Notes under the pieces: generated by a model
The model's database searches: none
The model's input: only the letters and a program-made list of their open reading frames with translations
What the model was told of the DNA's origin: nothing
Part shown: piece after piece, positions 1 through 64,000 of the stretch
Numbering within the stretch: position 1 is the first letter of the stretch
Layout of the letters: every line of letters begins with the position of its first letter
Assembly: GCF_000743525.1 (NCBI RefSeq)
Contig: NZ_JQGK01000013.1
Span: 1 to 64,000, forward strand
Direction: 5' to 3'
From: Sulfurospirillum sp. SCADC
GTDB lineage: Bacteria; Campylobacterota; Campylobacteria; Campylobacterales; Sulfurospirillaceae
Length of the DNA: 64,000 nucleotides
Made by a program: the position numbers and the translations under genes

Positions 1-2
1 AG

Positions 3-188
3 CAGAAGATGCTGATATTTGGTGAATATCTCAATCAAGATTACAAGAGCAATGTACATAAAAATGGCTTACCAAAAAATCAAAAAGAACTCAAAGACAC
101 TACGCAAAACTATATGCTAGAACTTCAAAAAAACACTCAAAAAATTGCTAACTTTTTCCAGCACCCGAGCGTTAAATATGCCAGTTGA
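3..188 (+). CDS. 3' end of an unrecognised gene (partial at window edge)
   Basis: An open frame runs from the left edge to a TGA at 186-188 and gives 61 residues ending in HPSVKYAS. It is rich in Lys, Asn and Gln and looks like a soluble helical C-terminus. I do not recognise the family. Its last 17 bases overlap the tail end of the antisense HigA-like fragment, which suggests that a rearrangement joined the two. The gene begins outside the window, so its function cannot be judged here. Confidence 0.45.
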   Translation, partial: QKMLIFGEYLNQDYKSNVHKNGLPKNQKELKDTTQNYMLELQKNTQKIANFFQHPSVKYAS

Positions 189-330
189 TTATTGATGTAT
201 TTTGATGGGGGAGTAATAAAATACCTAATTCATCAAATTCTTTAGTATTAGGCTCGACATCCATAAGTGCATCAATTCTTTGTAACACTAATGTATAATC
301 TTTTTCTGTTCTTATTGGTGTATTTTCCAT
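172..330 (-). pseudogene. Truncated HigA-type antitoxin (N-terminal fragment)
   Basis: A 52-codon frame on the minus strand starts at ATG 330-328 behind a good ribosome binding site (AGGAG, 7 nt upstream). It reads MENTPIRTEKDYTLVLQRID and continues ALMDVEPNTKEFDEL. This is the characteristic N-terminus of HigA-family (COG5499) antitoxins, in which PIRTE-DY...ALMDAEPGT-E-DEL is typical. The frame then departs from the family and stops, so the C-terminal DNA-binding HTH is missing. No intact HigB toxin is seen beside it. It is best read as a decayed remnant of a mobile toxin-antitoxin locus next to the hip operon. Family recognition is from memory of the motif. Confidence 0.6.
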
Positions 331-439
331 TTTATATCTCCTCTACGTTTATAGAGACATACAGTTGTCCTGAGTTGCCATTTTGCCAAATTATTACTAA
401 GTTTCTACTAGTCAAAACATACATTCCAACGACTGTAAA

Positions 440-502
440 TAATTCATATATATTTGTAATTAACAAACGAATAGTGCTATAATTACAAATATATATGAAT
501 TA
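440..502. promoter_or_regulatory. Promoter and large inverted-repeat operator of the hip operon
   Basis: Two perfect 23-bp inverted arms lie at 440-462 and 480-502, with a 17-bp spacer; each arm contains TATATATTTGTAATT or its complement. A promoter is embedded in them: TTGTAA (454-459) as -35, an 18-bp spacer, and TATAAT (478-483) as -10. The right arm ends at the AGGA ribosome binding site of hipA (ATG at 513). Such placement fits autorepression by a HipB-type antitoxin, as is known for hipBA loci. The protein that binds is inferred, not shown. Confidence 0.7.
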
Positions 503-512
503 GGATAACACT

Positions 513-1754
513 ATGCAAAAAGTATCCATTAATATTTTTGACCAACATGTGGCGGATATGTATCAAAATGATGATCGCATATTTTTAGAACAAGTTAATG
601 ATATGTGCCACAAAGTAAGCCCTTTACGATTATCTCCGACCATAAAAGAGATTGATACAACAACATTAGCGCATCTAGAAAAAGTGGCTGGCTTTATCAG
701 TGATTCATTACCTGGTAACTTCGGAAATGAAATCTTAAAGAATTTTTTTCTTCAAAATCGTCGCTCAAATCCAACGGTGAGTGATAAGCTGCTTTTTATA
801 GGCAATCGTGGGCTTGGTGCACTTACGTTTGAACCGTCTGTTATAAACGAAGACCACACGGAACATACACTCACGCTTAAGAGTATGTTTGAACAAGCAC
901 GAGAAATTCAACGTGGTGGACATTATCACGCTCTGCAAGATGTCTTTTTGGTAAGTGCACACTCTTTTGTGGGAGGAGCAAGAAGCAAAGCTGTTTGCGC
1001 GATAAATCTTGATACAAAAACTGTATTCTTAGGTGATCGTACAAAACCACTAGTAGACGGGTTAACACATGTCATTATTAAATACGATGATTCTGGAAAG
1101 AAAAAGTCAGTTTATTCAAAAATTGAATATATCTATTACAGCCTAGCAAAGCAATGTGGGCTTACTATGACAGATAGTTATCTCTTGGAAGCGGATGGAA
1201 AGCATCATTTTATAACAAAGCGATTTGATATTGAGCCAAATGCAAAAAGATACCATGTTCATTCGCTTGCCGGACTCTTGCACTTAGATTACAATATCCC
1301 ACGTGCGATAGGGTATGAGGATCTCTTGAGAGCGGCTGTTCAATTAGGAGCTCATAATAGTTTAAAACAACTCTTTCTACAAATGGCATTCAATTATATG
1401 TTTGTGAATCAAGATGATCATAGTCGAAATTTCTCATTTATGTGTGACAAAGATTTTAAATGGCGAGCAACTCCAGCATATGATCTTACTTTTGCGAAAG
1501 GCGGTGGACAAACCGTAGAGCATCAATTATCTCTTTACGGTAAACCACTATCTGAAATTGGCCTGGATGAAATTGCAGCTTTGTCGATGGAATTTTCTAT
1601 TGATATGGAATTTGTTGCTTCATCTTTGGAAGCGATGAAAAAAACGCGAGACATTGAATTACCAAAGCTTTTAAAAGAGTACGACGTAGATACTCCAAAA
1701 CAAGAACAGATTTTAGATGCCGTAAACAAAAGAACATTCATGGGGGCATTATAA
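513..1754 (+). CDS. hipA: HipA-family serine/threonine kinase toxin
   Basis: The 413-residue protein has the HipA layout. An N-terminal coupling domain carries GALTFEP. A glycine-rich loop, FVGGARSKA, corresponds to the HipA P-loop. The catalytic segment is DDHSRNFSF (D301, H303), and the metal-binding Asp lies in TPAYDL (D324). HipA kinases phosphorylate glutamyl-tRNA synthetase in Escherichia coli and halt translation; the target here is unknown. The start at 513 follows AGGA with good spacing. The stop overlaps the next ATG (TAATG), so translation is probably coupled to the downstream HTH gene. The gene order toxin-then-antitoxin is the reverse of E. coli hipBA. All catalytic residues I can check are present, so it is probably active. 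Confidence 0.88.
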   Translation: MQKVSINIFDQHVADMYQNDDRIFLEQVNDMCHKVSPLRLSPTIKEIDTTTLAHLEKVAGFISDSLPGNFGNEILKNFFLQNRRSNPTVSDKLLFIGNRGLGALTFEPSVINEDHTEHTLTLKSMFEQAREIQRGGHYHALQDVFLVSAHSFVGGARSKAVCAINLDTKTVFLGDRTKPLVDGLTHVIIKYDDSGKKKSVYSKIEYIYYSLAKQCGLTMTDSYLLEADGKHHFITKRFDIEPNAKRYHVHSLAGLLHLDYNIPRAIGYEDLLRAAVQLGAHNSLKQLFLQMAFNYMFVNQDDHSRNFSFMCDKDFKWRATPAYDLTFAKGGGQTVEHQLSLYGKPLSEIGLDEIAALSMEFSIDMEFVASSLEAMKKTRDIELPKLLKEYDVDTPKQEQILDAVNKRTFMGAL

Positions 1755-2134
1755 TGCAAAGTGACCTACTGAAAAAGTTAAAACACTCACAGCAAAACGC
1801 AAAGAAAATCGTAAAAAGAAGATTGACTCCGACAAGTACATTTGCAACACTAACCGATGATGAGATAGCCCAAGTTATAGCGATGCGAGCTAAAGAGTTG
1901 AGAGTAAAACAGGATAAAAAACAAAGAGAATTTAGTGCAGAAGCAGAACTCAGCTCACCAACGACGTATGCAAATTTTGAACAAAAAGGGACAATTTCTC
2001 TAGCCAATTTTATCAAGGTCATGCGAACATTTGGCCGATTGGAAGAGTTAGAAGCATTATTGAGACCAACCGTTAAAGAACAAATTGAAGATGTCAAAGC
2101 GAATATTCTCGTACCTAAGAAACGCGTTAGATAA
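1754..2134 (+). CDS. HipB-like XRE-family antitoxin/repressor
   Basis: The 126-residue protein has a basic N-terminal tail followed by a helix-turn-helix of XRE type at about residues 50-105 (QREFSAEAELSSPTTYANFE, then GTISLANFIKVMRTF). It directly follows hipA with a one-base overlap. By analogy with HipB it should bind and neutralise the kinase and repress the operon through the inverted repeat upstream of hipA. The N-terminal 45 residues have no counterpart in E. coli HipB, which is about 88 residues long. The pairing rests on context and the HTH; the details of neutralisation cannot be read from sequence. Confidence 0.75.
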   Translation: MQSDLLKKLKHSQQNAKKIVKRRLTPTSTFATLTDDEIAQVIAMRAKELRVKQDKKQREFSAEAELSSPTTYANFEQKGTISLANFIKVMRTFGRLEELEALLRPTVKEQIEDVKANILVPKKRVR

Positions 2135-2365
2135 CTCTGCACAAAAGTCATTTTTATCTTAGATTTTTCTAGTATCTTTCGCTCTTTTCACGTTACATGT
2201 AAAATGTTTTTTCTTTATTCTACCAAGCATTTTTACAACTCACATCAAAATAAATTTTATTTCTTAGGATTCGTAGTATTTTAAAAGCACCTAGCGGTGG
2301 GCTTCTATAATTTTTATTCAATTTTAGCTACTATTGAGTAAGATTTTACACGATACTGGACTCAA

Positions 2366-5005
2366 ATGGTTATGATACCTCATGTGCGTTTTATCATTTT
2401 TTGTGTCAAATGTATGGTGGGGATGTCTCTGCTATCGACGCATGCGTCCGCTATTAATGGTGAACATACAAAAGTGACATTGCAACTCTCTTGGTTTCAT
2501 CAATTCCAATTTGCAGGCTACTACGTTGCAAAGGAAAAAGGGTATTACAAAGAGGTGGGACTTGATGTTGAGATTATTCCTTTCCAATTTAGCGTCAATA
2601 GCGTTCATGACGTTGTAGCACAGAAAACAGATTTTGCTATCGGGCGAGAGACTTTGATCGTTGAGAGAGCACTTAATCAAAAAATTGTCGCCCTTTATGC
2701 CTTGTTTCAAACTTCGCCTTTGGTCTTTATCACAAAAGAATCGTCTGGCATTACCTCCTTACACCATTTTGCAAGCAAGCGCCTTATGGCAACATTGAAC
2801 GACTCTTCAGAAGTCTCTTTAAAAGCCATGCTCAACTCCCACCATCTAAAATCTCAAGATTACGCTTTTATCGAACATAGCCATAATATTAACGATTTGA
2901 TCGATGGAAAAGTCGATATTATGTCCGCGTATCTCTCTAAAGCGCCCTTTGATCTGAAACAACAAGGGATTGCGTACACGATTTTTCATCCCAAAGAGTA
3001 TGGGTTTGATATGTACAGTGATTTTTTATACACCAGCGAAACGCTCATCAAAAAAACCCCAAAGCTCGTTGAAGCCTTTAAGCAAGCCTCACTCAAAGGA
3101 TGGCAATACGCCTACTCGCATATTGAAGAGAGTGCCGAGCTTATTTTAGAGAAATACAACACCCAAAAGCTCTCCAAAGAGGCGTTAATCTATGAAGGAG
3201 AAGAGCTTAAAAAACTCTCATACTATCAAACTGAAACGCTTGGGAAAATGGATAAAAACAAGCTTCAAAGAATTTATGATCTCTACAATGTTATGGGGTA
3301 TATTCCCACAAAAATCAAGATTGAAGATTTTGTGCAAGACCGTTTTGGCGAGCTAAGTGACACAGAAAAAGCCTATTTGGAAGCAAAAAAAGAGATCAAA
3401 GTCTGTTCCGATCCCAATTGGATGCCATTTGAAAAAATTGAAAATGACAAACTAAAAGGGCTGAGTGTCGATTATCTCAATCTCATCGAACCGATCATAG
3501 GTATCCCCTTTACACTGGTTCCAACTGTCAGTTGGGACGACTCTTTACGGTATGCCAAAGAGCGCAAATGCGACATGTTTTCACTCGCCATGAGCACACC
3601 AGAGAATGAACGCTTTATGGATTATACTAAACCCTATCTCTCAACGCCCATTGTGATCGCGACCACCAATGATAAATTTTTTATTGCCAAAGTGGAAAAG
3701 ATCCTTGATAAAAAAATAGGTGTGGTGAAGGGCTATTCGCTCGTGGCATTACTGAAGCGTGAATACCCTACGATTCAGCTTATTGAGGTTAAAAACATTA
3801 AAGAGGGGCTTGAAAAAGTAGCCAGAGGCGAACTGTACGGTTATGTTGATAGCTTGATGACCGTGGGGTATATGATTCAAAAAGAGTATCCCACTATGTT
3901 GAAAATTGCGGGAAAATTGAATCAAACATGGAGTATGGGCTTTGCCGCACGCAATGATGAGCCTGAACTCGCTCAGATTTTGGAAAAAGCGTTAAGCACC
4001 CTCGATGAGAATACACAACAGTCTATTACTGCCAAATGGGTGAATATTCACTATGAAAATGGATTTGATTATGCTCTATTTTGGAAATTAGCCTTTGTGA
4101 TCCTCCTTCTTTTTATGCTAATGATTTATCGCTACCGAGTCATGCAACGCTACAACACCAAAATTAAAAAACACATCGAAGTGATCGACCAGTACGTACT
4201 TTTCATCAGTGCCAATAACGAAGGTATGATCACCAACGTTAGCGAAGCGCTGTGTCAACTCAGTGGCTATACCAAAGAGGAGCTCCTAGGAGAATCGGAA
4301 ACGATTTTAAACCATCCTGATGTTTCCACCAAACGGTTTGAAACGGTTTTAAGAGCAGTACTGAAAGCCCAAAATTGGGAAGGTGAGCTGAAAAGCATTA
4401 AAAAAGATGGTACGATTTATTGGGTTCATGCGCGTGTTTCGCCTATTGTCGCTAAAAATGGAATGATCCAAGGGTATAACAGTTTCAGGGTAGACATTAC
4501 CGATAAAAAGCGTATTGAAGAGATTTCGCAAACCGACCAACTGACCCAAATTTACAACCGCCTTTCGTTGGATCAACACTATCAAAAAGAGCTTTTACGG
4601 GCTTCTCGCACGCCTTCAAATCTCTTCTCTTTGATCTTAATCGACATTGACTATTTTAAAGACATTAACGACTCTTATGGGCACACCATGGGCGATACGA
4701 TTTTGGTGGAGCTGGCACAATTGATCAAACGGCACATCCGATCCATCGATATTTTTGGACGATGGGGTGGCGAAGAGTTTTTGATTATCTGCCCGAACAC
4801 CGCTCAAAAAGAGGCATTTCATCTGGCAGAAAAGCTACGCCTTATCATTGAGAAGCACTCTTTTGGAACGCATATCTTTCAAACATGCAGCTTTGGTGTC
4901 ACCCAATACCAAGAGCAAGACACCAAAGACAGCATGTTTATCCGCGCGGATAAAGCACTGTATGCCGCTAAAACAACCGGACGAAACAAGGTAATGGCAC
5001 TTTAA
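2366..5005 (+). CDS. Membrane diguanylate cyclase with two periplasmic binding domains, PAS and GGDEF
   Basis: The 879-residue protein starts with a signal-like segment (about 1-28). Next come an NMT1/THI5-like solute-binding domain (about 35-330, LSWFHQFQFAGYYVAKEKGY) and a family 3 solute-binding domain (about 345-570, SDPNWMPFEK). A transmembrane helix follows at about 573-593, then a PAS domain (about 600-720) and a GGDEF domain (about 725-879). The active site reads GGEEF and is preceded five residues earlier by RSID, a product-inhibition I-site, so it should make c-di-GMP and be feedback controlled. The two external domains suggest that a small periplasmic ligand, possibly a pyrimidine or amino acid, sets its activity. 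A TATAAT at 2308-2313 is a possible -10. The start codon is not certain because no strong ribosome site is visible. The 3' end overlaps the convergent fdh-like gene by 4 bp. Confidence 0.85.
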   Translation: MVMIPHVRFIIFCVKCMVGMSLLSTHASAINGEHTKVTLQLSWFHQFQFAGYYVAKEKGYYKEVGLDVEIIPFQFSVNSVHDVVAQKTDFAIGRETLIVERALNQKIVALYALFQTSPLVFITKESSGITSLHHFASKRLMATLNDSSEVSLKAMLNSHHLKSQDYAFIEHSHNINDLIDGKVDIMSAYLSKAPFDLKQQGIAYTIFHPKEYGFDMYSDFLYTSETLIKKTPKLVEAFKQASLKGWQYAYSHIEESAELILEKYNTQKLSKEALIYEGEELKKLSYYQTETLGKMDKNKLQRIYDLYNVMGYIPTKIKIEDFVQDRFGELSDTEKAYLEAKKEIKVCSDPNWMPFEKIENDKLKGLSVDYLNLIEPIIGIPFTLVPTVSWDDSLRYAKERKCDMFSLAMSTPENERFMDYTKPYLSTPIVIATTNDKFFIAKVEKILDKKIGVVKGYSLVALLKREYPTIQLIEVKNIKEGLEKVARGELYGYVDSLMTVGYMIQKEYPTMLKIAGKLNQTWSMGFAARNDEPELAQILEKALSTLDENTQQSITAKWVNIHYENGFDYALFWKLAFVILLLFMLMIYRYRVMQRYNTKIKKHIEVIDQYVLFISANNEGMITNVSEALCQLSGYTKEELLGESETILNHPDVSTKRFETVLRAVLKAQNWEGELKSIKKDGTIYWVHARVSPIVAKNGMIQGYNSFRVDITDKKRIEEISQTDQLTQIYNRLSLDQHYQKELLRASRTPSNLFSLILIDIDYFKDINDSYGHTMGDTILVELAQLIKRHIRSIDIFGRWGGEEFLIICPNTAQKEAFHLAEKLRLIIEKHSFGTHIFQTCSFGVTQYQEQDTKDSMFIRADKALYAAKTTGRNKVMAL

Positions 5006-7071
5006 TCGAGCACGGTTACAATGTCCACTTTGATCGACTTAAACGCTGCGGTTAAAATGAGTTCATCACATCTGTCACCAAAGAGGTTATTGATTTTTGA
5101 TGTGGCATGATGAAAGGTGCAAAACAATGTTTTGGGTTTGACTTTATCGGTAAACTTGACTGTGAGTGGAGCGCTTTGCCCAAACTCGGTTTTTAATATG
5201 ACTTTTTCACTGGTAAAATCCATCGCATCGTCTTCATGCACTAACAGTATCGTTTCGTCATAACGTTTATGAAGCTTTTCGCAGCGACTGGTTTGCGAAG
5301 CGTTGTTATACTGTGCTAGTGTTCGACCTGTGGTGAGATGATAGCCTGTGAGTCTTTTTTCGTGTATCTCTTGCACCATGCCTCGCAGTTCGTATTGGTG
5401 GTAGTGAAACTCACCATAGCCATCTTCCGTTCGGAAGTCGAGTTGATGTAAGATCGGTGTATCTTCGGTGTGGACGGGCCATTGGAGTCCACGAACGCGG
5501 TGACGCTCTAAACGGTTGTAGCTTGCCCCTGAAAAACGTCGGTACGCCACTTCTCGCACCTCGTTCCAAATCTGCTTTGAGTCTTCATACGCATATTCTC
5601 CGCCCATTTTATTATCGAGCAATTTGATCACTTCCCAATCATCGGGCAAATCAGACGTTACAAGTGGTTGAGAAAGGTGAAGACGGCGCATCGCGTTGAC
5701 ATACACGCCTGTTTTTTCATAAGCGGATTTCACGCCGATGACGATGTCGGCTCGGTTGGCAATTTCGGTCATAAAAAGTTCTTGCACCATGATGAATTCG
5801 ACGTTATCCAACGCACGATTGACTTTGTTGCTGTTGGGGTGAACATGGGTGAGGTCTTCGCCCATATTAAGTACCGCTTTAATGCGACCTTCCAACATCT
5901 CATCGACCAACTGTGGTGTCATCAATCCAATCTCTTTGGGTGTTTGATAATCGGGGTCGTAATACGGAAGCATGCCCATATCACACGCACCTTGGACGTT
6001 GTTTTGTCCACGAAGGGGCATCAGTCCTGCACCTTGTTTGCCGATGTTTCCTGTCATGAGGGCTAAATGCGTTATCGCCATCACGGCATACGAGCCATCA
6101 ACGTGTTCGGTAATGCCTAAACCCCAAAAGATCATGGATCGTTTGAGTGCGTATTCACGCGCTACTTTAGGAATCAGCTTGCTAAGACTTTCATAGCCTT
6201 CAATGTGCTCAAAATACTTTGGATTCGCATACGGGTCATTCAAAATCTTCTCTTTAAATGCTTCAAACCCTTTGGTACGATCGACTAGAAAATGTTCATT
6301 GTAAAGCTCTTCGGTGATGATAACGTACGCCAACATATTTAAAACAAGCAAATTGGCTTCATGCGGCATGATGCCTTTGTATTTGGCAAAGCGGTGCAGG
6401 GTGATTTCGCGCACATCAAAAACGGCTAGATTATCGTGTTTACTTGCCATATCGACGATGCGGTTGGAGATAATCGGATGTGCTTCGGTGGTGTTGGAGC
6501 CAAAAACAATCATAAATTCCGCGTTATAGATGTCATTGTACGGATTGGTTGCCGCACCCTCACCGATGGTCGTACGCATACCTTTGAGGCTTGGAGAGTG
6601 GCAAATGCGTGCGCAGTTATCGACATGCGGAGAGTTTAGCGTATGACGGGTAAATTTTTGAAGCAGGTACGAACTTTCACACGATGTGCGTGCCCCTCCG
6701 ATGGAGCAGATGCTTTTTTGCCCGTATCTTGCTTGAATCTCTTGGAGCTTCATCGCCGCCGCCGTTGTCGCACCCTCTAGGGTTGTCTCAAACCATACGT
6801 CATCTAAAGGCGTTAGTGTCGAAGCGATGGTTTGGGCTATCCAGGGATTTTTTTCTAAAAAACTTTTTTGAATGCGGGGAATTCTTAGCCTATCGGGGGC
6901 ATTTAAAAATTCATAGCCGTATTTGCCTTTGACACACAGATTGCCCTCTGAGACCACACCCTCAGGGTGAGCGAAAATGCTTTGAATTTTATTGTCTTTG
7001 ACATTAGCGGCAATGTCGCATCCCACACCGCAATAGGTACAAACGCTGTCTATGACTTCAACGTGTTCCAT
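5002..7071 (-). CDS. Formate-dehydrogenase-like molybdopterin oxidoreductase, catalytic subunit
   Basis: The 689-residue protein is a Mo/W-bis-MGD oxidoreductase. It has an N-terminal 4Fe-4S site (C11, C14, C18, C46 in CTYCGVGCD...CVKG). The active-site stretch is DNCARICHSPS, with C157 at the place of the Sec/Cys metal ligand of formate dehydrogenases and H158 beside it. A molybdopterin-binding C-terminus follows. There is no twin-arginine signal, so it is cytoplasmic. It should oxidise formate or reduce CO2, but no electron-transfer subunit is encoded here. A 94-residue gene lies 2 bp upstream in the same direction. Related cytoplasmic enzymes work with separate flavoprotein or ferredoxin partners. 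Assimilatory nitrate reductases share the fold but have a different active-site context. The ribosome site AAAGGTG supports the start at 7071. Confidence 0.82.
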   Translation of the reverse strand: MEHVEVIDSVCTYCGVGCDIAANVKDNKIQSIFAHPEGVVSEGNLCVKGKYGYEFLNAPDRLRIPRIQKSFLEKNPWIAQTIASTLTPLDDVWFETTLEGATTAAAMKLQEIQARYGQKSICSIGGARTSCESSYLLQKFTRHTLNSPHVDNCARICHSPSLKGMRTTIGEGAATNPYNDIYNAEFMIVFGSNTTEAHPIISNRIVDMASKHDNLAVFDVREITLHRFAKYKGIMPHEANLLVLNMLAYVIITEELYNEHFLVDRTKGFEAFKEKILNDPYANPKYFEHIEGYESLSKLIPKVAREYALKRSMIFWGLGITEHVDGSYAVMAITHLALMTGNIGKQGAGLMPLRGQNNVQGACDMGMLPYYDPDYQTPKEIGLMTPQLVDEMLEGRIKAVLNMGEDLTHVHPNSNKVNRALDNVEFIMVQELFMTEIANRADIVIGVKSAYEKTGVYVNAMRRLHLSQPLVTSDLPDDWEVIKLLDNKMGGEYAYEDSKQIWNEVREVAYRRFSGASYNRLERHRVRGLQWPVHTEDTPILHQLDFRTEDGYGEFHYHQYELRGMVQEIHEKRLTGYHLTTGRTLAQYNNASQTSRCEKLHKRYDETILLVHEDDAMDFTSEKVILKTEFGQSAPLTVKFTDKVKPKTLFCTFHHATSKINNLFGDRCDELILTAAFKSIKVDIVTVLD

Positions 7072-7073
7072 GT

Positions 7074-7358
7074 TTATTCACCTTTGGTATAGAAAAAGTC
7101 TCCATGAACAGACTCATTTTTGATCTTTTTAATGGCACTGGCTTTGAGCGCATCGTAACGTGTTGCGTCTATCTTTTGCTCGCTCATCGTGACGCTTTTA
7201 TCTTTGCCACAAGCTTCCGTGTTGAGCACTTCACACTCTTTTTTGGTCAATCTTTTTTTTAAAAGCAGTGCCAACTCTTCATCGCTTTTGGTAAGAGGGC
7301 GTTTCTCTCCCATAACCATTAAAATAATTTTTCGTGCTTCCAATTCGTTTAATTTCAT
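7074..7358 (-). CDS. Small hypothetical protein paired with the fdh-like gene
   Basis: The 94-residue charged protein (MKLNELEARKIILMVMGEKR...) has no membrane segment or signal. It ends 2 bp before the start of the formate-dehydrogenase-like gene and is surely co-transcribed with it. Two cysteines (in KKECEVLNTEACGK) are too few for an iron-sulfur cluster domain. I do not recognise the family. Its position suggests an accessory or assembly protein for the molybdoenzyme, but this is inference from linkage only. Confidence 0.6.
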   Translation of the reverse strand: MKLNELEARKIILMVMGEKRPLTKSDEELALLLKKRLTKKECEVLNTEACGKDKSVTMSEQKIDATRYDALKASAIKKIKNESVHGDFFYTKGE

Positions 7359-7421
7359 GCCAGCTCCACTGAGTAATTGTGTGTATTATAGCCTAACGAA
7401 ACTTTTGCTATACTCTAAGCC

Positions 7422-8708
7422 ATGGAAAAACATACACTCAACTCACATTACGATGTCATCATCGTAGGTTCAGGTCCAGCGGGGCTTGGTGCGGCGTTTA
7501 AGCTTGCGGAAAATTCAACATATTCCATTTTACTCGTTGAAAAAAAGAAGATAAGCTCAGGCGGACTTCGCAATGACTGTAAGCAAAATTACACCTATCC
7601 TGTGGGATTTCCCTATGAGCATTGGAGTAAAGAAGAGGCTGATGCGTTGCTCATCGAGGTTGCGACACATCTTCATCCTAAAATCGAGCCTAAAATCAAT
7701 CTTGAAAAATACATCAACCGTGCGAAAAAGATAGGCGTTGAGATTCTAAGCATCGACCAAGCCCATGTGGGAACCGACAAATCTTCCGCGCTTATTGGGG
7801 ACTTGGTTGAGAAACTCAAATCTTTACATGTAAGCATTGCGCTTAAAACTGAAGTGAAAGAGGTGAGCGAAAAACGCAAGCAAATCACCTTAGAAAATGG
7901 AGACGTTATCACCTTCAATGCGCTCATTTTAGCCCCAGGCAGAGCCGATTATGATTGGTTGCAAGAACAGATGGACAGGCTTGGCATTGCGTATCATGAC
8001 AACATCGTGGACATTGGTGTGCGGATTGAAACGAGGGAAGAGAATTATCCCATTGTGCGGGATTACTATGACCCTAAGATTTTGTTTCCCAAAAAAGTGC
8101 GTACCTTTTGCACCAACTCAGGGTGTGCGCACATCGTGCGTGAAAAATACAAAGGCTACTACTCGATCAACGGACACTCCCTCTCTCGTGAGAATGAGCG
8201 CAATAACTTGGTCAATTTTGCGATGCTCAAAACCATTCGTTTAACCGAGCCTGTGGTGAGTGGTCAGCAGTTTGGAAAGATACTCGGCGAAATGGTGATG
8301 CAACTGAGCGGTGGTTCTGTCATCATGCAACGGGTGGGGGATTTTCGTATGGGTGTGCGCTCTAAAGTAGAGACGTTTAACAATGACTTGTACGACTTTG
8401 AACCCACGCTTAAAAGTGCCGTAGCAGGCGATTTGTCCTTGTGTATGCCCGCTAAAATCTTGCGAGACATCTGGAAATCTCTCAAGATGCTAGACACCAT
8501 CATTCCTGGCGTTCTTCACCCTTCCACCATCATCTATTACCCCGAAATCAAAACCTACTCCAATAAACCCGAATTTATCGATAAACACTTTTGTGTGAAA
8601 GAAGGCTACTACATCATCGGAGACGGCGCAGGAACAAGCAGAGGCATCACCGCAGCGTGGGCGTCGGGTATTCGTGCGGCTTTGGGTATTTTAAAGGAGA
8701 GGGCATGA
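7422..8708 (+). CDS. FAD-dependent oxidoreductase (COG2509-like), overlapping cas9
   Basis: The 428-residue protein begins with a Rossmann dinucleotide motif (VIIVGSGPAGLGAAF, residues about 12-26). It ends with a second FAD-contacting segment, GYYIIGDGAGTSRGITAAW, typical of uncharacterised FAD-dependent dehydrogenases related to COG2509. The substrate is unknown. The divergent fdh-like operon starts 63 bp away, so both promoters lie in 7359-7421. The last four bases are ATGA: the cas9 start codon (8705-8707) overlaps this gene's TGA. This arrangement gives translational coupling and implies a shared transcript with the CRISPR genes. I see no domain that ties it to CRISPR immunity; it may simply be the chromosomal flank whose promoter drives cas9. 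Confidence 0.8.
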   Translation: MEKHTLNSHYDVIIVGSGPAGLGAAFKLAENSTYSILLVEKKKISSGGLRNDCKQNYTYPVGFPYEHWSKEEADALLIEVATHLHPKIEPKINLEKYINRAKKIGVEILSIDQAHVGTDKSSALIGDLVEKLKSLHVSIALKTEVKEVSEKRKQITLENGDVITFNALILAPGRADYDWLQEQMDRLGIAYHDNIVDIGVRIETREENYPIVRDYYDPKILFPKKVRTFCTNSGCAHIVREKYKGYYSINGHSLSRENERNNLVNFAMLKTIRLTEPVVSGQQFGKILGEMVMQLSGGSVIMQRVGDFRMGVRSKVETFNNDLYDFEPTLKSAVAGDLSLCMPAKILRDIWKSLKMLDTIIPGVLHPSTIIYYPEIKTYSNKPEFIDKHFCVKEGYYIIGDGAGTSRGITAAWASGIRAALGILKERA

Positions 8709-11700
8709 CATCGTTGATTTCACTGGATTTGGGTGGGAAAAATACGGGATTTTTTAGTTTTACAGCTAAAGACGTTTCAATAATAGATACTTTTCAATCA
8801 GGAACGATTATCTATGATGAAAGCTTTGTGCTCTCACAAGTCGCACGACGAGGCAAACGACACGGTAAACGTAACAACCTACGCAACACGCTAGTCAAGC
8901 GACTTTTTTTGCTTCTTTTACAAAAGCATTATGGGCTTAGTCTTGATTTTTTACCCGACGAAATTTTGGGACTTTTTAATAAACGAGGTTACACTTATGC
9001 AAGTTTTGAAATCAAAGAAGATGAAAAAGAAAATCTTGAAAGCGATATTTTAAAAGAGTTTTTGAATGACAAACTCAATTACACTATACAAAATGATGAC
9101 GAAGTAGAAGAGTTTTTAAATCAGATAGCTTCAAATGAAGAGACGTTCAAGAACTATAAAAAGGATTTTGAAAATTTATTTGGAGCTTCGACGCATCAGC
9201 CAAAAAAACAAATTGAACTTATTGATGAGATAAAAAAAGACCTTGAAAAAGAAGATGCCAAAGAACTTTTAGATGGGTTAAAAGTCATAAAAAAAATTAT
9301 AGACGAATTTCACAAACAACAAAACCAAGGCAATCTCCCACGGGCTAAGTATTTTGAAGAACTTTATCTTGAAATAGAATACAATCTAAAAATCCAAAAA
9401 TTCTTTACATGTAACCATCTTCACATCAATGACATGCAATATCTCATCGGCAATCTCTCAAACTATCAGCTCAAAGAGCTAAGACGCTACTTTAACGATG
9501 AAGCTATGGCAAAAGAAGACTTTTGGTCTTGCGAAAAACTGCATCGCATCACATGGCGATTTATCCAAAGTTGGCACCCAAAAAGTCCTGAAGACAAACA
9601 AAGGCAAAAAGAGAATCTTGCAAACCTTAAAACCAAAAGTATTATTGAGTTTTTAACCACCACCAACCCACTGATGACCATTCCGCCGTATGACGATATG
9701 AACAACCGTGGAGCGGTCAAATGCCAAACATTGCGACTCAATGAGGAGTATTTGGATAAGCATCTACCACATTGGAGAGCCATAGCACATACGCTTGCAA
9801 GTGAGACTCAAAAAGAAAATCTTGAGGGTGTGACCGTAAAAGGCTACAGTGAAGATAGCACGCTTTTACACCGCATTTTGGACACCTCTAGCATCATTGA
9901 CCCTTATAGACTTAGAAGTGATGAGATAGATAGTTATTGTGATGTATTGACCAAAGACAATGCTTTTGCATTGAAAAAATTTGCAAAAGAGTACTATCAA
10001 CTTGTCAAAGAAAAAGTACGAACAGGTATTTGGACAAAAGACGATGATATGTTCAAAAAGTGTGACCACAATCCACCACACAAAAACAATCAAATCCACA
10101 ATTTAGTCGCAGGAATCTTAGGCAAACCCATCGCAAAAGAGCGGTTTGAAGCGTTTGAAAATGAACTTTGGAATGTAAAATTTGGCAACAAAAAACTCTC
10201 AAGCTATTGTAAAAACATTGAAGAGTTTAGAAAATCAAACGGCAACCTTTTTAAGCAGATTGTAGAATTGGGTGAAGATAAAGAGGTACAAAAATATCAA
10301 AAAGAGTTAAACGAATGGGTACGAAAAATCGGTGAGTTTTTTAACATCGAAACGCCTTATAGAGCACGCTTTAACAACCTTTTTTCCATGGCGCAACTTC
10401 ATACCATCATCGATACCACACGCAGTGGTTTTAACGCTACATGTAAATGGTGTAGCTGCGAAAATCAATACCGAGCTAGCACAAGAATAGAGATAGATGA
10501 GCAAACAGGGGAAATTACTACCAATGCCAACTGCCAACGGCTCCCAGCCGATACACAAAGACCTTTTAGTGGCAAGATTGAGCGGTACATCGACAAACTA
10601 GGTTACGAGATAGCCAAAGTCAAAGCCAAAGAGTTGGAGGGCATCAAAGAAGATACGATAGATTTAAAAATCATCTTAGAGCAAAACGCTTTTGCGTATG
10701 AAGAGTCTATTCGAAATGCCAAAATCAAAAATGCCAATGCAAAAGCTAAAAAAGCTCTTGAAGAAGCACAAAAAAGAGGGCTTAAAAATATTGAAGACAA
10801 AACCAAAAGAATTAAAGATTTTAGCAACAGCATTTGCCCCTATTGTGGGCAAAGTTTAGGCGAAGATGGCGAGATAGACCATATCTTATCACGAAGTTAC
10901 ACCCTTAAAAAGTATGATACCGTTTTCAACAGCGAAGGCAATCTTTTGTATGTTCACCAAAAATGCAATCAAGCAAAACTTGCAAAAACAGATTATTCTT
11001 TACAAGATTTAAAAATAGATATTTCTCAAAAATGGATAGAAGAACAAATCGCTACTATCAAAACCTACAAAACTTTTTCAGTTCTTACGCAAGAACAACA
11101 AAAAGCTTTTAAATATGCCCTATTTTTAGATAACTCAAATGAAGCTTACCAAAAAGTAATAAGTTGGCTTAGAACCGACCAAAGCTCACGAGTAAACGGT
11201 ACGCAAAAATATTTGGCTAAAAAAATCCAAGAAAAGCTCAAAGCGATGTTTCCAGCTAAAACATTTAACTTTGAGTTTATCTTAGCCGATGCCAATGATG
11301 TGCATGATTTGAGAATTAAAGCGTATCAATTGCCAGAAAAGCCAAAAGACTCTAAACAAGAAACCTACAGTCATACTATAGATGCGGTTATGAGTTTGGT
11401 CAGTGTATGGGATAAGGTATTGCCAAAAACAGAAAAACCTACAAAAGAAGATATTTTAAAATTTGCCAATGTCGAAAATTGGAGTGCCCTCAATAATGAA
11501 TTTTTAACCAAAGGCAAATCAGCAAATCAAAAAATAGAAGAGATGATACAAGCCAATGATTTTGGTCAAAAAAATATGAGGCAAGTTTTTAGTAAGCCCA
11601 TTTTTAAAGATGAATCAATAGGAGAAAGGTATAAGCCATTTGTTCGCTATCACAATCAATTTTACATAGGCTATCCGATAAGCATAAAAGACGGATACGA

Positions 11701-12790
11701 TATGCAGCATTGTCAAGCAATGATTTCAAAGAACGATATTTCAAGGGTAGAGGAGATTCTTAAAGACACCTCTTTATGCACTCTTTTAAAAGAAAAGAAT
11801 GGCATTAAACTTTATTCTATTAACAAGCAAAGTATCAATGAACTGTCAAATCAGTTCTTTAATTTAAACTATCAAAACTTAAACGATGCACAGAAGAAAA
11901 AATCTGAACTGGCAGAATTTGTCATCAATCATTGTAAATATTATGTCAAAAAAACATCGGTTATCAATGCGCCACAATTTATTGATAAAGATTCGATGAA
12001 GCCGTACCCGTTTTATAAAGACTGGCAAAAATTTCACGAAGCTTACAAAAAAGAGCTTGATGCTGAACCAAAAACCAAAAAAGATAACGGGAAATTAGTT
12101 TATGATATATCAGGCATAGATGACTTCTGGACTGAATTTTGCAAAAAATATTTTGGTATAAAAACAAAAGACAATCGAAACAAAGCGAGAAAGGTTTTTT
12201 CTATTGTGGCGCTTACTTCAGCCCCAGGAACAGTCTTTAGAATCAAACGAAAAACGCCTAAAGGACACATATACCAAGCAACGGCGATTGACAATCAACA
12301 AATCAGCGGAGATTATGCAAATGTTCTGTTAGCTGGTAACTCAAAAACACTTGCGTTGGCAGGTCAAAAACCTTCATCTGACTTGAAAAAAGAGTTGAGT
12401 GTCAAAGAGTCAAAAGATATTCGAGATATAAAGCTTGAGCCATCAAGATTTTTCAAAGAGGGGTTTGATTGTCGTGGCATTGAAGTTATTGTCAATAAAA
12501 CAAGTGCGACCATTAAAAATTTCCCACTTACAAAAATTGATAAAAAAATCAAAAAACTTATTTTTAAAACTCTCTTTGAAAAAAAAGATGGTAAACGACA
12601 AAAGCAAAAAACATCAATTTCATTGAAAGAAAAAAATACAATGCAAGAGACACTAAAAAAATTATTAAAAGATAGTATAAAAGTTACTATTAGAGATGGT
12701 AGCATTTCGGGTATTGAAATTAGCAAAAAAACTGTTAATTTTACTTTGCCGTTCAAAAGTGAAAACTTGGCAAAACTCTTAGATGACTAA
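8705..12790 (+). CDS. cas9: Type II-B CRISPR effector nuclease Cas9
   Basis: The 1361-residue protein is an RNA-guided DNA endonuclease. RuvC-I is SLDLGGKNTGF (D8). The arginine-rich bridge helix is ARRGKRHGKRNNLRNTLVKRL at about 46-66. RuvC-II is ILEQNAFAYE (E659). The HNH domain has GEIDHILSRSY (D725-H726) and KCNQAK (N755), with a CPYC/HQKC zinc site. RuvC-III is YSHTIDAVM (H890, D893). All nuclease residues are intact. A second cysteine cluster, CKWCSC, precedes RuvC-II. The frame is open further upstream, but the ATG at 8705 starts right before the conserved RuvC-I strand and overlaps the previous stop. Size and the cas4 partner place it with Francisella/Wolinella-type II-B enzymes. The 3' end overlaps cas1 by 8 bp. 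Confidence 0.97.
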   Translation: MTSLISLDLGGKNTGFFSFTAKDVSIIDTFQSGTIIYDESFVLSQVARRGKRHGKRNNLRNTLVKRLFLLLLQKHYGLSLDFLPDEILGLFNKRGYTYASFEIKEDEKENLESDILKEFLNDKLNYTIQNDDEVEEFLNQIASNEETFKNYKKDFENLFGASTHQPKKQIELIDEIKKDLEKEDAKELLDGLKVIKKIIDEFHKQQNQGNLPRAKYFEELYLEIEYNLKIQKFFTCNHLHINDMQYLIGNLSNYQLKELRRYFNDEAMAKEDFWSCEKLHRITWRFIQSWHPKSPEDKQRQKENLANLKTKSIIEFLTTTNPLMTIPPYDDMNNRGAVKCQTLRLNEEYLDKHLPHWRAIAHTLASETQKENLEGVTVKGYSEDSTLLHRILDTSSIIDPYRLRSDEIDSYCDVLTKDNAFALKKFAKEYYQLVKEKVRTGIWTKDDDMFKKCDHNPPHKNNQIHNLVAGILGKPIAKERFEAFENELWNVKFGNKKLSSYCKNIEEFRKSNGNLFKQIVELGEDKEVQKYQKELNEWVRKIGEFFNIETPYRARFNNLFSMAQLHTIIDTTRSGFNATCKWCSCENQYRASTRIEIDEQTGEITTNANCQRLPADTQRPFSGKIERYIDKLGYEIAKVKAKELEGIKEDTIDLKIILEQNAFAYEESIRNAKIKNANAKAKKALEEAQKRGLKNIEDKTKRIKDFSNSICPYCGQSLGEDGEIDHILSRSYTLKKYDTVFNSEGNLLYVHQKCNQAKLAKTDYSLQDLKIDISQKWIEEQIATIKTYKTFSVLTQEQQKAFKYALFLDNSNEAYQKVISWLRTDQSSRVNGTQKYLAKKIQEKLKAMFPAKTFNFEFILADANDVHDLRIKAYQLPEKPKDSKQETYSHTIDAVMSLVSVWDKVLPKTEKPTKEDILKFANVENWSALNNEFLTKGKSANQKIEEMIQANDFGQKNMRQVFSKPIFKDESIGERYKPFVRYHNQFYIGYPISIKDGYDMQHCQAMISKNDISRVEEILKDTSLCTLLKEKNGIKLYSINKQSINELSNQFFNLNYQNLNDAQKKKSELAEFVINHCKYYVKKTSVINAPQFIDKDSMKPYPFYKDWQKFHEAYKKELDAEPKTKKDNGKLVYDISGIDDFWTEFCKKYFGIKTKDNRNKARKVFSIVALTSAPGTVFRIKRKTPKGHIYQATAIDNQQISGDYANVLLAGNSKTLALAGQKPSSDLKKELSVKESKDIRDIKLEPSRFFKEGFDCRGIEVIVNKTSATIKNFPLTKIDKKIKKLIFKTLFEKKDGKRQKQKTSISLKEKNTMQETLKKLLKDSIKVTIRDGSISGIEISKKTVNFTLPFKSENLAKLLDD

Positions 12791-13781
12791 ACACATCTAC
12801 ATCGACGAATACGGCACATTCTTAGGCAAAACAAGTGCCAGACTTACCATCAGCCAAGGTGGGCAACTCCAAAAAGAGATTGCCCTCAGTCGCATTAAGT
12901 CTATCAACATTTTAAAAGGCGGTATCGCACTCTCAAGCGACCTCATAGAAGCGTGTTCGCTTCGTGGGATTAAGCTCTTTTTTCTTGACTTTAAAAACAT
13001 AGCACATACCTCGCTAAGCTCTACTGCTTCTCACGCCGTGGCAAATGTACGACGTGCGCAGTTTTTGACGATAGAGAGTGATGAAGCAAAAGAGATAGCA
13101 CGAGCTTTGATACTGGGCAAACTCAAAAACCAACGCACAACACTTCAATACTTTCACAAATACCTCAAAACCACCGACAAAGAGAGCATAAAATTAGCAA
13201 ACGCTATCGAAAAAATCAAACAAACAAGCCAAAGCCTCAAAACCATTGAGCTGAAAAATCGCCCTGATTGGCTTAGTATCATCATGGGAAAAGAAGGAGC
13301 GGTGGCGAGTATTTATTTTGATGCGGTGGGTTCGGAGTTACTTTATGATTTGGATTTTTCTCATCGCATCGGAAGAGGAGCAGACGACATCGTCAATTCT
13401 GCGCTTAATTACGGCTATGCCATTTTGACCTCTTTTGTCTGGCAAAGCGTCATCAACGCAGGACTTGAACCCTTTGCAGGCGTCTTACATGTAAACAGAC
13501 CAGGTAAACCCTCCCTTGTGCTTGACATCATCGAAGAGTACCGTGCGTGGGTGGTCGATAGAAACATCATCAAACTCAAATCCCACCTCAAAGGCAAAAG
13601 CTTTCTTGATAGCACCATCAAGAAAAAAATCATCGAAGAGATAAACGCCACCATGAATAAAAAATACCTCTACAACGCCAAAAATCTTTCGCTTCAAAGC
13701 ATCATGCAACGCCAAGTTTACAGGTTAACAGGAGCATTTATGCAACAAATGCCTTATAAAAGCTATAGCTTTAAGTGGTAA
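12783..13781 (+). CDS. cas1: CRISPR integrase Cas1
   Basis: The 332-residue protein is the catalytic subunit of the Cas1-Cas2 spacer integrase. The N-terminal beta domain (HIYIDEYGTFLGK) is followed by the helical domain. The metal ligands are E171 (GKEGAVASIYF), H236 (LHVNRPGKPSL) and the D248/E251 region (LDIIEEYRAWVVDR), all intact. It overlaps cas9 by 8 bp and is followed 3 bp later by cas2, so the genes form one operon. It contains a TTACATGTAA palindrome at 13485-13494, read as LHV. Presence of an intact integrase agrees with the recent, ordered growth visible in the array. Confidence 0.96.
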   Translation: MTKHIYIDEYGTFLGKTSARLTISQGGQLQKEIALSRIKSINILKGGIALSSDLIEACSLRGIKLFFLDFKNIAHTSLSSTASHAVANVRRAQFLTIESDEAKEIARALILGKLKNQRTTLQYFHKYLKTTDKESIKLANAIEKIKQTSQSLKTIELKNRPDWLSIIMGKEGAVASIYFDAVGSELLYDLDFSHRIGRGADDIVNSALNYGYAILTSFVWQSVINAGLEPFAGVLHVNRPGKPSLVLDIIEEYRAWVVDRNIIKLKSHLKGKSFLDSTIKKKIIEEINATMNKKYLYNAKNLSLQSIMQRQVYRLTGAFMQQMPYKSYSFKW

Positions 13782-13784
13782 AAC

Positions 13785-14075
13785 ATGGCACTGTATTACG
13801 AGGTACTGGTGACGTATGACATCGAGGAAAACAAAAACCGCAAAAAACTTTTTGATGAGCTCAAAGATTTGGGCTTAGTTGCCATTCAAAAGTCAGTATT
13901 TTGGGGACATCTCAAACACGCCGAGCTTAAAATGCTTCCGCACTTTTTTAAAAAGTATTGTGCCGATGGGGATAAAGCATTTTTTGTCAAAGCCAAACTC
14001 TCAAATGAAATCTTAGAAAATAGCTTTGGTTATGACAAAAACGACTTTGAGGAAAAATCCTTTGAATACCTATAA
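13785..14075 (+). CDS. cas2: CRISPR adaptation protein Cas2
   Basis: The 96-residue protein has the ferredoxin-like Cas2 fold signature: VLVTYDIEENKNRKKLFDEL at residues 7-26, with the conserved Asp after the first strand, and KSVFWGHL after the second helix. It acts as the dimeric core between Cas1 dimers during spacer integration. It starts 3 bp after cas1, and its end overlaps the cas4 coding frame by about 44 bp, a tight operon. The length is normal for the family. Confidence 0.94.
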   Translation: MALYYEVLVTYDIEENKNRKKLFDELKDLGLVAIQKSVFWGHLKHAELKMLPHFFKKYCADGDKAFFVKAKLSNEILENSFGYDKNDFEEKSFEYL

Positions 14076-14643
14076 ACTCCCCATCCACCTCATCAGACAA
14101 TACCTCTTTTGCCCTAGAGTTGTGTACTTTTTAGAAGTGCTTTGTATTCCAAAAACAAGCCCCTCGTGGGTCAAAGAGGGTGAAGTTCACCATAAAAAAC
14201 AAGCCGAACTTTTTAAACGACGCACCCTTGCACGTTTTCAGCTTGAAGAAGCACTTTTTAAAAGCAATGTCACACTCTCTCATGACGCCTGTAACTTTTA
14301 CGGCATTTGCGATGGACTTCTCATCTCTTCCACACACATCTATCCCGTTGAGATAAAACTGCACGGCTCAAAACCAACCACTGCACAAAAAATGCAACTC
14401 ATCGCTTATGGCATTTTGGCGGAGAAAATATACAAAAAAAGATTTGAACTAGGCTTTATACTTTATGAAGAAAAAGGTAAAACCATCCCTTTACATGTAA
14501 ACGAAGAGGAGAAGAAAATACTTACATGTAAAGTCGAAGAGATACGCCATCTGATAGAACAAGGCAAACTTCCTTACAGTAACGCAGATGATGGAAAATG
14601 CACACAATGTGAGTTTGAAAATTATTGTAATGATAGGTTTTAA
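14032..14643 (+). CDS. cas4: Cas4 adaptation nuclease
   Basis: The protein is 203 residues from the ATG at 14032; a TTG six bases earlier is possible. It has the Cas4 RecB-like nuclease layout: first cluster cysteine in FCPR (C27), HHKKQAE, the nuclease Asp and Glu-Lys in CDGLLI...YPVEIK, QMQLIAYGILAEK-like QhXXY motif (QLIAYG), and the C-terminal cysteines CTQCEFENYC that complete a 4Fe-4S cluster. Cas4 trims prespacers and helps set PAM and orientation. Its presence with cas9-cas1-cas2 defines subtype II-B. Two TTACATGTAA palindromes lie in its 3' half (14491-14500 and 14522-14531). The tracrRNA terminator follows immediately on the other strand. Confidence 0.92.
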   Translation: MTKTTLRKNPLNTYKLPIHLIRQYLFCPRVVYFLEVLCIPKTSPSWVKEGEVHHKKQAELFKRRTLARFQLEEALFKSNVTLSHDACNFYGICDGLLISSTHIYPVEIKLHGSKPTTAQKMQLIAYGILAEKIYKKRFELGFILYEEKGKTIPLHVNEEEKKILTCKVEEIRHLIEQGKLPYSNADDGKCTQCEFENYCNDRF

Positions 14644-14644
14644 G

Positions 14645-14679
14645 AAAGAAGCCCGCCATGCCTAAGGCAGTTGGGCGGG
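14645..14679 (-). terminator. Terminator hairpin of tracrRNA
   Basis: On the minus strand CCCGCC (14679-14674) pairs with GGCGGG (14657-14652), and an inner TGCC/GGCA stem is capped by a TTA loop. A CTTCTTTCTT run follows. It is an intrinsic terminator with an imperfect U-tract and also forms the 3' hairpin of the tracrRNA. On the plus strand it could terminate the cas operon less efficiently. Confidence 0.72.
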
Positions 14680-14737
14680 TCTATATATCTTTTCGATGAT
14701 TTCAGTGCATCGAACGATACGTGTTGTAAAGTGTCGT
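14645..14737 (-). ncRNA. tracrRNA of the type II-B system
   Basis: On the minus strand, the bases from 14737 to about 14699 form an anti-repeat. They match the first 17 bases of the array repeat exactly (ACGACACTTTACAACAC, 14737-14721) and then match less regularly through CACTGAAA (14707-14700). The tail (about 14698-14681) is followed by a GC-rich hairpin and a T-rich run. An extended -10 (TGCTATACT) places the transcription start at about 14738. Because the tracrRNA carries the plus-sense repeat, the crRNAs must be made from the minus strand of the array. The predicted length is about 93 nt. The 3' end converges on cas4 and stops two bases after its stop codon. The ends are predicted, not measured. 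Confidence 0.87.
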
Positions 14738-14773
14738 GAGTGAAAGTATAGCATTTTTCTCAAAATATCGCAC
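14738..14773 (-). promoter_or_regulatory. Extended -10 promoter for tracrRNA
   Basis: On the minus strand TGCTATACT (14753-14745) is an extended -10 element with TATACT as the hexamer. Seven bases downstream is the first base of the anti-repeat. The -35 region 17 bp upstream is weak, as is common for extended -10 promoters. The strength is not known. Confidence 0.65.
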
Positions 14774-14856
14774 TTTTTTTGCAAGGAAATAATTTGCGAA
14801 AAAAAGAGACAATTTCGATACAAGAAAGCCCCATCAAGTCGATGATTTGTAAGGCT
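14741..14856. other. Leader-like segment at the cas-proximal end of the array
   Basis: This AT-rich stretch of about 116 bp lies between the tracrRNA start and the first repeat and carries no gene. It is the probable integration leader: the adjoining repeats are the newer block (shared base change) and the far end of the array is degenerate. It also holds the tracrRNA promoter, so adaptation and tracrRNA transcription share this segment. The assignment is inferred from repeat variation. Confidence 0.6.
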
Positions 14857-16719
14857 ACGACACTTTACAACACCATCGCTTAGCAACTGGAACATGCAAT
14901 GGGTAGATGTAACACCTGAAGAGGCTATCACGACACTTTACAACACCATCGCTTAGCAACTGGAACGCAATTCTAAACTTAGAGTCAACGTGGAAATTGA
15001 ACGACACTTTACAACACCATCGCTTAGCAACTGGAACTTATTTGTAGAGGGAAAAGTGCCTCAAAAAACGCTTACGACACTTTACAACACCATCGCTTAG
15101 CAACTGGAACTGATTTAAAAGAGCGCATGAACAGTAGTGACAAAAATGCACGACACTTTACAACACCATCGCTTAGCAACTGGAACACATTAACGGTAAA
15201 CCTAAACACAGGAACATACTTTACGACACTTTACAACACCATCGCTTAGCAACTGGAACCTAATCTCTGTAAACATATTTGCATACCGAAAGATACGACA
15301 CTTTACAACACCATCGCTTAGCAACTGGAACTGTCTCATAAACATTAATAGGTTCTTCCTCTTTTTTGACGACACTTTACAACACCATCGCTTAGCAACT
15401 GGAACTAAAAACTCTTTGACGAGTAAAGGAACTCCAAATATCACGACACTTTACAACACCATCGCTTAGCAACTGGAACAAATTGAACCATTTTAGCTTT
15501 AAGCCAGTTTGCAGACAACGACACTTTACAACACCATCGCTTAGCAACTGGAACTTCTTAGATAGCCTTATTATTATTGATGAGTGTCAACGACACTTTA
15601 CAACACCATCGCTTAGCAACTGGAACGCAACTGTTAGTTATGTCGATTCAAGCGGGCATGACGACACTTTACAACACCATCGCTTAGCAACTGGAACGTT
15701 GGTACCGTCAAAATATTTGTATATTGCGTTTTCATACGACACTTTACAACACCATCGCTTAGCAACTGGAACGATGATGCTAAAAAGCTGAACGAAAAAC
15801 AGTTTAAGCACGACACTTTACAACACCATCGCTTAGCAACTGAAACGCAACATATGATACTTGTCGTGCTGCTGATTTTTCTGAACGACACTTTACAACA
15901 CCATCGCTTAGCAACTGAAACTAACATGGGATAAAGACCTGACATTTAACTTTAACACGACACTTTACAACACCATCGCTTAGCAACTGAAACCTATCGC
16001 TGGACGCAGGAATGGGAAAGGCTGAGAGTGACGACACTTTACAACACCATCGCTTAGCAACTGAAACTGGTCTTGGCTTATTTTTAGGTCTTTGGTAATT
16101 ACTACGACACTTTACAACACCATCGCTTAGCAACTGAAACTTTAACATTTTTTTGCGCCACAATGCCGATATTGAGACGACACTTTACAACACCATCGCT
16201 TAGCAACTGAAACCACATCGTCCTGCCACAGTCGTAGAAGAGGGTTTGAACGACACTTTACAACACCATCGCTTAGCAACTGAAACCCTAAAGGGTCGCA
16301 CGTTTCAGGTTCAGTAGGACGACACTTTACAACACCATCGCTTAGCAACTGAAACGTATCAGAGCGAATATAAAAAAACGTACCGTTTGAGACGACACTT
16401 TACAACACCATCGCTTAGCAACTGAAACTGACAAGATTCACGACAAATACCTCGGTATTGATTTTACGACACTTTACAACACCATCGCTTAGCAACTGAA
16501 ACAGTAGATCATTCGTAGTATTCAGATCATCATGCAGTACGACACTTTACAACACCATCGCTTAGCAACTGAAACAAGAAGTAGGCGATCTTTGGACTAA
16601 TTCAGTAACAACGACACTTTACAACACCATCGCTTAGCAACTGAAACTCATAATTGACACAGGTGGACGAGATAGTGAAGAAACGACACTTTACAACACC
16701 ATCGCTTAGCAACTGAAGC
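14857..16719 (-). CRISPR. CRISPR array, 26 repeats of 37 bp and 25 spacers
   Basis: Repeats begin ACGACACTTTACAACACC and end GCAACTGGAAC or GCAACTGAAAC. They start at 14857, 14930, 15001, 15074, 15150, 15223, 15295, 15369, 15443, 15518, 15590, 15661, 15736, 15810, 15885, 15957, 16031, 16104, 16177, 16250, 16319, 16392, 16466, 16539, 16611 and 16683. Spacers are 32-39 bp. Repeats 1-13 have G at position 34; repeats 14-26 have A. Repeat 26 has an extra change near its end (GAAGC). The tracrRNA anti-repeat shows that crRNAs are read from the minus strand, so each crRNA is a spacer followed by GUUUCAG... or GUUCCAG.... I saw no repeated spacers by eye. No clear array promoter is visible at the 16720 end. 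Confidence 0.98.
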
Positions 16720-16757
16720 CTATGCTACGAAATAGTGTTTTGAGCTTTGTTGGCTTT

Positions 16758-17021
16758 TTAGTCATAATGCGTCCACATCCTTAGAACTCTAATGATTTTT
16801 TCTTCTTCCAATACTTCGTAAACGAGTCTGTGTTGTTTATTTATTCTTCGTGATATTTTACCTGTTAGATTGTGTGATAGATATTCAAATGCTGGAGGAT
16901 ATTGAAGAGGGTCTTTTTCTATGAGGTGTAAAAGTTCCATAATCTTTGGTTTCAAGCCACTTGATTGATGCTTCTTAGCATCTTTTTTGGCTTGAGGAGA
17001 GAAAAGCAGTTGGTACATCAT
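16758..17021 (-). CDS. YoeB/Txe-family (RelE superfamily) mRNA interferase toxin
   Basis: The 87-residue protein reads MMYQLLFSPQAKKDAKKHQS, then a middle with PLQYPPAFEYLSHNLTGKIS, and ends RRINKQHRLVYEVLEEEKIIRVLRMWTHYD. The RRI--QHRLVYEV and the C-terminal W-HY are typical of YoeB/Txe ribosome-dependent endoribonucleases; the conserved catalytic Glu, Arg and terminal His-Tyr are present. Its start overlaps the antitoxin stop by one base (TAATG). It lies directly beside the distal end of the CRISPR array and points away from it on the minus strand. It probably cleaves mRNA in the ribosomal A site when the antitoxin is lost. Confidence 0.85.
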   Translation of the reverse strand: MMYQLLFSPQAKKDAKKHQSSGLKPKIMELLHLIEKDPLQYPPAFEYLSHNLTGKISRRINKQHRLVYEVLEEEKIIRVLRMWTHYD

Positions 17022-17242
17022 TACCAGTCTAATTTATCGATGGTGACAAAGTTTTGATGGGGTTCGTTAGAAGCATCTATAATACTTTGCTCCATTCCTT
17101 CTATACTTCGTAAATACTCATCATCATTTTTAAATTCTGCTTGGTCTAAAATTGTCACTTCATTTTTTGAAAAATGGTTTAAGAGCCAAAAAAACTTTTC
17201 ACTAACTTTATCGTCAATTTTTAAGGTTATCGTTTGCATCAA
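17021..17242 (-). CDS. Antitoxin partner of the YoeB-like toxin
   Basis: The 73-residue acidic protein (MMQTITLKIDDKVSEKFFWL...) precedes the toxin with a one-base overlap, the usual antitoxin-toxin order. The N-terminus could form a dimerisation and DNA-binding strand; the acidic C-terminus (SIIDASNEPHQNFVTIDKLDW) resembles toxin-wrapping tails. I cannot assign it to Phd/YefM or another named family. The operon promoter should lie in 17243-17380, where a TTACATGTAA palindrome occurs at 17297-17306. Confidence 0.72.
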   Translation of the reverse strand: MMQTITLKIDDKVSEKFFWLLNHFSKNEVTILDQAEFKNDDEYLRSIEGMEQSIIDASNEPHQNFVTIDKLDW

Positions 17243-17380
17243 AAGCTCCTTTTAAATTGTTACCTTTGTATTATAGCATATCCGCTTCATTTGATTTTAC
17301 ATGTAAAGTACGGTAAAAGGCAACACAACCCATGGCTAAGATAGTTTTTACTATGATTATGGAAAATTCAGGAGAAAACA

Positions 17381-17947
17381 ATGATTATCTACATTCACGG
17401 ATTTGGCTCGAGTGGAGAAGCGATTAAAGCAAAACTGCTTCGTGCGTATTGCCACGAAAATAAGATTCCCTTCATTGCACCCTCTTTGCCGACGATTCCT
17501 GATCTTGCGATTAACACGCTGAGTGAACTGATCGAATCGTATCAAGAGCCAGTCTATCTGATGGGCTCATCTTTGGGTGGGTATTACGCGCTTTATTTGA
17601 GTGACAAATACAACCTTAAAGCCGTACTCATTAACCCTGCGGTCAATGCACCCGAAACACTACAGCAAGCCCTTGGGCATGGAGTCAATTACTACGATAA
17701 TAGCGCGTATGAGTGGAATGCGTCGCATCTGGAGATGTTGGAGAGCTATGAGATTGAAGAGCCCAATCTTGAGAATCTCTTTGTCTTGCTCCAAAAAGGC
17801 GATGAGGTCTTAGACTATGAAGAGGCGCTTGATGTTTTAGAAGGTGCGAAAATGATCGTCGAAGAGGGTGGCAATCACAGCTTTGAAGGGCTGGATCGCC
17901 ACATTAGTACTATTCAACGCTTTTTCGGCGTCGCTTTAAAATTGTAA
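17381..17947 (+). CDS. YqiA-like alpha/beta-hydrolase (UPF0227 esterase)
   Basis: The 188-residue protein begins MIIYIHGFGSSG, has the nucleophile elbow MGSSLGGYYALYLS (GxSxG) and a late catalytic His in GGNHSFEG. The Asp acid lies in the QKGDEVLDYEEAL segment. It matches the small YqiA esterases of unknown natural substrate. The start follows CAGGAGAAAACA. The 3' end overlaps the convergent transporter gene by 38 bp. Confidence 0.85.
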   Translation: MIIYIHGFGSSGEAIKAKLLRAYCHENKIPFIAPSLPTIPDLAINTLSELIESYQEPVYLMGSSLGGYYALYLSDKYNLKAVLINPAVNAPETLQQALGHGVNYYDNSAYEWNASHLEMLESYEIEEPNLENLFVLLQKGDEVLDYEEALDVLEGAKMIVEEGGNHSFEGLDRHISTIQRFFGVALKL

Positions 17948-18809
17948 TATTATTGAGCATTTTAACCGCAAAAAGCGTTAAAATCGTTCCGATGATGATG
18001 AAAAAATCTACTGTTTCGCCTAAGAAAATGGCGCTCAGTCCAATGGCGGAAAACGGTACCAAAAAGACGAACGAACTCACCTCGGCTGCACCTAATTTTT
18101 CAATGCCTAAAAAGAAAATGGTATTGGCAAATGTGGAAGCAGCGAGGGAGATCAACAGGATGTTCATCCAAAAAATGCCATCAAACGTCGAAAAAGGCAT
18201 CGCGCTGATGTCTACAAACAAAACCCAATCCAACACAACGGACATGATGTACATGTAAAAGGTAAACACTATCGGCGAAATCTTCGTTGATTTGGAGCTG
18301 ATAATCGTCAGAACCGCCCATAAAAGTGCCGCAAGGAAAAAATAGAGATTTTGAATCAGCAAAATATGAGCAAGATCAAACGTCCAAATATGAAGCATCG
18401 TCAAAACACCCACCGCGCCCAAACCAAGGGCAAACAGGTCTTTAGAACTCACCTTTTTAACACCCATCAAAGCAAGTAACACAAAGGTTAAAATAGGAAT
18501 CATCGTCGTCACCATCGCCCCACCCAAGGAAGCGGTACCAAACTTGGTCCCAAGGTAATAGTATTTGTTGTAAAAGATCAACGCAAGGGCGACTAAAACC
18601 ACCAATCCAAAGCTTTTGAGGTCAATTTTGAATGAATGTTTCAGCCAAATAATAATGGGAACCATCGTAATCGCCGTGATGCCAAAGCGCAATAAGATCA
18701 TCTCATACGCACTGATATAATGCCCTAAAACTTTCACATTAACCCACGAACCACCCCATGCGAGCATCGCGATGAAGAGTAAAAAAAAGAAAAGATTTTT
18801 CTGTGTCAT
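17910..18809 (-). CDS. EamA/DMT-family transporter
   Basis: The 299-residue integral membrane protein starts at ATG 18809 behind AAGGAG (MTQKNLFFFLLFIAMLAWGGSW). An open frame further upstream is not used, because it lacks a ribosome site and overlaps the AraC gene. About ten membrane helices in two EamA repeats are visible. The substrate is a metabolite or amino acid that cannot be told from sequence. An AraC-type regulator is encoded just upstream in the same direction, a common regulator-exporter pairing. Confidence 0.85.
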   Translation of the reverse strand: MTQKNLFFFLLFIAMLAWGGSWVNVKVLGHYISAYEMILLRFGITAITMVPIIIWLKHSFKIDLKSFGLVVLVALALIFYNKYYYLGTKFGTASLGGAMVTTMIPILTFVLLALMGVKKVSSKDLFALGLGAVGVLTMLHIWTFDLAHILLIQNLYFFLAALLWAVLTIISSKSTKISPIVFTFYMYIMSVVLDWVLFVDISAMPFSTFDGIFWMNILLISLAASTFANTIFFLGIEKLGAAEVSSFVFLVPFSAIGLSAIFLGETVDFFIIIGTILTLFAVKMLNNITILKRRRKSVE

Positions 18810-18846
18810 AGCCAACTCCTTGGCGAAAAGTGTACTCTTTTTGAGA

Positions 18847-19647
18847 TTAGGTGTATAGAATAAAATTGCTTTTTTGAAGCAGTGTTTTGGGTGAATAACC
18901 GTAAATTTTGCGAAAAGAGCGGATGAAATGTGACTGATCGCTAAAGCCGGCATGCAATCCTGCAAGGCTTAAGGATTCGCCTTCAAGCATGAGCGTTTTG
19001 GCTTTGCAAATGCGCTCCGCGATGATGTATTGGTGTGGGGTAAGACCTGTGTGATGGGTAAAAAGCCTGAGAAAATGGTACTTACTCACCTTAGCCGTGA
19101 TGGCAAGCGCGTCTAGACTCATGTCGGAAGCAATGTTGTCATGAATGTACTCTAGTACGAGCGACATCGCTTGGGAATCATTACATGTAAACGGATAAGG
19201 CGTAGCGTGATGCGCGAAATGCGCGATGAGATAAGAGAGGGCGTCGATGAGTTTGGACTCCACAAGCATCGTCGCTTCGTTGGTGTAAACTGCTTGAAAA
19301 AAGAGGAACAACCGAGCATAGAGTTCATTATCTTGGATGATGTGTTTCTCAAAAATAGGCATCTTTTTCTCGCCGTACATCTGCTCATACAAGCTGCTTA
19401 AAAGCTCCACATTGGGGTAAAAATTGGTGTACTGCCACGCGTGAGAATCCCCACCGTGAATTTCACCAGGGTTGATGATGCGAGCCGATCGCTCATACGC
19501 TTGGGTGATTTTATGCTCATGAAGCGACGTAAACATGCCATGGTGCGTTAGCCCAATCGTGTAAGTGTCGTGAAAATGGCAGGAAAAATTACTGGTCGAA
19601 TCGGCGATATTTTCAAACGCCGTGTTGTTTAGTAACGTGGAATTCAT
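18847..19647 (-). CDS. AraC-family transcriptional regulator
   Basis: The 266-residue protein has an N-terminal cupin-like sensing domain (about 20-150, with HFHDTYTIGLTHHG and INPGEIHGGDSH). The C-terminal AraC DNA-binding domain of two HTH motifs lies at about 165-262 (DALAITAKVSKYHFLRLF, then AGFSDQSHFIRSFRKIYGYSP). It probably controls the adjacent EamA transporter in response to a small ligand. A TTACATGTAA palindrome lies inside it at 19181-19190. Confidence 0.9.
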   Translation of the reverse strand: MNSTLLNNTAFENIADSTSNFSCHFHDTYTIGLTHHGMFTSLHEHKITQAYERSARIINPGEIHGGDSHAWQYTNFYPNVELLSSLYEQMYGEKKMPIFEKHIIQDNELYARLFLFFQAVYTNEATMLVESKLIDALSYLIAHFAHHATPYPFTCNDSQAMSLVLEYIHDNIASDMSLDALAITAKVSKYHFLRLFTHHTGLTPHQYIIAERICKAKTLMLEGESLSLAGLHAGFSDQSHFIRSFRKIYGYSPKTLLQKSNFILYT

Positions 19648-19662
19648 GGCAAAACTCTGTTT

Positions 19663-20061
19663 TTAATAGCGTGTAAATTTCACCGCTTGCGCTTTGCCTT
19701 CGATGCCACTCACGCGATTCCACGAGGCGCCAAGTTTGGTGTAACGCACAAAAATGAGTGCGTCTGCACCTTTTTTCAAGGCTTCCTCTTTGAGTTTTGT
19801 TTCCGCTTCCGCTTGGGTCGGCTCTTCGCCCCATGGGTTCAGTTTGGTAAGCGTCACGCTGACTTCACCAAGGCTAGAATAGGGGCGATCGGTAATGTCA
19901 AGATCGTACATCAAAACCGTATTGGGCAGGACAATTTTAACGTCGGTAACCGTAGGTGTGGGAGTTTCAGGCGCTTTTTGGCTCCAAAAATTATAGTTAA
20001 AACTCATGCTACAGCCTGAAAAAAATGCGACACTCATCACGATGACCAACCACTGTTTCAT
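19663..20061 (-). CDS. Small lipoprotein of unknown function
   Basis: The 132-residue protein has a lipoprotein signal with lipobox FSGC (Cys at about residue 17), then a short beta-rich domain. The C-terminal part resembles heavy-metal-binding or YbjQ-like small periplasmic domains (ETKLKEEALKKGADALIFVRY), with an alternation of helix and strand. It is probably anchored in the outer or inner membrane facing the periplasm. No operon partner helps assign a role. Confidence 0.7.
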   Translation of the reverse strand: MKQWLVIVMSVAFFSGCSMSFNYNFWSQKAPETPTPTVTDVKIVLPNTVLMYDLDITDRPYSSLGEVSVTLTKLNPWGEEPTQAEAETKLKEEALKKGADALIFVRYTKLGASWNRVSGIEGKAQAVKFTRY

Positions 20062-20104
20062 CCTTCACTCCTTAAAAATCATACGACAGTCTAGCAAAAC
20101 TGTG

Positions 20105-20602
20105 TTAATGTTTTACATGTAAGCTTTTGATCTTCCATAAAATAATCACACGCACTAAAAAAACACCACTCAAAAGACCATAACACAGACTCACTCCAAG
20201 AATAAACCACAGCTCAGAAACCACGGGTAATTGACGAGCAAGCATGACTCCTACAGCAAATTTCAACCCAAAAAGAACCATCATCCAACCCAACCAAAGC
20301 CAACTCCCTTTGATCGCAAAGGCATTGTGTTCTTCCATATAAACAGCATTGTAAAAAGCTCTTATGCGAATGCCCAGTGCCATCACCATCATCATCCCAA
20401 GACTCCATGCAACCACACCCATACTCATGCCAAAAGCTGACACAACGCCATAAATAGAAAAAAGCACCATCACGAGAGGAAGTATCAATGCCCTAACATA
20501 GGGAACAATACGATCACGACTCTGCATCCACCCCAACCCTAGCAGGAGCACAAAAAGCAGATAAACCCACATCGGTGTTCGCTCCAAAATTACTATCAAC
20601 AT
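20105..20602 (-). CDS. Multi-pass inner-membrane protein
   Basis: The 165-residue hydrophobic protein shows about five membrane helices (for example MWVYLLFVLLLGLGW and LWFILGVSLCYGLLSGVFLV). It recalls small DUF6622-like membrane proteins, but I cannot assign a function. The C-terminus ends KSLHVKH, encoded across a TTACATGTAA palindrome at 20113-20122. It is divergent from the AMMECR1 gene, with both promoters in 20603-20669. Confidence 0.7.
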   Translation of the reverse strand: MLIVILERTPMWVYLLFVLLLGLGWMQSRDRIVPYVRALILPLVMVLFSIYGVVSAFGMSMGVVAWSLGMMMVMALGIRIRAFYNAVYMEEHNAFAIKGSWLWLGWMMVLFGLKFAVGVMLARQLPVVSELWFILGVSLCYGLLSGVFLVRVIILWKIKSLHVKH

Positions 20603-20669
20603 TCATACTCCTTTTTGTATAACCTATCAGCCATTTTATCCTATAATCATACTCTGATAAGGAGTTACT

Positions 20670-21212
20670 ATGCAAAACGTGATTCTAGCGATTGCCAAAC
20701 AGGCGATCCAAGACGGCTTTGAGCACACGTCCACGATCGATACAAATGCACTTCTCACACAGTATCCTGAATTTTCCAAACCCAAAGCGACCTTTGTAAC
20801 GCTCACGCTTGATGGTCAGCTTCGTGGCTGCATCGGCTCGCTCATCGCGCATCGTCCTCTTTTAGACGACCTGATCCACAATGCCAAAGCCGCCGCGTTT
20901 GATGACCCACGTTTTTATCCGCTGAGTCTTGAAGAGTTTTTACATGTAAGCATCGAAGTCTCGCTTTTGAGTGAGCCTGAAGTCGTTGAATACCGCGATA
21001 TTGACGATCTCAAATCCAAAATTACCGCTGGGATGGATGGCATCATTCTTCAAAAAGGAGAGCGAAAAGCGACCTTTTTACCCCAAGTGTGGGAACAACT
21101 GCCCACCTTTGAGCTTTTCTTCTCGCATCTGTGCCAAAAAGCAGGGCTAGATGCGAACTGTTTAGAAAATCATCCCGATATTTCGCGCTACAGGGTCCAA
21201 AAGGTAAAATAA
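20670..21212 (+). CDS. amrA: AmmeMemoRadiSam system protein A (AMMECR1 domain)
   Basis: The 180-residue protein matches the AMMECR1 family: KATFVTLTLDGQLRGCIGSL at residues about 34-53 holds the invariant LRGCIG, and KAAAFDDPRF-PLS follows. Human AMMECR1 is the eukaryotic relative. The biochemical role is not established. It starts behind AAGGAG, and its TAA overlaps the ATG of the radical SAM gene by one base. The three genes form the conserved AMMECR1-radical SAM-MEMO set. Confidence 0.93.
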   Translation: MQNVILAIAKQAIQDGFEHTSTIDTNALLTQYPEFSKPKATFVTLTLDGQLRGCIGSLIAHRPLLDDLIHNAKAAAFDDPRFYPLSLEEFLHVSIEVSLLSEPEVVEYRDIDDLKSKITAGMDGIILQKGERKATFLPQVWEQLPTFELFFSHLCQKAGLDANCLENHPDISRYRVQKVK

Positions 21213-22204
21213 TGGACTATTTTAAAGCGGAAGGTACACGTCTGGTTTGCTTGCTCTGCGCGCACTATTGCCACCTCAAAGAGGGACAAACAGGGCTGTG
21301 CGGTGTGAATAAAAACGTAGATGGCACTATCCAAAACCTCGTGTACGGCTACCCTGTAGCATTACATGTAGACCCTGTGGAGAAAAAACCACTCTACCAT
21401 TTTTTACCCGACACCAGAACCCTTTCACTGGGAACCATCGGCTGTAACTTTACCTGTTCCTTTTGCCAAAACTGGAGCATTTCCCAAGAAAAATCCTTAC
21501 ATGTAAAAGAGTTTATCGCACCCGAACAGATTATCGAGATGGCACTCAAATACGAATGCGCCTCCATCGCCTACACCTACAATGAACCGACCATTTTTTA
21601 CCCATACGCCCATGACATCGCTCTTTTGGCACATGAGAGAGGTATTAAAAACATCTTCGTGACCAACGGTTTTGAATCCCCTGAGGTGATCAACGATATG
21701 AAAGGCATCATTGACGCAGCCAATGTTGATCTCAAATCGTTCAACCACAACTACTACAAAAAAGAGCTTGGCGGTGGGCTTGAAACCGTTTTGGAAAACC
21801 TCAAACATTTCAAACGAAACGGCATCTGGGTCGAAGTGACCACGCTGATCGTTCCTACCAAAAATGACTCGGACGCTGAACTAACCTCTATCGCATCGTT
21901 TATTGCCAAAGAGCTTGGCGTTGAAACACCGTGGCATATTAGCGCTTTTCATCCTGATTACCACGAGCAAGGGCTTCTTGCAACCTCCATCGAAACACTC
22001 AAACGTGCCGAAACCCTTGGCAAAGCCGCAGGACTCAAACACATCTACATTGGAAATGTCGGACTTGAAAACCCGACGAGATGCGTTACATGTAACGCTG
22101 TTTTAATCAAGCGCAAACGCTTTGAGGTGATGGAAAACCATCTGATCGATGGCGGATGTTGTCCAAAATGTAAAACCAAACTCGCAGGAGTTTTTGATGA
22201 ATAA
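21212..22204 (+). CDS. amrS: AmmeMemoRadiSam system radical SAM enzyme
   Basis: The 330-residue protein starts at ATG 21212 (MDYFKAEGTRLVCLLCAHYC). It has an N-terminal cysteine cluster (CLLCAHYCHLKEGQTGLCGV) and the radical SAM motif CNFTCSFC (CxxxCxxC) at about residue 75. A C-terminal CVTCN/CCPKC pair resembles a rubredoxin-like or auxiliary metal site. It is related to PflA-type activases but the substrate is unknown. Translation is coupled on both sides: one base overlaps amrA and eight bases overlap amrB. It carries TTACATGTAA at 21497-21506 and 22086-22095. Confidence 0.93.
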   Translation: MDYFKAEGTRLVCLLCAHYCHLKEGQTGLCGVNKNVDGTIQNLVYGYPVALHVDPVEKKPLYHFLPDTRTLSLGTIGCNFTCSFCQNWSISQEKSLHVKEFIAPEQIIEMALKYECASIAYTYNEPTIFYPYAHDIALLAHERGIKNIFVTNGFESPEVINDMKGIIDAANVDLKSFNHNYYKKELGGGLETVLENLKHFKRNGIWVEVTTLIVPTKNDSDAELTSIASFIAKELGVETPWHISAFHPDYHEQGLLATSIETLKRAETLGKAAGLKHIYIGNVGLENPTRCVTCNAVLIKRKRFEVMENHLIDGGCCPKCKTKLAGVFDE

Positions 22205-22991
22205 ACACCGTAAATCAGCCGTTGCAGGCATGTTTTATCCCGATCATTGTGCTGAGATCAAGCACTTTATCGACCATTTTACCAAAGCGATGCCATCGTT
22301 GGAACTGGATGTTACCCCTCGTGCACTCATTGTGCCTCACGCAGGTTACATCTACAGCGGCTACACCGCCAATCTTGCGTACCACTACGTCGCTTCAAAA
22401 CGTGCCGACATAAAGCGTGTGGTCGTCCTAGGGCCCAGTCATCGCATCTATGTCGCGGGTGCATCCATCGCCTTGTTTGAGAGCTACCACACGCCATGCG
22501 GTGACATCGAAATCGACCTCGAATTCAGCCATGCGCTTACAAAACAGTTCGCTTTTCTAAGCTTCAATCCGCTCGCACACGAAGAGCACTCCACCGAAGT
22601 ACAGATGCCTTTCATTCGCCACTACTTTAAACACGCCAAGGTCGTTGAAATCGTCTATGGTGACATCACGCATGGTGAACTCTCACGCTTGATCGACGAC
22701 GTGCTAAGCGATGAGAAAACGCTTCTGGTCATCAGCACCGATCTGAGCCATTTTTACACCGAAGAAGAGGCGAACAAACGTGACAATCTCTGCATCGATG
22801 CCATCTCGCATCTTGATCTTCACGCCCTCTCACACGGCTGTGAAGCGTGTGGCATAACAGGCGTAAAAGCGATGGTACAAAGCGCACTGATGCACCATTT
22901 TCAAGCCCATTTTTTAGACTACCGTACCAGTTATGCACGCAGCAACGATGCCAGTCGTGTGGTGGGTTATGCTTCGTTTGTGATTGGTTAA
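22197..22991 (+). CDS. amrB: AmmeMemoRadiSam system protein B (MEMO1-like)
   Basis: The 264-residue protein starts at ATG 22197 (MNKHRKSAVAGMFYPDHC). It has the MEMO/class III dioxygenase-like fold signatures: VPHAGYIYSG, LGPSHR, EHSTEVQMPF and STDLSHF, with conserved His and Asp residues that line a metal pocket. Human MEMO1 is related and binds metal. Enzyme activity in bacteria is not established. It is the last gene of the amrA-amrS-amrB operon, and the methyltransferase gene starts 43 bp later. Confidence 0.92.
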   Translation: MNKHRKSAVAGMFYPDHCAEIKHFIDHFTKAMPSLELDVTPRALIVPHAGYIYSGYTANLAYHYVASKRADIKRVVVLGPSHRIYVAGASIALFESYHTPCGDIEIDLEFSHALTKQFAFLSFNPLAHEEHSTEVQMPFIRHYFKHAKVVEIVYGDITHGELSRLIDDVLSDEKTLLVISTDLSHFYTEEEANKRDNLCIDAISHLDLHALSHGCEACGITGVKAMVQSALMHHFQAHFLDYRTSYARSNDASRVVGYASFVIG

Positions 22992-23034
22992 AACGGATGT
23001 GCTATACTTTTGCATTCCCAGGCAAAGGTCATTA

Positions 23035-23649
23035 ATGCAACCCAAAAAAGATTATTTTCATGAAAAATCAAAACAGTATGAAAAAGAAGCGGCACGAACG
23101 AACAATGTCAAGAACATTGGTGAAGCTATTTTAGAGAGACTCACGTATGACAAAACAACAACCCATGTGATGGATTTTGGCTCAGGCACAGGGCTTTTGA
23201 CCGAGCAGATTGCTCCACATGTGCGCAAAATGACGACCATTGATATTTCCCCTTCGATGAATGAAGCGCTTCGTGCCAAAAAAGAGCAATTGGGGTGCGA
23301 ACTCAACATGCTTGAACTTGACTTGGTCAGCAGCGAACTGGAAGAGCGATATGATGGCATCATCTCTTCGATGACGATTCACCATGTTGAAGATGTGCAG
23401 GCTCTTTTTCACAAATTTTACCGCTTGCTCAACAGCGGAGGCACCATCGCCCTGGCAGATTTGGACAAGGAAGATGGCACGTTTCACACCGAAGATATGG
23501 GTGTGTTTCACTTTGGCTTTGAGCAAGAGGTGTTTGCGGCTTGGGCTCACAATGCAGGATTTCAAGATGTTACCATTGAGATTGTCAGCGTGGCGAAAAA
23601 ATCGTATGGAGAATACCCTATCTTTTTACTCACCGCATCCAAGCAGTAA
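23035..23649 (+). CDS. Class I SAM-dependent methyltransferase
   Basis: The 204-residue protein starts at ATG 23035 (MQPKKDYFHEKSKQYEKEAA). The SAM-binding motif I is VMDFGSGTGLLTEQI, the acidic loop is IDISPSMNEAL, and motif IV is SSMTIHHV. It resembles UbiE/Coq5-like small-molecule methyltransferases, but the substrate is unknown. A possible -10 (TATACT, about 23002-23007) sits between it and amrB, so it may have its own promoter. A hairpin follows the stop codon. Confidence 0.85.
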   Translation: MQPKKDYFHEKSKQYEKEAARTNNVKNIGEAILERLTYDKTTTHVMDFGSGTGLLTEQIAPHVRKMTTIDISPSMNEALRAKKEQLGCELNMLELDLVSSELEERYDGIISSMTIHHVEDVQALFHKFYRLLNSGGTIALADLDKEDGTFHTEDMGVFHFGFEQEVFAAWAHNAGFQDVTIEIVSVAKKSYGEYPIFLLTASKQ

Positions 23650-23657
23650 AAAACCCT

Positions 23658-23685
23658 GTTGTGAAATGCTCCTACATTTCACAAC
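23658..23685 (+). terminator. Hairpin after the methyltransferase gene
   Basis: GTTGTGAAATG (23658-23668) pairs perfectly with CATTTCACAAC (23675-23685) around a 6-nt loop, starting 8 bp after the stop codon. There is no U-tract, so it may act as a processing or stabilising hairpin rather than a classical terminator. Confidence 0.5.
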
Positions 23686-23981
23686 ACTATCACCTAACTT
23701 TAAATCAAAATTCCTCTTTCAAAGACCTTTTTTTGCGCATACACGCTTTACATGTAAAGCTACATTGACGATAAATTGATCCTATAAAATTCTTAACGTT
23801 TCAAAATGTAACTTATTTTTTACACAATATTTTAATTTCTTTATATTTTTTGAACTTACATCCAAAATTGAACTATTTTAAGCGTAATTTAGTAACAGTT
23901 AAAAATTTTCCACACTTTTTTTGCTCAATATGAGAGGGAAACGATGCTATTTATTGGTGTCAAAAACCTCATTGAAAGAGG
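23686..23981. other. Gene-free AT-rich interval between convergent genes
   Basis: I see no credible gene here. It holds one TTACATGTAA palindrome (23748-23757) and long T/A-rich stretches. A 60-codon frame beginning at 23944 runs into aclA antisense and is not supported. Confidence 0.6.
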
Positions 23982-24012
23982 CAATAAGAGGATTTTAGAA
24001 CCCCTTATTGCG
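23982..24012 (-). terminator. Hairpin downstream of aclA
   Basis: On the minus strand GCAATAAGGG pairs with a near-complement (CCTCTTATTGC) about 15-45 bp after the aclA stop, followed by CTCTTTC. One mismatch lies in the stem. It probably terminates the mdh-acl transcript. Confidence 0.45.
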
Positions 24013-24025
24013 AAAAGTCTACTTC

Positions 24026-25843
24026 TTAGAGCTCGTCAGCAAGCGTTACATTGTACAAAATGTCGTCCGTTGGGTGACGATACATCGGCATACCTAAGCG
24101 TTTTTCATCCAAGATGTGCCCGATAAAGCCGATGGAGCGACCCACAACAAAGAGTGCATTGAGCGTTCCTGTCTCGATGAAGGTGTCGATTTCATCTTCA
24201 CTGTAGCCCAAAGAGCGCCACATATCGACCATCAAAACACCGATGGTGCCATCGACATTGAGGATGAGGTTGTCTTTTTTAGAGGTGGTGATTTTCTCAA
24301 CTTCAAGCGCAAATTCCAGTAGCGGTGTCTTTGGAAAATGCGCTCTAGCATACTGCTTTAACCCCGATACCCTCAGGTCAGGATTGCGTACCGACTTCAC
24401 ACGATGCCCAATGCCAGAGATGGTTTTGCCCTCTTTTTTCATGTACTCCAAAAATTCATCTGGGCTCATGCCTCTGTCGTTAGCGTATTTGAAATAGCGT
24501 GCCGCATCGTCTATCGCACCGCCAAAACGAGGTCCTATTGTAAGAAGACCACTGACCAACGCACTGATGACATCTTTGCCTGCACGGGCGGTAACTTTGG
24601 CATTGTGCGCTCCTGAAACGGCAGGGCCGTGATCGGCAACGGTTTTGATAACGGTTTCAAGATAATCCGTCGCCCATTTGGGGTAGCGTTTTTTGAACCA
24701 TAGCAGCGCAATCACATCACCAATGCCAAAGCCCGTTTCAGGCGTTGCCACGGAGCTGATAGGATAGCCTGCATAAGTTGCCTCATCGCCTCTGTCATCT
24801 GAAATCGTACAGATAAACTCTTTTCCTCGGCGTATTTTAGGGATACTTCGAAGCTCAGGCTCGACGATTTTTTCAATCACGCCTTGTTCGCAAAGCATCG
24901 TGTACACCCTAGCGATGGTATGAGGCAAATCATTAAAACTTGCAGGTACATGTAAACCAGCTTCTGCCATCGCTTTATTTTTAGCCCCTGCCGTTTCAGC
25001 ATCCGCATTGGCGGATGCGCCTGCATGTCCAAACTGAACCCCTGAGCTAAAATACTTCGCAATCGTTCCGATACACCACGCAATCACGGGCTTTTTGATG
25101 CGCCCTGATTTGACCGCTTCGATGACTTTGTACTCTTCCAGTCCCCCAACTTCGCCAAGAAGCACCAAGTATTTGACATGAGGATTGTCTTCCATGCGAA
25201 GGAGATTGTCGATGAAAACAGAGCCCACAAAACGATCCCCACCAATCGCAATGCCCTCAGCAATGCCATCCGCGTGCATCGCGATAATATTGCCAAGCTC
25301 GTTAAAAAGCCCACCTGAGCGCGTGACAAGCCCACACGAACCTGCTCGATGAAGCTTTGAAGCAATGATATTTTCAATCGTTCCGCCGATATTGGCGATT
25401 TTAAACGCGCCTGGAGCAATGCCACCCACCGTGGCAGGGCCTATAATCACAACACCTGCATCACGCCCTGCTTGGTTCATCTTTCGAGCAAGCCTCTCAG
25501 GAATGCCCTCTGCTGTGACCATAATCATCCTAAACTGCCCTTTGATCCCAATCGCCTCCATACTCACCTCATACGCGGTGCGAAACGAGGCAAAATTAAG
25601 CAAAATATCCGCCTGTGGATAAGCATGTGCAGCATCGGCAGTGTTTCTAAAAACAGGTACCATGATCTCATCGGCACCGTAAAAAAACTTTTCAAATTTG
25701 TTGTTCGATGTAGGTGCGACAATCGCCGCCACAGAGGGTTTTGAACGATTAATCGTGTAATCATAATCCAGCATTCTTTGAATGGCACTGGTGTTGAGAT
25801 TCCAAAAAATGGCCTGTGTCTCTTGAGTAAATAAAGCGCTCAT
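24026..25843 (-). CDS. aclA: ATP-citrate lyase, large (alpha) subunit
   Basis: The 605-residue protein combines a succinyl-CoA-synthetase alpha-like part (about 1-330) with a citrate-synthase-like part (about 350-605). The phosphorylated His is H273 in VQFGHAGASANAD. The citrate-synthase-like end includes ISGIGHRVKSVRNPD. The enzyme splits citrate with ATP and CoA to acetyl-CoA and oxaloacetate, the key step of the reductive TCA cycle. I chose ATG 25843 (MSALFTQE) because AAGGAG lies seven bases upstream; this leaves 10 bp after aclB. It is cytoplasmic and works as a complex with AclB. Confidence 0.94.
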   Translation of the reverse strand: MSALFTQETQAIFWNLNTSAIQRMLDYDYTINRSKPSVAAIVAPTSNNKFEKFFYGADEIMVPVFRNTADAAHAYPQADILLNFASFRTAYEVSMEAIGIKGQFRMIMVTAEGIPERLARKMNQAGRDAGVVIIGPATVGGIAPGAFKIANIGGTIENIIASKLHRAGSCGLVTRSGGLFNELGNIIAMHADGIAEGIAIGGDRFVGSVFIDNLLRMEDNPHVKYLVLLGEVGGLEEYKVIEAVKSGRIKKPVIAWCIGTIAKYFSSGVQFGHAGASANADAETAGAKNKAMAEAGLHVPASFNDLPHTIARVYTMLCEQGVIEKIVEPELRSIPKIRRGKEFICTISDDRGDEATYAGYPISSVATPETGFGIGDVIALLWFKKRYPKWATDYLETVIKTVADHGPAVSGAHNAKVTARAGKDVISALVSGLLTIGPRFGGAIDDAARYFKYANDRGMSPDEFLEYMKKEGKTISGIGHRVKSVRNPDLRVSGLKQYARAHFPKTPLLEFALEVEKITTSKKDNLILNVDGTIGVLMVDMWRSLGYSEDEIDTFIETGTLNALFVVGRSIGFIGHILDEKRLGMPMYRHPTDDILYNVTLADEL

Positions 25844-25853
25844 TTTTTTCTCC

Positions 25854-35306: not shown

Positions 35307-36890
35307 ATGATTAACAACGAAATTTTTTATCTTTTTGCCATCATCTCCGTTGGCTACATCTTAGGCAATATTAAAATCAGAGGCTTCTCGCTTGATGTGA
35401 CAGCAATGCTAATTGTAGCGCTCATTGCAGGGCATTATGGTATGGTTATTTCAGACGCATTTCAATACTTTGGCTTGGCGATTTTTATCTACGCTGTGGG
35501 GCTGCAATCGGGTCCTGGTTTCTTTGACACGATTAAAAACGAAGGGCTTAAACTCAACCTCATTGCAACAGCGCTTTTACTTCTTCTTTTTGCGATTATT
35601 TTTGGATTTGGCTACTTTTACGATCTTCCTAAAACCATCATCGAAGGTATCTTTACAGGAGCACTGACCTCTGTTCCAGCCCTCGCAGCAGCCCTTGAGA
35701 TCAAACACACGCCCACCACTTCGGTCATCTTTGGTTTGGTGTATCCTTTTGGCATTGTGGCAACGGTCTTGTTAATTCGTATGCTTCCAGTGCTGTTTCG
35801 TGTGGACATTGACAAAGAGGTCGAAGCGTATGAAGCAGCACAAAAAACCCGTTTTCCAGATATTTTGACCCACAATTTTCGTATCACCAATGAAAATTTT
35901 AGAAACACCGAGATCAAAAAATCAAAAATCGAGAGCATGACTTCTACGGTTATTGAGCGTATGACGTTGGATGGCAAACTTGATCAAACAAGTGATGATG
36001 CTTCGCTTAGTTTTGGCGATGTTATCAGGGTCGCAGGAACCGAAGAACAACTGGCAAACTTGAGCATTATTTTAGGGGAGAGGATTGGTGAAGAGCATGA
36101 GTTTCAAGACAATATGTCCGTTTTTAGACTTCTAACCACCAACAAAGAGATCGTCGGTAAAAAAATCGGCATGATCAAAGAGCTCAAATCCCTTCGTGCT
36201 ATCATCACCAAAGTCAGACGTGCGGGTATTGATATTCCTGCGTATCCTGATTTGACGTTACGCCTTGGTGATAAACTCTACGTGGTTGCGCCCGATACTT
36301 ATACCGAAAAAGTAACCAAACTGATCGGTAATGATCTTTTAAAATACCCTGCTGCGGACTTTTTGCCTATCTCGCTCGGTGTTGTTTTTGGCATTTTACT
36401 TGGAAGTATTCCGCTTTATATCCCAGGCGTTGGTGACATCAAACTCAGTTTTGTGGGTGGCATCTTGATTACCGCGCTTATTTTGGGGCGACTTGGACGC
36501 GTAGGCCCTATTGTCTGGAACCTTTCACCACACTCAACGACACTGTTAAAAACCCTTGGTCAGCTCATTTTTATCGCCACGCTTGGTACCAACGCAGGCA
36601 AATACCTTGTCGAATCACTCGAAAACAATGGGATCTTACCGATCGTCATCGCCCTTGGTGCGTTACTGCTTTCCATGAGCCTGATCGCCTTTACATGTAA
36701 AACCATTTTGAAGATGAACTTTATCGATGTTTTGGGCGTTATCTCTGGTGCGATGACATCAACGCCATCTCTAACGATGGCAAACAATATGACCAAAACC
36801 GACTACCCCTCCATCGCGTATGCCGCTGTTTACCCACTGGGGTTGGTGCTTGTGATCGTCCTTGCGCAACTGGGTATGAAGATGATGTAA
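35307..36890 (+). CDS. AspT/YidE-type transporter with RCK_C domains
   Basis: The 527-residue protein has two membrane blocks of five to six helices (about 1-170 and 350-527), each of AAE-transporter type, around two cytoplasmic TrkA_C/RCK_C domains (about 190-345). This is the layout of aspartate:alanine exchanger-like transporters. The substrate is probably a dicarboxylate or amino acid; export of C4-dicarboxylates would fit the metabolism in this window but is inference. A TTACATGTAA lies at 36691-36700. Confidence 0.87.
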   Translation: MINNEIFYLFAIISVGYILGNIKIRGFSLDVTAMLIVALIAGHYGMVISDAFQYFGLAIFIYAVGLQSGPGFFDTIKNEGLKLNLIATALLLLLFAIIFGFGYFYDLPKTIIEGIFTGALTSVPALAAALEIKHTPTTSVIFGLVYPFGIVATVLLIRMLPVLFRVDIDKEVEAYEAAQKTRFPDILTHNFRITNENFRNTEIKKSKIESMTSTVIERMTLDGKLDQTSDDASLSFGDVIRVAGTEEQLANLSIILGERIGEEHEFQDNMSVFRLLTTNKEIVGKKIGMIKELKSLRAIITKVRRAGIDIPAYPDLTLRLGDKLYVVAPDTYTEKVTKLIGNDLLKYPAADFLPISLGVVFGILLGSIPLYIPGVGDIKLSFVGGILITALILGRLGRVGPIVWNLSPHSTTLLKTLGQLIFIATLGTNAGKYLVESLENNGILPIVIALGALLLSMSLIAFTCKTILKMNFIDVLGVISGAMTSTPSLTMANNMTKTDYPSIAYAAVYPLGLVLVIVLAQLGMKMM

Positions 36891-36891
36891 G

Positions 36892-37368
36892 ATGCAGATG
36901 AATATCCTGACGCACAACCATTGGCTCAACCATTATGTTTTAAACAAGGAGTTTAGCCTGCTTGCTGGGATTTCATCCAATGCGTATCGTTACTGGAAAA
37001 GCGTGGAGGCGGCTAAATTTGATGATGCACGCGTTGTTTTTTTGCGCAAAGAGAGCATCCTTCCAAAATACAAAGAAATTGTCAAACAGTGCACAAATCT
37101 CACGGGTATGGTACAGTCTCAAGCCTTTTGCAAATACACAGGACTCGCCCCTTCTCATCTCATAGAACACAACAACTCCTGCATCTACAAAGCTCTAGAG
37201 ATCATCGATGTCTGCGACGTCAAACTGGTCAATCTCCAAAAATTTTACGATGATTTGGGGCTAAGCTACAACTACCACATCTACATCGAAAAGTGCAAAT
37301 ATTTCGGTCCTTCGCCTTTTGAGAAAAAAATCAATCTCTCCAATGGCATTTGTGTGGGGTATTATTAA
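36892..37368 (+). CDS. Hypothetical protein
   Basis: The 158-residue protein (MQMNILTHNHWLNHYVLNKE...) has no signal or membrane helix. Residues about 20-50 (FSLLAGISSNAYRYWKSVEA) resemble a helix-turn-helix of MerR or excisionase type, and KYTGLAPSHLIEH is a possible second helical unit. It starts one base after the transporter's stop codon and is probably co-transcribed. I do not recognise the family. Confidence 0.65.
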   Translation: MQMNILTHNHWLNHYVLNKEFSLLAGISSNAYRYWKSVEAAKFDDARVVFLRKESILPKYKEIVKQCTNLTGMVQSQAFCKYTGLAPSHLIEHNNSCIYKALEIIDVCDVKLVNLQKFYDDLGLSYNYHIYIEKCKYFGPSPFEKKINLSNGICVGYY

Positions 37369-37431
37369 CATGCAACGCAAAAATCACGCTTCTTCGTTAT
37401 AATTTTCGTCATATACCTTAAAGGAGAGACA

Positions 37432-38508
37432 ATGTTTGGCAGTAAGCGCATTTCAGAACTAGAGAGTGAAAATCAAACACTCAGAGACGAACTTCAAAAA
37501 ATCAAAGCATCTCATGAGCAACTCCAAAATGTCAATCAACATATGGAACAAGCAGCAAAAGAAAATTCCAAAGACCAAACCAAAGAGGAGCTTCTGACGA
37601 TTCTTCTTGCCAGTTACGAAGATGGAATGAATTTTTTGCAAAATACCGTCGAAGAGAGCCTAACCATGCTCAACGAGATCAATACACTCAATGATGCGTC
37701 CTTGCAAGAGGGGCAAAATGTTGAAACTCAAACGAAAGAGATCTCTGCATCGCTCGAAAAAGTTCAAGAATTGACTCAAAAATTTACCCACGATGTCGAA
37801 AACCTCTCTAGCAGTGTTTCCGCCATCAGCGACATCATCAATCTCATTAAAGATATTTCCGATCAAACCAATCTTCTAGCACTCAATGCTGCCATTGAAG
37901 CAGCGCGCGCAGGAGAACATGGACGTGGTTTTGCGGTGGTAGCGGATGAGGTGCGAAAACTGGCGGAACGTACCCAAAAAGCCACACTCGAAGTTGAGTC
38001 CAACATCAGCATTTTGAAACAAAACACCAACTCGATGGCAGATACCAGCGAGACATTCCAAAATGAATCTAAAGCTTCAATGAAAATATTGGACGATTTT
38101 TATGCCCATATTAACACGATGCTGAAAAATTCGCTCAGCATTACCAACAAATGCGACAACGTCACCAATGAAATCTCCGTCAGCAATGGTAAAATTGACC
38201 ACATTATGCTCAAACTCAAAGGCTACAATGCAGCCCTCGGTCGCAAAAATGTCGACATTCTAGGGCACACTGCATGTCGTTTTGGAAAATGGTTCTCAGG
38301 CATTAGCCAAAGACTCAGCCAAACGATTGTCAACGAAGTGAGTGATCATCACGTGAAAGTGCATGAAGGACTCAAAAAAGCCGTTGATATTTTTAGCAAC
38401 AATAGCAATTTAAACGAAGGCGTAGCAACCTTCCGTGCGGTTGAAAATGCAAGTAAAGTCGGCTTTGAAAAGCTCATCGAAGCATTTAAAGCGATTCGCA
38501 AATCGTAA
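37432..38508 (+). CDS. Soluble methyl-accepting chemotaxis protein with CZB zinc domain
   Basis: The 358-residue protein has no membrane segment. An N-terminal coiled coil (about 5-60) is followed by a short signalling hairpin domain with [20 protein letters not shown], the MCP tip. A C-terminal CZB domain follows, with [12 protein letters not shown] (His and Cys of the zinc site) and later DHHVKVHEG (two His). CZB domains sense zinc or hypochlorite and couple to CheA through the receptor. Receptors of this kind without membrane anchor are common in Campylobacterota. The start follows AAAGGAGAGACA. Confidence 0.92.
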
Positions 38509-38515
38509 AAAAAGA

Positions 38516-38547
38516 GATTAATAGCGTTACATGTAACGCTATTAATC
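38516..38547. repeat. 32-bp perfect palindrome centred on TTACATGTAA
   Basis: Positions 38516-38531 and 38532-38547 are exact complements with no loop; the centre is AGCGTTACATGTAACGCT. It lies 8 bp after the chemoreceptor stop and before tRNA-Ser. A 22-bp version of the same sequence lies at 30368-30389. Confidence 0.85.
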
Positions 38548-38591
38548 CTCAAATAAGCACAAAATCGTTATACTTCCACTCTTCCGATCAT

Positions 38592-38679
38592 AGAGAGGTG
38601 TCCGAGCGGTTGAAGGAGCACGCCTGGAACGCGTGTGTGGGGCAACTCACCGAGGGTTCGAATCCCTTCCTCTCTGCCA
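38592..38679 (+). tRNA. serT: tRNA-Ser (anticodon GGA)
   Basis: The 88-nt gene has a 7-bp acceptor stem (AGAGAGG with CCTCTCT), anticodon arm CACGC CTGGAAC GCGTG giving anticodon GGA, the long variable arm of tRNA-Ser, T-arm GAGGG TTCGAAT CCCTT, discriminator G and an encoded CCA. It reads UCC/UCU codons. A type I restriction locus begins 35 bp after it; no copy of the tRNA 3' end was found at the far side of that locus. The gene symbol is a guess by convention. Confidence 0.95.
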
Positions 38680-38713
38680 TAATTTCTCAAAACTCCTTAA
38701 TGTACCTTTCATT

Positions 38714-41700
38714 TTATAACTCATACCCACCTTTGATAATAAACTCTTTGAGAAAATTATAGATTTTTTTATTGATATCTTTAGGGGCTATCACACTCCC
38801 TTCTGTTTTTTCAAAATAGGCTTTTGCTTTTGTCTTATCCACACTATTTTGCAAACTATCCATACGTCCGTATTCATTGATATTGGCTTCTGTAATCTTA
38901 GTATTTAACATTTCTTGGAGTTTTAGTTTATCTAAGCCAAAGAGCTCAACGACTTTTTGAATTTGTGCATTTTTAGCGCTTGCTGTATATTGTGTGATGT
39001 AGTCTTTAAAGGATTTATTTGAATCTGCATTGATGTTAATATCGCCATTTTGAACATCATGCAAAAAGATATTGGCATACTTTTGCTCTTCTTGACTCAG
39101 CGATGCAAACGATTTATGCAGTTCATTGAGTGTTTTTTCAACGTCTATAGCATCACCGTTATGAAGGGTTTTAAGGTACTTTTCAAACCGTGAGTTCATA
39201 AAGTCGGTGTCTATCTTAGCCGTATCTATTTCGGTGATGTACCCTTCAATCTCAAAAGGCACTTCATCCTTTCCACCGTCTCCGCCGCCACTTCCACTGC
39301 TTGAAAGCTCTTTATAGCGTTGTACTAAAGCCAGATATTCCTGCTCATCCAAATTGAGCTTCACACGAGCACTCTCTTCAAAGGTGTACTCAAGCTTCTC
39401 CCATGTAAAGCCTTGAATTTTAGAAGCTTCAAGCGTGTTGTTAAACTGTTTAAAGAGTTTTACAAAGCTCCCTCTCTCACTAAGGTCATCGGGAAGTTTC
39501 TCAAAGTTCAAAATGCCTGCATTCTTAAAAAGCTCAGAAATCTCATCAAAAAGGGCATTGAGCTTTTTAAGATTGCCTTCTAGCTTATCGGCAAAAAGCT
39601 CAAACGGTCTATCGCCTGAGTACAACTTAATCGCTTTGTTAATATTTTCTTCCATCGTATGAGGTTTACGATAGTAACGAATCGTACCAAACGGCTTATC
39701 CATGCCAAAAAGCCTGTTGGTGCGTGAAAACGCTTGTATGATATTTTCATACTCTAACACTTTATCCAGATACAACGTATTGATCCACTTAGAGTCAAAC
39801 CCTGTGAGCATCTGATTGACCACGATGAGCAAATCTATCTGCTTGTGCGGTGTTTTTACTAGGGCGTTGTAGGGTTTTTTGTGGGCAAGCCTTAAAGCGA
39901 TGTCTTTTTTAAATTTAGCAAACGTTTTCAATGAAAAATCTTGCCCATAGCGTGCGTTATAATCTTCGATGATTTCAACCAAACCCTCTTCTTTAAGCAC
40001 AAAACCTTCTTCATTGTCGATAGTCGGGTCAAACAAAACCGTGATTTTTAGATCAAGCCCTGCTTTTTGGGTTTTATCTTTCAAAAGCCGATAGTAATCT
40101 ATCGCCTCAGGGATGCTGCTCGTGGCAAAAAGAGCGTGAAATTTAGCGTTTTGACTCAGCGTTATCCAGTTTTCAACGATGTCTTTTACGACTTCATTTT
40201 GATGCTCACTTGCTCCGTATTGGGACATAGGCACAAAATCCTCCACCCCTTTGATGTACACTCCTGCACTATCAGTATACCCTGCCATCTTCATCTCATT
40301 CATAAATTTAAGATAGATTTTTTTCTTTTTGGGCTCACTGAGTGCGTCTATCTCATCATCGGCTTTGGCTTCTTGTAACGCTACTGCTCTTCTTAAATCT
40401 CTGTCTTTGTAGGTTGGCATCTTATACGGGTCAAACCCTAGGACATTTTTATCGATCAGTCCATCGGCGATGCTGTAACGATGCAGTTCATCACCAAAGA
40501 CGGTTGCGGTGGTGTTCTTTTTCTTTTGGTTTTCATCGTGTATGGGCGTGCCTGTGAAACCAAAAAAGAGTGCATTGGGAAACGTACTTTTGATGATGAT
40601 GAGCATATCGCCAAAGGTAGAGCGGTGGCACTCATCGACGATGAAGACGATTCGTTTTTGACGCATCTTTGCGATGTCTTTTGCTTTTAGTCCCTCATCT
40701 TCGCTGTTGATGTTGCTCATTTTTTGGATGGAAGTGACGATGAGCGTATCGGCGGGTTTATCGCTTTTGAGTTTGGTGACAAGCACACGTGTGTTTTCGG
40801 TGGCTTGCACATCTTCGTTCGGGTCGGCAAACGCTCTATACTCTTCGAGCGACTGTGTTCCTAGCTCGATTCTGTCCATCAAAAAGATGACTTTATCGGC
40901 ATCTTTTGAGTTGGCGATGAGTTGGGCGGACTTGAAGCTTGTGAGGGTTTTGCCTGAGCCTGTGGTGTGCCAGATGTAACCGCCACGCGATTTTTCACTC
41001 TTCCAGTCATTTTTGGAAACCGTGTCGCTTATTTTATTGGCGGCATAGTATTGGTAACTGCGCATGACTTTGAGCACACCATCGCCATCATCGGCTACGG
41101 TGTAAAAACCGATAAGCTGATGCGCCATAGGGATCGATAAAAGCCCTTTCATGGAGACGATCTCTTTCCAATGGTCAATATGCACATTGTTAAAATCCGC
41201 CCAATGAAAATAGTAGTCTTTGTTAAACGCTCCATCGCCCCCAGGGTTTGCAAAGTAGACGCACTCCTCAGGCTGCATCGCTACAAAAACCTGAATCAAG
41301 GAAAATATCCCCGTAAAAACGCCCTCATAGGCGTACTTTTCGATTTGTGTGTATGCCGCAGAGACGGGCACACCGCTTTTTTTAAGCTCGATGTGGATGA
41401 GTGGCATCCCATTGATAAGCAGCATCACATCGCCACGGCGGTCATTGAGGATTTTGGACGTGGTTTTAAAGAGGGGTTGTTGCACGATCTGGTAGCGGCT
41501 TTGCCCTGCGGCTATCTCTTGCCTGTCATAAATCTTGAGGCTGACCTCTTTTCCCAAATGCAGCGCATCGTTTGGGTTGTCTCTGATGATAGAGATGGTC
41601 TTACCGTTGATAAAACCGTTGAGTTTAAGCGGTGTTTTAAGCTCGATGATTTTCTCGATGATCTGTTGCATCTCGCTTGAAGTAAGGGGTACTTCATTGA

Positions 41701-41857
41701 GACGGTCGATGCCTTTGTTGTTGGCAAAAAGGATGTCCGCCCAGTTTTGAAGCAGAGCCTCTTCGGTGGGGTTTTTGAGTACCGTCTCTTCCCACCCTTT
41801 TTGCGTGAGCTCTTCTATGAGTGCTTTTTCAAATGCCGCTTCGCTTTCAAATGCCAT
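38714..41857 (-). CDS. hsdR: Type I restriction enzyme, restriction/translocase subunit
   Basis: The 1047-residue protein has an N-terminal PD-(D/E)xK nuclease (about 145-170, DVMLLINGMPLIHIELKK). The SF2 motor follows: Walker A in TTGSGKTLTSF (about 305), motif II DECHRST (about 410), TGTP and QAFSRTNR (motif VI). It cuts DNA after ATP-driven translocation when HsdM and HsdS detect unmodified sites. All motifs look intact. It is the last gene of the hsdM-hsdS-hsdR operon on the minus strand. A glycine-serine run (SSSGSGGGDGG) links the C-terminal helical domain. Confidence 0.94.
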   Translation of the reverse strand: MAFESEAAFEKALIEELTQKGWEETVLKNPTEEALLQNWADILFANNKGIDRLNEVPLTSSEMQQIIEKIIELKTPLKLNGFINGKTISIIRDNPNDALHLGKEVSLKIYDRQEIAAGQSRYQIVQQPLFKTTSKILNDRRGDVMLLINGMPLIHIELKKSGVPVSAAYTQIEKYAYEGVFTGIFSLIQVFVAMQPEECVYFANPGGDGAFNKDYYFHWADFNNVHIDHWKEIVSMKGLLSIPMAHQLIGFYTVADDGDGVLKVMRSYQYYAANKISDTVSKNDWKSEKSRGGYIWHTTGSGKTLTSFKSAQLIANSKDADKVIFLMDRIELGTQSLEEYRAFADPNEDVQATENTRVLVTKLKSDKPADTLIVTSIQKMSNINSEDEGLKAKDIAKMRQKRIVFIVDECHRSTFGDMLIIIKSTFPNALFFGFTGTPIHDENQKKKNTTATVFGDELHRYSIADGLIDKNVLGFDPYKMPTYKDRDLRRAVALQEAKADDEIDALSEPKKKKIYLKFMNEMKMAGYTDSAGVYIKGVEDFVPMSQYGASEHQNEVVKDIVENWITLSQNAKFHALFATSSIPEAIDYYRLLKDKTQKAGLDLKITVLFDPTIDNEEGFVLKEEGLVEIIEDYNARYGQDFSLKTFAKFKKDIALRLAHKKPYNALVKTPHKQIDLLIVVNQMLTGFDSKWINTLYLDKVLEYENIIQAFSRTNRLFGMDKPFGTIRYYRKPHTMEENINKAIKLYSGDRPFELFADKLEGNLKKLNALFDEISELFKNAGILNFEKLPDDLSERGSFVKLFKQFNNTLEASKIQGFTWEKLEYTFEESARVKLNLDEQEYLALVQRYKELSSSGSGGGDGGKDEVPFEIEGYITEIDTAKIDTDFMNSRFEKYLKTLHNGDAIDVEKTLNELHKSFASLSQEEQKYANIFLHDVQNGDININADSNKSFKDYITQYTASAKNAQIQKVVELFGLDKLKLQEMLNTKITEANINEYGRMDSLQNSVDKTKAKAYFEKTEGSVIAPKDINKKIYNFLKEFIIKGGYEL

Positions 41858-41866
41858 CGTTTCCCT

Positions 41867-43045
41867 TTATACAAACATCTTTGCCAATAAGGCTTTTTTC
41901 ATGGTTTTAAGCTTTTCAAGCTCTTGTTGGTGAAGGTCTATCAGTGTGTCGAGTTTTTGGAAGTAGTTGCCGATTTTGGTTTGTTCGTTTATATCAGATG
42001 GAATTTTTATATTTAAGTCCATCATGATATTTGCATTCAACTTTGCACGACCGCCACCCACTAAAAATGGTTCTATATTAATTTTAGATAGTGCAAATTT
42101 TAAAAAAACATTATCTGCAATATCCATTTTCGCTTGAAGTACATGCGCATGGTTATTAACCCAAATTTTACCATTAACATATTGCACAGGGTAATTTTTT
42201 AAATCATTTGCTCCATCTTCTGCAATAAGAATAAATTCACCATCATGGGTATGTCCTTTTACATAATCTTGTATTCCATTTGCTCCATAATATGGCGTGT
42301 TTCCAGCTATCCTATTCACGGCTGATATGGGTACTCTCAAATTATCATACCTATTCACTATTTCATCTAATATTTTTTTTTCCCACTCGCCACTAAAGCC
42401 TTTAAAGCGAAGTTTTGGGGTATATTCTCCCTCTTGGGGGAAGAGTTGAGAGAGCATCGCTGTTTTAAACTGCTTGAGCTTTTGGTACTTTTTCTCTTTT
42501 TGTTCAATCAGCACATCTAAACGCTGAAAATACTCCCCAATTTTGGTTTGCTCTTCAATATTTGGAATTATGATATTCATATTAGAAAGTTGTTTTCCTG
42601 ATATTTCTAAAAATGTTGAGCCTGACGAATATTTTAGTGCATATTTTTTTATTAAAAAACCTGCTGAATATATAAAGTATGTATCATATCTATCTCTTAA
42701 AATTAAAGATTGAAAGCCTTGATTTGTAGCTCCATCTTTACTTAAAATTGCCATATTTCCAATACCTGCACGACTTGTAAATAATATGGTTTTACCAGAG
42801 GGAAGAATTTTTGCTGAGCTTTTCTCTAATCCTAATTGTGTTATTTTTTTAACACTACCATTTGCATAAACTTGATTTCCAATTTCTGTTGGTGAGTACC
42901 AATCAATATTTCCACCCCAATATTCTGCAATACTTGTGCTTGGAGTTCCGCCTCCTATGATATCTGCAATATCACCCAACTGCTTTTTTTTCCACTCTCC
43001 ACTAAACCCCTTAAAACGAATGTGTGGTGTTTTACTTTGAGGCAT
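41867..43045 (-). CDS. hsdS: Type I restriction enzyme, specificity subunit
   Basis: The 392-residue protein has two target-recognition domains (about 15-150 and 220-350), each followed by a coiled-coil spacer (LIEQKEKKYQKLKQFK and LIDLHQQELEKLKTMK). Each half opens with almost the same stretch, RFKGFSGEW. The recognition domains are strongly AT-rich compared with hsdM and hsdR, which suggests exchange of these parts. The start overlaps hsdM by 14 bp. The target sequence cannot be predicted by eye. Confidence 0.92.
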   Translation of the reverse strand: MPQSKTPHIRFKGFSGEWKKKQLGDIADIIGGGTPSTSIAEYWGGNIDWYSPTEIGNQVYANGSVKKITQLGLEKSSAKILPSGKTILFTSRAGIGNMAILSKDGATNQGFQSLILRDRYDTYFIYSAGFLIKKYALKYSSGSTFLEISGKQLSNMNIIIPNIEEQTKIGEYFQRLDVLIEQKEKKYQKLKQFKTAMLSQLFPQEGEYTPKLRFKGFSGEWEKKILDEIVNRYDNLRVPISAVNRIAGNTPYYGANGIQDYVKGHTHDGEFILIAEDGANDLKNYPVQYVNGKIWVNNHAHVLQAKMDIADNVFLKFALSKINIEPFLVGGGRAKLNANIMMDLNIKIPSDINEQTKIGNYFQKLDTLIDLHQQELEKLKTMKKALLAKMFV

Positions 43046-45626
43046 TGTGACCCTCTAACAGTGCTTTAAAGGCGTGAAGCCCTTGCATATCAAAAGCATC
43101 GCCGTCTAACTCGTCTATCATGAGAGAAAGCTCTTTCTCTGTTTTTTGCATCTCATCTTCGATACTCTGGAGCGTTGTTTCGTACTTGTTGGCGAGTTCT
43201 TGAAGTGTACTTGTAAGATTGTCGATGACCCCTTTTGGTAGCTTGTAGAGTGCTTCAACAAGGGGGTTTATCCATTTGCGTTCAAGCAGTTCATACACTT
43301 GCTTATCGTCTAAGGTTTCGATGGTCTTTTTCGTTTTTAGATGTAAGGCTTCCGTGTCAGCTTTGAGCTGTTTTTTAAGGGCTTTTTCTTCTTCGATGAG
43401 CGCATCAACGCTAAGGATTTTGGCTTCGTATGTGTCTTGCTCAAACACAGCTTTTTGCTTCATCTGCGCTTTAAGCTCTTTGGCTTCTTTGGCGACTTCG
43501 GCATTGACAAAGCCATCTTTGGACTCTTTGATGGTGTCGGCTTCTTTTTCTTCTTCACTCAAAGATTCTAAGATTTCTTCATACGCTGCTAAAATCTCCG
43601 AGAGCCTTAGCTCTTTTGCTTTAAGCGCTTCTAACTCTTCTTTAAGATACGTCTCTTGCACCAATGAAAAAGGCATAATATGCCCAATCCACCCCTCTTG
43701 CACCTCTTGTTCTTTGCCATCTTTCTTTTTTAGAACCATGTTGGCATCGACTTGGCGTGTGGCTTCAAAGCCTTCGGTTTGGATGATCTCCAAATCCACA
43801 GCGATGCTATGCCAGTTGTCATCGAGCAGTTGATAGGCTTCGTAGCCATCGATGAGCGGAATGTTTTCCAAACGCTTAAAGATAGCATCGCTTAAAATGC
43901 TTTGCTCTTTTGGAATCTTAACACTTAAAACCTGCTCCAAAAGCTCTTGTTTTAGAAACTCCCTCAAGTCACCAAACGAAGCATCAAAGGTATTTGTAAA
44001 GGTTTTGATGTCGCCATGTTCTGTGATGGTTTTTTGAACGTCATCGGTTTTGATATGCGTGTATGCGCTTTCAACATCATCAAACAACGCATTTTTAAGT
44101 GTGCTAAACGCTTCCCAATACGCGCCGAGTTGGTGTATCTCGCTTTGAGGTATGCCTCCAAACATCGTGGCATAGATGTCAAAGCTCTCCTCTTGTGCGG
44201 AGCTGTCCACATAGCGTGGGATGTTGAGGTTGTACTCATTGGCGCGTATCTCATTACAGCTGACAACTTTTGAGTAGCCAGAAAGGGTGCTTCTGTTGAT
44301 GAAGGTATCGGCGATTTTTTTGATGTCTCTGGCTCTGAGTTTATTGTTTTTGCCAACTTTTTCAAACCCTTTGGACGCATCGATGATGAGTACGTCGGTG
44401 TTAACTCTTTGTTGTCTTAACACCATGATGATGGTAGGAATGCCTGTACCAAAAAAGATATTGGCAGGCAAGCCGATGATGGTATCGATATGGTTGTACT
44501 CGATGAGATTACGGCGTATGCTTCCCTCTTCACCACCACGAAAAAGCACCCCGTGCGGTAAAACGATGGTCATGATGCCATCAGGTTTGAGGTGAAAGAG
44601 GTCATGCAGTAAAAACGCATAGTCTGCTTTGGTTTTAGGAGCAAGCCCAAAACGAGCGTACCTCGGGTCAAACTCTTTGTTTTCATTGTCCCACTTTTGG
44701 GAGTACGGCGGATTTGAAACGATGGCATCGATGTACAAAGGTGCGTATGTCCCCATCGGGTCGTTTTCATCAAAATACGGCCAGTCATCTTCTAAGGTGT
44801 CCGCATTGCGGGTGATGATGTTGCTAGGAAGGATGCCTCTCATGACTAAGTTCATACGGGTAAGGTTATACGTGTTTTGTTTGAGCTCTTGAGCGTAGTA
44901 TTTGATGTTGTTTTCATTATCCATGTGTTTTGCCACACTGTTACCGATGTTGATAAGCAGTGAGCCTGAGCCACTTGTAGGATCGTAAATCTCTATCTTT
45001 TTTCTATCTTTTAGGGCGTGTGCCACGAGTTCTGACATCAAGACAGAGACTTCATGCGGGGTATAAAACTCTCCTGCTTTTTTCCCAGCAGTCGCTGCAA
45101 ACATACCGATGAGGTACTCATAGATAAAGCCTAGCACATCGTAGTCTTGTTTGGAGTTCATCGGTATGTCTTTGATGAGATACAGCAAAGAGCTAATCGC
45201 TTTTGTTTGAGACTGTGCATTTTCACCGAGCTTACTCAGACCTGTTTGCAAGGTGTCAAAAATGCCATCAAAGAGTTTTTTATGCTCTTTGCTAATCAAA
45301 CGGCTAAATGCAGACAAAGCATCTCTCACATTGGAGACATCAAAATCACGTCCGAGTTTTATCCATGTCGAAAAGAGGTTTTCATATGCAATGAAAAAAC
45401 CAAGCTTTTCTTTAAAATAGGTCACATTTTCGGCATCTTCTTCCGATAAGCTTTGTAGGTCTTCTGTACTGTAGCCTTCTTGCTTTGCAAATTTTTCTTC
45501 TTTGTCACAGAGGTATTTGTAAAAAATAAACCCTAAAATATAATCTTTATACTCATTGGCTTCAATTTTTGAGCGCATTTGGTTGGCGGACTCCCAAATT
45601 TTAGCGGCTAATTGTTGTTTGTTCAT
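43032..45626 (-). CDS. hsdM: Type I N6-adenine methyltransferase subunit, extended form
   Basis: The 864-residue protein has the N-terminal HsdM helical domain (about 1-150) and the methyltransferase domain with DPTSGSGSLL (SAM binding, about 217) and SNPPYSQKW (catalytic NPPY, about 308). A long C-terminal extension of about 330 residues is rich in Glu and Lys and predicts coiled coils. Typical HsdM proteins are about 500-550 residues. The extension resembles that of some HsdM subtypes with extra C-terminal domains. It methylates adenine at sites chosen by HsdS. First gene of the operon. Confidence 0.92.
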   Translation of the reverse strand: MNKQQLAAKIWESANQMRSKIEANEYKDYILGFIFYKYLCDKEEKFAKQEGYSTEDLQSLSEEDAENVTYFKEKLGFFIAYENLFSTWIKLGRDFDVSNVRDALSAFSRLISKEHKKLFDGIFDTLQTGLSKLGENAQSQTKAISSLLYLIKDIPMNSKQDYDVLGFIYEYLIGMFAATAGKKAGEFYTPHEVSVLMSELVAHALKDRKKIEIYDPTSGSGSLLINIGNSVAKHMDNENNIKYYAQELKQNTYNLTRMNLVMRGILPSNIITRNADTLEDDWPYFDENDPMGTYAPLYIDAIVSNPPYSQKWDNENKEFDPRYARFGLAPKTKADYAFLLHDLFHLKPDGIMTIVLPHGVLFRGGEEGSIRRNLIEYNHIDTIIGLPANIFFGTGIPTIIMVLRQQRVNTDVLIIDASKGFEKVGKNNKLRARDIKKIADTFINRSTLSGYSKVVSCNEIRANEYNLNIPRYVDSSAQEESFDIYATMFGGIPQSEIHQLGAYWEAFSTLKNALFDDVESAYTHIKTDDVQKTITEHGDIKTFTNTFDASFGDLREFLKQELLEQVLSVKIPKEQSILSDAIFKRLENIPLIDGYEAYQLLDDNWHSIAVDLEIIQTEGFEATRQVDANMVLKKKDGKEQEVQEGWIGHIMPFSLVQETYLKEELEALKAKELRLSEILAAYEEILESLSEEEKEADTIKESKDGFVNAEVAKEAKELKAQMKQKAVFEQDTYEAKILSVDALIEEEKALKKQLKADTEALHLKTKKTIETLDDKQVYELLERKWINPLVEALYKLPKGVIDNLTSTLQELANKYETTLQSIEDEMQKTEKELSLMIDELDGDAFDMQGLHAFKALLEGHNASK

Positions 45627-45748
45627 TACTCTTTCCTCATTCTCATGTCGCTATACGTGGGTTTTTACGTTAGCGCACATTGTACCTAATGTATATTTTG
45701 GGTTTTATTATGGAATGTATTATAGGTGTTTGGAGTATCTTCTTAAAT

Positions 45749-46378
45749 TTACTGCATCTCACTCTTTAATTTTCCATACTTATCGCACGCTATAGAAAGT
45801 CCTTGTTCACATGCTTTTTGGTAGAGCAAAAGTGCTTTGTTTAAATCTTTTGGAGCGCCTTGTCCGTTGCGGTACATCACTCCTAGGTTATAGCAACTCT
45901 TTTCGTACCCCTCGTTGCAGGTTTTTTGGAACAATTCAAACGCTCTTGCATAATTTTGCTGAACGCCATTTCCTTTATAGTACATCAAAGCCGTGTTATA
46001 ACATCCTCTGGTATGCCCATTTTCACAGGTTTTATAAAAGAGGGTAAAGGCTTTAATGGTGTCTTTGGCAACACCCTCACCGCTCTCGTACATCATACCT
46101 AGGTTATAACACGCATCGCTAAAATCACCCTCGCACGCTTTGGTAAAAAGCGCAACGGCTTTGGCATCGTCTTTATAAACACCCAGTCCTGCGTCGTACA
46201 TATTGGCAAGGTTGTAGCACGCTTCAGCGTTATTGGCTTCACAAGCCGTTTGAAAAAATGCAGCGGCACTACCATAGTCACTCTTCTCATACGCTGCAAT
46301 GCCGTCCATCAAATCATCCGCATACGACAACGGCGCACAGAGTACTAAAAATGCTAAAAGGTGTAAAATTTTTTTCAT
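45749..46378 (-). CDS. Secreted cysteine-rich Sel1-repeat protein (Hcp-like)
   Basis: The 209-residue protein has a signal peptide (MKKILHLLAFLVLCAPLSYA). About five Sel1-like repeats of 36 residues follow, each with a Cys pair eight residues apart (CEANNAEAC, CEGDFSDAC, CENGHTRGC, CNEGYEKSC, CEQGLSIAC). This disulfide pattern is typical of Helicobacter cysteine-rich proteins (Hcp) and relatives. It is probably a periplasmic or secreted scaffold; some relatives bind beta-lactams or peptidoglycan fragments. Its neighbour upstream is a lipoprotein gene 9 bp away. Confidence 0.9.
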   Translation of the reverse strand: MKKILHLLAFLVLCAPLSYADDLMDGIAAYEKSDYGSAAAFFQTACEANNAEACYNLANMYDAGLGVYKDDAKAVALFTKACEGDFSDACYNLGMMYESGEGVAKDTIKAFTLFYKTCENGHTRGCYNTALMYYKGNGVQQNYARAFELFQKTCNEGYEKSCYNLGVMYRNGQGAPKDLNKALLLYQKACEQGLSIACDKYGKLKSEMQ

Positions 46379-46387
46379 ATTAACTCC

Positions 46388-47053
46388 TTATTTGTACTTT
46401 CCGTGATAGGTGATTTCATCAAATAATAACTCTTCCACCAGTTCAGGAAACGATCGCATATTTAAGAAAATAGCCATATTTTTAGCGATGAACATTGGGT
46501 TATTTGCCGTAGTGATAGAGTGTATAAGCACTTCTTGATCTGCCTTACTGTAATGCTTTATGGCATAGATAAAATCCTTCACACTCTCTTTCGCCACAGG
46601 GTCGTTGGAGCGTTTTTGATACGCTGCTTGCAGGGTTTGCAAATCCCATGTCGTTTGAGAGAAGACATCGCGCATACTTTGACTGGAGAGAAACTCTTCA
46701 AAAACCTGTTTTATATCAAAGTCCATAATCAGGCTCGGCTTTGAATCGCCGATAAAATAGATATTTTCACGTCGAATCGCACCACCGTAAATGTTATTTT
46801 CTTGATACGCATGCGCAATGAAAATGGCTCTTTTACCCAAACGTTTTGTCACAACCTCACTGCTTTTCAACTGTTTCCATGAAAGTGCTTGGTACGCTTT
46901 TGGATCTTTGGTATTTTTGAGAATATCCTCTTTGATTGCGTCCTGATAGACTTTTTCAACGCTTGCTTCGCCCACCACTTCGTGATTTTCGGTACCGCTG
47001 CAGCCACCAAGGAAGCCTAAAACGATTAAACATGCCATCATAGCTCTTAGCAT
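46388..47053 (-). CDS. Lipoprotein of unknown function
   Basis: The 221-residue protein begins with a lipoprotein signal (LRAMMACLIVLGFLGGC, lipobox LGGC). I chose ATG 47053, just after a GTG, because AAGGAG lies at the right distance. The rest is a mixed alpha/beta domain with no motif I recognise. It is co-directional with the Sel1 protein gene (9 bp gap), so the two may act together in the cell envelope. Confidence 0.7.
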   Translation of the reverse strand: MLRAMMACLIVLGFLGGCSGTENHEVVGEASVEKVYQDAIKEDILKNTKDPKAYQALSWKQLKSSEVVTKRLGKRAIFIAHAYQENNIYGGAIRRENIYFIGDSKPSLIMDFDIKQVFEEFLSSQSMRDVFSQTTWDLQTLQAAYQKRSNDPVAKESVKDFIYAIKHYSKADQEVLIHSITTANNPMFIAKNMAIFLNMRSFPELVEELLFDEITYHGKYK

Positions 47054-47233
47054 CACCGGACTCCTTTACATTCGTTTCTACTTTATTCTATAACGGCATA
47101 ACTTAAACCATTACAATCCCACAAAGTTAAGTCATAAAACGCGTTACATGTAAAACGAAATTTTGACTTTTCTTGAAAAAAAGAGCCTTGTCATGCTATA
47201 CTTTACGAAATATCGAATTACAAAGAGTATTTC

Positions 47234-47884
47234 ATGATGAATCTCACCAAAATACAGATGTTACCTGCGCGCGAACAAGTCGCTTCGATCCTTCGCTCAT
47301 CCATTCTCACAGGTGGCATCAGCAAGGGTCAGTCCATCACCCTTGATAGCATCGGTGAACAAGTCGGCATGTCGCGTACTCCCGTGCGTGAAGCGTTTCA
47401 AATTCTTGCCAACGAAGGGCTCATCGAACTGCGTCAAAACCGTTGTGCCATCGTCAAAGGCATCTCCGAAGAGGCGATCAAAGACCACTATGAAATGCGC
47501 ATCTTATTGGAGACCGAAGCATTTAGGCGTGCTTGTACCCATATGAACGACCAAATTCTTGAGGCGATCATACAGATCAACAAACAAGGGAAACGTGCTA
47601 AAGAGGCAGGCGATACGCAGGCGTATAATATCGCCAATCAAGCATTTCACATGACCATTTGGGAAGCTGCAGGGAGTGAAAAACTCAAATCCTTTCTCTC
47701 TCTTTTATGGAATGGTCTCTCCATGAACCGCCTCGTCACGGCGCAAGAGTACGCGGCTATTTCACTCGCTGAACACGACCAAATGGTCGAAAAACTGATT
47801 GAAAAAGATTATGAAGGGGCGTGTCACATTATGCGCGAACACATCATCCGCAGTATGAACAGCACCCTTTCTAATTTTAAATAA
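47234..47884 (+). CDS. GntR-family regulator, FadR/FCD type
   Basis: The 216-residue protein has a winged HTH at the N-terminus (SIGEQVGMSRTPVREAFQILANEGLIEL) and an FCD ligand domain (about 80-215) with the metal-binding Asp/His set expected from HxxxH-type members (NQAFHMTIWEAAG, SLAEHDQMVEKL, CHIMREHI). FCD regulators usually bind carboxylic acids, often TCA intermediates. It converges on the fumarase operon and is divergent from the lipoprotein gene. A TTACATGTAA lies in its upstream region (47144-47153). Confidence 0.88.
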   Translation: MMNLTKIQMLPAREQVASILRSSILTGGISKGQSITLDSIGEQVGMSRTPVREAFQILANEGLIELRQNRCAIVKGISEEAIKDHYEMRILLETEAFRRACTHMNDQILEAIIQINKQGKRAKEAGDTQAYNIANQAFHMTIWEAAGSEKLKSFLSLLWNGLSMNRLVTAQEYAAISLAEHDQMVEKLIEKDYEGACHIMREHIIRSMNSTLSNFK

Positions 47885-47891
47885 CCTCAGA

Positions 47892-47918
47892 GGCGCTTTT
47901 AAAAAGCGCCTTCTCTTC
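47892..47918 (+). terminator. Terminator after the GntR gene
   Basis: GGCGCTTTT (47892-47900) pairs with AAAAGCGCC (47902-47910) and is followed by TTCTCTTCTT. It lies 8 bp after the stop codon and fits an intrinsic terminator. Confidence 0.65.
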
Positions 47919-47937
47919 TTCCTAACTCTTTGACTTC

Positions 47938-48012
47938 TTCTGCCTCGACAGAGGCAAGCTTTAGTGCCACAGCGGCTTAGCGTAGGTTTTTGGGCTTTGC
48001 CTAAAAACCGTG
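47938..48012 (-). repeat. Structured intergenic repeat, copy after the fumarase genes
   Basis: Read on the minus strand: hairpin A (TTTTTAGGC AAA GCCCAAAAA), the CTACGCTAAGCCGCTG middle, GGCACTAAAGC, then hairpin C (GCCTC TGTC GAGGC) and AGAAG. It lies directly after the stop of the beta subunit gene and may stabilise or end that transcript. Confidence 0.72.
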
Positions 48013-48013
48013 A

Positions 48014-48625
48014 TCAAAGACCCCCGATCGAAACAATGTTCTTTGACGTCTTAGCAAGCGCCTCTTCTTTTCGAGCGTGAAAGGTCACTTTATTGGCTTC
48101 AAAAAGGTTATTTCCCTCTGTATCGATGGAGATAATCAACGGGCCAAACTCTTTGACTTTGAGTATCCAAAAGGCTTCGGGCATCCCAAATTCTGGCCAC
48201 TCTTTGCCTTCGATTTTTTCCACCTCTTCGGCGGCGATCACAGCGCAACCGCCCGGGAAAACAGCGTGCACGGCAAAGCTCTCTTTGCACCCTTGCGCTG
48301 TTTTGGTTCCCATGCCACCTTTACCGATGACCAATTTCACGCCCGTTTTGGCTAAAAACTCTTTTTCATAACGCTCCATGCGCATGCTGGTTGTGGGTCC
48401 AATGGAAACCATCTCCCAACCACCTTCGACCTCTTTCACAATCGGTCCTGCATGAAAAATGGCGATGCGATCCATCGGAAGGGAGGGCATGATATTTTCT
48501 GCCACGATTCTTCGGTGCCCTTCATCCCGACATGTCACCAATGTACCGCTCAGATAAACGATGTCTCCCACGTGAAGCGATGCAATATCTTCGTCTTGAA
48601 TCGGCGTTGTTAAAACTTTTTTCAT
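48014..48625 (-). CDS. Class I fumarate hydratase, beta subunit
   Basis: The 203-residue protein matches the C-terminal Fe-S hydro-lyase domain: IGPTTSMRMERYEKEF, VIGKGGMGTKTAQGC and PGGCAVIAAEEVEKIEG-EWPEFGMPEAFW. With the alpha subunit it forms an oxygen-sensitive 4Fe-4S fumarase that converts fumarate to malate and back. L(+)-tartrate dehydratase is the alternative in this family; the mdh and acl genes in the window favour fumarase. It overlaps the alpha gene by 4 bp (ATGA). Confidence 0.87.
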   Translation of the reverse strand: MKKVLTTPIQDEDIASLHVGDIVYLSGTLVTCRDEGHRRIVAENIMPSLPMDRIAIFHAGPIVKEVEGGWEMVSIGPTTSMRMERYEKEFLAKTGVKLVIGKGGMGTKTAQGCKESFAVHAVFPGGCAVIAAEEVEKIEGKEWPEFGMPEAFWILKVKEFGPLIISIDTEGNNLFEANKVTFHARKEEALAKTSKNIVSIGGL

Positions 48626-49521
48626 AAGCTCACTCCTGTGTGCGACACCACTTCGTACGCTAAATGTTCATCCAATCGAATAATGCCGTGACGATTTGCC
48701 CAACACCCCACCGTGACACCAACCCCTAAAACCGAAGGGTGGTGCGCCATGCCTTCCACGTGGACTGCCATCACACTGTTTTTTCCCGAAATGCCCTGAG
48801 GTCCTAACCCAATCGCGTTCAGTCCTTCTTCGATGCTTTTTTCCATCGCAGCAGCTTTAGGATGCGGATGAGAGGTGCCAATGGGTCTGAGCATCGCTTT
48901 TTTAGAGAGTTTTGCCGCAGACGTCGAACAGGTTCCAATCCCCACGCCCACTACAAGCGGCGGACAGGCGTTGATACCCCAATCGACAATCGTGTCAAAG
49001 ACAAATTTCATCGCCCCTTCATAGCCTGCAAGTGGCGGTAAAACGATGCTACGCCCCGGAAGTGAACAGCCACCACCGGCTTGGTACACTTCGATCTCGA
49101 CGTTGGTACTCTCATCCACGATCTCCCACTCGATGAACGGAACATCCGTTCCTACATTGGTTCCAGTATTTTTTTCATCAAACACTTCAACCGCATTGAG
49201 GCGCAGTGGAGCGCTTTTGGTCGCAGCAATCGTCGCTTCTCTTAAAATGCTTCGTAGTTTTCCTAGCAGAGGAAAACGAGAGCCAGAACGGACAAAAAAC
49301 TGAATGACACCCGTGTCTTGACAGGTCGGGCGATTCAGTTTTTTGGCGCGATCTAAATTATCAAACATCACATCGTAAATGGCTTTTGCCAAAGGCGCTT
49401 CCTCTTTGGTTCGAAGTTCTGTGAGCTTTTTCATCACATCATCGGGGAGCTCTTTGGAGACAATATCGATAAATTTCCCTAAAATCGCTATTAGTTTTGT
49501 TTCTTGTTCGCCGCTAGACAC
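48622..49521 (-). CDS. Class I fumarate hydratase, alpha subunit
   Basis: The 299-residue protein is the N-terminal half of class I hydro-lyases, here a separate polypeptide. Cluster cysteines lie in RPTCQDTGVIQFF, GGGCSLPGRS and NACPPLVVGVGIGTCS. KNSVMAVHVEGMAHHPSVLG is a conserved part of the domain. It pairs with the downstream beta subunit. The role is fumarate/malate interconversion in the TCA cycle, in either direction. The upstream region contains two copies of the ACATGT motif (49639, 49663). Confidence 0.88.
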   Translation of the reverse strand: MSSGEQETKLIAILGKFIDIVSKELPDDVMKKLTELRTKEEAPLAKAIYDVMFDNLDRAKKLNRPTCQDTGVIQFFVRSGSRFPLLGKLRSILREATIAATKSAPLRLNAVEVFDEKNTGTNVGTDVPFIEWEIVDESTNVEIEVYQAGGGCSLPGRSIVLPPLAGYEGAMKFVFDTIVDWGINACPPLVVGVGIGTCSTSAAKLSKKAMLRPIGTSHPHPKAAAMEKSIEEGLNAIGLGPQGISGKNSVMAVHVEGMAHHPSVLGVGVTVGCWANRHGIIRLDEHLAYEVVSHTGVSL

Positions 49522-49638
49522 CCTCTACCTCCTGTTATGAAACGCCGTTTATCTCTTTTTTGTAATATGTGATATTTTATCACTATTAATTGTAGGTGAA
49601 GTGGGCTTAAAAGATTCTAAGCAGATGCCTTCTTTAGT

Positions 49639-49672
49639 TTACATGTCAAACGCATCACTTTTTTACATGTAA
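49639..49672. promoter_or_regulatory. Paired ACATGT palindromes in the fumarase/MFS divergent gap
   Basis: TTACATGTCA (49639-49648, one mismatch) and TTACATGTAA (49663-49672, perfect) lie 24 bp apart between the divergently transcribed fumarase alpha and MFS genes. The spacing is near two helical turns, which would suit a dimeric regulator. Because the motif is also common inside genes, a regulatory role is only possible. Confidence 0.35.
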
Positions 49673-49741
49673 ACCATCGCATTAACAGAAAATTTAAACT
49701 TTTACCTTATAATTTCGTCACACTAGCTTAAAGAGAAATGT

Positions 49742-50929
49742 ATGTCCCACACACTCACCGAGCGTCAGGTTGTCTTAACGCTTGCAAGCCTTTCCGCGAT
49801 CACACCTTTAGCCATTGATATGTATTTACCTGCATTCCCATCCATCGCAGCCGATCTGCATACGACCATTCCTAACGTCGAAATCAGCCTAAGCCTCTTC
49901 TTTTTTGGCATGGCAATGGGGCAACTCTTCGGCGGTCCCATCTCGGATGCGTATGGCAGACGCCCAATGATTGTCATTGGATTGGTGGTCTTTGCACTCA
50001 GCAGTTTTTTACTCACACTCACCGATGACATTACCCTGTTTTGGATCCTTAGAGGAATCCAATCGTTTGGTGGCGGCATCGCAACGGTCAATGTCTCTGC
50101 CATTGTGCGCGACATGTTTGATGGCAAAGAGAGTGCGCGCATCTTCTCACTCATCGCCATGGTGATGCTTATGGCACCTCTTCTTGCCCCAACCTTAGGC
50201 TCCTTAGTCCTCAAATTTTTCAAGTGGGAAGTCATTTTTATGAGTCTCTTTCTCTACACTTTTTTTGTACTGGGTTTTTATCTCATTCGCTTTCCGAAAG
50301 TGGAGCAAAAACGCTCCAAAATTACGCCCATTCAAAACTATAAAACCGTTCTTACCCACAAACAAGCGATGATTTTTATCGTCTCGCAAATTTTATGCAC
50401 CTCTGGAATGTACACCTACATTACCTCTTCTTCGTTTATTTACATGGAGCATTTTCATTTGAGTGCCAGTCAATTTTCGCTCTTTTTTGGTGCAAGTGTC
50501 TTGATGATGATGGTGTGCGGACGTCTTAATGCGTGGATCGTTAAGAAAAAAGATCCTCTTATGCTGCTTCGTTTTGGTATTAATGCTCAAGCCATCGTAG
50601 GAATTCTTCTGTTTGCGTCCCAAGAGAGTACGTCGGTGTATCCCATCTTTTTATTGATTGGACTTTACATCGGTCTGTTGGGATTTATTTTTTCCAATGC
50701 GGTTTCACTCATACTGGAATTTTTTCCAACGATAAGCGCCTCTGCCAATGCTATCATTGGGGTTTTGCAGTACAGTGTGGGCGCATTTATGGGCTTTATA
50801 GCAAGCTTCTTGCATGATGGAACCCTCTTTCCCATAACCGGAGTGATGATGGTGGTAAGCCTTTTAGGAACAACACTTTTGATGTTAGGAAGTAGGGGCT
50901 ATATTCCGCATCATGGTGGACAAAGCTAA
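49742..50929 (+). CDS. Bcr/CflA-type MFS drug:proton antiporter
   Basis: The 395-residue membrane protein has about 12 helices. It shows MYLPAFPSIAADL after helix 1 and GPISDAYGRRPMIVIG, the DxxGRRP loop between helices 2 and 3, as in Bcr/CflA exporters. It probably exports a toxic compound or a metabolite. It is divergent from the fumarase operon, and its end overlaps the convergent mutY gene by 45 bp. Confidence 0.88.
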   Translation: MSHTLTERQVVLTLASLSAITPLAIDMYLPAFPSIAADLHTTIPNVEISLSLFFFGMAMGQLFGGPISDAYGRRPMIVIGLVVFALSSFLLTLTDDITLFWILRGIQSFGGGIATVNVSAIVRDMFDGKESARIFSLIAMVMLMAPLLAPTLGSLVLKFFKWEVIFMSLFLYTFFVLGFYLIRFPKVEQKRSKITPIQNYKTVLTHKQAMIFIVSQILCTSGMYTYITSSSFIYMEHFHLSASQFSLFFGASVLMMMVCGRLNAWIVKKKDPLMLLRFGINAQAIVGILLFASQESTSVYPIFLLIGLYIGLLGFIFSNAVSLILEFFPTISASANAIIGVLQYSVGAFMGFIASFLHDGTLFPITGVMMVVSLLGTTLLMLGSRGYIPHHGGQS

Positions 50930-51859
50930 GATTTTTTTATCAACCGTTGAGAGGGCTAACTGCTCAATCTCTTTACATGTAAACCAACCATCGACGTTTA
51001 CATGTAAAGCATCATCTTGAATGATTTCAAGCTCGAGTTTAAAATGGCTGTAAGTGTGAATCACTTTGCCAAGACTTTTGGCATCGCTTGGTTTTTCATC
51101 GAGTTGAACAAATCCCCAAAGCCCGTGAAGCAGTCTCTGCGTGCGTTGCATAAGCCCCAACTTTCCCTCTTGAACAACGACCAAGGCAAAGCGCTTTTTC
51201 GTTGGCACTTTCGCTTTTTGAACGGCTTTTGGATAATTTTCGGGAGCATTTTTACCTTTACATGTAAACTCAAGCGGACACACCGAACAGTTTGGGTTTT
51301 TAGGTGTGCAGATCATTGCACCAATGTCCATCATCGCTTGATTATGCTCGTACGGATGTTTTACATGTAAGAGTTTCCACGCCTTTTCCCAAAGCACTTT
51401 GTCATCTTTGACGCTTAGCGCAAAGTAGCGACACACAACACGCTTCACATTGGCATCCAAGATGGGAAGCGCTTGATGGTACGCAAACGAGCAAATGGCG
51501 TGCGCCGTGCTTTTACCGATGCCTTTCAGCCCGCCAAGCTCTTCAGGATTTTTGGGCAAAACACCCTTACATGTAAGCGCAGTATGGTGAAGATTTTGAG
51601 CTCTGGTGTAGTAGCCTAGTCCTTCCCACATTTTTAAAACATCATCCAGTGAAGCCTCAGCCACACTTTGAAGTGTGGGGAAACGCTCTAAAAAAGGAAA
51701 GTAAAATCGCTCCAAAACCGTTTTAACTTGCGTTTGTTGCAGCATGATTTCGCTGAGGTATATTTTGTACGCATCATTCGTTTGGCGCCATGGAAGATCA
51801 TGACGACCGTTTGTTTGATACCACGCGTAAATCGCCTCTTTTACATTCAAGCTAAACAC
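50885..51859 (-). CDS. mutY: A/G-specific adenine DNA glycosylase MutY
   Basis: The 324-residue protein removes adenine paired with 8-oxoguanine. It has the catalytic Glu in SEIMLQQTQVKTV, the HhH motif LKGIGKSTAHAIC, the catalytic Asp in LPILDANVKRV, and the 4Fe-4S ligands CTPKNPNCSVCPLEFTC (C-x6-C-x2-C-x5-C). A C-terminal Nudix-like domain follows. The start is GTG 51859 or TTG 51862, overlapping the end of ung. Five TTACATGTAA palindromes lie inside it (50973, 50998, 51257, 51361, 51567), by far the densest cluster of the window. Confidence 0.93.
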   Translation of the reverse strand: MFSLNVKEAIYAWYQTNGRHDLPWRQTNDAYKIYLSEIMLQQTQVKTVLERFYFPFLERFPTLQSVAEASLDDVLKMWEGLGYYTRAQNLHHTALTCKGVLPKNPEELGGLKGIGKSTAHAICSFAYHQALPILDANVKRVVCRYFALSVKDDKVLWEKAWKLLHVKHPYEHNQAMMDIGAMICTPKNPNCSVCPLEFTCKGKNAPENYPKAVQKAKVPTKKRFALVVVQEGKLGLMQRTQRLLHGLWGFVQLDEKPSDAKSLGKVIHTYSHFKLELEIIQDDALHVNVDGWFTCKEIEQLALSTVDKKILALSTMMRNIAPTS

Positions 51860-52521
51860 CAATCAATCGGCTTTTTGCCGTTACTACTAAGGTATGCGTT
51901 GCTTTTTGAAAAGGGCTTGGAGCCAAAAAATCCACGGTATGAGGAAAGAGGTGAGGGATGAGGAGCGCGTAAAATGAGGTGCTTTTTACTATCAATCAGA
52001 CTGGCTTTGGCACCTGCGGGTGAGCCCCAAAGAATAAACACCAAATGCTCTTTTTGAGCGCTTAATGTCTTAATCACGGCATCTGTAAAGTTTTCCCACC
52101 CTTGTCCGCGATGCGAATTGGCTTCACTCGCACGCACGGTTAAAACGGTGTTAAGCAAGAAAACTCCTTGCTTCGCCCACGCGCTTAAATTGCCACTTTT
52201 GGGAATTGCACAGCCCATGTCATCGCGCAACTCTTTAAAAATATTTTGAAGGGATGGTGGATGTTGGATACCGTCTTGTACCGAAAAAGAGAGCCCGTGC
52301 GCTTGATGGGTTCCATGGTATGGGTCTTGCCCTAAAATGACCACTTCAACGCTCTCAAAAGGTGTGTTATCAAACGCCGCAAAGATATTGGCGCCACTGG
52401 GATAAACGGTATGGCTTTTTTTCTCTTCTACCAAAAAGCTTTTTAAGCTCTCAAAATAGGGCTTTTGAAACTCTACATGTAAAACATTTTTCCAACTCTC
52501 TTCAATTTTTGGATCAACCAT
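51847..52521 (-). CDS. ung: Uracil-DNA glycosylase
   Basis: The 224-residue family 1 enzyme removes uracil from DNA. Motif A is GQDPYHGTHQAHGLSFSV with the catalytic Asp, and motif B is HPSPLSSYRGFFG with the catalytic His. I chose ATG 52521 (MVDPKIEESW) because GAGG lies six bases upstream; an ATG four codons earlier contains that ribosome site. It overlaps mutY by about 13 bp, so the two base-excision repair genes are translated together. Confidence 0.95.
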   Translation of the reverse strand: MVDPKIEESWKNVLHVEFQKPYFESLKSFLVEEKKSHTVYPSGANIFAAFDNTPFESVEVVILGQDPYHGTHQAHGLSFSVQDGIQHPPSLQNIFKELRDDMGCAIPKSGNLSAWAKQGVFLLNTVLTVRASEANSHRGQGWENFTDAVIKTLSAQKEHLVFILWGSPAGAKASLIDSKKHLILRAPHPSPLSSYRGFFGSKPFSKSNAYLSSNGKKPIDWCLA

Positions 52522-52545
52522 TTTTAACCTCATTATCTATATTCT

Positions 52546-52620
52546 CGTCTTTAAAGCAAAGCTTAAAAGACTGCGCTAGCCGCTGGGGCACTAAAGCTTG
52601 CCTCCAAGGAGGCAGAATAA
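52546..52620 (+). repeat. Structured intergenic repeat, copy between ung and the SRP RNA gene
   Basis: Hairpin A (TCTTTAAAGC AAA GCTTAAAAGA), a CTGCGCTAGCCGCTGG middle, GGCACTAAAGC, and hairpin C (GCCTC CAAG GAGGC) followed by AGAATAATTC. It lies between the ung start and the SRP RNA promoter. Confidence 0.72.
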
Positions 52621-52655
52621 TTCTTTTCTTTAAGAATGTTTGGGTAAAATACGCT

Positions 52656-52765
52656 TCGCCTTCTTCTAGACCTGTGCAATGTCTTTTAAGAGTAACGCTT
52701 CAGGGTGGGAACACAGCAGAGCGCTTTTTTGAGGTGTGTGCCGCAGTCATCTGGGAGAGGGTTTT
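52656..52765 (+). ncRNA. ffs: Bacterial small SRP RNA (4.5S RNA)
   Basis: The core of domain IV is complete: CAGG, stem GTG, tetraloop GGAA, stem CAC, then AGCAG (52700-52719). This is the Ffh-binding element. Outer pairs extend it: CGCTT with GAGCG, and the ends CCTTCTTCTAGA (52659-52670) with TCTGGGAGAGG (52750-52760). A TTTTT run follows at 52761. A -10-like TAAAAT (52645-52650) fits a start near 52656. The RNA forms the signal recognition particle with Ffh and directs membrane proteins to the translocon. The ends are approximate. Confidence 0.88.
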
Positions 52766-52776
52766 TACACTACGCC

Positions 52777-53988
52777 CTAAACTCCCAAATACGTTTCAAT
52801 CTCCAACGCCAATTGATAAAAATCAGCATTGCCCATCATCCCTTTTTCTTTTAACTTCCCACGAATATGCTCTTTGCCTTGAATCAGCTCTTTGGACTTC
52901 ACGCCATGTGAAATAGAAAGCGTTGCTTCAATAAACGCAGCGATTCTATCACAATTTTTCAACGCTTCGCCATCAATGGCATTGTATTTATCTTCATTAT
53001 ACGCACTTAAATCTTCGACAATTTCAATGCCAGTGTGATTGATTTTATTGAGAAACTCATTTTTTTGATTATCCCCATAAAGCCCCAAAAGATATTTGAA
53101 ACTCGAAACCAAATTATCGGGCAAAAACGGTAAAATTTCCTCTTCGATCATCTTAATTTCAAACTCACTGATGATGTCATCCAGCCCACTGACGGAGTAT
53201 TTGACCGGAGAGATGATGTCACGGGTGAGCGCTTCTGGAAAGTCGTGAAACAGGGCGCAAAAGAAGTTATTTTCAAGACGTTTATCGCACGCGTTGATGG
53301 AGCGTGAATAGAAATAACCCAAAATGGCGACAATCAGCATATGCCCAAGCACGGAGGTTTCAGGAATTCGAGGCGTTTGCGCCCAGCGTTTTTGAAAACG
53401 AAGGCGACCACTGAGATCAACGATTTTAGAGATTTTTTTATTCATCGCCATTTTACGAACCCCAATCAGCTCGTAATAATCTTCAATCTCCTCTTCCACC
53501 GCTTCTTTGACACGGTCAATGTTATTGAGAAATTGACTGGTTTGATAGACAATCAAAAACTCCCAACGTGTCGCCATATAGGACGCCGCTTTAAGGATAA
53601 AACGCTCTTTTTTATACATCGAGCTATCATTCAGATAGCTCTTAAAACGCTCATAAAAAGCACCCTCTTCGATGTCGCTGAGTGAATCATAGAGTTGAGA
53701 GAGTACCCACGTATTGATCTCTTTCTCTTTTTTTTGAAGTGCTTTGCGAAACACATCGGGGCGAATGTCGGTGACGACGACTCGACGCAAAAATTCAAAG
53801 ATACCTGCTTCAATCATGTGAACCATGTTGATGCTCTCTTTCTCTTCCATTTGCGCTAAAAAATAGGCGATGATAAATTTGTGCGCTTGTTTATCCAGTT
53901 CGACCAATTCTACCATACGCGGATAATCGTTCCAGCGTTGAATCGAAGCCGCTCCAAAGAACTGCTCGATGAGTTTTGGACTTAACAT
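52777..53988 (-). CDS. HD-domain metal-dependent phosphohydrolase
   Basis: The 403-residue protein has an N-terminal helical region (about 1-180) and an HD domain. The HD domain has ETSVLGHMLIVAILGYFYS (first His), the HD pair in CALFHDFPEALTRDIISPVK and a late Asp in LKNCDRIAAFIEA. It resembles YfbR/HD_3-type hydrolases acting on nucleotides, but with a long N-terminus that I do not recognise. It starts 7 bp inside the end of queF, so both are in one operon with the downstream-oriented gene set. Confidence 0.8.
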   Translation of the reverse strand: MLSPKLIEQFFGAASIQRWNDYPRMVELVELDKQAHKFIIAYFLAQMEEKESINMVHMIEAGIFEFLRRVVVTDIRPDVFRKALQKKEKEINTWVLSQLYDSLSDIEEGAFYERFKSYLNDSSMYKKERFILKAASYMATRWEFLIVYQTSQFLNNIDRVKEAVEEEIEDYYELIGVRKMAMNKKISKIVDLSGRLRFQKRWAQTPRIPETSVLGHMLIVAILGYFYSRSINACDKRLENNFFCALFHDFPEALTRDIISPVKYSVSGLDDIISEFEIKMIEEEILPFLPDNLVSSFKYLLGLYGDNQKNEFLNKINHTGIEIVEDLSAYNEDKYNAIDGEALKNCDRIAAFIEATLSISHGVKSKELIQGKEHIRGKLKEKGMMGNADFYQLALEIETYLGV

Positions 53989-54377
53989 GAACTTTCGTTT
54001 CGCACCTGTTTGGAGTCAATTTCAATGACCGTATGCACGTTGCCTCGTGGATTAAAATCCGCCACCACTTTGAGCCATTTTGGCTTGAGTTTGGAGTCTA
54101 AAAGATCGTAAATTTCATTGGCGCTGTTTTCGTGGCTGATATTTCGGTTCATAAAGCTGTTGATGTAAAGCTTGATCGCTTTGAGTTCCACAACAAATTC
54201 GCCTGGAATATAATCAATATAAATCGTTGCAAAATCAGGATAACCGCTGCGTGGACACAAACAGCAAAACTCGGGCAATGTGAGTTTGATCACGTAGTTT
54301 TTTGGGTGCTGATTGGGCCAAATTTCCAAATCTTTTTCAACATCAAACTCTTTTATAATTTGTTCACCATATTTCAT
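53982..54377 (-). CDS. queF: NADPH-dependent 7-cyano-7-deazaguanine reductase (preQ1 synthase)
   Basis: The 131-residue enzyme reduces preQ0 to preQ1 in queuosine synthesis. The active site is CCLCPRSGYPDFA, with C41 forming the thioimide and D48 as acid. The NADPH and substrate loop is VELKAIKLYINSFMNRNISHE. The length fits the short YkvM/QueF type. It overlaps the HD-protein gene by 7 bp and the upstream GGDEF/EAL gene by 14 bp. No preQ1 riboswitch is visible because the upstream gene occupies that space. Confidence 0.94.
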   Translation of the reverse strand: MKYGEQIIKEFDVEKDLEIWPNQHPKNYVIKLTLPEFCCLCPRSGYPDFATIYIDYIPGEFVVELKAIKLYINSFMNRNISHENSANEIYDLLDSKLKPKWLKVVADFNPRGNVHTVIEIDSKQVRNESSC

Positions 54378-55775
54378 CTATTTCTCCTATTGATTTGGGC
54401 TTTGAGATGCAAAACCCTTGTATAAAATCAGGTCTAATCTCTTTTATTTTTTTGAGATATGCCTCTTTGTCGACGAATTTTACCATACTTTGTATGTGAA
54501 GCGTTTGGATGAGTTCCACATAGTGTAAAAGGAGCTGCTGGTATCTGGAATCTTCAATCTTTTTGGTAAATTCGATGTCAAACTTCACCAAATCAATCGG
54601 CAAATGCTTCAGGTATTCAAATCCGCAGTTATTGCCCCCAAAATTGCCAAGGGCTATTTTAAATCCAACCTCTTGGTAACTCTCAATAATTTCCCTAAAA
54701 CGGTGCATATTTTCATAACTTTTTTGCTCGGTTATCTCAAGAATAAAACGGTGTGGATCAATTTTGTGTTGACTAAAAAGGGTTAAAAGATAGCGTTTAA
54801 AACTGAGATTTCGAAGCGTCACTGGGGAAATTTCAACGCTAAACAGTACCTCTGTTTGAAGCAACGGTTCTATCTCTTCGACCAAAAGTTCAAACACTTT
54901 TTCATCGAATGCCCTCTCATACCCCGTATGGTTGACAATGCGCTGAATTTGCTGTTTGGAGAGCGATCCATAGGTGTGGGATTCCATGCGAATAAGGACT
55001 TCTAAAATGCTGATGTGCTCTGTTTGAAGGCTAAGTGAGGGTTGGTATTTGAAAAAAAGTTGATGCTGTTTGATCGCTTCATCAATGATCATCTGAAATT
55101 GATTGAGCTTAATATGTGGCGTGGTCTCTTCACTCTTTTTTTGCTCTTCAATGAGCATCAAAAGCCGTTCGATGAGATTGTTTGTATCGCTGTCATACGC
55201 GGCACTTAAGAGTGAAAAAGCTACTTTAATTTCGATATTGGAAATGCCCACATTTTGAACACTTTTGGTAAAAATCGTTAGAAGATGGCGAAGTTCTTTA
55301 TGTGGATGTTTGAGGTAAAGTAAAAAACTATCACTGCTGTAACGCCCAATGGCAACTTTTTTGAAACGGTGTTCTCGTAAAAAAAATTCCAATTTTTGAA
55401 TAAATTGCCCTAAAACCAAGTCTCCATTGTTGATGCCATACCGCTCATTGATGTCGCTTAAATTGTTTACATGTAAAAAGATAACGGTGGTATTTTCTCT
55501 ATCGTTAATTTTTTTAATTTTTGCGATAATTTCGGCTCTTGTGAATGTTTTGGTGATCGGGTCAATCAGGGATGTTTGAAACCCATAATAGATAAGATAG
55601 ACCGTATAATAAACATAAATAGGAATCAATAAAATTAGAAGAATAAAATTGATAGAGGTGTGCGGAAAAAGCTGATACGAGTGAAAAAAAATACCGATGA
55701 GAAGCAGGAGAGGAAACACGATTTTAAGTGCGGTAATAAATCGGTTTTCTCTCTCCTTTATCTCAGAATAGAGCA

Positions 55776-55776
<1 letters not shown>
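54364..55776 (-). CDS. Membrane protein with degenerate GGDEF and EAL domains
   Basis: The 470-residue protein has two membrane helices (about 15-33 and 41-63). A GGDEF-like domain follows (about 72-215), in which the signature reads GRYSSDSF instead of GGDEF. An EAL-like domain (about 230-470) has EVL in place of EAL and GNFGGNNCGFEYL in place of the DDFGTGYSSL-type metal loop. Both catalytic sites are lost, so it should neither make nor break c-di-GMP. It could be a c-di-GMP receptor or a protein scaffold like LapD or CsrD. It overlaps queF and abuts gyrB by one base (55776). Confidence 0.88.
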
Positions 55777-58106
<2,330 letters not shown>

Positions 58107-58128
58107 TTATCTTTTTGTATTAAATGTC

Positions 58129-59196
58129 TTAGATCATAATGGGCATAACAATGGTTGTAAAGTTATCACTCTCTAACGTGAAAGGAAGACCACTGTCATT
58201 GAAACCTAAGGTAAAGTTACTATTTTCGATATTGGATAAAAAATCTAAAATATAACGACTGTTCACTGCAAGGTAAATATCACTATCAAGTCCTGTTTTA
58301 AACTCAATTTCTGTTTTGGCTTCAATGTTATCATCGTTTAAACTCTCAAAAACAATTTTTTCAGGTTTGAAAGTGATTTTAATTTCAGGTGAGATAATTG
58401 AAATCTGTTTAATAGATTCGACCATCGATTCACGGCTAAGTAAAATTCTATAGTTTTTATTTTTAGGGATGATGCGTTGATAGTCAGGAAATTTTCCATT
58501 GATCAGTTTAGTGTAAAACGTAAAATGAGCTGATGAAGCAATCAATGTGTTTTCATCGTAAAAAATTTCAATGGTATCAAAAAAGAGTTTTTGAATTTCG
58601 CTGATTGCTTTTTTAGGAATAATCAATGTAAAGTTATGTTCGGTCGGTTGTTCAAGTTGTACGATTGCCAAACGTTTGGTATCGGTTGCTACTAAATTGA
58701 TACTGTTGTCTTTAATATCTATTAAAGAGCCATTCAGTTCAAATTTAGGGTTGTTGCTATCAATGGCTGGAGCGATTTTTTTAATGGAGCGAACCAGCGT
58801 GTTACTGTTAATGTCAAATTTGGGCTTAGCGTCAATTTGAGGGAAGGGTGGGAAATCACTCGGGTTAAGCATCGGAAGTTTAAATTTGGAACTATTCTGT
58901 TTGATATAGAGGTAATTATTGATGGTTTCTAAAATAACTTCATCATCTTTCAAACCTTTAATGATGTCTAAGAGTTTTTTTCCATTGGCAGTTGCATTGC
59001 CTGCAGTGATGATTTTGACTTCAGGTGTGTGGTAGCATAAACCAATTTCATAATCGGTTGCTTTGATAACAAATTGACTCTCTTCAGTCATGAGTAAAAC
59101 ATGGGATGTTATCTGACTCAAATCCTTTTTTTCTAAATAGGGTTGGATGTTGAGTAACATGTTTTCTAAAATGCTCTTTTTTATCGAAACCTTCAT
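58129..59196 (-). CDS. dnaN: DNA polymerase III beta subunit (sliding clamp)
   Basis: The 355-residue protein has the three-domain clamp layout and the conserved C-terminal PFTLE...VMPI ending (LPFTLESDNFTTIVMPIMI). It forms a ring that tethers polymerases and repair enzymes to DNA. It lies 157 bp after dnaA, and that gap holds part of the origin. Confidence 0.96.
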   Translation of the reverse strand: MKVSIKKSILENMLLNIQPYLEKKDLSQITSHVLLMTEESQFVIKATDYEIGLCYHTPEVKIITAGNATANGKKLLDIIKGLKDDEVILETINNYLYIKQNSSKFKLPMLNPSDFPPFPQIDAKPKFDINSNTLVRSIKKIAPAIDSNNPKFELNGSLIDIKDNSINLVATDTKRLAIVQLEQPTEHNFTLIIPKKAISEIQKLFFDTIEIFYDENTLIASSAHFTFYTKLINGKFPDYQRIIPKNKNYRILLSRESMVESIKQISIISPEIKITFKPEKIVFESLNDDNIEAKTEIEFKTGLDSDIYLAVNSRYILDFLSNIENSNFTLGFNDSGLPFTLESDNFTTIVMPIMI

Positions 59197-59353
59197 AGAG
59201 TCTCCTTTTTTATTATTTAATTTAAAATAGATGAAGTAGTAGAATGGGATGAAACTGTGAAAACATCAACATTATACCTCAAACTAGGGATTATTGGCGT
59301 GAAAGATATGTCAAGGGTTTTTCACATCTCATCACATTTATCATTAAAACTTT
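59197..59353. other. Second DnaA-box region between dnaA and dnaN (oriC2-like)
   Basis: The 157-bp AT-rich gap has a TTTTTCACA box (59318-59326) and a TGTGAAAAC box on the other strand (59256-59264). It probably also contains the dnaN promoter. Together with the dnaA-ruvC gap it gives the two-part origin described for Helicobacter pylori and other Campylobacterota. Confidence 0.5.
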
Positions 59354-60679
59354 TTACATCTGCTTGGTTAAAATTTTATTTTTTAGATCTTCAACTTTGA
59401 GTTTAAAGGATTCATTGGTCTCAATCAGTTCATTGATTTTTTTAATATTGTGTGAAACTGCTGTGTGATCTTTCATTCCAAAATAGGTTGCTAACGATGG
59501 CATAGAATTTGGCGTAAGGGTACGTGCCAAATAGATACCAATACGTCTGGCTTCCACGATATTTTTACTGCGTTTGGTTGATTTGATTTCGCTTGGTTTA
59601 ATATTGAGATCTTTGGCAATGATTTGAATAATATCTTCAAGGCTAATATTTTCACGTCGCTCTTTAATCTGTTCACGCATCACGTTTTTAGCAAAATCAA
59701 GGGTAATTTCTTGACGCATCAGCGACGCATAGGCATTAAGGTTGATAATGGCACTCTCAATTTCACGGATATTATCACCCATATTGGCAGCAATGTAATT
59801 GACAATATCACTGTTAAGATTGATACCATCAAGTTCACACTTCTTTTTAATGATCGCAATTTTGGTTTCCAACTCTGGTAGCCCAATATCGGCAATCAAA
59901 CCCCATTCAAAGCGACTTTTAAGACGATCTTCGAGTCCATTGATCATTTTGGGTGGTTTATCGGAGGTTAAGACGATCTGTTTACCTGCGGAGTGAAGTT
60001 CATTAAAGGTATGAAAGAACTCCTCTTGCGTTTGAATTTTATTGGATAAAAATTGAGTATCGTCAATGAGCAAAACATCGCAACTACGGTATTTTTCACG
60101 AAATCTGTCCATCGATTGGTTGCGAAGGTTATAGGTAAAATCATTCATAAACTGCTCAATCGTTGCATAAATAACGATTTTACCTCTGCCTTGAACGTAA
60201 TTGCCGATGGCATGAATCAGGTGGGTTTTACCAAGCCCCGTAGGACCGTAAATGAAAACAGGGTTGTACATGACACCTGGTTTTTCTGCAATCGATTTAG
60301 CGGCAGTATAGGCGTATTGATTGGAACTTCCTACGACAAAACTATCAAAAGTATACGATGGGTTTAAAATAGTGTTTTTGGTGTTTTTGATCGCATCGAT
60401 CATCTCAACAGGCGTTGATTTCACTTTTGTGGTTTTAAGGTGTTCTTTTAGGACAATTTTGACTTCAGGTTTTTTACCGGTCTTAAGTTCAAAGAGATGA
60501 GCAATTTTATCGACGTATTTGGTTTTAACCCAATTAGCGATCAAAATGTTAGGGGCAAGAAAGACCATTTGATCCGAATTGGAGGCTTTTTCGTGGAATT
60601 TAAGCTGTTTAATATAGCGGTCATATTCTTGTGAAGAGATCTCCTCTTTTAAAAGTTCTATGATGGTATCTGCTAGCAA
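59354..60679 (-). CDS. dnaA: Chromosomal replication initiator DnaA
   Basis: The 441-residue protein has the helicase-interacting N-terminus, the AAA+ domain with Walker A GPTGLGKTHLIHA and Walker B LLIDDTQFL, and the DNA-binding domain IV with DHTAVSHNIKKI. It opens the origin at DnaA boxes. The frame starts at TTG 60679, with AAGGAG five bases upstream; no in-frame ATG exists nearby, and an ATG four bases upstream is out of frame. A TTG start would keep translation low. Confidence 0.96.
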   Translation of the reverse strand: MLADTIIELLKEEISSQEYDRYIKQLKFHEKASNSDQMVFLAPNILIANWVKTKYVDKIAHLFELKTGKKPEVKIVLKEHLKTTKVKSTPVEMIDAIKNTKNTILNPSYTFDSFVVGSSNQYAYTAAKSIAEKPGVMYNPVFIYGPTGLGKTHLIHAIGNYVQGRGKIVIYATIEQFMNDFTYNLRNQSMDRFREKYRSCDVLLIDDTQFLSNKIQTQEEFFHTFNELHSAGKQIVLTSDKPPKMINGLEDRLKSRFEWGLIADIGLPELETKIAIIKKKCELDGINLNSDIVNYIAANMGDNIREIESAIINLNAYASLMRQEITLDFAKNVMREQIKERRENISLEDIIQIIAKDLNIKPSEIKSTKRSKNIVEARRIGIYLARTLTPNSMPSLATYFGMKDHTAVSHNIKKINELIETNESFKLKVEDLKNKILTKQM

Positions 60680-60836
60680 ACATACTCCTTAAAAAAGTCT
60701 TCACCCTGTGAATATCATGTGAATAAGTTTGTTTTATTTTATCTAAACTATTATTAGTTATATGTTAAAGAGGGTATGGGTATAATGTGAAAAAAGTTAT
60801 TCACCCTGTGAACAAAGCTGTGAATAAAGGAAAAAA
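60680..60836. other. oriC: Origin of replication with DnaA boxes (oriC1)
   Basis: Six boxes lie in 157 bp between dnaA and ruvC: ATATTCACA (minus, 60707-60715), TTATTCACA (minus, 60718-60726), TTTTTCACA (minus, 60786-60794), TTATTCACC (plus, 60797-60805), TTGTTCACA (minus, 60807-60815), TTATTCACA (minus, 60819-60827). An AT-rich stretch at 60727-60785 is the likely unwinding element. CACCCTGTGAA occurs twice (60702 and 60802). dnaA and ruvC diverge from here. Confidence 0.85.
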
Positions 60837-61310
60837 GTGGTTATTTTAGGAATCGATCCAGGCACACGGAATTGCGGTTATGCAATTCTTAAAAAAGAGA
60901 GAAATAGTCTTGTTCTCATTGAAGCGGGACTGATTAAAATTAAAGAAAAAATACTCCAACATCAGATTATGGAATTGGTTGAAGGAATCGATACGATCTT
61001 GAAACATCATACTATTGATGAAGTGGCGATTGAAGATATTTTTTACGCGTATAACCCTCAAACGGTGATTAAATTAGCACAATTTCGTGGAGCTTTGAGT
61101 CTGAAAATTTTACAAACGATTGGTAATTTTAGTGAATACACTGCACTCCAAGTTAAAAAAGCCGTAACGGGCAATGGAAAAGCAGCTAAAGAGCAGGTTG
61201 CGTTTATGGTGAAGAAGATTTTAGGGATTAAACAAGAGATTAAACCCTTGGACATTACCGATGCAATAGCTATCGCCATTACGCATGCCCAAAGGGTTAA
61301 AGTGAGTTAA
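60837..61310 (+). CDS. ruvC: Holliday junction resolvase RuvC
   Basis: The 157-residue nuclease resolves recombination junctions. The RNase-H-like catalytic residues are Asp in [14 protein letters not shown], Glu in [11 protein letters not shown] and two Asp in [13 protein letters not shown]. The start is GTG 60837 with AAAGG about six bases upstream, inside the origin's right edge. The length is normal. It overlaps the convergent thyX gene by 4 bp. Confidence 0.95.
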
Positions 61311-61921
61311 GAGGGTTCGTTGATCGTAAAAAGGTATTTATGCTCTTCAGGAAGAGCATCGTAAAGGGCATGGGCTAAATTTTGAATTTCCCAAAGTGCA
61401 CTTTTATCACTGCGCAATGTTAAAAAGTTTTGAAGGCTCCTAGCGTTTACTGTCCATGTGAGTTCGGTTTTATAGCTTTCTGGAAGGCAGTATTTGGCTT
61501 TATCGTTGCTAATGCCTTGTACGAGCACTAATCGAAGGTTTTCAAGCGCGCGGATACTCATCTCATCAACCATCTCCACACCCGTTAAAACCAAGTATTT
61601 TGAAGCACGCTCAAAATCTTTACATGTAAAGATTTCTTCGTTCTTTAATTCTTTAAGTGTGTAACGTGTTGACTTGACGGAGAGTGACGCCATACGGTGA
61701 CGTGCGAGCTCTTGAAGAAGTGCACGCGATACGCCTTCAATGTAGAAGTTATACACCAAATGCTCAAGCGTTGAAGCGTGTTTAAATTTATTACCAACGC
61801 GGTCGATGAGTTCTCTGTCTTTTTGTCCGCCTTCGTCGCTTTTGTCAAAACTTTGCCAGCAGGTACGAATCGCATCGGCACAAATGAGCAGGGGAGTGTA
61901 GTGGTTGAGTGTGATTTTCAT
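61307..61921 (-). CDS. thyX: Flavin-dependent thymidylate synthase
   Basis: The 204-residue enzyme methylates dUMP to dTMP with methylenetetrahydrofolate and NADPH through FAD. The ThyX motif [14 protein letters not shown] is present (RHRxxSxxxxSxR). I chose ATG 61921 ([14 protein letters not shown]). A perfect inverted repeat, GAGTCCCAA/TTGGGACTC (61928-61950), lies just upstream, between this gene and flgE. A TTACATGTAA lies at 61620-61629. Confidence 0.95.
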
Positions 61922-61927
61922 GTGGTT

Positions 61928-61950
61928 GAGTCCCAAGTTTTTTGGGACTC
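61928..61950. terminator. Inverted repeat between flgE and thyX
   Basis: GAGTCCCAA (61928-61936) and TTGGGACTC (61942-61950) form a 9-bp stem with a 5-nt loop. It lies downstream of flgE on the minus strand and may end that transcript; a long U-tract is absent. Confidence 0.45.
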
Positions 61951-61976
61951 ATTGTATTACATGTAAGCTAAAAAAT

Positions 61977-64000
61977 CTATTTGAGTTGAAGAAGCGTATT
62001 GAGCATCTCATCGGCGGTTGTGATCGTTTTGGAGTTGGCTTGGTACCCTCTTTGAATAACGATCAACTGCGTGAGTGAGCGCGAAAGATCGACGTTACTC
62101 ATCTCTAAAGCACTGGATTGGATGGAGCCTTTTGTCCCTGTGCTTGCTTGACCAACGGTTGCCGTACCAGAGTTAGTTGACGCAATATAGCAGTTACCGC
62201 CATCACTTTCCAAACCACTCTCATTGGTAAAGGTTGCCATAGCCACTTGAGCAAGTGCAAAGCTGTAACCATTACTAAAGCTACCGATGATAGTACCCGT
62301 TTCATCAACACTAATGCCCGATAAATCGCCACCTGCATAACCGTCTTGTGTAATACTTGATGTGCTAGAGTCATTATCAAGACTTTTCAGACCGTCAAAT
62401 TGTCCCAGTGTTCCCATATTGAGGCTAATGGCTTGGTTGGCGGTTGAGCCGTTATTGGCGGTGTAGTTGAGTGTTCTTGGAGAGTAGGTTGCCAAAGAGC
62501 CATCGGAGTTAAAACTAATGGTACCTGTGACAATATTTTCAGGCGAAACGCCTGAGTTAAGCTCACCTGGTTCGGGAACAGAGATCGTCATTGACCATTC
62601 AGTACCACCTGAACTGGTCGTTCCTGTTTTAACATAATTGATTGTCAAAGTGTGTTTTGAACCCAAAGAGTCATAAATATCGGTTGTAGATGACAACGAT
62701 GCCATATAAAGATCACCCGATGTTCGCGTGGTTGATCCAGCAGAGAGTGTTCCTTGAAGAGCACTAAAGATGGCGGTTAGATCACTATTGGCAGAAACAC
62801 TATTGGTGGCATTGGTCAAGTTTGTAACGGTTAAATAAAGCCCAAAATCACCACCCGGTGTCACTGTACTTGAAGTAGAGGCAAATGCTACAGATGAGCC
62901 TTGAGGGATGGTAAGGTCACTGCTCAATGTTGTAGCAGAGAGAGTATGGGTTCCTGCTGTATAGGTTACACCATTAATGACAACATCATTATTAAAGGTA
63001 TAATCGCCTGCAGGCAGTATTGAACCACTGGAAAGGGCAATATCTTTATTGGTTAAGGCATAATTTAAAGAGGTCTCTGTAAACGTCGCTTGCGCCGTAT
63101 TGGTTCCAGCAAGAAGTGCTATGGTGGTTACAGCTGGAATAAAATCAGCCGTTGTGCCTTGTGGAATTGTTACGGCACTGTCTAAAGTGATAGCTGTTGC
63201 AAATGTATGTGTTACGCCAGCGGCGTAAGTTGTACCATTGATTGTAACATCGGTTGTAAAGGTATAATCTCCTGCAGGTAAGACAGAATCTTCTGGTAAG
63301 GTGAGTGAAGAGCTTTCTAAAAGTTCATTAAATTTAGCTTCTGTCACAATTTCGGTTTCAATATAATCACCATCATCCGTATTATACGCATCGCCTGTTG
63401 GATTGGAGATGACAAATTGTCCTGAAGTATTGACGGATACAGAGGCACCATCATTAAGATCAGCAGTGCCATCTCCTGTGTAATCGACATAGAGTCTGGC
63501 ATCGGTTTGCATGGCGTCTCTTAAATCTTCCGTGGTGGTAAAGGTTCTTGCAACACCATCATCATAACTAGGATTGGATGATGAAGCGGAGCTAGTATAG
63601 GTATATTGGTAAGCGGTATTAACTTCAGTGTCAGTGATTCCTACGGCACTGTTGGTACTTCCTTGAACTAATTTAATATTTTTGGTTGCGTCTGTTGTTC
63701 CGGTTGAGTTATCATTACTTAAGGTAATTTTATTGCCACTACTTACGGTTGCTTCAACCCCCGTAGAAGCTTTTTGTGCATTAATCAAGCTTGCAATGTA
63801 AGCAGCAACATCATCATCATCTGAAGATGAGATAGAACCACTAATCGTTGTACCATTGATCGTCATATTAATGGTGGTGGTACCGGACGTATCTGCTGTA
63901 ATATTAAAACTGGTTTTAGCCGTGGCGTAACTGACCCACATACCTTGACCTTCGGTCACACCAAGTGCTTCACCATCAGAATCAAAAAGAACGCTAAAGT
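61977..64000 (-). CDS. flgE: Flagellar hook protein FlgE (partial at window edge)
   Basis: The frame is open through the right edge (FSVLFDSDGEALGVTEGQGMWVSYATA) and ends at 61977. The last 40 residues are the typical hook C-terminus: ALEMSNVDLSRSLTQLIVIQRGYQANSKTITTADEMLNTLLQL. It forms the flexible hook outside the outer membrane. The visible 674 residues are already longer than enteric FlgE (about 400), as is usual in Campylobacterota. The variable middle contains two related blocks beginning LPAGDYTF and ending TIPQG. The start lies outside the window. Confidence 0.93.
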   Translation of the reverse strand, partial: FSVLFDSDGEALGVTEGQGMWVSYATAKTSFNITADTSGTTTINMTINGTTISGSISSSDDDDVAAYIASLINAQKASTGVEATVSSGNKITLSNDNSTGTTDATKNIKLVQGSTNSAVGITDTEVNTAYQYTYTSSASSSNPSYDDGVARTFTTTEDLRDAMQTDARLYVDYTGDGTADLNDGASVSVNTSGQFVISNPTGDAYNTDDGDYIETEIVTEAKFNELLESSSLTLPEDSVLPAGDYTFTTDVTINGTTYAAGVTHTFATAITLDSAVTIPQGTTADFIPAVTTIALLAGTNTAQATFTETSLNYALTNKDIALSSGSILPAGDYTFNNDVVINGVTYTAGTHTLSATTLSSDLTIPQGSSVAFASTSSTVTPGGDFGLYLTVTNLTNATNSVSANSDLTAIFSALQGTLSAGSTTRTSGDLYMASLSSTTDIYDSLGSKHTLTINYVKTGTTSSGGTEWSMTISVPEPGELNSGVSPENIVTGTISFNSDGSLATYSPRTLNYTANNGSTANQAISLNMGTLGQFDGLKSLDNDSSTSSITQDGYAGGDLSGISVDETGTIIGSFSNGYSFALAQVAMATFTNESGLESDGGNCYIASTNSGTATVGQASTGTKGSIQSSALEMSNVDLSRSLTQLIVIQRGYQANSKTITTADEMLNTLLQLK

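Follow-up and report, generated by a model that had tools for sequence, protein, structure and literature searches.

A Highly Iterated Palindrome of Sulfurospirillum as a Possible DNA Uptake Sequence

Introduction

Uptake sequences are known from two families of Proteobacteria, the Neisseriaceae (DUS) and the Pasteurellaceae (USS). The USS is asymmetric, and to our knowledge no described uptake sequence is palindromic; we know of no further uptake-sequence system, and our literature searches gave none. In Campylobacter, methylation-dependent uptake reportedly involves CtsM, which is said to methylate RAATTY. Nothing pairing Sulfurospirillum with "uptake sequence" was found in the literature searched, and the papers there that contain the palindrome described here, TTACATGTAA, are by title on other subjects.

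According to two papers (PMC2397512; PMC3630211), the DUS is a 10-mer found about once per 1-2 kb, with a core far better kept than its surroundings, flanks reported as more divergent (PMC2397512), constant-core dialects, inverted pairs and about 20% more copies with one mismatch. TTACATGTAA shares these properties, but differs from the DUS in being palindromic, in having phased A+T flanks, in belonging to the phylum Campylobacterota and in being known here from sequence alone. For Kingella oralis, the paper on DUS dialects puts one-mismatch forms at 21% (PMC3630211). The USS also resembles TTACATGTAA in abundance, in close pairs and in core-adjacent A+T tracts with a shape relevant to uptake (PMC7811141), whereas TTACATGTAA has A+T phasing to its left and right, which in its own genome extends past 60 bp. 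A minor pilin is the likely USS receptor (PMC12616744).

Other described systems share single features with TTACATGTAA. The HIP1 of cyanobacteria (GCGATCGC) and the alternate HIPs are likewise highly iterated palindromes, lost or replaced by another in some lineages (PMC4390886); TTACATGTAA has another sequence, is 10 and not 8 bp long, and has no tested methyltransferase family common to all copy-rich genomes. The gyrase cleavage motif has the same dyad symmetry and helically phased composition on both sides, as a 130-bp phased G+C pattern at E. coli sites, but it is degenerate (PMC6379681) and its preferred central bases are unlike those of the palindrome (PMC12324340).

Abundance and Distribution

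In the window, the whole stretch of 64,000 nucleotides analyzed, TTACATGTAA occurs 27 times, the first copy starting at 2193 and the last lying at 61957-61966, against 0.07 copies expected from dinucleotide shuffles. None of 100 shuffles reached 27, and TTACATGTAA is the top-ranking 10-mer when scored against a third-order Markov model built from the window. The whole genome (2,661,738 bases) holds 1,309 copies, a count far from the expectation, against one of the same pattern read backwards. The first-pass annotation had reported the 27 copies as strongly enriched, and the effect is larger than it claimed. It was also right that neither a protein motif nor an ordinary operator is at hand; the word is genome-wide, and Leu-His-Val codons do not explain the enrichment fully.

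In a sample of the own genome, one-mismatch forms add 51 to the 221 exact copies (23%), and this excess is restricted to the outermost bases; CATG outside the motif occurs less often than expected. On either strand the extended form is Y-T-TTACATGTAA-A-R, embedded in helically phased A+T tracts.

Within Sulfurospirillum, 17 of 24 genomes carry 840-1,496 copies. Beyond the family, more than 10 copies were found in 4 of 183 sampled genomes, all four in one other family. Counts for genomes discussed below are 934 (G013), 567 (G035), 340 (G160), 49 (G009), 2 (G076) and 1 (G090). Of 80 named gyrB neighborhoods, some 14 of which have titles that point to Campylobacterota, none contains the motif.

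Placement in and Between Genes

Two mechanical gene models, applied to 464 kb of the own genome, agree in placing about two thirds of the copies within ORFs. The first assigns 91 copies to the Leu-His-Val frame, 55 to Thr-Cys and 4 to the stop frame, with 71 of 221 intergenic; the second gives 90, 52 and 5, with 74 of 221 intergenic. Single-site assignments are approximate because the models differ on single genes, the second splitting mutY. Both models thus bear out the earlier observation of copies in intergenic DNA and in either usable frame.

Among the copies of the window, that at 7824-7833 lies in a FAD-oxidoreductase ORF (7422-8708, +), in the Leu-His-Val frame by arithmetic, although the mechanical model assigns the copy to another ORF on the opposite strand. 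Leu-His-Val is also the frame at 13485-13494 (ORF 12783-13781, +), and Thr-Cys that at 9405-9414 (ORF 8591-12790, +). A close pair (14491-14531, starts 14491 and 14522) falls within a Cas4-like ORF (14026-14643, +). Further ORF copies are those at 20113-20122 (20105-20602, -), 21497-21506 and 22086-22095 (both 21131-22204, +), 34568-34577 (33758-34690, +), 36691-36700 (35307-36890, +), 55467-55476 (GGDEF-EAL protein, 54364-55776, -) and 61620-61629 (ThyX-like, Pfam Thy1, 61307-61936, -), and mutY (50885-51862, -) holds five between 50973 and 51576 (starts 50973, 50998, 51258, 51361 and 51567). The coding status at 19181-19190 differs between the two models, and the copy at 20940-20949 belongs to ORF 20670-21212 (+) in one model and is intergenic in the other. 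The copies at 2193-2202, 17297-17306 and 61957-61966 are intergenic, and the one at 30374-30383 starts a few bases past the stop codon of ORF 28761-30371. Between convergent ORFs lie those at 23748-23757 and 38527-38536, and between divergent ORFs those at 47144-47153 and 49663-49672. A restriction stretch (38537-47143), bordered by the copies at 38527-38536 and 47144-47153, has zero copies, for which the chance at the density of the genome is 0.014.

Copy density is 4.4-5.6 per kb between convergent genes, against 0.8-1.0 between divergent genes and about 0.35 in coding sequence. Pairs within 50 bp number 15 in the own-genome sample, where 4.1 are expected; 9 to 11 of them are not contained in one ORF, and 7 lie between convergent genes. 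Five chosen pairs fold as hairpins, which gives no independent support because any two copies of a palindrome form an inverted repeat. Intergenic copies have modest additional complementarity 3-7 bp outside the motif, and ORF copies little. Spacing was not significantly even (variance/mean 0.64 in 20 own 20-kb stretches, lower-tail p 0.12), and in relatives the number per 20-kb stretch runs from 1 to 14.

Conservation, Dialects and Loss

Between copy-rich genomes that are 79-81% identical, the exact motif is kept at 13/14, 13/16, 12/16, 9/13, 12/23 and 9/15 aligned sites, while control 10-mers are kept at 17-27%. For closer rich pairs the figures are 18/20 (twice), 15/18, 22/22, 22/24 and 6/6. 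The bases 5-20 bp from the center form the least conserved bin in all seven comparisons (four genomes, positions also aligned to G009); with all aligned positions, a different bin is lower in 2 of the 7. Linked conservation around the sites, as introgression would leave, was looked for and not seen, the flanks being less conserved.

A nested species, G009, has lost the motif: 0 of 12-15 aligned sites survive. An insertion-type repair scar, one of the origins proposed in the first-pass annotation, is unsupported, since most of the lost sites align without gaps, coding copies elsewhere stand nearly all in two open frames, and the motif codons occur where G009 often has other residues (0.42 of 52 residues match, vs 0.72 of 429 flanking residues). 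In comparisons with G009, a clear drop in flank conservation appears only when G002 is the query (2 of 7); the other five have a small drop or none.

G010 has a relaxed dialect of the form TGACATGTAA, and smaller samples came from G014 and G021. The half-sites of G010 are consistent with independent reading, and its asymmetric copies disrupt pairing. In G033, of another genus, a different CATG-centered palindrome, TATCATGATA, was counted 13 times in 120 kb, where 0.9 sites are expected; the CATG center is constant in both dialects seen. Exact copies at aligned sites number 0/3 and 0/9 for G010, 0/4 and 0/5 for G017, and 1/3 for G022. No comparable alternate palindrome was found in 140 kb of G009 or 58 kb of G022, both motif-poor. 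G017 has 11 copies of CATTAATG, where 2.1 are expected.

Phased A+T Flanks

The A+T content around the motif oscillates with a period of 11.25-11.5 bp and is phase-locked to it in either coding frame as well as in intergenic DNA. For these tests a site was dropped if a second copy stood within 160 bp or the end of a stretch was too close, which left 178 of the 221 own sites; pooled, these 178 have a weaker phasing at 60-150 bp that still exceeds chance. Control words are not entirely flat: the full-set power is 0.0340 for the motif, 0.0020-0.0075 for seven control sets and 0.0198 for one of just 20 sites. Phasing at 14-60 bp was replicated in G002 pooled with G003, in G004 and in G006 after close and edge sites had been dropped in the same way, whereas the tests of single genomes retained close pairs. 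G002 by itself stands at 0.010, and pooling with G003 makes its signal clearer. The phase at 60-150 bp is not the same in all genomes, and there G006 does not exceed its null. No significant phasing was obtained for G010 (29 sites), G160 (11), G139 (10), G013 (9) and G035 (7). At 24 former sites in G009 the power is 0.0141 where the null mean is 0.0137; the comparison is underpowered, as the rich counterparts themselves reach no more than 0.0224.

Possible Function

On the analogy with DUS and USS, TTACATGTAA would be a palindromic self-DNA tag, an own-kind label for competent cells, a reading to which we give about an even chance. Of the features used to recognize those systems, copy number, core against flank conservation, constant-core dialects, inverted gene-end pairs and transformation machinery were found. 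The support comes from abundance, conservation of the core and not the flanks, nested loss, CATG dialects, enrichment after genes and in pairs, and core transformation genes (ComEC, DprA, the type II/IV secretion ATPase and T2SSF). A symmetric (dimeric) DNA-binding competence component would bind the palindrome on incoming DNA, and the phased bendable flanks may aid kinking or wrapping of the DNA there. Tagged fragments would preferentially enter and recombine, and molecular drive from this preference could make and maintain copies even where the protein changes. A shift in the specificity of the reader would let a new dialect spread, and its loss would let the copies decay. More tentatively, and a little short of even in our judgment, this may be the first palindromic uptake sequence and the first system outside the Neisseriaceae and Pasteurellaceae. 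It would belong to a family of Campylobacterota that has dialects of its own, and a dimeric receptor would read it at the dyad of the helically phased, bendable DNA; scattered members of a second family carry it as well. Such a third system would mean that self-DNA labeling evolves repeatedly; nested loss and dialects would be natural experiments on the gain and loss of a label, and the second-family carriers could exchange DNA with the Campylobacterota family.

Several observations stand against the uptake reading. The tested competence genes do not track the motif. ComEC was found in 56 of 59 genomes (not in G018, G028 and G041), DprA in 40 of 40 and T2SSF in 44 of 44 of those asked, and in the own genome T2SSE adjoins T2SSF. 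G009 retains an intact ComEC, T2SSF and DprA despite its 49 copies. Internal stops interrupt ComEC in two poor genomes (G039, G059) but also in two rich ones (G023, G020), and poor G022 has a short match; in the copy-rich genomes G001 and G013, DprA consists of two pieces that lie apart. The transformation machinery is therefore present but not discriminating, being found in motif-poor genomes as well, and loss of these genes was rejected as the cause of motif loss, as they do not separate rich from poor. A "permissive position" is not the whole story either, because the flanks against G009 are clearly less conserved in just 2 of 7 comparisons. Phased A+T more than 60 bp from the center in the own genome also exceeds what a short receptor footprint needs. 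Plasmids, too, carry the core, so that an intracellular advantage is possible.

The main rival, which we consider unlikely, is a site of chromosome architecture or topology, where a symmetric nucleoid protein or gyrase would bind the palindromes, wrap or bend more than 100 bp of flank and organize or relax the chromosome every ~2 kb. The A+T oscillation locked to the motif, the copies on plasmids and the enrichment between convergent genes, where positive supercoils gather, all speak for it, but the phase at 60-150 bp differs by genome, the motif-flanking bases are not conserved, and the dialects and near-complete loss in G009 would be unexpected for a core chromosome site. The gyrase preferences given in PMC12324340 (-4G/+8C, -2A/+6T, +1G/+4C) mismatch TTA-CATG-TAA: with CATG taken as the 4-base stagger, position -4 is mostly T, -2 is T and +1 is C, leaving -4G, -2A and +1G unmatched. 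No ori-ter trend was found in the 20-kb stretches sampled, and the evenness of spacing, besides being non-significant, bears equally on this rival and on the uptake reading and leaves their standing unchanged. Chromosome segregation sites (parS, matS, Noc and SlmA sites) have tens of copies with regional bias, whereas TTACATGTAA has more than 1,000, with no concentration at origin or terminus in these stretches; DNA uptake was among the candidates in the first-pass annotation, and of the others a regionally biased segregation site, the repair scar and, for the three families searched, a methyltransferase as common cause are not supported. An architectural role would make TTACATGTAA an unusually dense, sequence-specific chromosome organizer with more than 1,000 strictly kept sites. 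On either reading, protein sequence gives way to a 10-bp word in many places, and the choice between uptake and architecture is testable in cultivable strains.

A by-product of the HIP kind is very improbable in our view; here an orphan methyltransferase with strand-directed repair or recombination would create and maintain a palindrome functionless in itself. The constant CATG center fits it, and the confinement of one-mismatch forms to the outermost bases is as in HIP1 (PMC4390886). The D12 adenine methyltransferase, whose wide occurrence also fits, was searched as a Pfam family across 44 genomes and with the own protein across 59, which matched 39 of 59, a few weak or partial matches included; the enzyme had only weak, below-cut-off matches in NCBIfam and none in PDB. 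It may target CATG; the scarcity of CATG outside the motif in the own sample speaks against this origin. Among the 59 genomes, D12 was not found in rich G013, G035 and G160, yet is present in poor G076 and G090; the search for N6_N4 enzymes gave none in rich G001-G007, and that for C5 enzymes none in G005, G011, G139 and G160. No family of these three is common to all copy-rich genomes. Terminators or regulator sites grown abundant are barely credible: the convergent-intergenic enrichment, the hairpin-folding pairs and the complementarity outside intergenic copies would suit a transcription signal, but some two thirds of the copies lie in ORFs with little such complementarity, and the asymmetric G010 copies break the pairing. 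Another selected or driven motif of an undescribed kind, such as a hotspot of recombination or a self-mark that guards against a nuclease inside the cell, is decidedly unlikely; no linked gene was found, and the palindrome is directionless, unlike Chi and KOPS, which are directional. Plasmid pSDCE1 carries 14 copies of TACATGTA, against 0.48 expected, 10 of which are not TTACATGTAA, which suggests a benefit inside the cell. Plasmid pSulSP has 29 copies of the motif in 200,000 of its 200,667 bases. A phage collection gave no match to window positions 1-25000. One close-pair scan of viral contigs returned 47 stretches.

Abundance and Strictness of the Palindrome

The first-pass annotation had counted 27 perfect copies of TTACATGTAA, a ten-letter palindrome with CATG at its centre, in the window. 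This number was confirmed, against 0.07 expected from dinucleotide shuffles, and the word ranks first among the 10-mers of the window under a third-order model. The whole SCADC genome (2.66 Mb) holds 1,309 copies, while the reversed letters occur once. Its gyrB, located in the window, has its nearest matches among Campylobacterota records, and in the congener G005 a methyltransferase match on the second contig begins at base 1692, as it does on plasmid pSDCE1 of S. diekertiae; both fit the assignment to Sulfurospirillum. In 464 kb of this genome, the one-mismatch forms of all 15 classes sum up to 51 vs. 221 exact copies, and 28 of the 51 have the outermost base replaced by C or G. In the same 464 kb, T is preferred at flank position -1 (66%; A only 5%) and C at position -2 (48%; A only 3%), and these preferences are alike in intergenic and coding copies.

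Range and Dialects

Counts across the genus, the family and a sample of the order show that TTACATGTAA is a family trait that is low in places and scattered in one further family (f17). Each of 17 of the 24 genus genomes holds 840 to 1,496 copies, and the remaining seven hold fewer (G009, 49; G022, 168; G017, 238; G010, 411; G021, 412; G014, 605; G019, 608). In the four remaining genera of the family, each of the 20 genomes has 6 to 733 copies. The order sample comprises 199 genomes, 183 of them outside the family, and four of these 183 exceed 10 copies, all from f17 (G139, 367; G160, 340; G210, 96; G190, 48); the other 11 sampled f17 members have 0–10. In the gyrB tree, G009 and G017 fall inside a set of copy-rich species (81/91 support, with the fork drawn open). 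The pair of G010 and G014 (100/100) sits within a different, mostly rich group (87/91, open). Therefore, the low copy numbers of G009, G017, and G010 are best read as derived. G021 and G022 branch as a pair close to the genus base; for them, the direction of the low counts is less clear.

Two genomes, G010 and G033, show variant forms of the motif. In 80 kb of G010, ACATGT was found 59 times, preceded mostly by T, G or A, with 11 TGACATGTAA, 9 TTACATGTAA and 4 TAACATGTCA as full forms; after masking exact TTACATGTAA, 50 ACATGT are left vs. 10–11 expected. At its 33 TNACATGTNA sites, the half combinations are close to independence (e.g., GT 11 vs. 9.4 and TT 9 vs. 7.3 expected), which fits a putative symmetric reader. 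In 120 kb of G033, which belongs to another genus, TTACATGTAA is absent, and TATCATGATA occurs 13 times vs. 0.9 expected. The CATG is unchanged in the variants of both genomes. In the G033 stretches L120 and L252–L256, TCATGA is doubled (130 vs. 63) and the CATG palindrome TATCATGATA is over-represented. In G017, which has lost most TTACATGTAA, CATTAATG is in excess (11 sites vs. 2.1).

Conservation at Aligned Sites

Among three compared genomes with 79–81% overall identity, aligned copies stay exact in 13 of 14 cases from G004 to G007 (reverse 13 of 16), 12 of 16 from G004 to G002 (reverse 12 of 23, with six gaps) and 9 of 13 from G007 to G002 (reverse 9 of 15), vs. 17–27% for control 10-mers of equal A+T. 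At a similar distance (79–82% identity), the copy-poor G009 has exact copies at 0 of 15, 0 of 12, 0 of 12, 0 of 15 and 0 of 14 sites of five query genomes, whose sites overlap, vs. 17–29% in the control. The bin 5–20 bp from the motif centre is the least conserved in all seven comparisons when positions are also aligned to G009, and in five of seven when all aligned positions are used; these comparisons cover four genomes only and include reciprocal pairs. At 20 coding sites, residues agree with the G009 orthologues in 42% of 52 motif codons vs. 72% of 429 flanking codons. The motif is placed where alternative residues are tolerated, yet it fixes specific ones, and thus selection or drive on the DNA word itself is needed.

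Phased A+T Flanks

At 128 coding sites, A+T oscillates in phase with the motif centre at a period of 11.25 bp (0.0325; the highest of 500 null draws reached 0.014) and peaks near 10.5, 22, 33.5, 44.5, and 56 bp from it. The phasing is present separately at Leu-His-Val (78), Thr-Cys (47) and intergenic (53) sites. Eight sets of control words all stay below the 0.0340 of the motif, seven at 0.0020–0.0075 and one, of 20 sites, at 0.0198. At 60–150 bp, the phasing of the 178 pooled own-genome sites is weaker yet exceeds the null maximum. In relatives, it was replicated at 14–60 bp in G002 and G003 combined, G004, and G006; at 60–150 bp only the combined G002 and G003 set and the G004 set exceed their null maximum, with differing phases. 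In five further genomes with 7–29 sites, the phase signal was not significant. We read the phased A+T as a probable signal for DNA to bend or wrap, centred with its dyad on the palindrome.

Placement on Chromosome, Plasmids, and Viral Contigs

With gene contexts taken from two mechanical gene models, copies per kb amount to ~0.35 in ORFs, 4.4–5.6 in convergent, ~1.5 in co-directional and 0.8–1.0 in divergent intergenic regions. Two copies of any palindrome form an inverted repeat. There are 15 close pairs (≤50 bp) vs. 4.1 expected; by the first gene model 11 of them are not within a single ORF, and by the second nine are fully intergenic and seven lie between convergent genes. Five hand-picked pairs have folding energies from -18.4 to -20.8 kcal/mol, with z between -5.45 and -7.73. 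Copies are present in each 20-kb stretch examined (6–15 in the own genome, 1–14 in four relatives), and across these stretches copy number shows no origin/terminus trend; even spacing was not significant in the stretches examined.

The restriction stretch of the window (38537–47143) holds no motif copy. The Type I restriction-modification genes HsdR and HsdM lie at 38714–45626, in a stretch that also lacks ACATGT. The mutY ORF (50885–51862) carries five copies and, in the 464-kb sample under the first gene model, is top in motif count, tied with a longer ResB/cytochrome-c-assembly ORF with five in 2.4 kb. At 14026–16700, a CRISPR-like array, with 26 ACGACACTTTACAAC from 14857 to 16683 on the plus strand and one more in opposite orientation at 14723, adjoins a Cas4-like ORF holding two motif copies.

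Exact copies per kb are lower on plasmids than on the chromosome. The 40 kb examined of plasmid pSDCE1 (L344) have 4 exact TTACATGTAA and 14 of the 8-mer core TACATGTA vs. 0.48 expected, 10 of these not being TTACATGTAA; five TACATGTA lie within 20494–21362, around a LexA-like gene. In 200 kb of pSulSP there are 29 exact copies, an apparent duplicated stretch being counted twice. In viral contigs, 47 stretches (L205–L251) contain close TTACATGTAA pairs, several with the same start-to-start distance of ~30 bp, and the maximum is 7 copies in 12 kb (L231).

A Proposed Uptake Tag or a Possible Chromosome-Architecture Site

The DNA uptake sequence (DUS) of Neisseriaceae is stringently conserved with more divergent flanks, is scarce among recently acquired genes, and serves as a terminator in inverted pairs (PMC2397512); its dialects keep a fixed core, and in Kingella oralis one mismatch adds ~21% copies (PMC3630211). 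For the uptake signal sequence (USS) of Pasteurellaceae, the shape of A+T tracts is described (PMC7811141). Because most features of TTACATGTAA agree with this published DUS profile (PMC2397512, PMC3630211), we judge it about an even chance that TTACATGTAA functions as a palindromic, DUS-like self tag; the A+T tracts beside the core recall the USS (PMC7811141). Unlike both, TTACATGTAA is palindromic, and its flanks are phased to either side. The long reach of these flanks, the bias toward convergent genes and the copies on plasmids speak for a site of chromosome architecture or topology instead, a function that we consider rather unlikely.

Search for a Trans-Acting Factor

Among the three methyltransferase families tested (D12, N6_N4, and C5), no methyltransferase common to every copy-rich genome was found. 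Competence genes are near-universal in the genomes asked (ComEC 56 of 59, T2SSF 44 of 44, DprA 40 of 40), and neither ComEC, T2SSF nor DprA separates rich from poor genomes. In the own genome, the T2SSE gene adjoins the T2SSF gene, and both presumably resemble the cts genes of Campylobacter. In the rich genomes G001 and G013, DprA is split in two, as if an element had been inserted into dprA. The halves lie on the same strand, ~23.5 kb apart in G001 (G001:C4:153796-177886) and ~34.5 kb apart in G013 (G013:C8:271719-306839).

Follow-up and report, generated by a model that had tools for sequence, protein, structure and literature searches.

Sequence evidence for growth of a type II-B CRISPR array of Campylobacterota at the guide 3' end and for a probable promoter in each repeat

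The closest described relatives of the locus presented here are CRISPR-Cas systems of types II-C and II-B. Type II-C arrays gain their spacers at the last repeat, which is the 3' one, and have a promoter in every repeat (PMC12080349, PMC8092290, PMC12638026). With such promoters crRNAs build up at the growing end (PMC13187072), and the first repeat is mutated in 60% of II-C arrays, mostly in its first 15 nt (PMC12080349). The II-B array of Francisella novicida is transcribed against the cas operon, a direction obtained by RNA sequencing (PMC3936727), and the PAM of this system is NGG (PMC6360697). Transcription against the cas genes in F. novicida and 3' growth with repeat promoters in II-C are known already. 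For type II-B, a guide-production study of April 2026 named the acquisition site and the mode of transcription as points still to be settled (PMC13187072), and a 2019 study assumed that the direction of the array follows the cas genes (PMC6737040). Our literature search found no paper on the II-B growing end, a mention in Chylinski 2013, in the 2025 repeat-mutation study or in the 2025 leader-motif study being possible.

The window analysed here, which is the whole stretch of 64,000 nucleotides from Sulfurospirillum sp. SCADC, contains cas9, cas1, cas2 and cas4 in one operon (Table 1). Within type II systems cas4 is the marker gene of II-B, and the locus, with its Csx12-type Cas9, is a type II-B CRISPR-Cas locus. 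Type II-C is marked by a II-C Cas9 and the lack of cas4, but here cas4 is present and Cas9 is Csx12. The gene order is the same as that of F. novicida, for which neither a growing end nor repeat promoters were described. The tracrRNA gene sits between cas4 and the array; its antirepeat is the sole antirepeat found in the genome, and comparison of the tracrRNA region with Rfam gave no match. When the genomes of the genus were searched with the Cas9 protein and the Cas9 family model, a match was obtained in this genome only.

Table 1. Coordinates of the features of the type II-B locus within the window.
Feature	Position	Strand	Evidence or remark
cas9, type II-B (Csx12), 1361 aa	8705-12787	+	TIGR03031 753.7 bits (cut-off 399.4); PADLOC Cas9b
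cas1	12783-13781	+	TIGR00287; PADLOC Cas1_II
cas2	13785-14075	+	TIGR01573; PADLOC Cas2_II
cas4, start codon uncertain, homology from ~14071	14026-14643	+	TIGR00372; PADLOC Cas4_II; PF01930
tracrRNA gene, ends inferred from -10 box and terminator	14643-14738	minus	sequence, fold z -2.78, terminator scan, position conserved in relatives
tracrRNA terminator hairpin	about 14653-14682	minus	
tracrRNA antirepeat	14698-14737	minus	
tracrRNA -10 box, TGC-TATACT	14745-14750	minus	
Leader (putative acquisition side)	14739-14856	.	conserved across families, other flank not
CRISPR array	14857-16719	minus (guide strand)	26 repeats of 37 nt, 25 spacers; NGG 3' of protospacers
Putative younger half, 13 repeats, derived allele (GTTCC on guide strand)	14857-15772	minus	
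First copy of the -10-like box (TGTAAA, extended TG), offset identical in each of the 26 repeats	14864-14869	minus	ends 7 nt before repeat end, guide strand
Spacer at sole allele boundary	15773-15809	minus	
Putative older half, 13 repeats, ancestral allele (guide position 4 is T: GTTTC)	15810-16719	minus	
Putative oldest repeat, guide-5' terminal ('extra'), one substitution at guide position 2	16683-16719	minus	

The locus was compared within a set of 18 type II-B arrays from 16 genomes of six families, all belonging to one phylum (Campylobacterota), with one genome per species and 312 spacers of normal length. The 18 arrays are related by descent, and counts drawn from them are not fully independent. 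All complete loci of the set carry cas9, cas1, cas2 and cas4. Beyond Campylobacterota, no Cas9 match was found in plasmids and no relatives of Cas1 or Cas9 were found in viral contigs. No spacers common to different genomes were found in this set of one genome per species, sharing being seen within a genome only. A fragment of a Cas9 gene was observed at L035 (G083, ~8961-9317) as an open frame of 166 aa, ~70% identical to the window Cas9; its surroundings gave no match to cas1, cas2 or cas4.

Alignment of the window repeats revealed that all are invariant apart from position 34 and a single base of the last repeat. Repeats 1-13 (starts 14857 to 15736) carry G34 (...CTGGAAC) and repeats 14-26 (starts 15810 to 16683), the last excepted, read ...CTGAAAC with A34, so that the allele switches once across the array, over a single spacer. 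The sequence-only reading of this stretch had described exactly this arrangement, and the chance of one boundary with 13 + 13 alleles is 2/C(26,13) = 1.9e-7. It had also called the last repeat degenerate; that repeat does differ from its neighbour, but the term is too strong for a single changed base (AAAC to AAGC, at position 2 of the guide strand). No further copy of the repeat core GTTGTAAAGTGTC was found in the genome beyond this array. A single boundary might also be produced by block duplication, by recombination of two arrays or by gene conversion, and would then tell nothing of polarity. Related arrays do contain spacer duplications (L029, L033, L052, L053, L054), and the repeat alleles of L052b and L053a are imperfectly ordered, alternating along the array. 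We nevertheless consider such an origin quite improbable for the window, where no 16-mer is common to any two of the 25 spacers, and the one-sided leader and the one-sided terminal decay described below are independent of the boundary.

As a single allele boundary is symmetrical, outgroups are needed to give it a direction. Taken by itself it permits the canonical polarity, in which the array would grow at 16719 beside an upstream leader and A34 would be the younger allele; growth at the promoter end is assumed by published tools, and the 2019 study orients II-B arrays with the cas genes. The outgroups point the other way. All 17 other II-B arrays are of the A34 type (GTTTC start on the guide strand) and the antirepeat of the window tracrRNA pairs with GTTTC, that is, with the A34 form; G34 is on both grounds the derived allele, and the half at 14857 the younger one. 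Growth at 16719 is also contradicted by the flank beyond that end, which is unconserved, and by the would-be template repeat at 16683, which has a substitution absent from every other copy, and we regard it as extremely improbable. The earlier derivation of polarity from the boundary had thus identified the right growing end on insufficient grounds, the direction being supplied by the ancestry of A34. Arrays L052a and L053a, from two species of one genus, have a common allele order from the far end (G11 G19 then G11) and differ in their leader-side alleles, a further sign in favour of growth on the leader side.

The terminal repeats were compared at both ends of the arrays. The guide-5' terminal repeat was altered in nine of the 14 evaluable arrays and the leader-side repeat in none of 18 (Fisher P 7e-5). 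L027 is a possible tenth case, as a decayed repeat copy lies in register beyond its last full repeat; the last full repeats of L027, L028, L054 and L057 are without substitution. Nearly all terminal-repeat changes (34/38) fall within positions 1-15. In 3' growth and in first-repeat mutation the locus appears to be alike with the II-C systems of Campylobacter jejuni, Neisseria meningitidis and Flavobacterium columnare, a likeness drawn here by sequence inference, while it differs from them in its Csx12 Cas9, its Cas4, its 37-nt repeats and the position of the tracrRNA between leader and cas genes.

Conservation of the flanks is one-sided as well. Between families, z exceeded 3 for the guide-3' flank in 65 of 90 pairs, versus 0 of 90 for the guide-5' flank. 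The outer part of the leader is the tracrRNA promoter, and the array-proximal part, which begins with AGC on the guide strand, is conserved; leader conservation is therefore partly conservation of the tracrRNA promoter, although the 70 nt adjoining the array, beyond this promoter, still gave z>3 in 44 of 90 pairs. Where two arrays occur in one genome, their 3' flanks are near-identical (144-146 of 150 bases). The arrays L054, L052a, L036 and L053b have the direction of the cas genes and all others the opposite one. In every array, however, the conserved leader adjoins the guide 3' end, and where a tracrRNA antirepeat was detected it lies further out than the leader. Since both orientations occur while the leader keeps its place, the direction of the cas genes does not tell reliably how an array is oriented. 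The sequence-only reading held that new spacers enter at 14857, and the polarised alleles, the conserved leader flank and the decay of terminal repeats bear this out; entry of new repeats at the 14857 end is supported by sequence comparison from each of these sides.

Several further features of the flanks were observed. In the first 45 nt past the last repeat (guide strand) of the 18 leaders, AGC is frequent at the junction, and the same zone contains a stem-loop of varying sequence, below z -1.5 in 10 of the 18 arrays. The mean z of the leader hairpin is -1.7, versus -0.8 for the other flank; the stem-loop is possibly a terminator or an integration signal, which we mention as a lead only. In many relatives, e.g. 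L032, L033, L036 and L052-L055, the zone that precedes the tracrRNA promoter is spanned by an inverted repeat, TTTTTCCAC...GTGGAAAAA. In L052, L053 and L036 one array lies on the cas9 side, with a leader copy and an antirepeat; in L052 and L053 the antirepeat of this array matches less of the repeat, and in L036 a lone repeat (5592) remains on the cas4 side with its own antirepeat.

The guide strand was determined from protospacers. The non-self protospacers, found in genomes of the respective same genus, are those of window spacers 5, 17 and 23 and of L052 spacers. NGG lies directly 3' (guide strand) in 12 of the 13 (P about 2e-16), and the mirror motif upstream was found in 0; the window array alone contributes 3/3, a small number. 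The PAM of type II systems lies 3' of the protospacer (PMC3936727, PMC8482600), which assigns the window guides to the minus strand, with reading from 16719 towards 14857. The same direction had earlier been deduced by tracrRNA logic, and the PAM side now gives it support that is independent of the tracrRNA. Self matches of window spacers 7 and 8 and of three L052 spacers are without NGG, as expected if such matches are tolerated. The two neighbouring window spacers 16214-16249 and 16141-16176 match their own chromosome with 36/36 identity, both without NGG. For the former the site is the 3' end of a gene for a histidine kinase (G000:C15, about 50794-50829), for the latter a menaquinone biosynthesis gene (G000:C8, about 13184-13219). 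Comparison of the spacers with a phage collection gave weak matches only for the window array and none for L028, and four of the newest spacers, searched as exact 24-mers, had no match in viral contigs.

Inspection of the guide strand revealed a -10-like box in every repeat of the 18 arrays, in most cases 7 nt ahead of the spacer. Ten arrays have a perfect TATAAT at positions 25-30, with the same 7-nt offset. The other boxes are TATAAA in L027, TGTAAA in the window and the weaker GGTAAA or TAAAGT in L028, each of the three accompanied by an extended TG, and TGnTAGAAT, situated 5 nt earlier, in the genus of L052-L054. The best -10 score on the guide strand has a mean of 6.1, compared with 4.6 for shuffled sequences (sd 0.16), and scores on the opposite strand do not exceed 5. 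The window box is weak (4/6), helped by its TG.

Growth at 14857 is also compatible with one long precursor transcribed from a promoter beyond 16719, the boxes then being by-products of pairing with the tracrRNA. A YoeB-type toxin gene (16758-17021, minus) points at the array from ~40 nt, and read-through from it may contribute to transcription. Complementarity to the tracrRNA includes the -10 half of the repeat, which is a second possible reason for the conservation of this half, and a two-hexamer promoter scan of the repeats found no promoter. A long precursor is nonetheless unlikely, given that the 5' flanks of relatives are unrelated and therefore hold no conserved upstream promoter. Moreover, the box is kept on one strand and in one genus is displaced as a whole by 5 nt, the TG extension is present where the hexamer is weak, and the strongly decayed terminal repeats of L034, L036 and L053b have lost the tracrRNA-pairing half and kept exactly the box half. 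Most likely, judging from these boxes, each repeat carries its own promoter. The sequence-only reading had expected the newest spacers to be transcribed last; with a promoter in each repeat they would be expressed at once, neither last nor at the lowest level, and that expectation is probably wrong.

We consider it very probable that the II-B array gains its repeats on the side where guide transcription finishes, beside the tracrRNA and cas genes, each repeat most likely holding a promoter. The polarity of growth, the guide strand, the conserved leader and the -10-like boxes can be read from the sequences themselves; the activity of the promoters, the chemistry of insertion and the role of Cas4 are what we infer from them. 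Most likely, Cas1-Cas2, with Cas4, would recognise the leader, a new spacer would be inserted with its PAM end towards the leader, and the leader-side repeat would be copied. The A34 to G34 substitution would have arisen in a leader-side repeat and been inherited by all later insertions, which would now form the younger half. The guides, encoded on the minus strand, would be read towards the leader, and the repeat promoter, with its -10 box ~7 nt before the spacer, would express the leader-adjacent spacer without a leader promoter. The oldest repeat would serve no guide and could drift in its tracrRNA-pairing half.

The derived allele is predicted to form an A.C mismatch with the tracrRNA at the fourth repeat base in all 13 youngest repeats, the predicted energy of the repeat:tracrRNA duplex being -44.4 kcal/mol for A34 versus -40.7 for G34. 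No second tracrRNA fitting the G34 allele was found in the genome. The mismatch appears to have been passed through all later insertions, which leaves two readings, tolerance of the mismatch or a weakening of the newest guides.

The proposed arrangement resembles type II-A in its Cas9 with tracrRNA, its 3' PAM and its guide-then-repeat crRNA, but II-A has its leader and promoter on the guide 5' side, so that the PAM end points away from the leader, whereas in the window it points towards it. In type I systems, as in II-C, the PAM end of the inserted spacer faces the leader. Hoikkala and colleagues described the same PAM-to-leader geometry for II-C (PMC8092290). If the PAM end of inserted spacers faces the leader and Cas9 needs a 3' PAM, working guides would be obtained only when the array is read towards the leader. 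Tentatively, and with somewhat less than even confidence, we suggest that PAM-to-leader insertion together with the 3' PAM of Cas9 forced the promoter into the repeat, integration geometry dictating transcription polarity and II-A being the exception; the PAM side and leader side are directly apparent in the arrays, and the causal step is one that we infer.

The same anatomy in 18 arrays suggests a rule for type II-B in Campylobacterota, a simple and testable one that ties the PAM side to array polarity. The finding suggests an answer to two questions on type II-B systems, the site at which new memories are added and the way in which they are read. If the rule holds, predictions of II-B spacer chronology, of the targeting strand and of accessory RNAs should take the opposite end of the array as the recent one.
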